Source: Oscillospiraceae bacterium
GTDB lineage: Bacteria > Bacillota > Clostridia > Oscillospirales > Acutalibacteraceae
Assembly (NCBI GenBank): GCA_015066515.1
Contig: SVOH01000018.1
Location: 1-39,198 of the forward strand
Reading direction: 5' to 3'
Length of the DNA stretch: 39,198 nt
In this document: positions 1 through 39,198 of the stretch, one piece after another
Layout: each line of letters begins with the position of its first letter
Numbering within the stretch: the first letter of the stretch is position 1
Program-made: the position numbers and the translations under genes
Notes under the pieces: generated by a model
What the model was told of the DNA's origin: nothing
Seen by the model: only the letters and a program-made list of their open reading frames with translations
Database searches by the model: none

Positions 1-2441
1 GTTTTGGTTATACCAATACCGTCGTCACCGTCTTTACCATCGGCGCCTGTAGCACCGGTTTCGCCTTTGTCACCCTTTTCACCTTGTATACCTTGGTCGC
101 CTTTATCACCCTTAGCACCATCTTGACCGTTAAGACCATCTTTGCCAACCACTACGCCAAGGTTGTTTTCGTTTCCGTTTGAATAGGTGAGTACCAATTC
201 ACCGTTTGAATTGATTGTTGCAGATGTTACACCCACACCATCGTCACCGTTTGTGCCGTCGATGCCGTTTTTACCGTCTTTACCTACAACAATACCAATT
301 TTTTCACTGTTGCCGTTAGAGTATGTAATTACTAATTCACCATTAGCATCTATTTCGGTTTTGGTTATGCCAATACCGTCATCACCATCTTGACCATTTA
401 TACCATTGGTGCCATCCTTGCCGACTACTTTACCAAGGTTTTCGGTATTGCCGTCAGAGTAGGTAATAACAAGCTCGCCAAGTGTGTTAATTTCGGTTGA
501 CTGTACACCAATACCGTCGTCACCATCTTTGCCATCTTGACCTGTAGCACCTGTGTCACCTTTGTCTCCCTTTTCGCCTTGAATACCTTGTTCACCCTGT
601 ATACCTTGAATACCCTGTTCGCCTTTGTCGCCTTTATCACCCTTGTCGCCTTTGGCACCGTCTTGACCGTCCTTGCCATCGGCACCCTTAATATTACCAA
701 GGTCAAGGGTTGTGCCATTGGTAAGGGTTATATTTAACTTACCATCGGTTATAACTATGTTTTGAATACCAACACCGTCTTGACCGGCGTCACCTTTATC
801 ACCCTTGGCACCGGTTTCACCCTTTTCGCCTTGTATACCTTGAATGCCTTGTTCACCTTGGTCACCCTTGTCGCCCTTATCACCTTTATCGCCCTTAGCG
901 CCAACCACAACGCCAAGGTTAGATACAGTGTTATCTGAAAGGGTAATAACAAGCTCACCGTTTTGGTTGATTTCGGTCTTGGTTACACTTACGCCGTCAT
1001 TACCTGCGGCACCGGTGTCACCCTTATCGCCTTTTTCACCCTGAACACCTTGTATACCTTGAATACCTTGCTCACCCTGTGCACCTGTGGCGCCGGTTTC
1101 ACCTTTATCGCCCTTGTCACCTTTAGCTCCTATAACGTTACCAAGCTCGGTGCGTTGACCGTTAGAAAAAGCGAGTACTAAATTACCATTACTGTTTATC
1201 TCGGCGCCTGTTACGCTGATACCGTCAGCACCATCTTTACCATCTTGACCGTTGATACCATCTTTACCATTAGTGCCGTCAATACCGTCTTTACCGTCTT
1301 GACCTGTGGCACCGGTATCTCCCTTGTCACCTTTGTCGCCTTTTTCACCTTGTATACCTTGTTCTCCCTGAACACCCTGTATACCTTGTGCGCCTGTGTC
1401 GCCCTTATCGCCTTTGTCGCCTTTAGCGCCAACTACAACGCCAAGGTTTGATACAGTGTTATCAGAAAGGGTAATAACAAGCTCGCCCTTATTATTGATT
1501 TCGGTCTTGGTTACACTTACACCGTCATTACCTGCGGCACCGGTGTCACCCTTATCACCTTTATCACCCTGAACACCTTGTATACCTTGAATGCCTTGCT
1601 GACCTTGGGCACCTGTTGCGCCAGTGTCGCCCTTATCACCTTTTTCACCTTGGTCACCCTTGTCACCTTTATCGCCCTTGGCTCCGTCTGTGCCATCTTT
1701 ACCATCGGCACCTACAACAACACCCAAGTTTGCGCGCTGACCGTTTGAATATTCGATTACCAACTCACCGTTTGAGTTTATCTGAGACGATAATACACCT
1801 ATACCGTCATTACCGTTTATACCAACAACCTTATCTAAATTAACGGTTTTGCCATCGCTAAAAGCAATAACTAATTCACCATCGGCATTTATGTTTGCCG
1901 CAGTGATTCCTACGCCGTCAGTTCCGTCTTGTCCATCTTGACCGTTTGTACCATCTTTGCCATCCGAACCATCGGTGCCGTCTTTACCATTAGTACCATC
2001 TTTACCGTCGGTACCGTTTGAGCCGTCTTTGCCGTCAGCACCTTTAGCATTACCGAGGTTTAATACAGTGCCATCGGTAAGGGTAAGCAATAACTGACCG
2101 TCTGCATTAAATGCGGCTGTTTTTATACCGACACCATCTTTGCCTGCTGTAGCTTTAAGCGTGGCTGCCCAATCGGTTTCACTACCTGAATAGCCGTTTG
2201 CTACTGCTATATCATAGGCAGACTTACCCTCTAAGCTACCAAGCCACTCTTGCACGGTACCCTCATAACCGTACTGAACGGCAAGCTCATATGCTGACAA
2301 GCCGTTTTCTACACTTGTGGGTATTGCTTGCCCGCCGCGCCAGTCGTGGATTAGCACCGCGCTGCCCACTGAAATCGCAATTGCCACTACTATAGCGGTT
2401 ATTGCTGTTAATACCTTTTTGAATTTTTGATTTTTACTCAT
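1..2441 (-). CDS. Collagen-like repeat surface protein, 3' end outside window
   Basis: The reading frame is open from an ATG at 2441 (GGGGGA ribosome site about 6 bases upstream) to the left edge, giving over 810 residues without the C-terminus. Residues about 8-30 form a hydrophobic signal or anchor segment. Two copies of a roughly 24-residue motif follow (SAYELAVQYGY... and SAYDIAVANGY...), a motif common at the head of Firmicutes surface proteins. The rest alternates long Gly-X-Y runs (GDKGDKGDTG, GIQGIQGEQG) with at least ten copies of a 30-35-residue non-collagen module of the type GVGITxTEINxNGELVITYSNG...NLGVVVGKDG; an eleventh begins at the edge. Gly-X-Y runs imply a trimeric collagen-like helix, and the modules probably form small beta units between them. 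It is probably displayed on the cell surface, but no sorting signal is visible because the end is missing. It lies 18 bases behind the Mor-type gene, so the two probably share a transcript. Confidence 0.88.
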   Translation of the reverse strand, partial: MSKNQKFKKVLTAITAIVVAIAISVGSAVLIHDWRGGQAIPTSVENGLSAYELAVQYGYEGTVQEWLGSLEGKSAYDIAVANGYSGSETDWAATLKATAGKDGVGIKTAAFNADGQLLLTLTDGTVLNLGNAKGADGKDGSNGTDGKDGTNGKDGTDGSDGKDGTNGQDGQDGTDGVGITAANINADGELVIAFSDGKTVNLDKVVGINGNDGIGVLSSQINSNGELVIEYSNGQRANLGVVVGADGKDGTDGAKGDKGDKGDQGEKGDKGDTGATGAQGQQGIQGIQGVQGDKGDKGDTGAAGNDGVSVTKTEINNKGELVITLSDNTVSNLGVVVGAKGDKGDKGDTGAQGIQGVQGEQGIQGEKGDKGDKGDTGATGQDGKDGIDGTNGKDGINGQDGKDGADGISVTGAEINSNGNLVLAFSNGQRTELGNVIGAKGDKGDKGETGATGAQGEQGIQGIQGVQGEKGDKGDTGAAGNDGVSVTKTEINQNGELVITLSDNTVSNLGVVVGAKGDKGDKGDKGDQGEQGIQGIQGEKGETGAKGDKGDAGQDGVGIQNIVITDGKLNITLTNGTTLDLGNIKGADGKDGQDGAKGDKGDKGDKGEQGIQGIQGEQGIQGEKGDKGDTGATGQDGKDGDDGIGVQSTEINTLGELVITYSDGNTENLGKVVGKDGTNGINGQDGDDGIGITKTEIDANGELVITYSNGNSEKIGIVVGKDGKNGIDGTNGDDGVGVTSATINSNGELVLTYSNGNENNLGVVVGKDGLNGQDGAKGDKGDQGIQGEKGDKGETGATGADGKDGDDGIGITK
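875..1653. repeat. In-frame direct repeat within the collagen-like gene (offset 528 bp)
   Basis: The stretch around 875-1125 recurs almost unchanged at about 1403-1653. The offset is 528 bp, which is 176 codons, so the repeat is in frame. It encodes near-identical module blocks (GVSVTKTEIN..., ELVITLSDNTVSNLGVVVGAKG-type) with the adjoining Gly-X-Y runs. This looks like duplication of one module pair by recombination. Outer boundaries are approximate because the flanking collagen code is itself repetitive. Confidence 0.75.
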
Positions 2442-2459
2442 ATTAAATCCCCCGTAATG

Positions 2460-2714
2460 TTATTCTTTGCTATCTTTCACTATTCTTCTTATTGTTCGCT
2501 CGCTATAAGCGTATTTAGTGGCTAACTGTTTGAGGTTGTTTCCGTCATATTCTTCAACAATTTGCTTATATATGTATTCCTTACTGTAGAATTCTACGGG
2601 AAATGTTATTTGTTGACCGCGGTATTCCGTATAAATTTTTTTAGCATTTTCCTCTCCGACAAGCGTTGCTAAATCTTTATAAATACCGTTTAAAAAGCAA
2701 TTATCAATCTGCAT
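2460..2714 (-). CDS. Mor-family small transcriptional regulator
   Basis: An 84-residue protein with a Mor-type fold. The N-terminal part (KDLATLVGEENAKKIYTEYRG, then QITFP) resembles the Mor dimerisation region, and the C-terminal part (GNNLKQLATKYAYSERTIRRI) is a helix-turn-helix. Mor-family activators are known from phage Mu and occur widely in Firmicutes genomes outside intact phages. A GTG at 2732 would add six residues, but the ATG at 2714 sits behind an AGAGG about 10 bases upstream and is preferred. The gene directly precedes the collagen-like gene, so it probably regulates that operon. An inverted repeat at 2784-2808 lies upstream as a candidate operator. No other phage gene is visible nearby. 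Confidence 0.7.
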   Translation of the reverse strand: MQIDNCFLNGIYKDLATLVGEENAKKIYTEYRGQQITFPVEFYSKEYIYKQIVEEYDGNNLKQLATKYAYSERTIRRIVKDSKE

Positions 2715-2783
2715 TTTCAATATACCTCTCACCTCATAACAACCTTTCTAAATATAATAATTCATAATATTTGACATATCTAC

Positions 2784-2808
2784 TGTCGAACAACAATGAT
2801 ATTCGACA
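2784..2808. promoter_or_regulatory. Inverted repeat upstream of the Mor-type gene
   Basis: TGTCGAA (2784-2790) and TTCGACA (2802-2808) are exact inverted copies 11 bases apart, about 70 bases upstream of the Mor-type start. The geometry suits a dimeric regulator's operator. No function is demonstrated. Confidence 0.4.
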
Positions 2809-2914
2809 TTGTAAATTGTCTGTAAGTTATCAATAGATTTGTCCTTACATTAATAAAGACGAAAAGGATACAAAAAATTACGAACTTTTTTGAGATAAAA
2901 TTCAATTTTTTGTA

Positions 2915-2936
2915 CATAGTACTTATAAGTACTATG
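2915..2936. promoter_or_regulatory. Perfect 22-bp palindrome upstream of the XRE gene
   Basis: CATAGTACTTATAAGTACTATG reads identically on both strands, with two AGTACT half-sites separated by TATA. A third AGTACT lies at 2973-2978, closer to the XRE start at 3005. This is the usual arrangement for an autoregulatory XRE repressor operator. The link to this particular regulator is inferred from position. Confidence 0.55.
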
Positions 2937-3004
2937 CAAACCATTATATATCCCGTTTGTGTTATTGTCAATAGTACTGATTGATACTAAATTAGGGTGA
3001 TAAG

Positions 3005-3220
3005 ATGTTTTTTCAAAGACTGAAAGATTTACGTGAAGACCGCGATATGCGTCAAGCAGACATTGCCGATTTTTTGGGTATAAAACAAACCGTGTATTCA
3101 CGTTACGAACGCGGGTATCAAAACGTTCCTCTTGAACATTTAATAAAACTTGCTGATTTTTATAAAGTTTCCACCGACTATATTTTAGGCAGAACAAACA
3201 ATAAAGAAATTAATCGTTAA
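3005..3220 (+). CDS. XRE-family helix-turn-helix regulator
   Basis: A 71-residue protein that is almost entirely one Cro/C1-type helix-turn-helix: LKDLREDRDMRQADIADFLG, then KQTVYSRYERG and a third helix region LIKLADFYKVSTDYILG. It has no partner domain and is typical of short Firmicutes repressors. A GGGTG lies five bases before the ATG. It faces away from the Mor/collagen operon, and AGTACT-containing palindromes occupy the intergenic region, so it may control itself and possibly that operon. A strong hairpin at 3232-3267 ends the transcript. Confidence 0.85.
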   Translation: MFFQRLKDLREDRDMRQADIADFLGIKQTVYSRYERGYQNVPLEHLIKLADFYKVSTDYILGRTNNKEINR

Positions 3221-3231
3221 CACACAAAACG

Positions 3232-3267
3232 AAAAGCACTTGCTACATACTTGTAACAAGTGCTTTT
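3232..3267. terminator. Bidirectional terminator
   Basis: AAAAGCACTTG (3232-3242) pairs perfectly with CAAGTGCTTTT (3257-3267). T runs on each side allow termination of the XRE gene on the plus strand and of the sigma-factor fusion on the minus strand. Confidence 0.85.
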
Positions 3268-3283
3268 ACTTATAATGTGTATA

Positions 3284-5503
3284 TTAATATGTTTTTATAT
3301 CCGTGCCATCAGGTCGCATTCGATAAAGGGCTGTGCGATTTTCGTCAAAATAATATGCGTACCCGTCATCAAAAGTGTAAATGCCTGTATAACGATGTAG
3401 GTTTTCATCTTTTTCACACAAGGAATTACCCTGTAAATCATAAAAATTAAAACCGGTACTGCTGCCTCTGATAATAGCAAAAAATGCTCCGTCGTTATGA
3501 TCAAAATAATTATGAATTCTATCAAAACAATCATATGTTTCTAAGACAACATTCGGCTGGTTCAGGTTTATTTTATATGTAATATAACCATAAGAAGTAC
3601 TATTAGTACCTCTTTCAATATACATATTATAATCAGACCCCATGATCATACTCTCTATACTAAAATTAATAGTTGAAGGCACATCCTGCTCTTGAGCCGC
3701 AACATCAAATATGACCTCTTCGCTACCTGTAGATAAATCACGTGAATAGACTTTAAGATCGTTTGCATAAATCAGCTTGTTGCCAACAACCGTTTTTAAG
3801 CCAAAACCAACGCCGCTTTCAACAAGTGTAGTTATATCACCTGTTGAAAAATCAATTTGATATAAATTATAACTGGATCCGTGAGAGAATTGCGTTTGTT
3901 CTATAAACTCTACAAACCAACCTGTTGTGCCGCGCACCAATAAATTATGTGCGGCTTTGCTGGTATGTTGTTTTCTGTTAGTGCCATCGGTTTTTACACT
4001 CCAGACGCCACCGTTTATATAATAAATTGTGTCGCCGATTACATTTAGACACTCAATAAACGAAAGTCCCGATACCTCAAAAACTACCTGCATATCTGAA
4101 CCGTCAGTTTTAACCTTCATAATACGGCCATATTGCTGAACAAAATATATCCACTCGCCCTGTTTTGCAACTAAGCCTGTTTCGTATTGGTCTAACTGTT
4201 GGTTGGACGTCATTACATTATTAGGGTTGTTGCCAAAAACTTTAACAACCTCCGCGGGTTTGTCGGTAATATCTGTAGAAGTTGAATTATCGGGGGTTGA
4301 ATTTGACGGTGTACTGCCGTTAGCGGTAGGGTTTTTTGAACTGTTGGTATCAGAGCCGCTGCTTGAAGTGGACGGTTTGTTTTGTTGTGACGAAGAGTAT
4401 GAAGCATTGCTTGAGGTATTTGTATCACTTGAATTTTTTGAATCGCTGCTGTCGCCACCAAATAGATTACCCCAAAATCCACCGCTGTTTTGTGACGAAT
4501 TATCGTCCTTTTCCGCCTCATGATAATAATGGTATTCTGTGACAGTTTCGGTGCTGTTATTTTTATCTTCTGAAATTTTAAATTGATTCCAGTCGGTAAG
4601 CGTAAGCGCCGTTACAGCAGAGGTAACCATAGCTATCGCAACAATAACCGAAGCAATTTTTAAAATCGTCCTTTTCTGCTGTGCTCGTATAATCTTTGCT
4701 ACGGCAAGCTCCTTTTTACCCTTACCGTTTATAATGCTGTCCAAAATTTGTTGCGCTATTACAAGGCTAAGTAATGCGGTACCAATGATATTGCGGATTG
4801 CCGTAGTTATCATAGTAACAAAATTACCGCTGTAAATTGCCTTATCAATGCCGTGAATCTTAAGCTGTGCCTTTAAATTTCTTTTTGCCTTATTAAAACG
4901 ACTATAAACCGTGGTTGCCGGCACACCCTGCATTTTTGCAATTTGCGATATACGCATACCGTCATAATAAACAAGCGACAGTAAATCTGCATCATCGGTG
5001 GTAAGCTTTTTTAGTACCGTCTCGATATCCAATGATACATCATTTTGCGATTCATCATCCTTTAAAAAGTCAGTGTAATCCTCTTCGTCATAGGAAAGTG
5101 ACGTTTCAAAGCGTGCCGCACGCACAAAATCGCACGCGGTATTTTTGGCAATAATGGTAATCCAGCCGTAATATGCCGACGGTGAACGCAGTTTTGATAT
5201 GTTTTTATATACCTTTATAAAAGATTCCTGTATAACGTCATAGGCTGTCTCATCATCGGGGATGTAATTTTTAACAACAAAAAACACATAACGGTAACTT
5301 TGCATATAAAGTTCGTTAAACGCTTGCTTGTCGCCGTCAATCGCTTTTTGTATTAAGTCGGTGTTTTTCGGAAGAGTATTTTTGGCATCGTCGGCTGTTA
5401 TTAAATTGCCTTTTATATCGTATAGGTCCTCACTGCTTCGAGACTCTATTATTATATCATCCTCGCTGTCAAAAATTTCTATATCGTTTTTTTGCTCGCT
5501 CAC
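3284..5503 (-). CDS. ECF-type sigma factor fused to membrane segment(s) and an extracytoplasmic propeller-like domain
   Basis: A 739-residue protein. The best start is a GTG at 5503, eight bases after AAGGCGG; the longer open frame starts only at a TTG. Residues about 49-129 are sigma region 2 (AIDGDKQAFNELY, then AYDVIQESFIKVY), and about 159-217 are region 4 with its helix-turn-helix (MRISQIAKMQGVPATTVYSR). A hydrophobic stretch at about 227-254 may be amphipathic, and about 279-301 is a clear membrane helix. A Ser/Thr/Asn-rich linker (about 309-424) leads to about 300 residues with repeated units such as WIYFVQQYGRIMKVKTDG and YYFDENRTALYRMRPDG, resembling DUF5050-type beta-propellers. With one membrane helix, the sigma part is cytoplasmic and the propeller outside. 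It may be a sigma factor held at the membrane until cleaved or signalled. It is divergent from the NlpC/P60 gene. Confidence 0.85.
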   Translation of the reverse strand: MSEQKNDIEIFDSEDDIIIESRSSEDLYDIKGNLITADDAKNTLPKNTDLIQKAIDGDKQAFNELYMQSYRYVFFVVKNYIPDDETAYDVIQESFIKVYKNISKLRSPSAYYGWITIIAKNTACDFVRAARFETSLSYDEEDYTDFLKDDESQNDVSLDIETVLKKLTTDDADLLSLVYYDGMRISQIAKMQGVPATTVYSRFNKAKRNLKAQLKIHGIDKAIYSGNFVTMITTAIRNIIGTALLSLVIAQQILDSIINGKGKKELAVAKIIRAQQKRTILKIASVIVAIAMVTSAVTALTLTDWNQFKISEDKNNSTETVTEYHYYHEAEKDDNSSQNSGGFWGNLFGGDSSDSKNSSDTNTSSNASYSSSQQNKPSTSSSGSDTNSSKNPTANGSTPSNSTPDNSTSTDITDKPAEVVKVFGNNPNNVMTSNQQLDQYETGLVAKQGEWIYFVQQYGRIMKVKTDGSDMQVVFEVSGLSFIECLNVIGDTIYYINGGVWSVKTDGTNRKQHTSKAAHNLLVRGTTGWFVEFIEQTQFSHGSSYNLYQIDFSTGDITTLVESGVGFGLKTVVGNKLIYANDLKVYSRDLSTGSEEVIFDVAAQEQDVPSTINFSIESMIMGSDYNMYIERGTNSTSYGYITYKINLNQPNVVLETYDCFDRIHNYFDHNDGAFFAIIRGSSTGFNFYDLQGNSLCEKDENLHRYTGIYTFDDGYAYYFDENRTALYRMRPDGTDIKTY

Positions 5504-5592
5504 TCTGTTCACCGCCTTTTTGCGTATTAAAATTATTATACCTTTAATTCTGACGAATTTCAACAAGGAAATGTGTCCTTGTAAAATATCCG

Positions 5593-5635
5593 AAATGCGC
5601 TAAAACTTGACTTTTTTCGCATTTTGATATAAAAT
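5593..5635 (+). promoter_or_regulatory. Promoter and inverted repeat upstream of the NlpC/P60 gene
   Basis: TTGACT (5607-5612) and TAAAAT (5630-5635) are 17 bases apart and point toward the gene starting at 5677. AAATGCG (5593-5599) and CGCATTT (5618-5624) form an inverted repeat that embraces the -35 box, so regulation is plausible. Confidence 0.6.
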
Positions 5636-5676
5636 CAAAAGGCTTGTACTCTAATATATAAGGAGTTGGAAATTAT

Positions 5677-7050
5677 ATGAAATCCAAATTAACTACAGCC
5701 TTTTATACTGTAGTAGCCTTTATTGCTTCACACAAGATAACTACAGCTATTGTTTTGGCTGTTGTGGCGGCTTTAACTGCCACAGCAATAATTATATCCA
5801 GCATATTATCTGCACCCGCAGATGTTCTTTCATCGGGGGGTAATAAAATCAATGGCACTGTAAGTGATACTACAGCTTCACAAGCCGAGAGCGTAACCTC
5901 TGAGCCACAAGAGGTAGTATCAAGCGAGGAAACTCCCATTTCAAGCGAAACCCCTTCCTCAAAGCCCGAAACTCCCGCTCCACAGCCCAGCAAACCGGCT
6001 ACTCCAAATACCGATTACAACTATAACTCTAATATGAGCTATGATAACAACGTATTTCTTGACGCGCTTAAGTACACCGGTTATAAAACCGACCCTGCTA
6101 TGTGGGGTTCGTACGGCAACTATGTTTTGTGCTCACAAAAGCGTGGCCGCGGATGGCTTTCAGAAATTACTTATGACAATTCCGGTTCAGCTACCGGCTA
6201 CGAAACCAATGCACAGGGACTACCTGATATTCATTACTTTACATACCGTTCAAACGGTTCAAAACGCGGTCTTGTTTGCGCAAGCTACGTGGCGTATGTT
6301 TACTTTAACTATTTACCAAACGTTGCGGGAATTGACACCTCTATGTTGCCAAAGGCGGGTGACCCTGTTCTTGCAAACGAATGGTATATCGCCGCAAAAA
6401 AATGGGTAGATTTAGGCTATTCACGTTACATTAACTACACCGCAAACGACGGCGGCAGTATTTACCAAGACCTTAAAATCACACCGGAAGAAGAAATTCC
6501 GATAGGTTCTCTTATATTCCTTTGCGATTGGTACAACCGCACAAACTGGTCAACCCACGTAAGCATTTACGCAGGTAAGGTCAACGGCTACCACTGGGTA
6601 ACACACGTAGGTAACGAAAACGGCCCTGAGCTTTGCGCTATTGAACGTATGAATCGTCTACCCCATCCGCAATGGATGTTGGCAATTATTACGCCACCGT
6701 CTAACATTCGTTTTTCTCCGGCAGTAGAGGTAACTGTTAAGGACGAAAACGGCAAGCCTATGAAAGATGTCGAAATAAGCGTTAAACGCATCTCAAACGG
6801 TGTTGTTACAAACCTTGGCAAAACCGATGCAAACGGCAAAGTAAACGGTGAGGGCTTTTCTTACGGCGAGTATGAAATTATACAAAAAACACCAAGCGGC
6901 TACACCTGTGCCCACAGCACACAAAAGGTAAGTCTTACGACGAAAAACAACAGCCTTAACGCTGTAACATTTACCAATAAAAATGAAGATAAAAAACCCG
7001 CTGAAAGCTCAAAGGAAGATGTTTCCGACAACAGTGAGCTATCAAACTAA
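5677..7050 (+). CDS. Membrane-anchored NlpC/P60-type hydrolase with Cna-B-like domain
   Basis: A 457-residue protein starting behind an AAGGAG site. Residues about 22-45 form an uncleaved membrane anchor. A Ser/Pro/Glu-rich spacer (about 50-112) is followed by a papain-like NlpC/P60 or CHAP-type domain: Cys201 in LVCASYVAYVY is the likely nucleophile, His294 in NWSTHVSIYAG the likely base, and His310 or Asn313 in VTHVGNENG the third polar residue. Residues about 350-437 form a prealbumin-like Cna-B/SpaA fold (AVEVTVKDENGKPMKDVEIS...YGEYEIIQKTPSGY). The family cleaves peptidoglycan stem peptides or related amides, and the Cna-B part is usually structural. The tail is Ser/Lys/Glu-rich and has no LPxTG motif. 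It is divergent from the membrane-tethered sigma factor, which may control it. Confidence 0.82.
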   Translation: MKSKLTTAFYTVVAFIASHKITTAIVLAVVAALTATAIIISSILSAPADVLSSGGNKINGTVSDTTASQAESVTSEPQEVVSSEETPISSETPSSKPETPAPQPSKPATPNTDYNYNSNMSYDNNVFLDALKYTGYKTDPAMWGSYGNYVLCSQKRGRGWLSEITYDNSGSATGYETNAQGLPDIHYFTYRSNGSKRGLVCASYVAYVYFNYLPNVAGIDTSMLPKAGDPVLANEWYIAAKKWVDLGYSRYINYTANDGGSIYQDLKITPEEEIPIGSLIFLCDWYNRTNWSTHVSIYAGKVNGYHWVTHVGNENGPELCAIERMNRLPHPQWMLAIITPPSNIRFSPAVEVTVKDENGKPMKDVEISVKRISNGVVTNLGKTDANGKVNGEGFSYGEYEIIQKTPSGYTCAHSTQKVSLTTKNNSLNAVTFTNKNEDKKPAESSKEDVSDNSELSN

Positions 7051-7052
7051 AC

Positions 7053-7084
7053 AAAAATCCCGACAGTTAACTGTCGGGATTTTT
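7053..7084. terminator. Bidirectional terminator
   Basis: A 14-bp perfect stem (7053-7066 with 7071-7084, core ATCCCGACAG/CTGTCGGGAT) and a TTAA loop, with T runs on both sides. It separates the convergent NlpC/P60 gene and proC. Confidence 0.9.
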
Positions 7085-7867
7085 TTAGTTTCCAAGTTCT
7101 TTATTTCTTTTATATGCCGCTTTTATACAATCTACAACTATATTTTCAAATTCGCTGTTTTTAAGCACGGTTACACCCTCAATGGTGCTACCACCTTTCG
7201 AACAAACAGCATCGGTTAGTTCGTCGGGCGTTTTGTCACTTGTAAGCAGCATCTTTGCAGCACCCAACATTGTTGCCGCCGCAAATTCAATTGCCTGTTT
7301 TTCTGAAAGCCCACACTCGGCGCCGCCCTTTGCCACAGCCGATGCAAAGGTATACATAAATGCGGGTCCACAGCCCGACACACTACATCCTGCATCCATA
7401 AGACTTTCGTCAATCGGGTACAACTTGCCGCTATACTGCATATCGTTTACAAAGTCATTTACAACATCTATAGACACATCGTTTGAGCAATAAAGAATTA
7501 CCCCCTCGCCAACGCTAACGGGTGTGTTAGGCATAATGCGGATTACGGGCATATCACCTGCAAGTTGCTTTATTTTATTTGTAGTAAGTCCCGCCGCCAT
7601 AGATATAAGCGTTGGCTTTTTAAGGTTTAAAACATCTTTTATTTCGTCAAGCATTTCAGCCATCACTTGCGGCTTTACACCAAGGAAAATTCTGTCACAG
7701 CTTTGAGCAATTTCTTTGTTATCGCCAACTGTTAGCCCTAATTCCTTTGCAAGAGAGATTGCCTTTACACTATCAAAATCGGCAATCATTATGTCCTTTG
7801 TCTGCTTTGCTGCCGCACGAATAAGTGCGCCACCCATATTGCCACAACCTATAAATCCGTATTTCAT
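7085..7867 (-). CDS. proC: Pyrroline-5-carboxylate reductase
   Basis: A 260-residue enzyme that reduces 1-pyrroline-5-carboxylate to proline with NAD(P)H in the cytoplasm, the last step of proline synthesis. The N-terminus carries the Rossmann motif YGFIGCGNMGGALI. The C-terminal half has the family signature around GCSVSGCGPAFMYTFASAVAKGG and the late DAVCSKGGSTIEGV segment. The ATG at 7867 has AGGTGA a few bases upstream; a longer frame from 7894 overlaps proA and is not favoured. It follows proA by four bases, in a compact proB-proA-proC operon. Length is normal for the family. Confidence 0.96.
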   Translation of the reverse strand: MKYGFIGCGNMGGALIRAAAKQTKDIMIADFDSVKAISLAKELGLTVGDNKEIAQSCDRIFLGVKPQVMAEMLDEIKDVLNLKKPTLISMAAGLTTNKIKQLAGDMPVIRIMPNTPVSVGEGVILYCSNDVSIDVVNDFVNDMQYSGKLYPIDESLMDAGCSVSGCGPAFMYTFASAVAKGGAECGLSEKQAIEFAAATMLGAAKMLLTSDKTPDELTDAVCSKGGSTIEGVTVLKNSEFENIVVDCIKAAYKRNKELGN

Positions 7868-7871
7868 TTTA

Positions 7872-9122
7872 TCACCTGATATGGCCACTGCCATTGATTA
7901 TATATTTATATGTGGTTAGTTCCTCTAGTCCCATTGGTCCGCGAGCGTGAAGCTTTTGTGTAGATATGCCCATCTCACAACCCAAGCCAAACTCACCACC
8001 ATCGGTAAAGCGAGTAGAAGCATTTACGTATACCGCCGCCGAGTCAACACCGCTTGTGAATTTAAGTATAGCATTATCATCATTTGATATTATTGCTTCA
8101 CTATGCCCTGTTGAGTGAGTCGAAATATGCGCTATAGCCTCGTCAACACCGCTTACACATTTTACAGCGAGAATATAATCTAAAAACTCGGTATCAAAAT
8201 CGGTGTCGCCTGCCGTTTTGCCGTCAACAACGCTTTGTGCTTTGTCATCGAGACGAAGCTCAACGGGGATTTGACCGTTTGCTTTGCGTTCTTTTACAAG
8301 TTTGTCATAAACGCGTGGCAATATTTCTGCTTTAATATCTTCATCAACAAGCAAAACCTCTGCCGCGTTGCAAACGCTGGGGCGACTTGTTTTTGCATTG
8401 TTTATAATGTTTACTGCCATATCTAAATCGGCAGTTTTCTCTACGTAAATATGACATATACCCGTGCCTGTTTGTATACAAGGAACGGTAGCATTATTAA
8501 TACATGCGTTTATAAGTCCTGCGCCGCCACGTGGAATAAGCATATCAACATAGCCGTTGGCTTTCATTAAAGCAGTTGCACTATCCCGTGTAGTATCGGT
8601 TACAAGATTTATTGCATCTTCGCACACACCCGCTTCGCGTAAGCCTTCTCGCAAAGCGGCGACAATAGCAATACCTGAATTTATTGTCTCTTTACCACCG
8701 CGCAGCACACAAACGTTACCGCTTTTAAGAGATAGTGCCGCCGCGTCACTTGTAACGTTTGGGCGACTTTCATATATAATGGCAATAACACCTATCGGCA
8801 CCGAAACACGTGTTATTTTAAGTCCGTCTTCTCTAACGTATTCTTTTAGAGTGTGACCTACAGGGTCGGGCAGCTTTGCCACGTCACGTATACCGTCTGC
8901 CATAGCCTTAACGCGTGCCTCGTTTAGCATAAGACGATCTATCATTACATCGCTTATTACACCGCGTGAATTTTCTACGTCAATAGCGTTAGCGCTAAGA
9001 ATTTTATCGGTGTTTTTTATAAGCGCATTCGCCATTTTTATAAGCGCATTATTCTTTTGCTCGGTAGTAAGCAATGCTACCTGTGTTTTAGCGGTGCGAG
9101 CCGCTGTTAATAAATTTGTCAT
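7872..9122 (-). CDS. proA: Gamma-glutamyl phosphate reductase
   Basis: A 416-residue aldehyde-dehydrogenase-superfamily enzyme that reduces L-glutamyl 5-phosphate to glutamate semialdehyde with NADPH. Landmarks are VPIGVIAIIYESRPNVTSDAAALSLKSGN, given here as the family block near residue 110, the glycine-rich LIPRGGAGLI, and the catalytic-cysteine region SRPSVCNAAEVLL. The C-terminus reads GEFGLGCEMGISTQKLHARGP, typical of ProA. The ATG at 9122 has an AGGGA-type site and lies four bases from the proB stop, so the longer frame that overlaps proB is not used. It is the middle gene of the proline operon. Confidence 0.96.
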   Translation of the reverse strand: MTNLLTAARTAKTQVALLTTEQKNNALIKMANALIKNTDKILSANAIDVENSRGVISDVMIDRLMLNEARVKAMADGIRDVAKLPDPVGHTLKEYVREDGLKITRVSVPIGVIAIIYESRPNVTSDAAALSLKSGNVCVLRGGKETINSGIAIVAALREGLREAGVCEDAINLVTDTTRDSATALMKANGYVDMLIPRGGAGLINACINNATVPCIQTGTGICHIYVEKTADLDMAVNIINNAKTSRPSVCNAAEVLLVDEDIKAEILPRVYDKLVKERKANGQIPVELRLDDKAQSVVDGKTAGDTDFDTEFLDYILAVKCVSGVDEAIAHISTHSTGHSEAIISNDDNAILKFTSGVDSAAVYVNASTRFTDGGEFGLGCEMGISTQKLHARGPMGLEELTTYKYIINGSGHIR

Positions 9123-9126
9123 TATA

Positions 9127-9891
9127 TTACTTCCCTGTAAATTTTGTTCCGACAGCCTTATCTTCAACAATATCGTAAAGACTTGTGGGGTTAGCACCGT
9201 TTGTAATAATCATATCACAGCCGCACGCCATACAAATTTTGGCAGCCTCTAGCTTTGTTACCATACCGCCTGTGCCAAGCGCGGTGCCTTTGCCGCCTGC
9301 AAGTGCCATTATACTGTCGTCAATAACGTTAACCTCTGAAATAAGTTTCGCGTCCTCACACTTGTGTGGGTCAGCAGTATAAAGACCGTCGATATCTGAA
9401 AACAACACAAGCACATCTGCACCGACACTTTCGGCAACAATTGCCGCCAACGTATCGTTATCGCCTATAATAATTTCCTCGGTAGCTACGGTATCATTTT
9501 CATTTATAATAGGAATAGCACCGAGTTCTAAAAGACGGTTTAAGGTGTTGCTGAAATTTTGGTGACGTTCCTCATTTTTAAGGTCTGCGCCCGTCATAAG
9601 CAACTGTGCTACGGTGTGATTATATTCCGAAAAGAGTTTATCGTATGTATACATAAGCTCGCACTGACCTACAGCCGCTGCCGCCTGCTTTGTTGGTATA
9701 TCGGTAGGCTTACTCTTTAGCGAAAGCTTACCAACGCCCATACCAATAGCACCCGACGATACCATAATAACCTCGTCGCCTGCATTCTTTATATCACTTA
9801 TAACCTTGCAAATTTCTTCAACACGACGGATATTAAGATGCCCCGTCGCGTGAGCTAATGTGCTTGTTCCAAGTTTTACTACTATACGCAT
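9127..9891 (-). CDS. proB: Glutamate 5-kinase, short form without PUA domain
   Basis: A 254-residue amino-acid kinase that phosphorylates glutamate with ATP, the first and usually feedback-controlled step of proline synthesis. Signatures are VVKLGTSTL at the N-terminus, VSSGAIGMG, INENDTVAT, LFSDIDGLYTADP and GTGGMVTKLEAAKI. The protein ends right after the kinase domain, so the C-terminal PUA domain found in E. coli-type enzymes is absent; such short forms are known. The ATG at 9891 follows AGGAGA with good spacing. Candidate -10 boxes (ATTATA on the plus strand at 9917-9927) lie upstream. It is first in the proBAC operon and divergent from T-box unit 1. Confidence 0.95.
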   Translation of the reverse strand: MRIVVKLGTSTLAHATGHLNIRRVEEICKVISDIKNAGDEVIMVSSGAIGMGVGKLSLKSKPTDIPTKQAAAAVGQCELMYTYDKLFSEYNHTVAQLLMTGADLKNEERHQNFSNTLNRLLELGAIPIINENDTVATEEIIIGDNDTLAAIVAESVGADVLVLFSDIDGLYTADPHKCEDAKLISEVNVIDDSIMALAGGKGTALGTGGMVTKLEAAKICMACGCDMIITNGANPTSLYDIVEDKAVGTKFTGK

Positions 9892-9970
9892 AATATATCT
9901 CCTAGAAATAATATACATTATATTATACATACCGCGTTTCAAAAAATAAAGACTTTTTTTAAAAAAACTC

Positions 9971-9999
9971 TTGACACACGCGCTTTAACGTGTTAAAAT
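9971..9999 (+). promoter_or_regulatory. Promoter of T-box unit 1
   Basis: TTGACA (9971-9976) and TAAAAT (9994-9999) are exactly 17 bases apart. The -10 overlaps a near-palindrome TTTAACGTGTTAAA, which could be an additional operator. Confidence 0.85.
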
Positions 10000-10007
10000 G
10001 TGAAAAA

Positions 10008-10276
10008 ATTTAAAAAGGCTATGACGAAGACGGCTTAAAATTTGCGTTTTCAGAGAACTGTCGGTTGGTGCAAGACAGCAACAAAAATTTTAAAATGCCC
10101 ATCACTTCCGAGCCGAAGGCCCGAAAAGCATTTGCTTAGTAGATACCTTCCGTGATTGCTGCGTAAAGGCATAGGAATTGTTAGATTCCGAGAGTGGTAG
10201 CCGCAAGGCTGCAATTTGAGTGGTACCGCGAGTGTTTATTATCACCCGTCTCAAAGCTTTGAGACGGGTGTTTTTT
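10008..10276 (+). promoter_or_regulatory. T-box riboswitch, predicted isoleucine specifier ATC
   Basis: The conserved T-box TGAGTGGTACCGCG is at 10217-10230, just before a strong terminator. Stem I starts with GGCT (10017-10020), which pairs with AGCC in CCGAGCC. GAAG pairs with CTTC, and the distal loop has the usual CAGAGA and GGTTGGTGCAA elements. In the specifier loop the 3' strand reads ATC then A immediately before CTTC, which places the specifier at 10101-10103, an isoleucine codon. T-boxes bind uncharged tRNA matching the specifier and permit readthrough. It therefore predicts that the ligase downstream is made when Ile-tRNA charging is low. Confidence 0.88.
10243..10276 (+). terminator. 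T-box 1 terminator
   Basis: CACCCGTCTCAAAG (10243-10256) is the exact inverse of CTTTGAGACGGGTG (10257-10270), followed by six T. It is the intrinsic terminator that competes with the T-box antiterminator. Confidence 0.92.
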
Positions 10277-10320
10277 ATTTTAATTTTGTGCTAAATGCAC
10301 GCAGAAAAGGAGTAGATTTT

Positions 10321-12588
10321 ATGCAAACCAACACAGCCAAAGAACAATTAAGAGAGATTGCCGCGCGAATTAAGGAGATGCGCGAAATTATGGGTTGGTC
10401 TATTGCCGAGATGGCAACAAAAACCGAAGTAAGCGAGCAAGAATATATAGAATATGAAAGCGCAACCGTGGATTTTCCGTTTACCTTTATACACAAATGT
10501 GCCCAAGCCTTTGACGTAGAAATGACACAGCTGCTTGAAGGTCATTCAGCTAAGCTTTCAAGCTATACCGTAACCCGTAAGGGCGGCGGTCAAAAAACAG
10601 CTAAGGAAGACGGTATCGACATCACAAACTTAGCACCTAAATTCAAAGACAAAATCGCCGAGCCATATTTTGTTAGATATGAATATTCGGCTTCACAGCA
10701 AAATAAACCAATTCATCTTACCAAGCACTCAGGTCAGGAATTTGACTTTATCTTAAGCGGCTCGCTTAAAGTACAAATCGGTGAGCACACCGAGATTTTG
10801 CACGAGGGCGACAGCATTTACTATAACTCCTCTACCCCACATGGTATGATTGCTATTGACGGCAAAGACTGCGTATTCTGCGCAGTCGTGCTCCCGGGCG
10901 AAGACACAAAAGAGGACGTTGTAAGAAAGAGTATTGTTTCGGCTAAAAAAAGCGAACAGCTCGTTTGTGAAAAGTTTGTTGAAACCGTGGAAGACGAAAC
11001 AGGCGCTTTGCAGGATATTAAGTTTAAAAACACCGAAAGCTTCAACTTTGGTTTTGACATTGTTGACGGCATCGCGGATAAATACCCCGAAAAGCTTGCA
11101 ATGCTTCATCTTGACAAGAATAAGGTTGAGCGCCGCTTTACATTTAAAGATATAAAGCGTGCATCAAACCAGGTTGCAAACTACTTCACCTCTCTTGGTA
11201 TCAAACGAGGTGATAAGGTAATGCTGGTGCTTAAGCGTCATTACCAGTTCTGGTTCTGTATGACAGCTCTTCACAAGCTTGGCGCTGTGGCAATTCCTGC
11301 TACCAATCAGCTTAAAGACCACGACTTTGAATACCGCTATAAAGCCGCAGGCGTAAAGGCGCTTGTTTGTACCGCCGACGGCGATACTGCCGAAATCGCC
11401 GAAAGAGCCGCTAAAAACTGTGATTGCGTAGAGCAGCTTATTATGGTAGGTGGCTCACGCGAGGGCTGGCACGACTTTGACAGTGAATATAAGCTTTATT
11501 CAGGCAAATTTGACCGACCGGAAGGCGCATCAGCAGGCAACGATGCCGCTCTTATGTTCTTTACCTCGGGTACTACCGGTAATCCTAAAATGGCAGCTCA
11601 CGCGCACACATATGCTCTTGGTCATTTTGTAACTGCAAAATATTGGCACTGCTGTGAGCGTGACGGACTGCACCTAACCATCTCTGACACGGGTTGGGGC
11701 AAATCCCTTTGGGGCAAGCTTTACGGCCAATGGCTTTGCGAGGGCGCTGTATTTGTTTACGACTTTGACCGCTTTGACGCATCGGATATTTTGCCAATGT
11801 TTGCAAACTATGGAATAACTACCTTCTGCGCACCGCCAACTATGCTTCGTATGCTTATAAAGGAAGACCTTTCAAAGTATGACCTTTCTTCTATTCACCA
11901 TATGACAACCGCAGGCGAAGCGCTTAACCCCGAAGTGTTTAAGCAATTTGAAAAAGCTACAGGACTTCAGATTATGGAGGGCTTTGGCCAGACCGAAACA
12001 ACCCTTACTATCGCAAACCTGCGTGGCACAACACCAAAAATCGGTGCTATGGGTAAGGCTTCACCTCAATACGATGTTGACATAGTTGACCCCGACGGCA
12101 ACCCCGTTGCTGACGGTGAGGTTGGCGAAATCGTCGTTCATACAAAAGATGGCGTTCCATGTGGATTGTTTAAAGAATACTATCTTGACGGCGAAAGAAC
12201 AGCGGAAGCTTGGCACGACGGTATGTATCACACAGGCGATACCGCTTGGCGTGATGAGGACGGATATTTCTGGTACGTAAGCCGTATTGATGACGTTATC
12301 AAGTCATCAGGCTACCGCATTGGACCGTTCGAGATCGAAAGCGTTATTATGGAGCTTCCATACGTTCTTGAGTGTGGCGTATCAGCAGCACCCGATGAGG
12401 TTCGCGGTCAGATAGTAAAGGCAAGCATCGTGCTTACCAAGGGCACCGAGCCTACCGAAGAACTCAAAAAAGAAATTCAGCAGTATGTTAAAACACATAC
12501 CGCTCCTTACAAATACCCCCGTCTTGTAGTATTCCGTGACGAATTGCCCAAGACAATAAGCGGAAAAATCCAGCGTAACAAACTGTAA
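10321..12588 (+). CDS. HTH-cupin-AMP-forming acyl-CoA ligase fusion (Ile T-box unit)
   Basis: A 755-residue protein, ATG behind AAGGAG. Residues about 9-65 are an XRE helix-turn-helix (IKEMREIMGWSIAEMATKTE...). Residues about 115-193 are a cupin (HSGQEFDFILSG, GDSIYYNSSTPHGM). Residues about 235-755 form an AMP-forming acyl-CoA ligase with FFTSGTTGNPK (413-423), GFGQTET, YHTGDTAWRDEDGYFWYVSR, and the catalytic Lys749 in SGKIQR. The class activates a carboxylate to acyl-CoA through an acyl-adenylate. Given the Ile-type T-box and the VOR/IlvE genes downstream, the substrate may be 2-methylbutyrate; this is inference. The N-terminal layout is that of HTH-cupin regulators, so binding to DNA or a small ligand is possible. 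It is closely paralogous to the next ligase. Confidence 0.88.
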   Translation: MQTNTAKEQLREIAARIKEMREIMGWSIAEMATKTEVSEQEYIEYESATVDFPFTFIHKCAQAFDVEMTQLLEGHSAKLSSYTVTRKGGGQKTAKEDGIDITNLAPKFKDKIAEPYFVRYEYSASQQNKPIHLTKHSGQEFDFILSGSLKVQIGEHTEILHEGDSIYYNSSTPHGMIAIDGKDCVFCAVVLPGEDTKEDVVRKSIVSAKKSEQLVCEKFVETVEDETGALQDIKFKNTESFNFGFDIVDGIADKYPEKLAMLHLDKNKVERRFTFKDIKRASNQVANYFTSLGIKRGDKVMLVLKRHYQFWFCMTALHKLGAVAIPATNQLKDHDFEYRYKAAGVKALVCTADGDTAEIAERAAKNCDCVEQLIMVGGSREGWHDFDSEYKLYSGKFDRPEGASAGNDAALMFFTSGTTGNPKMAAHAHTYALGHFVTAKYWHCCERDGLHLTISDTGWGKSLWGKLYGQWLCEGAVFVYDFDRFDASDILPMFANYGITTFCAPPTMLRMLIKEDLSKYDLSSIHHMTTAGEALNPEVFKQFEKATGLQIMEGFGQTETTLTIANLRGTTPKIGAMGKASPQYDVDIVDPDGNPVADGEVGEIVVHTKDGVPCGLFKEYYLDGERTAEAWHDGMYHTGDTAWRDEDGYFWYVSRIDDVIKSSGYRIGPFEIESVIMELPYVLECGVSAAPDEVRGQIVKASIVLTKGTEPTEELKKEIQQYVKTHTAPYKYPRLVVFRDELPKTISGKIQRNKL

Positions 12589-12605
12589 TATTTCAATTTA
12601 AAATA

Positions 12606-12634
12606 TTGACAAAACGTTTAAGTTGTGATATACT
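12606..12634 (+). promoter_or_regulatory. Promoter of T-box unit 2
   Basis: TTGACA (12606-12611) and TATACT (12629-12634) are 17 bases apart, starting 17 bases after the first ligase stop. No convincing terminator separates them, only a weak AATATTT/AAATATT pairing, so some readthrough from unit 1 is possible. Confidence 0.8.
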
Positions 12635-12642
12635 ATCATAAA

Positions 12643-12922
12643 TTTTTAAAGACTTTGACGAAGAGGGCATACTCCAACGCTTTTTTCAGAGAGATAACGG
12701 TTGGTGAAAGTTATCAAAAGTAGGTTTATGTTTGTAGCTTCCGAGTCGGGAGAAAGAAAGTTATTTTAACAAGTAGAATTTCCCCGTATTGCTGCGTAAA
12801 AGCATAGGAATTGTCAGATTCCGAGAGTGGTGACCTTTTTGGTTGCAATTTGAGTGGTACCGCGGATGACTGAATCAGCAGCATTCGTCTCAAAGTCATA
12901 ACTTTGGGGCGAGTGCTTTTTT
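12643..12922 (+). promoter_or_regulatory. T-box riboswitch, predicted valine specifier GTA
   Basis: T-box motif TGAGTGGTACCGCGG at 12851-12865. Stem I begins with GACT (12651-12654), pairing with AGTC in CCGAGTC. GAAG pairs with CTTC, and GCATA pairs with TATGT above the specifier loop. The 3' loop strand has GTA then G directly before CTTC, placing the specifier at 12734-12736, a valine codon. Its 3' half is nearly the same as T-box 1 (for example GCATAGGAATTGT, AGATTCCGAGAGTGGT), so leader and gene were probably duplicated together. Low charging of tRNA-Val should turn on the ligase-VOR-IlvE transcript. Confidence 0.87.
12881..12922 (+). terminator. T-box 2 terminator
   Basis: GCATTCGTCTCAAAG (12881-12895) pairs with CTTTGGGGCGAGTGC (12902-12916), using some G-U pairs, followed by six T. 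Confidence 0.88.
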
Positions 12923-12950
12923 AGTCCCCAGTAGGAAGGATTTGTAAATT

Positions 12951-15239
12951 ATGGAACAAATTACCGCGCTTGATTACAAAATTCAGGAGATGGCAAGCCG
13001 TATTAAAGATCTTCGTGAGCTCGAAGGTCTTACCACGGCACAGATGGCTGTCAAAACCGACGTCAGCGAGGCAGAATATATAGAGTGTGAATCGGGCAAA
13101 AGCGACTTAAACTTTGCTTTTATCTACCGTTGCGCATTGGCGCTTAACGTAAATGTTACCGATATTATCGAGGGTTACAGCCCTAAGCTTGCAAGCTATA
13201 CCGTAACTCGTGCAGGTAGCGGTCAAAAGGTATCTCAGGCACACGGTATGACATATTATAACTTGGCATATGCTTTCCGTGACAGAATTGCCGAACCGCT
13301 TTTTGTAAACAGCGTTTATGACGAAAGTGCACAGCAAAAAGACATTGAGCTTACCACCCACGCAGGTCAGGAATGTGACATTGTAATTGAGGGTAACTTG
13401 ATGGTTCAGGTTGGTGAGCACCGCGAGGTATTAGGACCCGGTGACAGCATTTATTTCGATAGTGACACACCTCACGGTATGATAGCCGTAAACGGCAAGG
13501 ACTGTAAGTTCTACGCTATTGTTCTTAATCCTACAGGAGAAGAAATTCCTGAGCTTACCACAGCTACCAAGATTGAAGACCGCCGTGTTTCTGCAAGAGA
13601 TAAGAAAAACCGTATCTACCGCAATTATATTGATACGGTTGAAGATGAAAACGGCACACCAACTTCGATTACATTTAAAAACGCCGATAAATTTAACTTT
13701 GCATTTGACTTGGTTGACGCTCTTGCTGAAAAAGAGCCAGACAAGCTTGCAATGTTACATATTTCAAAAGACAAAACCGAACGCCGCTTTACCTTTAAGG
13801 ATATGAAAAAGGCATCCAATCAGGTTGCTAACTACTTCAAATCTATTGGTATTAAAAAGGGCGACCGCGTAATGCTTGTTCTTAAGCGCCATTACCAATT
13901 CTGGTTCTCAATGTTAGCGCTTAACAAGCTTGGCGCTATTGCAATTCCTGCTCCAAATCAGTTGCTTGTTCACGACTTTGAATACCGCTTTAATGCTGCG
14001 GGCATATCAGCCATTGTTTGCACCGCTGACGGTGATACCGCAGCACAGGTAGATATTGCGGCAGAAAATTGCGACACACTTAAGCACAAGCTTATTGTAA
14101 ACGGCACACGTGACGGTTGGCGCAGCTTTGACGAAGAATACACCCTATTTAGTTCTAAATTTGAGCGCACCGAAGATTCCCCCTGTGGCGACGATTTGTT
14201 ACTTATGTTCTTTACATCCGGCACTACGGGCTATCCAAAGATTGCCGCTCACAATCACAAGTATCCATTAGGTCACTTCCATACAGCAAAATACTGGCAC
14301 AACGTTGACCCCGATGGACTTCACTTTACCATATCCGAAACGGGTTGGGCAAAATCAATGTGGGGCAAACTTTACGGCCAATGGCTATGCGAAGCCGCAA
14401 CCTTTGTTTACGATTTCGACCGTTTTGACGCGGCAGATATTTTGCCAATGTTTGCAAAATACAAGATAACAACCTTCTGCGCACCGCCTACCATGCTTCG
14501 TATGATGATTAAGCAGGACATTTCAAAGTATGATTTTTCTTCTGTTCAGCATATGACTACCGCGGGCGAAGCACTTAACCCCGAGGTTTACCGTCAATTT
14601 GAAAAGGCAACGGGACTACAGATAATCGAAGGCTTTGGTCAAACCGAGAGCACTATGATTATCGGTAATTTGGTTGGCGCTTCTCACAAAATCGGTTCTA
14701 TGGGCAAACCCGCCCCGATTTACGACGTACATATAGTTGACCCCGACGGCAATGACGTTCCCGACGGTGAAACGGGCGAAATCGTTGTAAATGTAGCTAA
14801 TGGCGCTCCTTGCGGCCTATTTACAGGCTACTACCGTGACGAAGAAAAAACCCGCGAGGTTTGGCACGACGGCTATTACCACACAGGCGATACCGCTTGG
14901 CGTGATGAGGACGGCTTCTATTGGTATGTTGGCCGCGTTGATGACGTTATCAAGTCCTCGGGCTACCGCATTGGACCCTTTGAAATTGAAAACGTTATTA
15001 TGGAGTTACCTTACGTTCTTGAATGCGGCGTATCGGCCGCACCCGATGAAGTTCGCGGTCAGGTTGTAAAGGCAAGCATTGTGCTGGTTGACGGCACTGA
15101 AGGCACCGAAGAGCTTAAAAAGGAAATTCAGGAATACGTTAAAAAGCATACAGCACCTTACAAATATCCTCGTATTGTTGTATTCCGCGACAGCCTTCCA
15201 AAAACTGTTAGTGGCAAAATACAGCGAAATAAATTATAA
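12951..15239 (+). CDS. HTH-cupin-AMP-forming acyl-CoA ligase fusion (Val T-box unit)
   Basis: A 762-residue paralogue of the preceding ligase with the same order: XRE helix-turn-helix (about 13-70, IKDLRELEGLTTAQMAVKTD), cupin (about 120-200, HAGQECDIVIEG and GDSIYFDSDTPHGM) and AMP-forming ligase (about 240-762, FFTSGTTGYPK, GFGQTES, YHTGDTAWRDEDGFYWYVGR, catalytic Lys756 in SGKIQR). The C-terminal 90 residues differ from the first copy at only a handful of positions; the HTH and cupin differ more. The ATG follows a GGAAGGA about 10 bases away. As the first gene of the Val T-box transcript, ahead of VOR and IlvE, it probably activates isobutyrate or a similar branched acid; the substrate is not shown by sequence. 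Confidence 0.88.
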   Translation: MEQITALDYKIQEMASRIKDLRELEGLTTAQMAVKTDVSEAEYIECESGKSDLNFAFIYRCALALNVNVTDIIEGYSPKLASYTVTRAGSGQKVSQAHGMTYYNLAYAFRDRIAEPLFVNSVYDESAQQKDIELTTHAGQECDIVIEGNLMVQVGEHREVLGPGDSIYFDSDTPHGMIAVNGKDCKFYAIVLNPTGEEIPELTTATKIEDRRVSARDKKNRIYRNYIDTVEDENGTPTSITFKNADKFNFAFDLVDALAEKEPDKLAMLHISKDKTERRFTFKDMKKASNQVANYFKSIGIKKGDRVMLVLKRHYQFWFSMLALNKLGAIAIPAPNQLLVHDFEYRFNAAGISAIVCTADGDTAAQVDIAAENCDTLKHKLIVNGTRDGWRSFDEEYTLFSSKFERTEDSPCGDDLLLMFFTSGTTGYPKIAAHNHKYPLGHFHTAKYWHNVDPDGLHFTISETGWAKSMWGKLYGQWLCEAATFVYDFDRFDAADILPMFAKYKITTFCAPPTMLRMMIKQDISKYDFSSVQHMTTAGEALNPEVYRQFEKATGLQIIEGFGQTESTMIIGNLVGASHKIGSMGKPAPIYDVHIVDPDGNDVPDGETGEIVVNVANGAPCGLFTGYYRDEEKTREVWHDGYYHTGDTAWRDEDGFYWYVGRVDDVIKSSGYRIGPFEIENVIMELPYVLECGVSAAPDEVRGQVVKASIVLVDGTEGTEELKKEIQEYVKKHTAPYKYPRIVVFRDSLPKTVSGKIQRNKL

Positions 15240-15252
15240 TCAGTGATACATA

Positions 15253-15918
15253 ATGAATAAATTTAAGCGATTAACATTACTTTGCGGGCATTACGGCAGC
15301 GGCAAAACAAATGTTGCCGTAAACCTTGCATTTTACTTAAAAGAGCAGTATAATAACGTGGTTGTAGCCGACCTTGATATTGTAAATCCGTATTTTCGCA
15401 CAAAAGACAGTATAGATGATTTCAAGGCTCGCGGCATAGAGCTTATATGCTCCCAGTATGCCAACACCAACGTTGATATACCTGCTTTACCCGCTAATAT
15501 GTACCGACTTACAGCCGATAAAGACATTACCGCTGTAATCGACGTTGGCGGCGACGACCGCGGTGCTTATGCCCTGGGTCGCCTTGTTCCCGAAATAAAA
15601 GCCGAAAATAATTTTGATATGTTAATGGTTATTAACGGCTACCGCCCACTTACCCCCGACGCAGAATCTACCATTGAGGTTATGCGCGAGATAGAAACCG
15701 CGTGCGGACTTAAATTTACGGGGCTTGTAAACAATTCAAACATCGGCGAAGAAACCACCGCCGAAGATATAATTAAATCCATAGGCTATGCAAATGAAGT
15801 GTCGCAAGCATCGGGTTTACCTATTGTAATGACCAGCGTAAAGCGTGAGCTTTATGACGGGCTCAAGAACAAAATAGATAACCTTTTGCCCATGACACTG
15901 CAAGCAAAACCTGTTTAA
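15253..15918 (+). CDS. P-loop ATPase of the ParA/MinD/CobQ type
   Basis: A 221-residue NTPase. GHYGSGKT (residues 12-19) is a Walker A motif, followed by VVVADLDIVNPYFR, a Walker-A'-like acidic stretch typical of the SIMIBI class, and AVIDVGGDDRG as Walker B. There is no partner-binding or DNA-binding domain. The gene begins 13 bases after the ligase stop with a poor ribosome site, suggesting coupled translation. It lies between the ligase and the VOR ferredoxin. ATPases of this class include iron-sulphur carrier and cofactor insertion proteins, so a role in assembling or activating the VOR complex is a reasonable guess only. Confidence 0.78.
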   Translation: MNKFKRLTLLCGHYGSGKTNVAVNLAFYLKEQYNNVVVADLDIVNPYFRTKDSIDDFKARGIELICSQYANTNVDIPALPANMYRLTADKDITAVIDVGGDDRGAYALGRLVPEIKAENNFDMLMVINGYRPLTPDAESTIEVMREIETACGLKFTGLVNNSNIGEETTAEDIIKSIGYANEVSQASGLPIVMTSVKRELYDGLKNKIDNLLPMTLQAKPV

Positions 15919-15933
15919 TAAAGGAGAATGAAT

Positions 15934-16140
15934 ATGGCAAAATTAACCTTTAAAACCGACAAGTGTAAAGGCTGCGGACTTTGCGTTGACGCATGCCCAA
16001 AGGGTCTTATTAAACTTGCCAATGACAAAATCAACCAAAAGGGCTATCACCCTGCAGAAATCACCGACGAATCAGCTTGCGTTGGTTGTGCTGCTTGCGC
16101 TATGATGTGCCCCGACTGCATTATCAAGGTAGAAAGGTGA
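15934..16140 (+). CDS. vorD: 2-oxoacid:ferredoxin oxidoreductase, ferredoxin-like delta subunit
   Basis: A 68-residue protein with two 4Fe-4S motifs: CKGCGLCVDACP (Cys11, 14, 17, 21) and CVGCAACAMMCP. This is the delta subunit that passes electrons between the catalytic core and free ferredoxin. The ATG at 15934 lies seven bases after AAGGAG; the ATG at 15928 is too close to that site. It directly precedes the alpha subunit, the usual order in four-subunit VOR/KOR operons. The D name follows one common convention; subunit letters vary between databases. Confidence 0.9.
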   Translation: MAKLTFKTDKCKGCGLCVDACPKGLIKLANDKINQKGYHPAEITDESACVGCAACAMMCPDCIIKVER

Positions 16141-16150
16141 GTGAACACTA

Positions 16151-17212
16151 ATGGCAGATAAAATTTTAATGAAGGGTAACGAAGCCATTGCCGAAGCCGC
16201 TATAAAGGCAGGCTGTATGCACTACTTTGGTTATCCTATCACACCTCAAACCGAGGTTGCAGCTTATATGGCAAAAAGAATGCCAAAAATTGGTGGATGC
16301 TTTTTGCAGGCAGAAAGTGAGATTGCCGCTATAAATATGGTTTACGGCGTAGCTTCTACCGGCAAACGTGTAATGACATCTTCTTCTTCACCAGGTATAT
16401 CACTCAAGAGCGAGGGTCTATCTTACCTTGCAGGCTCTGACCTTCCTGCTCTTATTGTAAACGTACAGCGTGGTGGACCGGGTCTTGGTGGTATTCAGCC
16501 TAGTCAGGCCGACTATTTCCAGGCTACAAAGGGCGGCGGTCACGGCGACTTTAAGATGATAGTACTTGCACCTTCTTCTGTTCAGGAAATGGCTGACCTT
16601 ACAGTTAAGGGCTTTGACCTTGCCGATAAATACCGTATGCCAACTATGCTTTTGGCTGACGGTACAATGGGTCAGATGATGGAGCCTGTTTCTCTCGACT
16701 ACGAAGTAAAAGAAACTGTTGATAAGCCTTGGGCTACAACAGGCACCAAAATGGAACGTGAACACAATATTGTTACTTCCCTTTTCTTAAAGCCTGACGA
16801 GCTTGAGGATCTTGTTGTAGAACGTTACGAACGTTACAAGGTTGTAGAAGAAAACGAAGTAATGTACGAAGAATATATGATGGATGATGCCGACATCTGC
16901 ATTGCCGCTTTTGGCATTGCCGCTCGTGTTGCTAAAAACGCAATCAACGAAGCAAGAAAACAGGGCATCAAGGTTGGTCTTATTCGCCCCATCACACTTT
17001 GGCCTTTCCCTGTAGCACCTTTCAAAAAGGCGGCTGACAAGGTTAAAGAGATCATCTCGGTAGAGCTTTCTATGGGCCAGATGATTGAGGACGTACGCCT
17101 CGCTTGTGAATGCAAGGTGCCTGTTACACTTTGTAGCCGTACAGGCGGTATGATTCCTTCACCTGAACAGGTATTAGAAGCTATAACACGCGCAAATGGA
17201 GGTGCAAAATAA
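16151..17212 (+). CDS. vorB: 2-oxoacid (probably 2-oxoisovalerate):ferredoxin oxidoreductase, alpha subunit
   Basis: A 353-residue alpha subunit, often annotated VorB. It contains the pyrimidine-binding transketolase-like domain (GNEAIAEAAIKAGCMHYFGYPITPQTEV..., QAESEIAAINMVYGVASTGKRVMTSSSSPG) and the domain with RGGPGLGGIQPSQADYFQATKGGGHGD; the C-terminal domain handles CoA (SVELSMGQMIEDVRLA). The enzyme interconverts branched 2-oxo acids plus CoA with acyl-CoA, CO2 and reduced ferredoxin. Specificity for branched substrates rests on the operon (IlvE, Val T-box) more than on residues. It follows vorD by 10 bases and overlaps the beta gene by one base (TAATG). Confidence 0.9.
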   Translation: MADKILMKGNEAIAEAAIKAGCMHYFGYPITPQTEVAAYMAKRMPKIGGCFLQAESEIAAINMVYGVASTGKRVMTSSSSPGISLKSEGLSYLAGSDLPALIVNVQRGGPGLGGIQPSQADYFQATKGGGHGDFKMIVLAPSSVQEMADLTVKGFDLADKYRMPTMLLADGTMGQMMEPVSLDYEVKETVDKPWATTGTKMEREHNIVTSLFLKPDELEDLVVERYERYKVVEENEVMYEEYMMDDADICIAAFGIAARVAKNAINEARKQGIKVGLIRPITLWPFPVAPFKKAADKVKEIISVELSMGQMIEDVRLACECKVPVTLCSRTGGMIPSPEQVLEAITRANGGAK

Positions 17213-17970
17213 TGGCAGTAGTATTTGATAAACCACATGCTCTTACAGACGTTCCTATGCATTATTGCCCAGGTTGCACCCACGGTATAGTGCATCGTCT
17301 TGTTGCAGAGGTTATTGACGAATTAGGAATTGAGGGTAAAACCATTGGTATTGCACCAGTTGGTTGCTCGGTATTTGCTTATAATTACTTTAACTGCGAT
17401 ATGATTGAGGCGGCTCACGGCCGTGCTCCTGCAGTTGCAACAGGTGTTAAGCGTTCCGACCCTGAAAACCACGTTGTATTTACATATCAGGGTGACGGTG
17501 ACTTAGCTTCCATCGGTATGGCTGAGACTGTACACGCAGCAGCAAGAAACGAAAACATTACAATTATCTTTATTAACAACGCAATCTACGGTATGACAGG
17601 CGGTCAGATGGCACCTACCTCACTTCCAGGTCAGGTTACACAAACTTCACCATACGGTCGTGATACCAAGCATTGTGGTTTTCCGATTAAAGTTTGCGAA
17701 ATGCTTTCAGAGCTTGAAGGTCCCGAATATTTAGAGCGTGTTACTGTTAGCAACGTTAAAAATATTGTTAAGGCTAAAAAAGCTATTAAAAAGGCTTTTC
17801 AAAATCAGATTGACGGCAAGGGCTTCTCTCTTGTAGAGGTTGTGTCAACCTGCCCTACCAACTGGGGTATGACACCGCAAAACGCACTCAAGTGGCTCGA
17901 AGAAAATATGCTTCCTTACTACCCACTTGGTGTTTATAAAGACAGATCTGCAAAGGAGGAAACAAAATAA
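17212..17970 (+). CDS. vorA: 2-oxoacid:ferredoxin oxidoreductase, TPP-binding beta subunit
   Basis: A 252-residue subunit that binds thiamine pyrophosphate: GDGDLASIGMAETVHAAARN, then NNAIYGMTGGQMAPTS, is the diphosphate/Mg motif. CPGCTHGIVHRL near the start and PVGCSVFAYNYFNCD are typical of the KOR/VOR beta family. It carries out the C-C bond chemistry with the alpha subunit. It starts on the TAATG overlap with the alpha gene and ends in the same kind of overlap with the gamma gene, so stoichiometric translation is expected. Confidence 0.92.
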   Translation: MAVVFDKPHALTDVPMHYCPGCTHGIVHRLVAEVIDELGIEGKTIGIAPVGCSVFAYNYFNCDMIEAAHGRAPAVATGVKRSDPENHVVFTYQGDGDLASIGMAETVHAAARNENITIIFINNAIYGMTGGQMAPTSLPGQVTQTSPYGRDTKHCGFPIKVCEMLSELEGPEYLERVTVSNVKNIVKAKKAIKKAFQNQIDGKGFSLVEVVSTCPTNWGMTPQNALKWLEENMLPYYPLGVYKDRSAKEETK

Positions 17971-18500
17971 TGACTACACAAATTTTGCTTTCCGGCTTTG
18001 GCGGACAGGGTATTTTGTTTACAGGTAAGTTTTTGGCATACAAGGGCCTTCTCGCCGACAAAAACGTTAGTTGGCTCCCATCCTACGGCCCCGAAATGCG
18101 TGGCGGTACAGCTAGCTGCAGCGTAATTATAAGCGACGAAGAGGTAGGCTCTCCTATCATTTCACAGCCTGACGTGCTTATTGCAATGAACCTACCATCA
18201 TTTGAAAAGTTTGAGCCTACTGTTAAGGCGGGTGGTATTGTAATTGCTGACTCAAGTCTTATTGAGGCAAAGTCAACCCGTACCGATATTGACGTTTACT
18301 ACATCCCTGCAACTGCACTTGCAAGTGACATGGGCAAACAGTCACTCGCTAATATGATAATCCTTGGCAAATTGCTTAAGGTAATGAACGACTTTAACGA
18401 GGATGAAATCAAAACCGTTCTCGGCAAGGTTATTCCACCAAAGAAAGCCGATATGCTTGACATTAACTTAAAGGCTATGCAACTTGGTGCAGAAAATTAA
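17970..18500 (+). CDS. vorC: 2-oxoacid:ferredoxin oxidoreductase, gamma subunit
   Basis: A 176-residue subunit starting with [20 protein letters not shown] and containing [22 protein letters not shown], both hallmarks of the gamma domain that completes the complex and contributes to CoA-dependent chemistry. It overlaps the beta gene by one base (TAATG), and the ilvE ribosome site follows its stop. All four VOR subunits are therefore present as separate short polypeptides. Confidence 0.92.
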
Positions 18501-18513
18501 GGAGGATATACAA

Positions 18514-19575
18514 ATGGATATCAAATTTGTAAAAGCTGACGTTTTAAAAGAAAAACCAGACAGTTCCACCTTAGGTTTCGGTAAAATTTTTACCGACTAT
18601 ATGTTTATGATGGACTATTCTCGTGAAGAGGGTTGGCATGATGCTCGCATCGTTCCGTTTGCGCCTATTGCACTCCACCCTGCTTCTACCGTTTTACACT
18701 ACGGCTCTGAAATTTTTGAAGGTCTTAAGGCATACCGCACGAAAAGCGGCACAGTACAGCTTTTTAGACCTATGGAAAACATCCGCCGTATGAACTCATC
18801 GGCCGAAAGACTTTGCCTTCCTCAAATTCCTGAGGATTTGGCTTTGCAGGTTCTTACCGAGTTTGTAAAGACTGAACAGGACTGGACACCATCGGCTGAC
18901 GGCACTTCACTTTACCTTCGTCCGTTTATGTTTGGTAATGATGAAACCTTGGGTGTTCACGCAGTACACAATGCAACCTACGTTATAATCGCGTCGCCCG
19001 TTGGCAGCTATTATAAAGAGGGCATTAACCCCGTTAAGATTATGATTGAAGACGAAGATGTTCGCGCAGTACGCGGCGGTACAGGTTATGCTAAATGCGG
19101 TGGTAACTATGCTGCAAGTAACCGTGCAGGCGAACGCGCTGAACAAAAAGGTTACTCACAGGTTTTGTGGCTTGACGGTGTTGAAAGAAAGTATATCGAA
19201 GAAGTTGGCGCTATGAACGTTATGTTCAAAATCGGCGACGAGATTGTAACACCTATGCTTTCGGGCTCAATTCTCCCGGGTATTACACGTAAATCTTGTC
19301 TTGAGGTTTTACGCAGTAAGGGCTATAAAGTAAGCGAGCGTTTACTTAGCATTGACGAGCTGGCTGAGGCTATGGCAAACGGCACACTCAAAGAAGCTTG
19401 GGGTTGCGGCACAGCAGCAGTTATTTCTCCAATTGGCGAGCTTTGCTACAAAGATACCAAATACGCTGTAAACAACGGCGAAATCGGCGAAGTGACACAA
19501 ATGCTTTACGACACCTTAACAGGCATTCAGTGGGGCAAAATCGAAGATACTTTTGATTGGACTTATAAACTATAA
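18514..19575 (+). CDS. ilvE: Branched-chain amino-acid aminotransferase
   Basis: A 353-residue class IV PLP aminotransferase of the BCAT group. It interconverts Val, Leu and Ile with their 2-oxo acids, using glutamate/2-oxoglutarate. Signatures include LHYGSEIFEGLKAYR, RPMENIRRMNSSAERL, the PLP lysine Lys194 in GTGYAKCGGNYAAS, and GSILPGITRKSCLEVL. The ATG at 18514 follows AAGGAGG; a longer frame from 18484 overlaps vorC and is not favoured. It is last in the Val T-box operon and ends at a hairpin terminator. Beside VOR it would close a route from acyl-CoA to the amino acid, or the reverse in fermentation. Confidence 0.95.
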   Translation: MDIKFVKADVLKEKPDSSTLGFGKIFTDYMFMMDYSREEGWHDARIVPFAPIALHPASTVLHYGSEIFEGLKAYRTKSGTVQLFRPMENIRRMNSSAERLCLPQIPEDLALQVLTEFVKTEQDWTPSADGTSLYLRPFMFGNDETLGVHAVHNATYVIIASPVGSYYKEGINPVKIMIEDEDVRAVRGGTGYAKCGGNYAASNRAGERAEQKGYSQVLWLDGVERKYIEEVGAMNVMFKIGDEIVTPMLSGSILPGITRKSCLEVLRSKGYKVSERLLSIDELAEAMANGTLKEAWGCGTAAVISPIGELCYKDTKYAVNNGEIGEVTQMLYDTLTGIQWGKIEDTFDWTYKL

Positions 19576-19583
19576 AAAATTAA

Positions 19584-19614
19584 GCAGTCGGCTTTTGTCG
19601 GCTGCAATTTTTTA
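19584..19614 (+). terminator. Terminator of the ligase-VOR-ilvE operon
   Basis: GCAGTCGGC (19584-19592) pairs with GTCGGCTGC (19597-19605) across a TTTT loop, with two G-U pairs, followed by AATTTTTT. Confidence 0.8.
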
Positions 19615-19622
19615 TAGTTTGT

Positions 19623-19684
19623 GTTCGCAGAACACAATATCGTTTTGAGCGTGTATGAAACCTTACAAGAGGAATTGTGCGAAC
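19623..19684. other. Interrupted inverted repeat between operons
   Basis: GTTCG (19623-19627) and CACAAT (19633-19638) can pair with ATTGTG (19674-19679) and CGAAC (19680-19684). The resulting 11-bp interrupted stem encloses about 35 bases. It is not coding in any convincing frame. It could be a structured RNA or a remnant; nothing else supports a function. Confidence 0.3.
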
Positions 19685-19727
19685 AAAAAAGATATGAGAG
19701 AATGTTGCATTCTCTCATATCTTTTTT
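19685..19727. terminator. Long perfect hairpin at the end of the GNAT gene
   Basis: A 20-bp perfect stem (19685-19704 with 19708-19727; AAAAAAGATATGAGAGAATG and its inverse) with a TTG loop and T run on both strands. It overlaps the GNAT stop codon and acts as its terminator. The stem shares AAAAAAGATATGAGAG with the hairpin at 20607. Confidence 0.88.
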
Positions 19728-20544
19728 AATTCCATTTTAATGAAATTTCATCAACAGGTGCTTGTTCTATAAATCCAACATTTTTGTATGCTTGATTTGA
19801 TGATGGGTTAGATAAGTCAGTATATAGTGTTGGTATTTTCCCTTTTTGTAGTATCAACTCGCTTATATGTGCCACTATTGCAGATGCATATCCTTTTTTT
19901 CTGTACTCGGGCATTGTATAAACATGATTTATTGCTATATGAGTATCATTTTCCCTTGAACTCTGCGCCACTGCAACAATCGAGTTGTTTTCCTTTACAA
20001 CAAAGCAATATGGATTATCTAAAAGTTTTTTTGCACTATCCAGAAAATCGCTAACAGATATAGTTGCAGTATCCGTATTAAAACACTCTATTTCGAAATT
20101 ATATGCACAAACTGAAAGTGCTTCTAAATCAGTTTCTATCGGTCTTTCAATTTTTATACTTTGGTTTTTTGCGGGTATTACTTTTTTGTTTTCAAAACTT
20201 TGCATTTTAATTATGCTCTTAATCGCTTTAAGATTTTTCTCAAAAGGTGTTGAAAGCAGTTTTGCAATATCGGGTTTGGCAACAAATTTAAAATCTTTAT
20301 AGTCGTTAAATTGTGCATAGAAATACTCGCATAATTCGTTTTTTGATGTTTCTAAAATATTGTCAGCAGTCCAAACCCATATAGGCATTTGGGGTGAAGT
20401 CATACCCACAATAAAATCTTTCTCATTGGTAACCAACAACATTGGAAATTGCTTTATAAGTTCCATCAACTGAAATGGCACAATATCTTTTTTGTAATCA
20501 TCACTATTAAATATTGGATGATTTTTATCTATTGAAATAATCAT
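19726..20544 (-). CDS. GNAT-family N-acetyltransferase
   Basis: A 272-residue protein. The C-terminal half has a GNAT fold: IAINHVYTMPEYRKKGYASAIVAHIS carries the acetyl-CoA pyrophosphate loop (R/Q-x-x-G-x-A type), and PTLYTDLSNPSSNQAYKNVGF is the usual last strand-helix. The N-terminal 130 residues are a separate, less recognisable domain. The substrate is unknown. The ATG has AAGGAG upstream. The gene is enclosed by two hairpins that share a 16-bp arm (19685 and 20607) and is transcribed opposite to the VOR operon. Confidence 0.82.
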   Translation of the reverse strand: MIISIDKNHPIFNSDDYKKDIVPFQLMELIKQFPMLLVTNEKDFIVGMTSPQMPIWVWTADNILETSKNELCEYFYAQFNDYKDFKFVAKPDIAKLLSTPFEKNLKAIKSIIKMQSFENKKVIPAKNQSIKIERPIETDLEALSVCAYNFEIECFNTDTATISVSDFLDSAKKLLDNPYCFVVKENNSIVAVAQSSRENDTHIAINHVYTMPEYRKKGYASAIVAHISELILQKGKIPTLYTDLSNPSSNQAYKNVGFIEQAPVDEISLKWN

Positions 20545-20606
20545 AACCTTTAACTCCTTGTATCAAAATTACTATTTACTGGTCATATTAACAAAGAAAA
20601 TAATTC

Positions 20607-20643
20607 AAAAAAGATATGAGAGTTTTTCTCTCATATCTTTTTT
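20607..20643. terminator. Hairpin terminator behind the 187-aa gene
   Basis: AAAAAAGATATGAGAG (20607-20622) and its exact inverse (20628-20643) with a TTTTT loop. It ends the gene at 20648 on the minus strand. The arm is identical to the one at 19685. Confidence 0.88.
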
Positions 20644-20647
20644 GTGT

Positions 20648-21211
20648 TTAATCAATATGCCTAACTGTATCTAACATATTAGAAAGTATTTCTGCACCTT
20701 GTTCAGACTCATAAAAACCCACTTCTCTTACAATTCCTGAAAGCATTTCTAATGCTTTATTTTTAGTGCTTTCTTCACGGGGTTTTAAATCATCATACAT
20801 TTTTTCATATAATCTTAATGCTTGTTGATTTGTTGTTTCTCTACAACGAACAATGTCGCCGATTGCTTTTGCTTTTTCTTGTCCTGCAATATCGCCTGGG
20901 TCTGATTTTGGCATTGAGGCAAGTTGTTCTAATGCATTATGAATATATTCATTATCTTTTACGATTTGTTCTATTTGATTGAGAACATAGTTGATTGTAA
21001 GTTTCTCTTTGGGTTTAGTTGTAGTTTTAGTTGTATTTGACATATTGTTATCCTCCATATTATTTGGCGGACACACAAGACATATTTTGTTTGTATCTAT
21101 GAAGCGTGCCCTGCCATTTTTAACAAGACCCTTTGCCCTTTTAGGGTAGGTAGCCTCATATTCATTTCCCTGTTCATCTACAACAATAATGTTTTTTTCG
21201 ATGGGTGTCAT
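20648..21211 (-). CDS. Uncharacterised 187-residue protein with a conserved N-terminal motif
   Basis: The N-terminus reads VVDEQGNEYEATYPKRAKGL, then VKNGRARFID and CLVCPPN, a block I recognise from many Clostridia hypothetical proteins; its function is unknown to me. A Lys/Thr-rich linker (about 58-70) is followed by a predicted helical region (NYVLNQIEQIVKDNEYIHNALEQL, AIGDIVRCRETTNQQALRLYEKM). No catalytic motif is visible. The ATG at 21211 is preceded directly by AAAGGGG with no normal spacing. An internal ATG (MSNTT...) has a well-placed GGAGG, so a second, shorter product is possible. The promoter at 21283-21311 gives a short leader containing a repeated GGGGAYGRCACCC element. Confidence 0.65.
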   Translation of the reverse strand: MTPIEKNIIVVDEQGNEYEATYPKRAKGLVKNGRARFIDTNKICLVCPPNNMEDNNMSNTTKTTTKPKEKLTINYVLNQIEQIVKDNEYIHNALEQLASMPKSDPGDIAGQEKAKAIGDIVRCRETTNQQALRLYEKMYDDLKPREESTKNKALEMLSGIVREVGFYESEQGAEILSNMLDTVRHID

Positions 21212-21276
21212 CCCCTTTGATGTAAATACTTAAGTTTGTAAAACCGTTTTTTGTTATGGGTGCCGTCCCCGTTTAC
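21199..21276 (-). repeat. Repeated GGGGA(T/C)G(A/G)CACCC element in the leader and at the start codon
   Basis: On the minus strand GGGGACGGCACCCAT occurs in the leader (about 21258-21272) and GGGGATGACACCCAT spans the start codon (about 21200-21214). Each copy follows a similar TTTACA/TGTAAA-type stretch. The second copy contains the ATG between GGG and CCC, so a small hairpin could hide the start. Confidence 0.45.
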
Positions 21277-21282
21277 ATTTTA

Positions 21283-21311
21283 AGTATAACATAATAATTT
21301 TAGTTTTTCAA
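21283..21311 (-). promoter_or_regulatory. Promoter of the 187-aa gene
   Basis: On the minus strand TTGAAA (21311-21306) and TATACT (21288-21283) are 17 bases apart, pointing at the gene starting at 21211. Confidence 0.65.
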
Positions 21312-21382
21312 CAATTTATAATCTGTGTGCTCCCAATTCAAAATTCGTCAATAGATAACCGAAACCTTTTGCAAGTGTCATC

Positions 21383-22267
21383 CTATTTATGCATATATTT
21401 GTAATTCTTATAACAAAAATCAAAAATTTCTTTTTTGACCGCTCCAAAGCTCTTATCCTTATGATATACAAGATAAGAATTTCGAGTGAATTCATAATCC
21501 AAAACCGTAATTTTGCGAAGTCCTCCATTATTGAGCTGTCGTGTAAGCAATGCTTCCGGCATAATGGTAACGCCAAGATTTTGTACAGCGGCAGAGATAA
21601 GCGCTTGGTTACTTATAGATTCCATAACGGGTGTTACAACAATATTTTCAAGAGCAAAAATATTATCTAAAAATTCACGCGATACACTTTCATCCTCGCG
21701 TAGCAAAAGGTCGTAACGGCATAATTCTTTAAGGGTTACCGTATCGGGCATATCGTATTTTTTGCCGCAAACTGCTATAAGGGTATTACTGTCAACAAGA
21801 CGCGATTTTATGCTTGGGTTTGAGGGCTTTCCTTGAATAAATGCAAAATCAAGTGTACCGTTTAAAATTTTGCTTTCTATTATAGACGTTTGGTTAATCG
21901 AAACCTGAAAATCTATCTCTTTAAAATTTTCCTTAAGATTACGCAAAAGCCAAGGCAGTTTTTGCTTACCTATGGTAAGAGATGAACCAATTTTTAAAAG
22001 TGGCTTTTTAGAAGAGTTTAGCGCTATCTCCTCAAACTCGTTAAACGCGGTCAAAACCTCTTGTGCCTTTATAAGTAAAACCTTACCCTCATCGGTTAAA
22101 AGCAACTTTTTATTTATTCTATCAAATAACTTTACTTTATAATTTTTCTCTATTTCGGCAATAGTATTACTAACGGCTGGTTGTGCTATAAACAGTTCTT
22201 CCGCGGCTTTTGTCATACTTTGGTGCTTGCACACGCATAAAAACACCTTTAAATGTCGTATTGTCAT
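21383..22267 (-). CDS. LysR-family transcriptional regulator
   Basis: A 294-residue LysR regulator. Residues 1-60 are the winged helix-turn-helix (MTIRHLKVFLCVCKHQSMTK, then AAEELFIAQPAVSNTIAEIE), and residues about 90-290 are the periplasmic-binding-like effector domain (LLKIGSSLTIGKQKLPWLL, ISAAVQNLGVTIMPEALL). The ATG has GGAGGG upstream. It is divergent from the Na/Pi cotransporter, the usual arrangement for a LysR protein that controls its neighbour. The effector cannot be deduced. The top BLAST-level relatives would probably include CysB- or YeiE-type regulators, but I cannot tell. Confidence 0.92.
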   Translation of the reverse strand: MTIRHLKVFLCVCKHQSMTKAAEELFIAQPAVSNTIAEIEKNYKVKLFDRINKKLLLTDEGKVLLIKAQEVLTAFNEFEEIALNSSKKPLLKIGSSLTIGKQKLPWLLRNLKENFKEIDFQVSINQTSIIESKILNGTLDFAFIQGKPSNPSIKSRLVDSNTLIAVCGKKYDMPDTVTLKELCRYDLLLREDESVSREFLDNIFALENIVVTPVMESISNQALISAAVQNLGVTIMPEALLTRQLNNGGLRKITVLDYEFTRNSYLVYHKDKSFGAVKKEIFDFCYKNYKYMHK

Positions 22268-22326
22268 ACCGTTTTCCCTCCGATAAACATAACCAAATTT
22301 ATATAACTTTTATAAAATTATACTAT

Positions 22327-22355
22327 TTTACTTATTTAAAGTCAACTGTTATAAT
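22327..22355 (+). promoter_or_regulatory. Promoter of the Na/Pi cotransporter
   Basis: TTTACT (22327-22332) and TATAAT (22350-22355) are 17 bases apart, in the gap between the LysR start and the transporter start. The -35 is weak, consistent with activation. Confidence 0.6.
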
Positions 22356-22401
22356 GACCATTGTAAGTAAAAAAGACAAACAAAGAGAAGGAGAAAAACA
22401 T

Positions 22402-24087
22402 ATGATATCTTCAGAAAATATTATGCCGTTGATTCAAAGCCTTATTTGGCTACTTGCCGGCGTAGGTGTATTCATTGTCGGAATGAACTTTTTAAGCGAA
22501 GCGTTAGAAAAAAGTGCCGGCAACGGTATGAAACGATTACTTGAAAAAATCAGCAATAATCGTTTTTCGGGTGTTGGTATTGGTGCCGGTGTAACCGCTA
22601 TTATTCAAAGCTCGTCTGCAACTTCGGTAATGGTTATCGGTCTTGTAAACGCAGGTGTTATGACGCTAATGCAAGCAACCCCCATTATTATGGGCGCAAA
22701 TATTGGTACCACCATTACCGGTGTGCTTGTGGCATTAAAGAATGATTTTTTCGATATGGCAATGTATATTTTAGCTTTTGCCGGTGTTATGATGGGATTT
22801 GCCAAAAAAGAAAAAGTCAAGCTTGCGGGCAGTCTTTGTTGCGGTCTTGGTTTAATATTCGTCGGTCTTGAGGTTATGAGCAGCGAACAAGCATTTGGAA
22901 ATCCACTTGTTGAGGAAATGTTTATCGGTATATTTGAAAGAGTTAATTTTCCTTTACTGCTTATCTTAATAGGTGTTATATTTACAGCCCTTATTCAAAG
23001 CTCATCCGCGGCTACGGGTGTTGTTATAACAATGGTGGGTACAGGTGTGCTTCCGTTGGATCTTGCGTTATTCATTATTTTGGGCGCTAATATCGGTACG
23101 TGCGTTACCGCCCTTCTTGCCGCTATGGGTGCAAACGCAAATTCAAAGCGCGTCGCGCTAATTCACTTTACGTTTAATCTTATTGGCACAGTTGTATTCT
23201 CGGCAATTATCTGGATTTTTAAGGATCAAGTCGTAGATATATTGACCTCTGCATTCCCTGCAACCGACAAAATGTCACTACAAATGAGAGTATCCTTGTT
23301 CCACGTTATATTTAACGTAACAACCACCGTTTTGCTGTTACCATTTGTTAAATATCTTGTTAAATACTCTTGCACAGTTATTAAAGATAAAACAGTTTCG
23401 GCCGAAAGCTTTAGTTTTAAATTTGTTGATGACAGACTTCTCTCCACTCCGCCCGTTGCGCTTATGCAGGTCAAAAAAGAAATTGATTATATGGTATCTT
23501 TGGTAGAAGAAAATATTAAACTTTCCTTTATTTCAATGGATAATTGTACCGGCGAGCACGGCGAAAAAATTGCTAAAAACGAGGCAATAATTGATTTTAC
23601 CAATAGTGAGCTTACCAAGTACCTTATTAAGTTGTCTGCTAACGTTGAGGCAAGTGACGAAAAGCAAATAGGTTCCTATTTCCACGTACTAAACGACCTT
23701 GAGCGTATAGGTGATCATGCCGAAAACTTCTACGAAATCGGTGTGGAAATGTCAAATAAAAACATCTCTTTCAGCGACTTGGCACAAGTAGACATAAACA
23801 ATATGCGTGACGCGGTAATTATGATGTTTGATATTTCTAAAGATGCTTTCGAAAATTCACACAAGGAAAAACTGGCTAGTCTTACCGAGCTTGAACAAAG
23901 CGTTGATAATATGAAAAAGGACCTGATTGCAAACCACTTTAATAGACTTGCAGAAGGTAATTGCAGCATAGACGTTAGCCCATACTATTCATCTGTTGTA
24001 GTTGGCCTTGAGCGTGTGGCTGACCACCTTGTAAACGTGGGTTACAGTATCGTTAACCCAACCGGTTCGCAAAAAAACAATGCATAA
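22402..24087 (+). CDS. Na+/phosphate cotransporter with C-terminal PhoU-like domain
   Basis: A 561-residue membrane protein. The first about 320 residues hold two inverted Na_Pi_cotrans repeats, each with the QSSSA signature (AIIQSSSATSVMVIGLVNAG and ALIQSSSAATGVVITMVGTG) and several membrane helices. The last about 190 residues are helical with PhoU-type motifs (LNDLERIGDHAENFYEIG, VGLERVADHLVNVGYSI). The family imports phosphate or related anions with Na+. The ATG at 22402 follows AAGGAG; a frame open to 22210 overlaps the divergent LysR gene and is not used. The gene ends at a hairpin terminator. Confidence 0.93.
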   Translation: MISSENIMPLIQSLIWLLAGVGVFIVGMNFLSEALEKSAGNGMKRLLEKISNNRFSGVGIGAGVTAIIQSSSATSVMVIGLVNAGVMTLMQATPIIMGANIGTTITGVLVALKNDFFDMAMYILAFAGVMMGFAKKEKVKLAGSLCCGLGLIFVGLEVMSSEQAFGNPLVEEMFIGIFERVNFPLLLILIGVIFTALIQSSSAATGVVITMVGTGVLPLDLALFIILGANIGTCVTALLAAMGANANSKRVALIHFTFNLIGTVVFSAIIWIFKDQVVDILTSAFPATDKMSLQMRVSLFHVIFNVTTTVLLLPFVKYLVKYSCTVIKDKTVSAESFSFKFVDDRLLSTPPVALMQVKKEIDYMVSLVEENIKLSFISMDNCTGEHGEKIAKNEAIIDFTNSELTKYLIKLSANVEASDEKQIGSYFHVLNDLERIGDHAENFYEIGVEMSNKNISFSDLAQVDINNMRDAVIMMFDISKDAFENSHKEKLASLTELEQSVDNMKKDLIANHFNRLAEGNCSIDVSPYYSSVVVGLERVADHLVNVGYSIVNPTGSQKNNA

Positions 24088-24090
24088 AAA

Positions 24091-24127
24091 CAAAAAAGCA
24101 GATGACCAATAATCATCTGCTTTTTTG
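24091..24127 (+). terminator. Terminator of the Na/Pi cotransporter
   Basis: CAAAAAAGCAGATGA (24091-24105) pairs with TCATCTGCTTTTTTG (24113-24127) around a seven-base loop, ending in six T. Confidence 0.88.
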
Positions 24128-24196
24128 TTGAAAAGATTAAAGTGTTGTGCTATACTGAACTCATAAAACAATACACTTATAAATTGGGGTGTTTTT

Positions 24197-24907
24197 GTGG
24201 CTAAAATTATCGGCGTTGCGCCAAAATCACTTACAATTAAAGAAAATAACAGTTGTATGCAAGACTACTACCAGCTTGGCAATAACTACACCAAACGTGT
24301 GGCCGAAGCGGGCGGCGTGCCCGTAGGACTTTGTCCTGTAGATAATTGGCTTAGCGAAGAGCAATTAGATATGTGTGATGCCTTTTTAGTGCAGGGCGGT
24401 GCTGAATTTTACGACTATCATTTTCAAATTATTCATCACGCACTGACTCGTGGCAAGCGTTATCTTGGTATTTGCCTCGGTCAACAGCTTATCTACGTAT
24501 ATTTTGAGCTAAAACGCAGAGTCGAGAACCAAGGCTACGAAGGCGACCTTGTAAAAGCTATATGCAAATACCGAAGAACGCTTCCCCACTCACTACAAGA
24601 AAAAATACCAAACCATCGATACGATTACCCCGCAAGAAATGATGAAGATGCCGCTAAACACGATGTGGATATAGTGCGCGGCACCCTTTTACATAAAGTT
24701 TTGGGGCGCGACAAGATGCGTCTATGCTCTTTTCACGGTCTTAACACTCCACCAACGCAAACTCTTGTTACTATAAACGCGTGGTCGGCGCTCGGGGACG
24801 GTGTAGTTGAAGGCACCGAATACGGTGACAACATTTTAGGCGTTCAAGGCCACCCCGAAGCTGACAACCTTTTGCCTGAACTTTTTAATTTTTTAACAAA
24901 GGATTGA
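24197..24907 (+). CDS. Class I glutamine amidotransferase-like (peptidase C26) hydrolase
   Basis: A 236-residue protein of the gamma-glutamyl-gamma-aminobutyrate hydrolase type. YLGICLGQQL carries the nucleophile Cys, and GVQGHPEADNLLPELFNFL gives the His-Glu of the triad. No synthetase domain is attached, so it probably hydrolyses a gamma-glutamyl amide. The start is a GTG at 24197, with GGGGTG a few bases upstream. The next gene is a CapA-type protein 26 bases later; members of that family occur in poly-gamma-glutamate systems, so the pair may act on gamma-glutamyl material. This is inference. Confidence 0.85.
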   Translation: MAKIIGVAPKSLTIKENNSCMQDYYQLGNNYTKRVAEAGGVPVGLCPVDNWLSEEQLDMCDAFLVQGGAEFYDYHFQIIHHALTRGKRYLGICLGQQLIYVYFELKRRVENQGYEGDLVKAICKYRRTLPHSLQEKIPNHRYDYPARNDEDAAKHDVDIVRGTLLHKVLGRDKMRLCSFHGLNTPPTQTLVTINAWSALGDGVVEGTEYGDNILGVQGHPEADNLLPELFNFLTKD

Positions 24908-24933
24908 ATTAATTATACTATGAGGTGAAATTT

Positions 24934-26028
24934 ATGAAAATATTACTTGCAGGTGACTTTAGTCCTACCAAAACAACAAACGAACTCTTTAAAATCAAAG
25001 ATACCAAAACCCTTTTCGGTGATACTTTGTCACTGTTTGAAGGCAATGATATAAATTTTGTAAATATGGAAGGCGCACTTACCGAAAGTGATGCAGGTAT
25101 TGAAAAATTTGGCCCCTGTCTTAAAGGTACACCAATCGCCGCTGAGGTTATGAAAGAGGTAGGCATCAACCTTGTAGGTCTTTCAAATAACCACATTTTT
25201 GACTATGGTATTAGGGGCTACAAAGATACCGTTGCGGCACTTGACAAAGCGGGTATTCCTTATACCGGTTTTGGTAAAAACTATGAAGACGCTCGCAAAA
25301 ACTATTACTTTGAAAAAAATGGCGAAAAAATAGCCTTTGTTTGCGTATGTGAAAGTGAATATAGCTATGCGCTGGAGGACCGTATGGGTTCACGTTTGTA
25401 CGATTGCTATGACACCATTGCTGACGTGCGTGAAGCTAAAGCTAATGCCGATAAGGTAATCGTAATCTACCACGGTGGCAAAGAAAACTGCCGCTACCCA
25501 TCTCCTCGCATGCGCAAGCTTACCCACGCGCTCGTTGACGCAGGCGCCGACCTTGTTACCTGTCAGCACTGCCACTGCATTGGTTGTACCGAGTATTACA
25601 AGAGTAAATTCATCTGCTATGGGCAGGGCAACTTCCATTTTGTAAACCCTTGGAGAGCGGAATACCCACACTGGCCGCTTGAAATAGTAATTCGTTACGA
25701 CACAGTAACGGGCGAAATTGAACGTATTCCCGTTAATATAAATGCCGAAATTAACGGTATTGAACTTTCAAAGGGCGAAACAAAAGAAAATATTATAAAC
25801 CTTATGAAAGAACTTGACCAAAGTATAATTGACGGCAGCTATAAACAAGGCTATGCCGACTACTGCGAAAGCCAAAGAGAAGTTTACCACGGTTGGATTG
25901 GACGCGCCTATTCAGAAAACGCTACCGAACGCGACAACAAGGTGTTTGGTCATTACATTGACTGCGAAGCGCATCTTGACATGCTGCTTGAGCTTAACAA
26001 AACCGCAAATCATACAAACGAAAAATAA
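24934..26028 (+). CDS. CapA-family (PGA_cap) metallophosphatase-like protein
   Basis: A 364-residue protein with the calcineurin-like CapA fold: ILLAGDFSPTK at the N-terminus, NFVNMEGALTESD, GLSNNHIFDYG, IVIYHGGKENCRYPS and LVTCQHCHCIGCTEYYKSKF, then CYGQGNFHF. These acidic and His residues would bind two metals. There is no signal peptide, unlike surface CapA of Bacillus, so it is probably cytoplasmic. The ATG at 24934 is spaced seven bases from AGGTG; the GTG at 24925 is within that site. It forms an apparent two-gene operon with the C26 hydrolase. Confidence 0.85.
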   Translation: MKILLAGDFSPTKTTNELFKIKDTKTLFGDTLSLFEGNDINFVNMEGALTESDAGIEKFGPCLKGTPIAAEVMKEVGINLVGLSNNHIFDYGIRGYKDTVAALDKAGIPYTGFGKNYEDARKNYYFEKNGEKIAFVCVCESEYSYALEDRMGSRLYDCYDTIADVREAKANADKVIVIYHGGKENCRYPSPRMRKLTHALVDAGADLVTCQHCHCIGCTEYYKSKFICYGQGNFHFVNPWRAEYPHWPLEIVIRYDTVTGEIERIPVNINAEINGIELSKGETKENIINLMKELDQSIIDGSYKQGYADYCESQREVYHGWIGRAYSENATERDNKVFGHYIDCEAHLDMLLELNKTANHTNEK

Positions 26029-26031
26029 GCT

Positions 26032-26065
26032 AAAATTGCCTTGAAAATTCAAGGCAATTTTTTTG
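26032..26065 (+). terminator. Terminator of the C26-CapA operon
   Basis: AAAATTGCCTTGAA (26032-26045) pairs with TTCAAGGCAATTTT (26048-26061), followed by further T. The next promoter starts 11 bases later. Confidence 0.88.
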
Positions 26066-26075
26066 TTTTTAACCC

Positions 26076-26104
26076 TTGACAAGCGTTTTTCATTATGATA
26101 TAAT
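26076..26104 (+). promoter_or_regulatory. Promoter of T-box unit 3
   Basis: TTGACA (26076-26081) and TATAAT (26099-26104) are both consensus boxes, exactly 17 bases apart. Confidence 0.92.
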
Positions 26105-26111
26105 ACGAGCA

Positions 26112-26402
26112 AATATTTTTTAAATGCTTTGAAGGAATTATTTCTTTTCTTCCCTTCTTTTCAGAGAGTCGTCGGTTGGTGCAAGACGATAAGAACATTA
26201 AAAGAAAGCCTCATTCCCGAGCAGAGTGGCTGAACAAAATGAAATTTTAAGTAAGTTACTACGGTTTGTCCCGTTATAAAACACAAGGCTTGTTGGAGCT
26301 TTGACAAAGCGGTTGCTTTTTTGCAACAACCAGGGTGGTACCGCGAAAAACAAATTTTCGTCCCTGAAGTAAAGTTATTTAACTTTGCTTCGGGCTTTTT
26401 TA
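26112..26402 (+). promoter_or_regulatory. T-box riboswitch, predicted leucine specifier CTC
   Basis: T-box AGGGTGGTACCGCG at 26332-26345 before a terminator. Stem I begins with TGCT (26125-26128), which pairs with AGCA; GGAA pairs with TTCC below the specifier loop and TTTCTTTT with AAAAGAAA above it. The distal part has CAGAGA and GGTTGGTGCAA as in the other two leaders. The 3' loop strand reads CTC then A directly before TTCC, placing the specifier at 26210-26212, a leucine codon. The matching tRNA-Leu(GAG) is encoded at 31275-31359. It predicts induction of the three downstream genes when that tRNA is uncharged. Confidence 0.88.
26362..26402 (+). terminator. T-box 3 terminator
   Basis: CCCTGAAGTAAAGTT (from 26362) pairs with AACTTTGCTTCGGG (to 26394) with one bulged T and one G-U pair, followed by a T-rich tail. 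Confidence 0.85.
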
Positions 26403-26449
26403 TTTTTACAAACACGTCGACCAACACGGCGCAAAAGGAGAAAACACAT

Positions 26450-27826
26450 ATGAAACAAATCAAAATTGCAGATGCGACTCTTTGCCGCGAGAACAGTCAC
26501 TTTAGCTTTAAGGAGAAAATTGAAATTGCAAGACAGCTCGAAAACCTAAACGTTGACGTTATCGAGTTTCCTGAAATAGCAAACGCTCGCGCAGATATTT
26601 TGCTTATTAAAACCGTTTCATCATTTGTTAAAAACAGTGTAATTTCGGTAGCAGCAGGTGTTGGTGCCGACAGTGTGGAAAATGCTATTGCTTCTCTTGC
26701 AAATGCTAAAAACGCACAGGTGCGAATTGAGCTTCCTGTGTCGCCTGTTGGTATGGAATATACCTGCCACAAAAAACCCGATAAAATTTTGGCACATATT
26801 GAAAATGCTATTACAACCGCAAAGAAAACTATTCAAAATGTAGAATTTTGCGCCGTTGATGCTACACGTGCCGAAGCTGATTTTCTTAAAAACGCTATTA
26901 CCACTGCAATTAATGCCGGTGCTACAAGCGTATCTATTTGCGACAGTGCCGCCAATATGATGCCCGACGATTTTGCAGCCTTTGCCGCAAGCGTTGCCGA
27001 CTACTGCACAGTACCTGTTGGTGTTAAGTGTGACAACAAAAATGGGCTAGCAATTGCTCAGGCAATTCTTGCCGTGAAGCAGGGTGTTGATACTGTTAAA
27101 ACTGCTGTTGACGGCACAACCGTGCAGCTTGATATATTTGCCGATATGATTAAAAACTGCGGCAACGACTACGGCTTTACTTCAAATATCAAAACTACCG
27201 AGCTTCACCGCATAGTTAAACAAATCCGTTGGGTAACGGGTGCTGCACAAAACAGCAATACCGCCATAAAAACCGCCGAGGATACAGGCGTTCATCTCGA
27301 CAAAAACGATGATATCGACGCAGTATCTACTGCCGCTGCAAAGCTTGGTTATGACCTTTCAGAAGATGACAAGGCAAAGGTTTATGAAGAATTTTTACGC
27401 GTAGCCGCAAAAAAGAATGTAGGCTATAAAGAGCTTGAAGCAATTATAGCTTCTGTTGCGCTTCAGGTACCTGCTACCTATTCACTCGTAAACTACGTTA
27501 TCAACACGGGCAACATTATTCCCGCATCGGCTCAAATCACTATTAAAAAAGCCGACGAGCAAATACAGGGCATTTGCATTGGTGATGGCCCTATCGATGC
27601 CGCATTTTTGGCAATAGAGCAAATTATTGGCCACCACTACGAACTTGACGATTTTCAAATCACCTCTGTTACCGAGGGCAAAGAGGCTATGGGCTCGGCT
27701 ATTGTTAAACTACGTAATAATGGCAAGCTTTATTCGGGTAACGGTATTTCTACCGACATTATAAGCGCAAGTATTCGCGCATACATTAATGCCGTAAACA
27801 AGATTGTTTACGAGGAGGCAAACTAA
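26450..27826 (+). CDS. 2-isopropylmalate synthase-like protein with degenerate active site and intact LeuA regulatory domain
   Basis: A 458-residue protein; ATG nine bases after AAAGGAG. Residues about 1-240 form the HMGL-like TIM barrel, and about 340-455 the LeuA allosteric domain (GNIIPASAQITIKKADEQIQ, IGDGPIDAAFLAIEQIIG, GNGISTDIISASIRAYINA). In active LeuA the start is DTTLRDGEQ with a catalytic Arg; here it is DATLCRENS (residues 8-16). The metal site HCHNDLGLA is KCDNKNGLA here (about 193-201), so both His ligands are replaced by Lys and Asp, and the GERAGN motif is lost. DATR (about 137-140) is kept. It is unlikely to make isopropylmalate by the usual chemistry. It may be a leucine sensor or partner of the next enzyme. 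It is first in the Leu T-box operon. Confidence 0.82.
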   Translation: MKQIKIADATLCRENSHFSFKEKIEIARQLENLNVDVIEFPEIANARADILLIKTVSSFVKNSVISVAAGVGADSVENAIASLANAKNAQVRIELPVSPVGMEYTCHKKPDKILAHIENAITTAKKTIQNVEFCAVDATRAEADFLKNAITTAINAGATSVSICDSAANMMPDDFAAFAASVADYCTVPVGVKCDNKNGLAIAQAILAVKQGVDTVKTAVDGTTVQLDIFADMIKNCGNDYGFTSNIKTTELHRIVKQIRWVTGAAQNSNTAIKTAEDTGVHLDKNDDIDAVSTAAAKLGYDLSEDDKAKVYEEFLRVAAKKNVGYKELEAIIASVALQVPATYSLVNYVINTGNIIPASAQITIKKADEQIQGICIGDGPIDAAFLAIEQIIGHHYELDDFQITSVTEGKEAMGSAIVKLRNNGKLYSGNGISTDIISASIRAYINAVNKIVYEEAN

Positions 27827-27827
27827 T

Positions 27828-30332
27828 ATGAAATTATCATTTTCTACAAAGGGTTGGCATAACAGCTCGTTTGATGAATTTTGTGATATAGCGGTTGATT
27901 TGGGTTTTGGCGGTATCGAGCTGCACAACGTAAACAACCGCCTTTTCACCGATAAAGACGGTGCTTTTCACGATTATACTGCCGCTGCTACCGCTCGCAG
28001 ACTTTATGAAAAGAAATTACAAATTCCTTGTATTGACGTGCTTTGCGATATTGCCGCCGCTAACAAGGCCGATGCCGCTATAGAGGAATTTTCAAAATGT
28101 GTAAATATCGCTTCTAACCTTAATATTCCCGCTATTCGCGTAAAGGCCGAAAAGGCTGTTGACGCTGATTTGGCTCACGCTACCGTTATTTCTTTTATAG
28201 AAAAAGCGCTTACCGTAGCAACTGCAAAAAATATAACAATTTTAATTGAAACGTCGGGTCTTTTCTGCAAAACTGCAGAGCTTCGATGTGTCTTAGACCA
28301 ATTCGCTTGTGATAATTTAGCAGCTCTTTGGAATATGTCAGCCGCTTACTTCGAGGGTGGCGAAAGCGCCGAAGAAATTATTAAAAACTTGGGCGCATAT
28401 ATTAAGCATGTTCACATTAACGATGCTGAAAAAACAGCTGACGGCGTAGAGTTTTGCCTTATAGGTGAAGGTGAATTACCTATAGGTGATATGATGCTCG
28501 CTTTGCGTTCAGTAAACTATGACGGCTTTGTATCACTCGTTTGGGATCCAAGCTGGTGCCAAGAGCTTGACGATATGGAAATCATATTTTCACAGTACGT
28601 AGGTTATATGAAGCAGTACGGCGATACCTCTAAAAACGAGCGTACCTTCTACTACAACAAGAGTCACACAGGCAAATTCGTTTGGAAAAAGGATTTGCTT
28701 ATCGACCTTACTTTCTCACAGGTCCTTGACACTATGGTTGAGTGCTTCCCTGACCAATACGCATTCAAATATACAACTCTCGACTACACACGCACCTATT
28801 CGGAATTTCGTGACGACGTTGACACTTTTGCACGCTCACTTATTTCTATGGGCGTAAAGGCGGGCAGCCACGTAGCCGTTTGGGCATCTAACGTGCCGCA
28901 GTGGTATATTGCGTTTTGGGCAACCGTTAAAATCGGCGCTGTTTTAGTAACCGTTAACACCGCTTACAAAATTCACGAGATTGAATATTTGCTTAAGCAG
29001 TCTGACACCCATACCCTTATTATGACCGAAGGCTCAAAGGACACACACTACGGCAAAATTATTGCCGAGCTTTGCCCCGAGCTTGAAACAACAAAGGTAG
29101 GATCTCCGCTTCATAGCCGCAGACTTCCCTTCCTTCGCAACGTAATTACCGTAGGCTACAATCAAAAGGGTTGTATGACTTGGGAGGATGCGATTGACCG
29201 CGCGGCGCAGGTACCGCTTTCAGAGGTTCACCGCATGGCTGCCGCAGTTGATAAAGACGACGTTTGCAATATGCAATATACGTCAGGTACCACAGGTTTC
29301 CCAAAAGGCGTTATGCTTACACACTACAACGTTGTAAACAACGGTAAATATATCGGCGACCATATGGATTTATCAACCGCCGACCGTATGATGATTCAAG
29401 TACCTATGTTCCACTGTTTTGGTATGGTGCTTTCTATGACATCTTCTATGACACACGGCGCTACGATGTATCCGCTTCCCTATTTCTCACCAAAGCCTGC
29501 ACTTGCTTGCGTTCATAACGAGCATATTACCGCCTTTAACGGCGTGCCTACAATGTTTATCGCTATGATGCAACACGAAGACTTTGCAAAAACCGACTTT
29601 TCATATATTCGTACAGGTATTATGGCTGGCGCTAACTGTCCTGCCGACCTTATGAAAAAGGCAACCGAAGTTATGAATATGACCGAAATCGTATCAGTTT
29701 ACGGTCAGACCGAGGCAAGCCCAGGCTGTACTATGAGCAGTTATTACGATTCACTTGAGGTTCGTACCGAAACGGTTGGTAGTGCATTCGCTAACGTTGA
29801 GTGTAAAATTGTTGACCCCGAAACGGGCGAGGATTGCCCCGACGGCGTTAACGGTGAGTTTGTTGCACGCGGCTACAACATAATGAAGGGTTACTACAAA
29901 ATGCCTCAGGCTACCGCCTCTACCATTGATGCTGACGGCTGGCTTCACACAGGTGACCTTGCCTGTCGCACACCCGAGGGTAACTACAATATTACAGGCA
30001 GACTTAAGGATATGATTATCCGCGGCGGCGAAAACATTTACCCAAAAGAAATCGAAGAATTTATCTATACCTGTGATAAGGTTAAGGATGTTCAGGTTAT
30101 CGGCGTTCCCGACAAGCGCTATGGTGAAGAGATTATGGCTTGCATCATCTTAAAAGACGGCGAAACAATGAGTGAAGAAGAAATGAAGCAATATATAGCC
30201 GACCATATGGCTCGTCACAAGGTGCCGCGTTATATTGAGTTTGTAAAAGCATTCCCGATGAATGCCGCAGGCAAAATACTGAAATACAAGATGCGTGAAG
30301 ATGCCGCAAAGCGTTTGGGCCTTGAGGAGTAA
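27828..30332 (+). CDS. TIM-barrel isomerase-like domain fused to AMP-forming acyl-CoA ligase (Leu T-box unit)
   Basis: An 834-residue fusion; the ATG at 27828 overlaps the translation context of the previous gene, whose last codons supply GAGGAGG. Residues about 1-265 are a xylose-isomerase-like/AP-endonuclease-2-type barrel (FCDIAVDLGFGGIELHN, ILIETSGLF, YIKHVHIND, LIGEGELPIGDM). Residues about 290-834 are an AMP-forming ligase: MQYTSGTTGFPKGVMLTHYN (about 481-500), VYGQTEAS, GWLHTGDLACRTPEGNYNITGR, and the catalytic Lys near 815 in NAAGKILKY. It belongs to a different ligase branch from the two HTH-cupin ligases. Under a Leu T-box, isovalerate is a candidate substrate; this is inference. 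The role of the barrel is unknown. Confidence 0.85.
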   Translation: MKLSFSTKGWHNSSFDEFCDIAVDLGFGGIELHNVNNRLFTDKDGAFHDYTAAATARRLYEKKLQIPCIDVLCDIAAANKADAAIEEFSKCVNIASNLNIPAIRVKAEKAVDADLAHATVISFIEKALTVATAKNITILIETSGLFCKTAELRCVLDQFACDNLAALWNMSAAYFEGGESAEEIIKNLGAYIKHVHINDAEKTADGVEFCLIGEGELPIGDMMLALRSVNYDGFVSLVWDPSWCQELDDMEIIFSQYVGYMKQYGDTSKNERTFYYNKSHTGKFVWKKDLLIDLTFSQVLDTMVECFPDQYAFKYTTLDYTRTYSEFRDDVDTFARSLISMGVKAGSHVAVWASNVPQWYIAFWATVKIGAVLVTVNTAYKIHEIEYLLKQSDTHTLIMTEGSKDTHYGKIIAELCPELETTKVGSPLHSRRLPFLRNVITVGYNQKGCMTWEDAIDRAAQVPLSEVHRMAAAVDKDDVCNMQYTSGTTGFPKGVMLTHYNVVNNGKYIGDHMDLSTADRMMIQVPMFHCFGMVLSMTSSMTHGATMYPLPYFSPKPALACVHNEHITAFNGVPTMFIAMMQHEDFAKTDFSYIRTGIMAGANCPADLMKKATEVMNMTEIVSVYGQTEASPGCTMSSYYDSLEVRTETVGSAFANVECKIVDPETGEDCPDGVNGEFVARGYNIMKGYYKMPQATASTIDADGWLHTGDLACRTPEGNYNITGRLKDMIIRGGENIYPKEIEEFIYTCDKVKDVQVIGVPDKRYGEEIMACIILKDGETMSEEEMKQYIADHMARHKVPRYIEFVKAFPMNAAGKILKYKMREDAAKRLGLEE

Positions 30333-30337
30333 CAACG

Positions 30338-31147
30338 ATGATTGATAACAAGTTTACCGTTATCGACTCACACTGCCATATATACCCCATAAAAATTGCA
30401 AAACCTGCCGTAGAAAGTACCGGCAGGTTTTACGATATGACAGCGCTCGGTGACGGCACAGTAAATTCCTTGCTCGCTATTGGCGAAAAGGTGGGCATCG
30501 ACCGTTTTGTTGTGCAATCGGTGGCTACTACCCCACATCAAGTGCAAAGCATTAATAAATTCATCTCTGACGAGGTTTCTGCCTTCCCCGACAAACTTAT
30601 CGGTCTTGGCACAATGCACCCCGATAGCAGCGATTTAAAGGGAGATTTAGAACACATTAAGGAATTAGGGTTGCACGGAGTAAAACTTCACCCCGATATT
30701 CAAAGGTTCAAGATAGACGATTACCGCTGTCTTAAAATATACGAGCTTTGCGAAAAAGAGAATATGCCAATCCTTATGCATACAGGTGATTACCGATTCG
30801 ATTATTCTAATCCAAACCGTTTGGTGCCGATTTTAGATATTTATAAAAATCTTACCATAATCGGCGCGCATTTGGGCGGTTGGTCGGTTTGGGACGAAGC
30901 GGTTGAAAAGCTTTCGGGCTATAAAAATTTTTACGTAGACTCTTCGTCAAGTCTTTACGAATTACCAATAGACCGCGCTACCGAAATTATCCGCACCTAC
31001 GGTGTAGAAAAGGTTTTATTCGGCTCTGACTTCCCCGTTTTCTCACCCGATATAGAGCTTGAACGCTTTATGGCGCTACCTCTTACGGATGATGAGCGTC
31101 GCAAAATTTTAAGCGAAAATGTTTTAAGAGTTTATGGTATAGAATAA
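30338..31147 (+). CDS. Amidohydrolase-2 family metal-dependent hydrolase
   Basis: A 269-residue protein with the amidohydrolase TIM-barrel motifs: VIDSHCHIY at the N-terminus, GLGTMHPDS, GVKLHPDIQ, PILMHTGDY, IIGAHLGGW and LFGSDFPVFSP, which supply the usual His/Asp metal and catalytic residues. PF04909 members hydrolyse or decarboxylate small carboxylates; the substrate here is not evident. The ATG follows GAGGAG by eight bases and starts five bases after the fusion protein's stop, so it is in the Leu T-box operon. A decarboxylase or hydrolase step on an acyl product is possible. Confidence 0.82.
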   Translation: MIDNKFTVIDSHCHIYPIKIAKPAVESTGRFYDMTALGDGTVNSLLAIGEKVGIDRFVVQSVATTPHQVQSINKFISDEVSAFPDKLIGLGTMHPDSSDLKGDLEHIKELGLHGVKLHPDIQRFKIDDYRCLKIYELCEKENMPILMHTGDYRFDYSNPNRLVPILDIYKNLTIIGAHLGGWSVWDEAVEKLSGYKNFYVDSSSSLYELPIDRATEIIRTYGVEKVLFGSDFPVFSPDIELERFMALPLTDDERRKILSENVLRVYGIE

Positions 31148-31164
31148 TTAAACAGCTTAAAAAA

Positions 31165-31206
31165 TCAATAAATATGGGCAAGAACATCCTTGCCTATATT
31201 TATTGA
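31165..31206. terminator. Hairpin after the Leu T-box operon
   Basis: TCAATAAATATGGGCAAG (31165-31182) pairs with CTTGCCTATATTTATTGA (31189-31206) around AACATC. On the plus strand it is not followed by T; the T run is on the minus-strand side. It probably stabilises or weakly ends the operon transcript. Confidence 0.65.
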
Positions 31207-31225
31207 AAAAAATTGAAAATAATTG

Positions 31226-31254
31226 TTGACAAAGCAAAGCGTTAGTGCTATAAT
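31226..31254 (+). promoter_or_regulatory. Consensus promoter of tRNA-Leu
   Basis: TTGACA (31226-31231) and TATAAT (31249-31254), 17 bases apart, both perfect consensus, 20 bases before the tRNA. Confidence 0.93.
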
Positions 31255-31274
31255 AATCGGGCGCAATAGAATAA

Positions 31275-31359
31275 GCGAGTGTGCTGGAATAGGCAGACAG
31301 GCACGTTTGAGGGGCGTGTGTTCACCGACGTATGGGTTCAAGTCCCATCACTCGCACCA
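31275..31359 (+). tRNA. tRNA-Leu (GAG anticodon)
   Basis: An 85-base type II tRNA with encoded CCA. The acceptor stem GCGAGTG (31275-31281) pairs with CACTCGC (31349-31355). The anticodon arm is CACGT/GCGTG with loop TTGAGGG and anticodon GAG at 31309-31311. A long variable region follows, and the T arm is ATGGG-TTCAAGT-CCCAT. It reads CUC and CUU leucine codons. It has its own promoter and terminator. Its anticodon matches the predicted CTC specifier of T-box 3. Confidence 0.96.
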
Positions 31360-31364
31360 AATGA

Positions 31365-31393
31365 ACAAGACCTACCGCAAAGGTAGGTCTTGT
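31365..31393. terminator. Bidirectional terminator after tRNA-Leu
   Basis: ACAAGACCTACC (31365-31376) pairs perfectly with GGTAGGTCTTGT (31382-31393) around GCAAA, followed by GTTGTTTT. It lies between the tRNA and the convergent nagA. Confidence 0.88.
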
Positions 31394-31399
31394 GTTGTT

Positions 31400-32530
31400 T
31401 TATATTGATATATCAACGATATCCAAATTTTTATCAAATACCGTAAATTGCGCGTCGTAGCCTGATTTGATTATACCTTTGGTTTCGAGGTTCATTACTT
31501 TAGCAGGGGTTTCGGTCATCATTTTAACAGCATCAGCTATACCGCAGCCTGCTTTTACCGCGGTTTTAAGCAGTATATCGCTCGTAGCGATACTGCCTGC
31601 AAAGGCACTGCGGTCAAGTAGTTTCGCAACACCATCTTCTATAACAAACGGTACGGGGCAATCACGATATTCCTTACCATCTTCACCTATACCGCCGGGA
31701 CGTAACGCGTCGGTTATAAGGCAGACACTGTCAGTGCCCTTTAGCTTGATTATCATTTTAAGCAAATCAAGTGGCAAATGGCAACCGTCGGCAATAGCCT
31801 CGACGTATATATCGTCAAGCAAATATGCGCTCTCAACTATGCCTAGATGTCTAAAGCCTTGATGGCGTGTGATGGTAGAAGTACAAGAATATAGATGTGT
31901 AATAAGGTGGTTTCCACCCTCGAAAGCCCGTAATACATCATCATATTCTGCCGAAGAGTGAGCCGTTGCGGCAAGTATGCCCTTTTCTGTTATGTCCTTT
32001 AAAAAGGCATTATCCTTGTCCTTTTCGGGCGCATAGTCCCAACGGGCAATAACGTCGCTGTATTCTTCGAGCAGTGACTCGTATTCCTCGCGGTCTATAT
32101 CGCGCACAATACCTGGGGCTTGACCACCGCACATTTCGAGTGCAAAATACGGTCCTTCAAGGTGAATGCCCGGTATTTCAAGAGCACAACTGTCTTTAAC
32201 CTCGCGCGCGGTTTGAAGCACGCGTACCATAGTGTCATAATCGGTAGCGCTGATTGTAGGATATATAACGCGAGTACCGTGAGCCGCGTGGACTTCACAC
32301 GCCTTTTTAAAGGCTTCGGGTGTGGCGTCGATAAACTCATAACCACCGCCGCCGTGACAGTGAATTTCGATAAACCCAGGGGCAATATAATTGCCACTAA
32401 GATCTACCTTTTCACCGCTTACTTCGACGGTTGGTTTTACATCAACGATTTTTTTATCATCAATTATTATATCATATCCCGAAAGGATTTCGCCATTTGA
32501 TACAATTTTGCCGTTAGTCAGTATCTTCAT
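31400..32530 (-). CDS. nagA: N-acetylglucosamine-6-phosphate deacetylase
   Basis: A 376-residue amidohydrolase that removes acetate from N-acetylglucosamine 6-phosphate. Motifs are PGFIEIHCHGGGGYEF, GIHLEGPYFALE, ATAHSSAEYDD, THLYSCTSTI, and the catalytic Asp in CLITDALRPGG. The start ATG overlaps the stop of the upstream oxidoreductase (ATGA), so translation is coupled. It is last in the nagB-isomerase-oxidoreductase-oxidoreductase-nagA operon and faces the tRNA terminator. Confidence 0.9.
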   Translation of the reverse strand: MKILTNGKIVSNGEILSGYDIIIDDKKIVDVKPTVEVSGEKVDLSGNYIAPGFIEIHCHGGGGYEFIDATPEAFKKACEVHAAHGTRVIYPTISATDYDTMVRVLQTAREVKDSCALEIPGIHLEGPYFALEMCGGQAPGIVRDIDREEYESLLEEYSDVIARWDYAPEKDKDNAFLKDITEKGILAATAHSSAEYDDVLRAFEGGNHLITHLYSCTSTITRHQGFRHLGIVESAYLLDDIYVEAIADGCHLPLDLLKMIIKLKGTDSVCLITDALRPGGIGEDGKEYRDCPVPFVIEDGVAKLLDRSAFAGSIATSDILLKTAVKAGCGIADAVKMMTETPAKVMNLETKGIIKSGYDAQFTVFDKNLDIVDISI

Positions 32531-33384
32531 TCTACAATAATTTCTTTCTTTTCTTTGTATGAACGCTCTATTGCATCGAGTATTTTAACCGGATATACCA
32601 GATCGTCATAACTGTCGTGCATAACGCCGTTTTTAACCATTTCTACAAACTCGTCAAACTCGTTTACGTATGTATAAGCAACGTCGTCGCAGAAGGTGTC
32701 ATAAATCTGATTATCAGCGGTGCGCACACCTGCCGAATATCTGTAAGCGCCGGTATAAAAACCGCAAACGTCAAATTCGCCAAAGTTAAATATAACGGTA
32801 AGGCGGTTTGCCTTTTCATCGGGGCAGTATGCAGTAACCGACTTTACGTTTCTGCCGTAAATGGTGATAAGCATTTCAATAAGATGCTGGGTATAAAACC
32901 AGAAACCACCGTATGGGTTATCCATATTAACGGGGCAGCAAATATGACCGCTTACTACCTTTTTATTCTTTGCTATACGAGCAAGGGGCTTGAGCTCGTC
33001 AATAAACTTAAGGCAAGAACCACCGCAAAGCAAAGCACCATTATCTTTAGCGGTTTGAGCAAGCTCTTTTGCAAGCTCTAAATCAGCACAAAAAGGCTTA
33101 TCAATAAAGCAAGGAATACCTGCCTTTACGTAAGGCATAGCATATTTATAATGATTATTACCGTGACGGGCTGTTACCAAAACGCCGTCAACCTTGCCAA
33201 CAAATTCGTCGGGAGATTTAGCTGCATAGGTAGCATATCCTGCGTCAATAATGCGCTTGGTAGCTTCCTCGTCTTCTGAGTAGATACCAACGATTTCGAT
33301 ATCGCTGTATTTAGGATTTTCTTTTACCAATTGGCCAAAAGCATCGGCATGTGAATTTTCTACACCAAGAATTGCAATTTTCAT
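32527..33384 (-). CDS. Gfo/Idh/MocA-family oxidoreductase, short form
   Basis: A 285-residue NAD(P)-dependent oxidoreductase. The N-terminus (KIAILGVENSHADAFGQLV) is a Rossmann variant in which the usual GxGxxG is GVENSH. GIPCFIDKPFCADLELAKEL is the EKP-type motif (here DKP) with the conserved Lys, and the C-terminal half is the alpha/beta substrate domain (GGFWFYTQHLIEMLITIYG). AGGAG precedes the ATG. It overlaps nagA by four bases. The substrate is unknown; the operon suggests an amino sugar derivative. Confidence 0.82.
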   Translation of the reverse strand: MKIAILGVENSHADAFGQLVKENPKYSDIEIVGIYSEDEEATKRIIDAGYATYAAKSPDEFVGKVDGVLVTARHGNNHYKYAMPYVKAGIPCFIDKPFCADLELAKELAQTAKDNGALLCGGSCLKFIDELKPLARIAKNKKVVSGHICCPVNMDNPYGGFWFYTQHLIEMLITIYGRNVKSVTAYCPDEKANRLTVIFNFGEFDVCGFYTGAYRYSAGVRTADNQIYDTFCDDVAYTYVNEFDEFVEMVKNGVMHDSYDDLVYPVKILDAIERSYKEKKEIIVE

Positions 33385-33400
33385 AATGTTTTCTCCTATT

Positions 33401-33421
33401 GGGGAGGGGTGACCCCTCCCC
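33401..33421. repeat. GC-rich hairpin between the two oxidoreductase genes
   Basis: GGGGAGGGG (33401-33409) and CCCCTCCCC (33413-33421) form a 9-bp GC stem with a three-base TGA loop, in an otherwise AT-rich region. There is no T run, so it may be a dispersed repeat or an mRNA-stabilising element. Confidence 0.6.
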
Positions 33422-33430
33422 TACAAAATT

Positions 33431-34498
33431 TTAAACGGTTATAGTGTCTAATGGGTTTTGTGCGCGTATTGTATCGATTACCTTAAACTGTGTAAGTACT
33501 TGATATGGTGTAATTTCCATTTCCTTGCCGTTTACAAGATAATCATAAATCATATCATAGTATTTTTTTACACCAACGGTAAATACTGTACCCTCAACAT
33601 CAACGTGTTCTTCGGTCCAGTCAAGCTTTTCACTGCAGTAATTAGGTGTGCGCTCTTCGGTAAAGAGTGGCTCTAATGTAAGCTTTTGCTCAGGAGCAGT
33701 TTCAGGATTATAGTATTTATAATCAATAGCGCTCATTGTAGCTTTAAGTGAGCCATACTGACAATGTACAACGTATATAGGACCTGCATATGCGTTGCAC
33801 TTTGAAAGATCAACGTCAATAAGTGGCTTATTGGGTGCTGTAAGAATAATCTTTGCATAGTCTTCGGCATCACCAAAGGTGTTAACGCGGTCAAGCTTTG
33901 AGAAAACGGTAATGTTATCGTCAAAGCCTAAAATATCAAGTGCCTGGTCAAGCGGATGAGGGCCTGTGTTTCTTACCTCGCCACCGTTATAGCCTTGGTA
34001 TGTCTGCCAGTCCCAACGACGAGCAAATCCCGAGAAAGAAATGCTGTACTGAACAGGGCGGCCAAGCTTGCCGCTTGCAATAATTTTCTTAATTTCGGTA
34101 TAATATGGAGCAAAACGTGACTGCTGGAATACGTTAAGCATTTTGCCGCTTTTTTCGTAAGCCTTTACAATGCGGTCACATTCTTCATAGTTTTTACCAA
34201 ATGGCTTTTCACAAACTACGTTAAAGCCATGCTCTAACAAATCGATTGTAATATCGGCATGCATATGTGAGAATGAGCTGTTTACAACAAGGTCGATGTC
34301 GGTTCTGCCAAAAAGCTCGCGGTAGTCGGCATATACATCACAACCCCACTCTTCTTTAGCGCGGATACGACGCTCTTCCAGTGCGTCAACAATTGCTATT
34401 ACGTTGTATTTTTCATTATATTCACTTTTGAAAAATGCACCGTGAATATCTCGGCCGCTACGACCCTGTCCAATAATTGCTACGTTTAACTTTTTCAT
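33431..34498 (-). CDS. Gfo/Idh/MocA-family oxidoreductase
   Basis: A 355-residue NAD(P)-dependent oxidoreductase with VAIIGQGRSGRDIHGAFF (Rossmann loop), FNVVCEKPFGKNYEECDRIV (EKP motif) and GGEVRNTGPHPLDQALDILG, the block that usually supplies the catalytic His. Length is standard, longer than the neighbouring family member. The ATG has GGAGG upstream and overlaps the isomerase stop by four bases (ATGA). Two family members beside an isomerase suggest oxidation and later reduction of a sugar intermediate. Confidence 0.87.
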   Translation of the reverse strand: MKKLNVAIIGQGRSGRDIHGAFFKSEYNEKYNVIAIVDALEERRIRAKEEWGCDVYADYRELFGRTDIDLVVNSSFSHMHADITIDLLEHGFNVVCEKPFGKNYEECDRIVKAYEKSGKMLNVFQQSRFAPYYTEIKKIIASGKLGRPVQYSISFSGFARRWDWQTYQGYNGGEVRNTGPHPLDQALDILGFDDNITVFSKLDRVNTFGDAEDYAKIILTAPNKPLIDVDLSKCNAYAGPIYVVHCQYGSLKATMSAIDYKYYNPETAPEQKLTLEPLFTEERTPNYCSEKLDWTEEHVDVEGTVFTVGVKKYYDMIYDYLVNGKEMEITPYQVLTQFKVIDTIRAQNPLDTITV

Positions 34499-35373
34499 AA
34501 GCTTATTTCCTCCAAGGCTTTATTTATAATTTCTTTTAGTGCTATAATACTTTCTTCGCTTGCTTCATAAGCTCCGTCTGAAAAAGCCGCGCCACCGGGA
34601 CGTTTTAACTGCTCTTCGTCAAGCTCGGAATTTTTACGGTAATGTGTTTCAAGCATTACACCGCCTGAGTAACCATCGCGGATAAGCTTTTTAAAAATAC
34701 CTACGAAATCAGCAACGCCCGTGCCTGGCATTACAGCGGGTGGGTATGGAGTACCGTTTGGAATAGCATCCTTTACGTGCATATTAACTATGCCACAAGG
34801 CTTGAGTTTATCATAAGCGTCTTCGCTGGTCTTACTTGTAACCCAGATTTCATTACCCGGATCAAAAAGTGCTTTAATGCGAGGGTTATTAATTGCGGTA
34901 AGTAATTCTGCAAGCTTATGCGGTGTACTTGAGTGAATTGCGGGGTCAGATTCGAGTGCACAGTAAACGTCATACTTTTCGCAAAGAGCAATAATATCGC
35001 CGTACATTGTAGCACGAACTTCTACCGGTACGTCTTTGTTCCAAAAGTCAAAGCCGCGTATGTACTTAGCACCCATTTTGTTTGCCATTATAGCACATTT
35101 TTCAAAACCTGCTATGTTAGCCTTTATTGCTTCTTGGTCGTCATATTCACATTTGAACACAGGAGAAGAAATTGCCGAAATCTCTAAATCGTATTCCTTT
35201 GCGGCGGCAATAATTTGCTCTACATCCTCGTCGGTATAGTCAAACGGTGAGCGTCCGTTTACCGAACGCACTTCCATACACTGAAGCCCGTGCTTTTTAC
35301 AAAAGCGTGCCGCTTCGAAAATGTCTTGTGTCACTTCATCGGTGATAACACCAAGTTTAAACTTTATTTCCAT
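34495..35373 (-). CDS. Sugar phosphate isomerase/epimerase-family protein (TIM barrel)
   Basis: A 292-residue xylose-isomerase-like barrel. Motifs with likely metal ligands are VYCALESDPAIHSSTP, IKALFDPGNEIW, VNMHVKDAIPN and GGVMLETHYRK. The family includes epimerases, dehydratases and 3-keto-glycoside hydrolases, so the reaction is open. The ATG has AGGAG upstream. It lies between nagB and the first oxidoreductase and overlaps the latter by four bases. Confidence 0.85.
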   Translation of the reverse strand: MEIKFKLGVITDEVTQDIFEAARFCKKHGLQCMEVRSVNGRSPFDYTDEDVEQIIAAAKEYDLEISAISSPVFKCEYDDQEAIKANIAGFEKCAIMANKMGAKYIRGFDFWNKDVPVEVRATMYGDIIALCEKYDVYCALESDPAIHSSTPHKLAELLTAINNPRIKALFDPGNEIWVTSKTSEDAYDKLKPCGIVNMHVKDAIPNGTPYPPAVMPGTGVADFVGIFKKLIRDGYSGGVMLETHYRKNSELDEEQLKRPGGAAFSDGAYEASEESIIALKEIINKALEEISL

Positions 35374-35384
35374 AAAATTACTCC

Positions 35385-36125
35385 TTAAAGCAATTTGGCG
35401 CCACTATCTAAATCGCAATACATAATTGCATTATCGTGACGGCGCAAAATGGTTGCTGGGCACATATCGTTTATTTCTTCGTTCACTGTGTTGTAAACTG
35501 CATCGGCCTTTGTTGCGGCGGGCACTACGCAGAACATATAGTCAGCGCTTACCATTTGCGGAATTGTAAGTGTGTACGCATATTCGGGCACGTCATCAAA
35601 AGTTGGGAAACAACCGTCGTGCACCTGTTGCATACGGCAAACGTCGTCAAGCTTTGCCTTCTTAATTCTAACAGGATCATTAAAATCAGCAACACCGGGG
35701 TCATTAAATGCAATGTGACCATTTTCGCCTATACCTAAGCATACTATATCTATATGGTTTTCTGCAAGTATTTTTTCATACCGGAGGCCATAATCTGCAA
35801 CATAGAAAATATTTGCAAAAGAAACCTTCTTAAAAATGTGCTCGTTTAAATAGTTACCAAAGCTTTGTGGGTCCTCTTTTTTAAGGCCAACGTATTCGTC
35901 CATATGAAATGCGTTTACGCGATTCCAATCGAGTGGTTTTTTTAGCAAGCTTTCGAGCACGTCGTTTTGTGAAGGAGCTGCCGCAAAAACCATATTTATG
36001 TTTGTCTTTTCGCTAAGAAGCTTCTCCATACAAGCGGCGATATCATCGGCAGCAGCAGCGCCCATAACAGCACGATTTTCGTAAATATTTACTGCCAATT
36101 TATCTTTTTTCAAACTTTTTATCAT
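35385..36125 (-). CDS. nagB: Glucosamine-6-phosphate deaminase (NagB-like)
   Basis: A 246-residue NagB/6-phosphogluconolactonase-fold protein. NAFHMDEYVGL contains the catalytic Asp, and IDIVCLGIGENGHIAFNDPG is the diagnostic NagB motif with Asp/His relay residues. It would turn glucosamine 6-phosphate into fructose 6-phosphate plus ammonia. The C-terminus (CPATILRRHDNAIMYCDLDSG) resembles but diverges from the E. coli enzyme, so activity on a related amino sugar phosphate is possible. AGAGGTG precedes the ATG. It is the first gene of the operon, divergent from the AraC regulator. Confidence 0.85.
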   Translation of the reverse strand: MIKSLKKDKLAVNIYENRAVMGAAAADDIAACMEKLLSEKTNINMVFAAAPSQNDVLESLLKKPLDWNRVNAFHMDEYVGLKKEDPQSFGNYLNEHIFKKVSFANIFYVADYGLRYEKILAENHIDIVCLGIGENGHIAFNDPGVADFNDPVRIKKAKLDDVCRMQQVHDGCFPTFDDVPEYAYTLTIPQMVSADYMFCVVPAATKADAVYNTVNEEINDMCPATILRRHDNAIMYCDLDSGAKLL

Positions 36126-36161
36126 AAAGATTACACCTCTTTACATTATTTTGCATTTGAA

Positions 36162-36240
36162 ATTATACTACTTTTATTTTTGCAATTAAATTGCAAATAC
36201 AACCAAATATATTGCAAAAATAAACAATATGTGTTAAGAT
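36162..36240. promoter_or_regulatory. Divergent promoter region with TTTGCAAT operator
   Basis: TTTGCAATT (36179-36187) and AATTGCAAA (36189-36197) form a near-perfect 19-bp palindrome around one A. Further TTGCAA copies lie at 36211-36217 and a related TTTTGCAT near 36150. For the AraC gene TTGCAA (36212-36217) and TAAGAT (36235-36240) are 17 bases apart. For nagB a TATAAT -10 lies on the minus strand at 36167-36162. A shared operator for both directions is likely. Confidence 0.65.
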
Positions 36241-36255
36241 AAGTGCGGTGATACT

Positions 36256-37074
36256 ATGAAAAAGAAAAAACTGTTTGTTTATAGGGACAATACGACCTAT
36301 TTACACCATACTTTAACCATCGATCCCGCTACCGATGATGTTTCGTTTAAGAGCCATTCACACAACATGGTAGAGGTATATTACTTTTTGCGCGGTAATG
36401 CACGCTTTGTTGTAGAAGGTAATATTTTTACGCTTGAGCGCGGCAACATTTTGGTTATGGCAAGCGGGCAGACACACCACTTATTGCTTGAACCGTCAAC
36501 TGCTTACGAACGAATGGCCCTTTTAATAGACACTTCTGCTGTGCCTACCGAATTTGACTTGCTTAGTGAACCGGTATATAATGGAACAAATCTTTTTGAA
36601 TTAAACAAGCGCGAACAAATTTGGTTTGAAGAGAGCTTTTCGCTTATTACTAAAGCAGCGACCGACACACAAAAAAACCTTATTCTTTCTTTTTCTTCAA
36701 TGGTCTTTTCCCTGCTTTCTACAAAACTGAAGCATACAACTAACATAAACATAGTCGACAATACAATCAAAAAAACGATTAATTTTATCAATAAAAATTT
36801 GTCAAACGAATTAAGTCTTGAAATAATAGCAAATGCGCTTTATTGCAGTCGTGTAACACTAAATCGCAAATTTCGTGAAATTATGGGATGCACCGTTTGG
36901 GAATATGTAATTCGCCGCCGTATTTATTCGGCAAGACAGCAACTGTTTTTGGGTGATGCTATAACAGACGTATATCAAAAAAGCGGATTTAATGACTATT
37001 CAACTTTTTTTAGAGCATATAAAAAAATAATCGGTGTATCCCCCAGTGAAGATTTTAAAAAATCACAAAATTAA
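36256..37074 (+). CDS. AraC-family regulator with cupin sensor domain
   Basis: A 272-residue regulator. Residues about 30-90 are an AraC-type cupin (SHSHNMVEVYYFLRGNARFV, GNILVMASGQTHHLL) for ligand binding. Residues about 170-268 are the two helix-turn-helix units (LSLEIIANALYCSRVTLNRK, ITDVYQKSGFNDYSTFFRAY). It is divergent from nagB, with TTTGCAAT palindromes between the two, so it probably senses an amino sugar and controls the nag-type operon. Confidence 0.92.
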   Translation: MKKKKLFVYRDNTTYLHHTLTIDPATDDVSFKSHSHNMVEVYYFLRGNARFVVEGNIFTLERGNILVMASGQTHHLLLEPSTAYERMALLIDTSAVPTEFDLLSEPVYNGTNLFELNKREQIWFEESFSLITKAATDTQKNLILSFSSMVFSLLSTKLKHTTNINIVDNTIKKTINFINKNLSNELSLEIIANALYCSRVTLNRKFREIMGCTVWEYVIRRRIYSARQQLFLGDAITDVYQKSGFNDYSTFFRAYKKIIGVSPSEDFKKSQN

Positions 37075-37103
37075 AAAGAAGACTCCGTTTGGAGTCTTCT
37101 TTT
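37074..37103. terminator. Bidirectional terminator
   Basis: AAAAGAAGACTCC (37074-37086) pairs with GGAGTCTTCTTTT (37091-37103) around GTTT, between the convergent AraC and GH16 genes. Confidence 0.9.
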
Positions 37104-37108
37104 AATTA

Positions 37109-39198
37109 TTACTTACCGTAACCGAAGTGGTTGTTGTTATTAAAGTTTTCGGTTTCTTTGGTAACTATATCGCGCTTACCATCTTCTTGATATACACGAA
37201 CATAGTCAATATCGAACGTGGTTTTATCACCATCTTCATAAGTAAGCAAGTCGGTATATAATGTAGTACCATTTTTATATTCCTGATTAGCGGTATAGAA
37301 ATGGTTATCAAACATAATATATACGTATTGGTTAAATGTTTTACCATCTTCTACGTATGTACCACCGGCAGCCTCTGAATCCAAGTAATACTCTTGACTT
37401 TGATTGAATGTGAGTCTTTCTACACCATCGATATAAAGAGTTACTGTAAACGTATTTTGAGTTTCATTTGCAACCCACTTAAAGCCGTAAGTGTGTTCTG
37501 TCGCAAGATTTGCAAGAGTACCCATGTCGTGATTGAGCATTCCATCCCAGCGTGTAATAAACGTGTCGGCAACAGAGGTTTTAAAATCGCCTCCGTTAGT
37601 TGTTAATTTGTGTTGGGTTGGTGCGGTTCTGTTGCTGAGCCACTTATCCCAATCAATTACATAAAGGGTGTCATTTTCAACATTTTCACCGTACCACTTA
37701 TGTACAGTTAAATTAACCTTTGTACGATCAACACCTGTAAGCCATGTTTCAGGTTGCTTACCCGAACCCCAGAAATTTTCCCAACTAGAATTAAATTCTT
37801 TCACATATGATATATCTTGCATAAGCTCTATAATATCCATTTCAAGATATGCAGTTGGAAGCTGATATTTGTAAGAGTTGGGGTATGCACCGTTCATTGC
37901 ATTAATGCCGGTCCAGTTTGGATTTTCCTTATAAATCTTACCAAAAAGTGAAGATTCATATGTGCGGTTTTGACCACCGTCAGGAGCACCAAGCAACCAA
38001 AACGCCGGGAATGAGTGACCGTCATTTGGCAACGATGCCTTCATTTCAATATAACCCTGTTTAAAGAGCAAACTATTTTGTGTATCTATAACACCTGCTG
38101 AAGCAAAGATATCATCGGTATCAATTTCTGCGCCCCAAGCGGTTGTACCATCAAGCGTTACCGGTTTGTAGCCCCAAGCATGTGTTGTCGCATTATATGA
38201 GTCTTTGTCAATACCACGCCATATAGAAAGCTTGCCGTCTTTTACCTCGTAAAGGCTTGCAAGGTCAGCAGGATTTGCGGTTTCAAGATTCATATATTTG
38301 CTTGCTGCACCTTGGCTCTCCTCGGTACCCATTTCACCGTATTCCCAAACATCTTTGGTAATACTGCCGTCACTTGTTGCAACATCAAATTCGTCACCCC
38401 AAGCGTAATAATAGGTTGTGCCACCTATGGTCTTTGGTTGTTTTTCAACGCTTAGTGTTGCGCTCTCGATGGTATAAACCTTGTTTGTTGCAGCGTCAGA
38501 ATTAGCTATAAAGTCAAGCACTGCTTGCTCAACGCCTGTAAAGTTAGCGCCCTGAATCCAAAGAATTGCATTTTCAGCATCGTATGTAACACCATAATCA
38601 TTACCTGTAAGTGATGTTGTATATGTGCCTACATTACCCACAACTATTGCGAGTTGGCTACCTGGAGTAGCAGTACCGTCATTTGTATGAACATAAGTGT
38701 TCGAACCACTTGCGTTCTTGACAATATCTACATCTACTGCAGATTCAAGATAAAGTTCTAGCTTACGAGCTGCATCATAGTTGTCGTTTTCGCCATAGTA
38801 AATTGCCATATTACCAAGAGCAACATTGCGCCAGAAACCATCTTTAATATGATTATAATCACCGATTGTTGCACGTGTAAGGATTACAAGGTCACTTGAA
38901 TTAACCTTGCCGTTTTTACTTACATCACCATAAACATTTTCAAATCCGCTCTTCTTAAGCAACTTGTTTTTAAGCGCAATAAGGTCCGCTGACGAATATT
39001 CATAGCCTTCACCATCGCCGTCAATATCGGCACAAGGCATTGCTTTTGCACGATTTACAAGACGAGGCAAACTGCCTTCTTTACCGCCGATGTACCAGAT
39101 ATCAGTTTCGCCGGCAGTAATTTGCGCCTTAATTTCATCGGCAGACAATACTTCCAGATCGCCATTTGCATTACTAGTCGCATAAACAGCAGTATCTT
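37109..39198 (-). CDS. GH16-family glycoside hydrolase with dockerin-like domain, 5' end outside window
   Basis: The frame is open to the right edge, so the start is missing; at least 696 residues are visible (numbering here is from the TTG at 39148). Residues about 39-96 hold two dockerin-type Ca-binding repeats: DIDGDGEGYEYSSADLIALK (with an insertion) and GDVSKNGKVNSSDLVILTRA. Residues about 105-235 resemble the N-terminal domain of GH20/GH84-type enzymes (YDAARKLELYLESAVDVDIV, ILWIQGANFTGVEQAVLDFI). Residues about 245-665 form the GH16 catalytic fold: FKQGYIEMKASLP, HSFPAFWLLG and LEMDIIELMQ, where Glu436 is the expected nucleophile and Glu441 the acid/base, then FDIDYVRVYQ. GH16 enzymes cut beta-1,3/1,4-glucans and related polysaccharides. 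Dockerin suggests cellulosome-like attachment. No scaffold is in the window. Confidence 0.88.
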   Translation of the reverse strand, partial: DTAVYATSNANGDLEVLSADEIKAQITAGETDIWYIGGKEGSLPRLVNRAKAMPCADIDGDGEGYEYSSADLIALKNKLLKKSGFENVYGDVSKNGKVNSSDLVILTRATIGDYNHIKDGFWRNVALGNMAIYYGENDNYDAARKLELYLESAVDVDIVKNASGSNTYVHTNDGTATPGSQLAIVVGNVGTYTTSLTGNDYGVTYDAENAILWIQGANFTGVEQAVLDFIANSDAATNKVYTIESATLSVEKQPKTIGGTTYYYAWGDEFDVATSDGSITKDVWEYGEMGTEESQGAASKYMNLETANPADLASLYEVKDGKLSIWRGIDKDSYNATTHAWGYKPVTLDGTTAWGAEIDTDDIFASAGVIDTQNSLLFKQGYIEMKASLPNDGHSFPAFWLLGAPDGGQNRTYESSLFGKIYKENPNWTGINAMNGAYPNSYKYQLPTAYLEMDIIELMQDISYVKEFNSSWENFWGSGKQPETWLTGVDRTKVNLTVHKWYGENVENDTLYVIDWDKWLSNRTAPTQHKLTTNGGDFKTSVADTFITRWDGMLNHDMGTLANLATEHTYGFKWVANETQNTFTVTLYIDGVERLTFNQSQEYYLDSEAAGGTYVEDGKTFNQYVYIMFDNHFYTANQEYKNGTTLYTDLLTYEDGDKTTFDIDYVRVYQEDGKRDIVTKETENFNNNNHFGYGK

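Follow-up and report, generated by a model that had tools for sequence, protein, structure and literature searches.

Isoleucine, valine and leucine T-boxes precede probable branched-acid ligase units, one with VOR and IlvE, in an Oscillospiraceae bacterium

The window, by which we mean the whole stretch of 39,198 nt that was analysed, is SVOH01000018.1, positions 1-39,198 of the forward strand, from an Oscillospiraceae bacterium (GCA_015066515.1). It holds three units, designated here Ile, Val and Leu after the specifiers of their T-box leaders, with the following features.

9971..9999, + strand: Ile-unit promoter, sigma-70-like, TTGACA-17-TAAAAT (11/12 matches)
10012..10256, + strand: Ile T-box leader (RF00230 88.0 bits, E 5.8e-18; stem I model 85.3 bits)
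10101-10103, + strand: Ile specifier ATC (AUC), from the Rfam alignment and the stem I covariance model
10243..10270, + strand: Ile-leader terminator hairpin with T run (folding z -3.3 for the stretch folded)
10321..12588, + strand: Ile-unit acyl-CoA ligase, 755 aa, XRE HTH, cupin and AMP-binding parts (Pfam), G460; predicted 2-methylbutyrate-CoA ligase
12606..12634, + strand: Val-unit promoter, sigma-70-like (11/12 matches)
12646..12895, + strand: Val T-box leader (RF00230 92.3 bits, E 4.6e-19; stem I model 81.2 bits)
12734-12736, + strand: Val specifier GTA (GUA), from the Rfam alignment and the stem I covariance model
12880..12917, + strand: Val-leader terminator hairpin with T run (hairpin prediction)
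12951..15239, + strand: Val-unit acyl-CoA ligase, 762 aa, XRE HTH, cupin and AMP-binding parts (Pfam), A467; predicted isobutyrate-CoA ligase
15253..15918, + strand: P-loop NTPase, CbiA/ParA-like (Pfam), conserved in the Val unit
15928..16140, + strand: putative VorD, ferredoxin-like 2-oxoacid oxidoreductase subunit, 70 aa, CxxCxxC motifs in the translation, conserved
16151..17212, + strand: VorB (NF005507 550 bits, cut-off 399)
17212..17970, + strand: VOR TPP-binding subunit (Pfam and NCBIfam matches)
17970..18500, + strand: VOR gamma subunit (Pfam and NCBIfam matches)
18484..19575, + strand: IlvE branched-chain aminotransferase (NF009897 487 bits, cut-off 307)
26076..26104, + strand: Leu-unit promoter, sigma-70-like (12/12 matches)
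26120..26368, + strand: Leu T-box leader (RF00230 135.5 bits, E 3.3e-30)
26210-26212, + strand: Leu specifier CTC (CUC), from the Rfam alignment and the stem I covariance model
26363..26394, + strand: Leu-leader terminator hairpin with T run (hairpin prediction)
26450..27826, + strand: LeuA-like protein, 458 aa, HMGL-like barrel lacking the catalytic residues, with LeuA_dimer domain; proposed leucine-sensing pseudoenzyme
27828..30332, + strand: AP_endonuc_2 barrel fused to an AMP-binding ligase, 834 aa (Pfam/NCBIfam); proposed isovalerate-CoA ligase
30338..31147, + strand: amidohydrolase-2 family protein (Pfam), often in the Leu unit
31275-31359: tRNA-Leu(GAG), confirmed

The leaders display a stem I with specifier loop, conserved AG bulge and distal loop, followed by the T-box sequence UGGNACCGCG and an antiterminator/terminator; GTGGTACCGCG is found in all three. 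Only the Leu leader exceeds the RF00230 gathering score of 93, the Val and Ile leaders falling just below it with E-values under 1e-17. The initial annotation had read the specifiers as ATC, GTA and CTC within a common stem I layout of specifier, purine and helix. Covariance modelling (RF00230 and the stem I model) returned exactly these triplets, and a purine and then a 4-bp helix directly follow the specifier in each leader. The same specifier rule was correct at all five other strong T-boxes of this genome, which served as controls: TTC before pheS, TGG before trpB, AAC before asnS, ACC before thrS and ATC before ileS (the last gene named from a cut-off reading frame scoring under its family cut-off). 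A regular-expression specifier reader caught part of the leaders, produced some wrong triplets (GCA, TAG, TCT, TTC, TGT, CAC, GGC) and was replaced by the covariance model. Promoter and terminator patterns around the Ile and Val leaders are no commoner than in shuffled sequence, so that their position and strength carry weight and their number does not; strong promoters stand at the same place before the Ile units of relatives. A conserved operator for autoregulation by the HTH part was not seen between the promoter hexamers (45/64 Ile, 45/95 Val and 26/26 Leu rows viewed), and the palindromes present in the window's own Ile and Val promoters were seen again at just one locus, the near-identical L040.

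Comparison with related genomes, proposed at the outset as a check, showed the specifiers to be conserved at the level of the amino acid, each kind of leader keeping to codons for one amino acid. Across the window and the best 80 related contigs among the matches listed, the specifier is AUC in 59 of 59 Ile leaders, GUA in 78 and GUC in one of 79 Val leaders, and CUC in 33 and CUG in two of 35 Leu leaders. The Leu count includes two CTC specifiers read by eye (L097 and L113, each then A and TTCC), for which the rule applied to the 24 lowest-scoring stem I hits had given CAG and CAT. The codon can therefore vary while the amino acid stays constant, through the synonymous swaps GTC and CTG. In the same set, where 400 nt or more of sequence lies ahead of the gene, a leader precedes 57/57 Ile ligases, 79/81 Val ligases and 35/37 LeuA relatives. 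Amino-acid-matched specifiers also occur in further relatives and, among 28 loci from other families, at 26. Stem I covaries, with 95.2% of cells paired against 75.2% in shuffles and both sides changed in 10 of 12 pairs. No stem I match was obtained in 40 of 58 further, more distant loci, which mostly have split or unfused ligases; the fused L173 and L203 are among the loci without a match.

The T-boxes had each been assigned an acyl-CoA ligase, and in the Ile and Val units the ligase does lie directly after the leader, while in the Leu unit it comes second, after the LeuA relative. Against PDB, the Ile and Val ligases both score highest with 3ETC (644 bits, next 344, and 612 bits, next 359, respectively). 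Their best NCBIfam match is MbcS, NF047394 (442.9 and 447.6 bits); the curated 850-bit cut-off is not reached, and we have not filed them as MbcS. The 3ETC matches place both with the branched-short-acyl type and not with aryl or long-chain ligases, and branched acids are their predicted substrates. One tryptophan of the ligases we equate with Trp259 of the 3ETC enzyme. According to PMC10455477 that enzyme prefers 2-methylbutyrate, and the tryptophan equated with its Trp259 is kept in 64/64 Ile and 102/102 Val ligases, these being the alignment rows left once broken and partial genes were excluded (207 of the 212 ligases are distinct, some having been fetched twice). At the presumed acyl-pocket position, which lines up with Val310 of E. 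coli Acs, 3ETC has Gly. So do 83 of 84 distinct ligases with an Ile specifier, whereas all 109 distinct ligases with a Val specifier have Ala; clustering at 95% gives 72/73 and 86/86. L036 combines an ATC specifier with Ala. These counts leave aside 15 of the 212 ligases to which no specifier was assigned, partly because the alignment comprised the best 150 hits. In a tree of 109 tips, built from 60 nearer sequences picked at random together with the rest, the Val clade sits inside the Ile ligases, so that the pocket switch counts as no more than a single event on the tree.

VorB and IlvE score above their curated cut-offs, confirming that the Val unit carries both VOR and IlvE. Its VOR has four subunits, one of them a ferredoxin, and the four occur together in 57 of the best 80 relatives' stretches among the matches listed. 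A ligase with a predicted branched-acid substrate, a 2-oxoacid ferredoxin oxidoreductase and a branched-chain aminotransferase are thus all present. Acetolactate synthase, KARI and DHAD (the latter two the ilvC and ilvD families) had no match in this genome, and the same families matched in 14 of 14 control genomes. The gut bacterium appears to lack the usual route to isoleucine, valine and leucine, which fits synthesis by reductive carboxylation, although that route does not strictly require such a loss. Within the family, 20 of 23 genomes with two fused ligases lack both ilvC and ilvD and three keep both, a group set post hoc as two unbroken full-length fused hits of at least 59% identity. 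The remaining 127 family genomes have ilvC in 82 cases (Fisher P 4.6e-6 against the two-ligase genomes, relatedness not corrected); the 17 single-ligase genomes, likewise grouped post hoc, gave no association (8 with and 9 without ilvC, P 0.17). Loss of the pathway does not require the ligases, since among the 61 genomes that lack ilvC and ilvD, 21 gave no P0002 match.

In principle the same enzymes can run in reverse, and fermentation commonly yields branched acids, so that IlvE and VOR might instead degrade the amino acids while the ligases release the acids. We consider this very improbable: T-boxes switch on with uncharged tRNA, that is, under starvation, and here with specifiers cognate to each amino acid; the usual synthesis genes are missing; and AMP-forming ligases are normally driven toward acyl-CoA. 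MbcS supplies membrane fatty acid synthesis with branched acyl-CoA primers, and the resemblance of the Ile and Val ligases to it, albeit under the cut-off, would fit such a role. Amino-acid-specific T-boxes and an operon with VOR and IlvE argue against primer supply, to which we give marginally less credence still; primers could be a by-product. The regulon first proposed for the three T-boxes is upheld by the covariance-model specifiers, their conservation, the ligase matches and the missing pathway. Very probably, the Ile, Val and Leu units form one branched-chain amino acid regulon in which acid ligases, VOR and IlvE replace the de novo route.

The Leu unit is a less straightforward case. 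Its LeuA-like protein scores 234 bits against TIGR00973, under the cut-off of 598.7, and the LeuA_dimer leucine-binding domain (PF08502, 103.9 bits) is its most conserved part. The Arg of LeuA that we take to be catalytic, and the Asp, His and His presumed to form the metal site, are absent from the window's protein; across 58 aligned rows (54 distinct genes; broken and partial genes were excluded here and from the 60-row fusion-ligase alignment) Arg13 is kept in four and the residues aligned with Asp14, His202 and His204 in none. On these losses we rejected an active 2-isopropylmalate synthase; together with the retained leucine-binding domain, they suggest a leucine-sensing pseudoenzyme. The ligase behind it belongs to another subfamily than those of the Ile and Val units (best NCBIfam PRK12583, under cut-off). 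Isovalerate, its substrate in the initial annotation, is a less secure assignment given the different subfamily, the AP_endonuc_2 fusion and the LeuA-like gene ahead. With the Ile and Val units read as above, the LeuA relative, which retains the fold and dimer domain, might make 2-isopropylmalate after all, or the fusion might take some other acid. We give this more weight than catabolism or primer supply but judge it unlikely in view of the residue losses, a sole leuC-type candidate in the genome that is aconitase-sized, and four relatives in which the Leu T-box (CTC in two, CTG in two) stands directly before the barrel-ligase with no LeuA relative. The absence of leuC was judged by frame length only; a call by bit score was dropped as uninformative because none of 150 genomes passes the cut-off. 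The tRNA-Leu(GAG) downstream is real and probably incidental, not a conserved part of the regulon, since no tRNA-Leu was found in the 18 relatives' stretches scanned, some of which are truncated past the Leu unit.

On the reading we favour, isoleucine, valine and leucine would be synthesized by reductive carboxylation of branched acids. Each ligase would convert one gut-derived acid (2-methylbutyrate, isobutyrate or isovalerate) to its CoA thioester, a shared VOR would turn the thioesters into 2-oxo acids by reductive carboxylation, and amination by IlvE would follow. Uncharged cognate tRNA would pair both with the AUC, GUA or CUC specifier and with the T-box sequence, favouring the antiterminator and transcription of the unit. 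As each unit has its cognate T-box, the acid-activation step, which is specific to each amino acid, could be adjusted one amino acid at a time. In the Leu unit, the LeuA relative, without an active site and with a leucine-binding domain, would probably add leucine sensing at the protein level. More tentatively, with a chance we put a little short of even, control has two layers: a T-box for each ligase, derived by duplication of T-box and ligase with joint change of specifier (AUC to GUA/GUC) and pocket (Gly to Ala), and a dead LeuA that senses leucine and restrains the Leu ligase, the HTH-cupin parts possibly acting likewise in the Ile and Val ligases.

T-boxes and the reductive carboxylation route are each already known; their pairing, as cognate T-boxes on the genes of this route, was not found in searches of open-access papers. 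Firmicutes T-boxes described in PMC2494555 precede ilv/leu biosynthesis operons, tRNA ligases and transporters. They share with ours the RNA, specifier logic, terminator and amino acids, but control de novo synthesis, tRNA ligases and transport where ours control acid-CoA ligases together with VOR and IlvE; the main text of that paper nowhere uses the terms acyl-CoA, oxidoreductase or ketoisovalerate. That rumen bacteria draw on isobutyrate, 2-methylbutyrate and isovalerate to make amino acids is long established, through the work of Allison, Robinson and colleagues as cited and discussed in PMC7356843. The chemistry proposed here is the same, as is the ecological origin of the acids; relative to that account, the gene-level description, the one ligase per amino acid and the cognate control are new. 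Because the specifier is a built-in tag for the amino acid that its ligase serves, the old branched-acid requirement becomes testable by gene, and the growth needs of uncultured gut Clostridia predictable. MacsMa of Methanosarcina acetivorans (PDB 3ETC) aligns with the ligase domain over nearly its length and has the alternative tryptophan and, in common with the Ile ligases, the pocket glycine; it comes from another host and has no HTH-cupin part, and the Val ligases carry Ala instead. In the duplicated units the regulator codon and the presumed enzyme pocket residue have changed together. LeuA shares its barrel, LeuA_dimer domain and GxGP and TDI motifs with the LeuA-like protein, whereas the relatives here mostly lack the catalytic Arg, always lack the metal-site residues and conserve the leucine domain most, which makes them candidate examples of a biosynthetic enzyme retained purely for sensing.

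The initial annotation read three T-box leaders in the window, with specifiers (the triplets naming the amino acid) for isoleucine, valine and leucine, and this account of the RNA is correct. All three were matched by the Rfam model RF00230, the Ile and Val leaders scoring slightly below its gathering score, and a promoter, stem I, T-box sequence and terminator are present in each.

T-box leaders of the window
10012-10256, T-box of the Ile unit, E 5.8e-18, specifier ATC
12646-12895, T-box of the Val unit, E 4.6e-19, specifier GTA
26120-26368, T-box of the Leu unit, E 3.3e-30, specifier CTC

As a control, the specifier rule was correct at 5 of 5 other strong T-boxes of the same genome, those of pheS (TTC), trpB (TGG), asnS (AAC), thrS (ACC) and ileS (ATC; its cut-off frame scores 575 bits, short of the family's cut-off of 621). 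The ileS leader (locus L008, 1501-1728) has a good stem I and its ATC specifier, but carries AGGUGGUUUAAGC in place of the expected UGGNACCGCG, and its T-box pairing looks altered. A ninth, weak RF00230 match in this genome (E 0.009), inside a frame resembling pyruvate kinase by eye, was taken as spurious.

Twenty-eight leaders, 23 from the units and the 5 controls, went into a stem I covariance model. Its 12 pairs are paired in 95.2% of cells versus 75.2% in shuffles, and 10 of them are altered on both sides. The model was run against the window and 80 named contigs, the best 80 matches listed for the Val ligase, which, judged by title, are mostly metagenome-assembled Clostridia from ruminant guts. 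The search returned 174 matches, from relatives that are mutually non-independent and some of which also served to build the model. The specifier was ATC in 59 of 59 Ile ligase leaders; the 79 Val ligase leaders comprised 78 GTA and 1 GTC, and the 35 leaders of the LeuA relative that opens the Leu unit 33 CTC (31 called by the rule and 2 read by eye) and 2 CTG. The one remaining match, TGG, lies elsewhere in the set. The units are conserved in related genomes, with cognate specifiers kept at 59/59, 79/79 and 35/35 by amino acid. Where at least 400 nt upstream were available, a leader preceded 57/57 Ile ligase genes, 79/81 Val ligase genes (absent in L106 and L110) and 35/37 LeuA-relative genes (absent in L052 and L081).

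Sixty loci taken from the family search, including the window's own L010 and L120, gave 36 stem I matches: 22 GTA and 1 GTC for Val, 8 ATC for Ile plus one ATC whose gene lies outside the locus, and four Leu T-boxes (2 CTC, 2 CTG), each standing immediately before a barrel-ligase. Of 28 loci (L152-L179) belonging to other families of the class, 26 had a match, 28 matches in all (20 GTA, 7 ATC and a sole CTC, which precedes a LeuA relative). Another 58 loci, for the most part from more distant relatives, gave 18 matches, all ATC, and 40 of these loci had no stem I match. The loci without one are mainly HTH-cupin and ligase split by stops (about 43-47% identity) or ligases without the HTH-cupin part; the fused ligases L173 and L203 also have no match. 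Rfam on 20 of the 58 added a cut-off T-box in L160 and a T-box in L233 (1-187, 47.9 bits), the latter ahead of a ligase relative that is not fused.

The ligases of the Ile and Val units are fusions in the order XRE HTH, cupin, AMP-binding. By a wide margin, their best solved relative is 3ETC, an acyl-CoA synthetase of Methanosarcina acetivorans (Ile 644 bits, next 344; Val 612 bits, next 359). According to the 3ETC paper, this enzyme prefers 2-methylbutyrate, and Gly replaces its Acs-type Trp while another Trp takes over (PMC10455477). The replacement and the alternative Trp are both kept in the ligases. The conserved Trp numbered 260 in the chain sequence is presumably the paper's Trp259. Comparison of 64 Ile with 102 Val ligases (threshold at least 85% in each) left few group-specific ligase-domain positions (Ile/Val: H318/N325, G460/A467, L463/M470, G475/A482, L562/M569, A565/G572), and further ones fall in the HTH-cupin part. 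G460/A467 aligns to Val310 of E. coli Acs, which we take to be an acyl-pocket residue. Counting only distinct sequences with an assigned specifier, Gly occupies position 460 in 83/84 Ile-specifier ligases (exception L036) and Ala position 467 in 109/109 Val-specifier ligases (107 GTA, 2 GTC); clustered at 95%, the counts are 72/73 and 86/86. The extra methyl group in the pocket would suit a change of substrate from a C5 acid to a C4 one. Unfused relatives with no T-box detected (L220-L222, L234) have Met here (GWMK), perhaps for another acid.

A tree that took 3ETC as its outgroup, and in which several nodes have weak support, places the Val ligases in a single clade within a series of Ile ligases; one duplication of T-box plus ligase, after which codon and pocket changed together, is the most likely course. 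In L226 an ATC leader stands before two separate frames, first the HTH-cupin part and next the ligase, and the fused form may therefore derive from two neighbours, a regulator-like gene and the ligase adjoining it. Many distant relatives (L192-L217) have in-frame stops parting HTH-cupin from ligase, apparently as neighbouring genes.

The Val unit had been said to carry VOR and IlvE, and both are there, alongside a P-loop protein and with VOR in four subunits. The P-loop NTPase (15253-15918) sits between Val ligase and VOR and is kept in most relatives' stretches reaching that far. Among the 80 relatives' stretches, some of them partial, at least 61 contain both an Ile and a Val ligase (a lower bound because both L069 ligases scored as Val type), 57 the complete set of four VOR genes, 49 VOR together with IlvE, and 35 the LeuA relative with the barrel-ligase. 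Fifteen have a Val ligase but neither an Ile ligase nor VOR, and VOR may therefore be encoded elsewhere there.

The claim that each leader controls an acyl-CoA ligase stands in that every unit contains one; in the Leu unit, which is richer than described, the first gene is the LeuA relative and the ligase comes second. In an alignment of 58 LeuA relatives (54 distinct), no row retains an equivalent of E. coli LeuA Asp14, His202 or His204, 4 retain that of Arg13, none has two of the four, and the GERAGN stretch is missing. The last 160 residues, which contain the leucine-binding domain, are the most conserved (block means 0.72-0.87 versus 0.46-0.67 over the first 300) and share the GxGP and TDI motifs with E. 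coli LeuA. An AlphaFold2 model (mean pLDDT 86.5) matches structures of LeuA, among them the leucine-bound form from M. tuberculosis, its domain arrangement being uncertain at a pTM of 0.59. We propose that the LeuA relative senses leucine and acts on the protein encoded by the following gene, in which an AP_endonuc_2 barrel and a ligase are fused. Of its two halves, the ligase is the better conserved (block means 0.72-0.95 versus 0.44-0.66). Barrel-ligase matches occur in 68 of 150 family genomes (13 covering the ligase half only) and in 22 of the 23 that have two fused ligases, and in relatives' stretches an amidohydrolase frequently comes next.

Other genes of the window
3-2441, long protein of collagen repeats, truncated by the contig end
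3284-5566, 760-aa frame with sigma-70 regions 2 and 4 in its first third only, the rest without Pfam match
7085-9942, divergent proline-synthesis-type genes (amino acid kinase, aldehyde dehydrogenase, P5C reductase) adjoining the Ile unit
31400-36125, minus strand, amidohydrolase, two GFO/IDH/MocA dehydrogenases, a second AP_endonuc_2 barrel and a glucosamine-isomerase family protein, adjoined by an AraC-type regulator; probably an amino-sugar operon

The genome itself (assembly 98% complete) has no ilvC, ilvD or acetolactate synthase match; each was found in 14 of 14 control genomes. Its sole leuC-type candidate is an aconitase-sized frame of 647 codons, and its LeuA-type matches number three: the window protein, another protein on the aconitase's contig and a weak one. 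Three proteins match POR_N: the window's VOR and two others with frames of 1187 and 580 codons. Across the 150 family genomes, ilvC and ilvD are both absent in 20 of the 23 with two fused ligases, and among the remaining 127, ilvC scores above cut-off in 82 (P 4.6e-6, uncorrected for relatedness). A single fused ligase showed no association with ilvC loss (8 with, 9 without, P 0.17), and 21 of the 61 family genomes without ilvC and ilvD have no match to the HTH-cupin ligase query P0002.

The pathway proposed initially, in which ligase, reductively carboxylating VOR and IlvE would make isoleucine, valine and leucine from 2-methylbutyrate, isobutyrate and isovalerate, is very probably correct. 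RNA anatomy, specifiers, their conservation, operon content and the absence of the pathway genes were observed directly; which acids are used, which way the flux runs and the sensor role are inferred. Within the window, VOR and IlvE are encoded in the Val unit alone but could act on all three acids, and the Ile and Leu units would each add their own ligase once the cognate tRNA runs uncharged. Among the open-access papers listed, none linked a T-box to a branched-acid CoA ligase or to reductive carboxylation, and none described a LeuA pseudoenzyme; the subscription literature on T-box regulons may mention such cases. Reductive carboxylation of branched acids is itself classical chemistry (PMC7356843).
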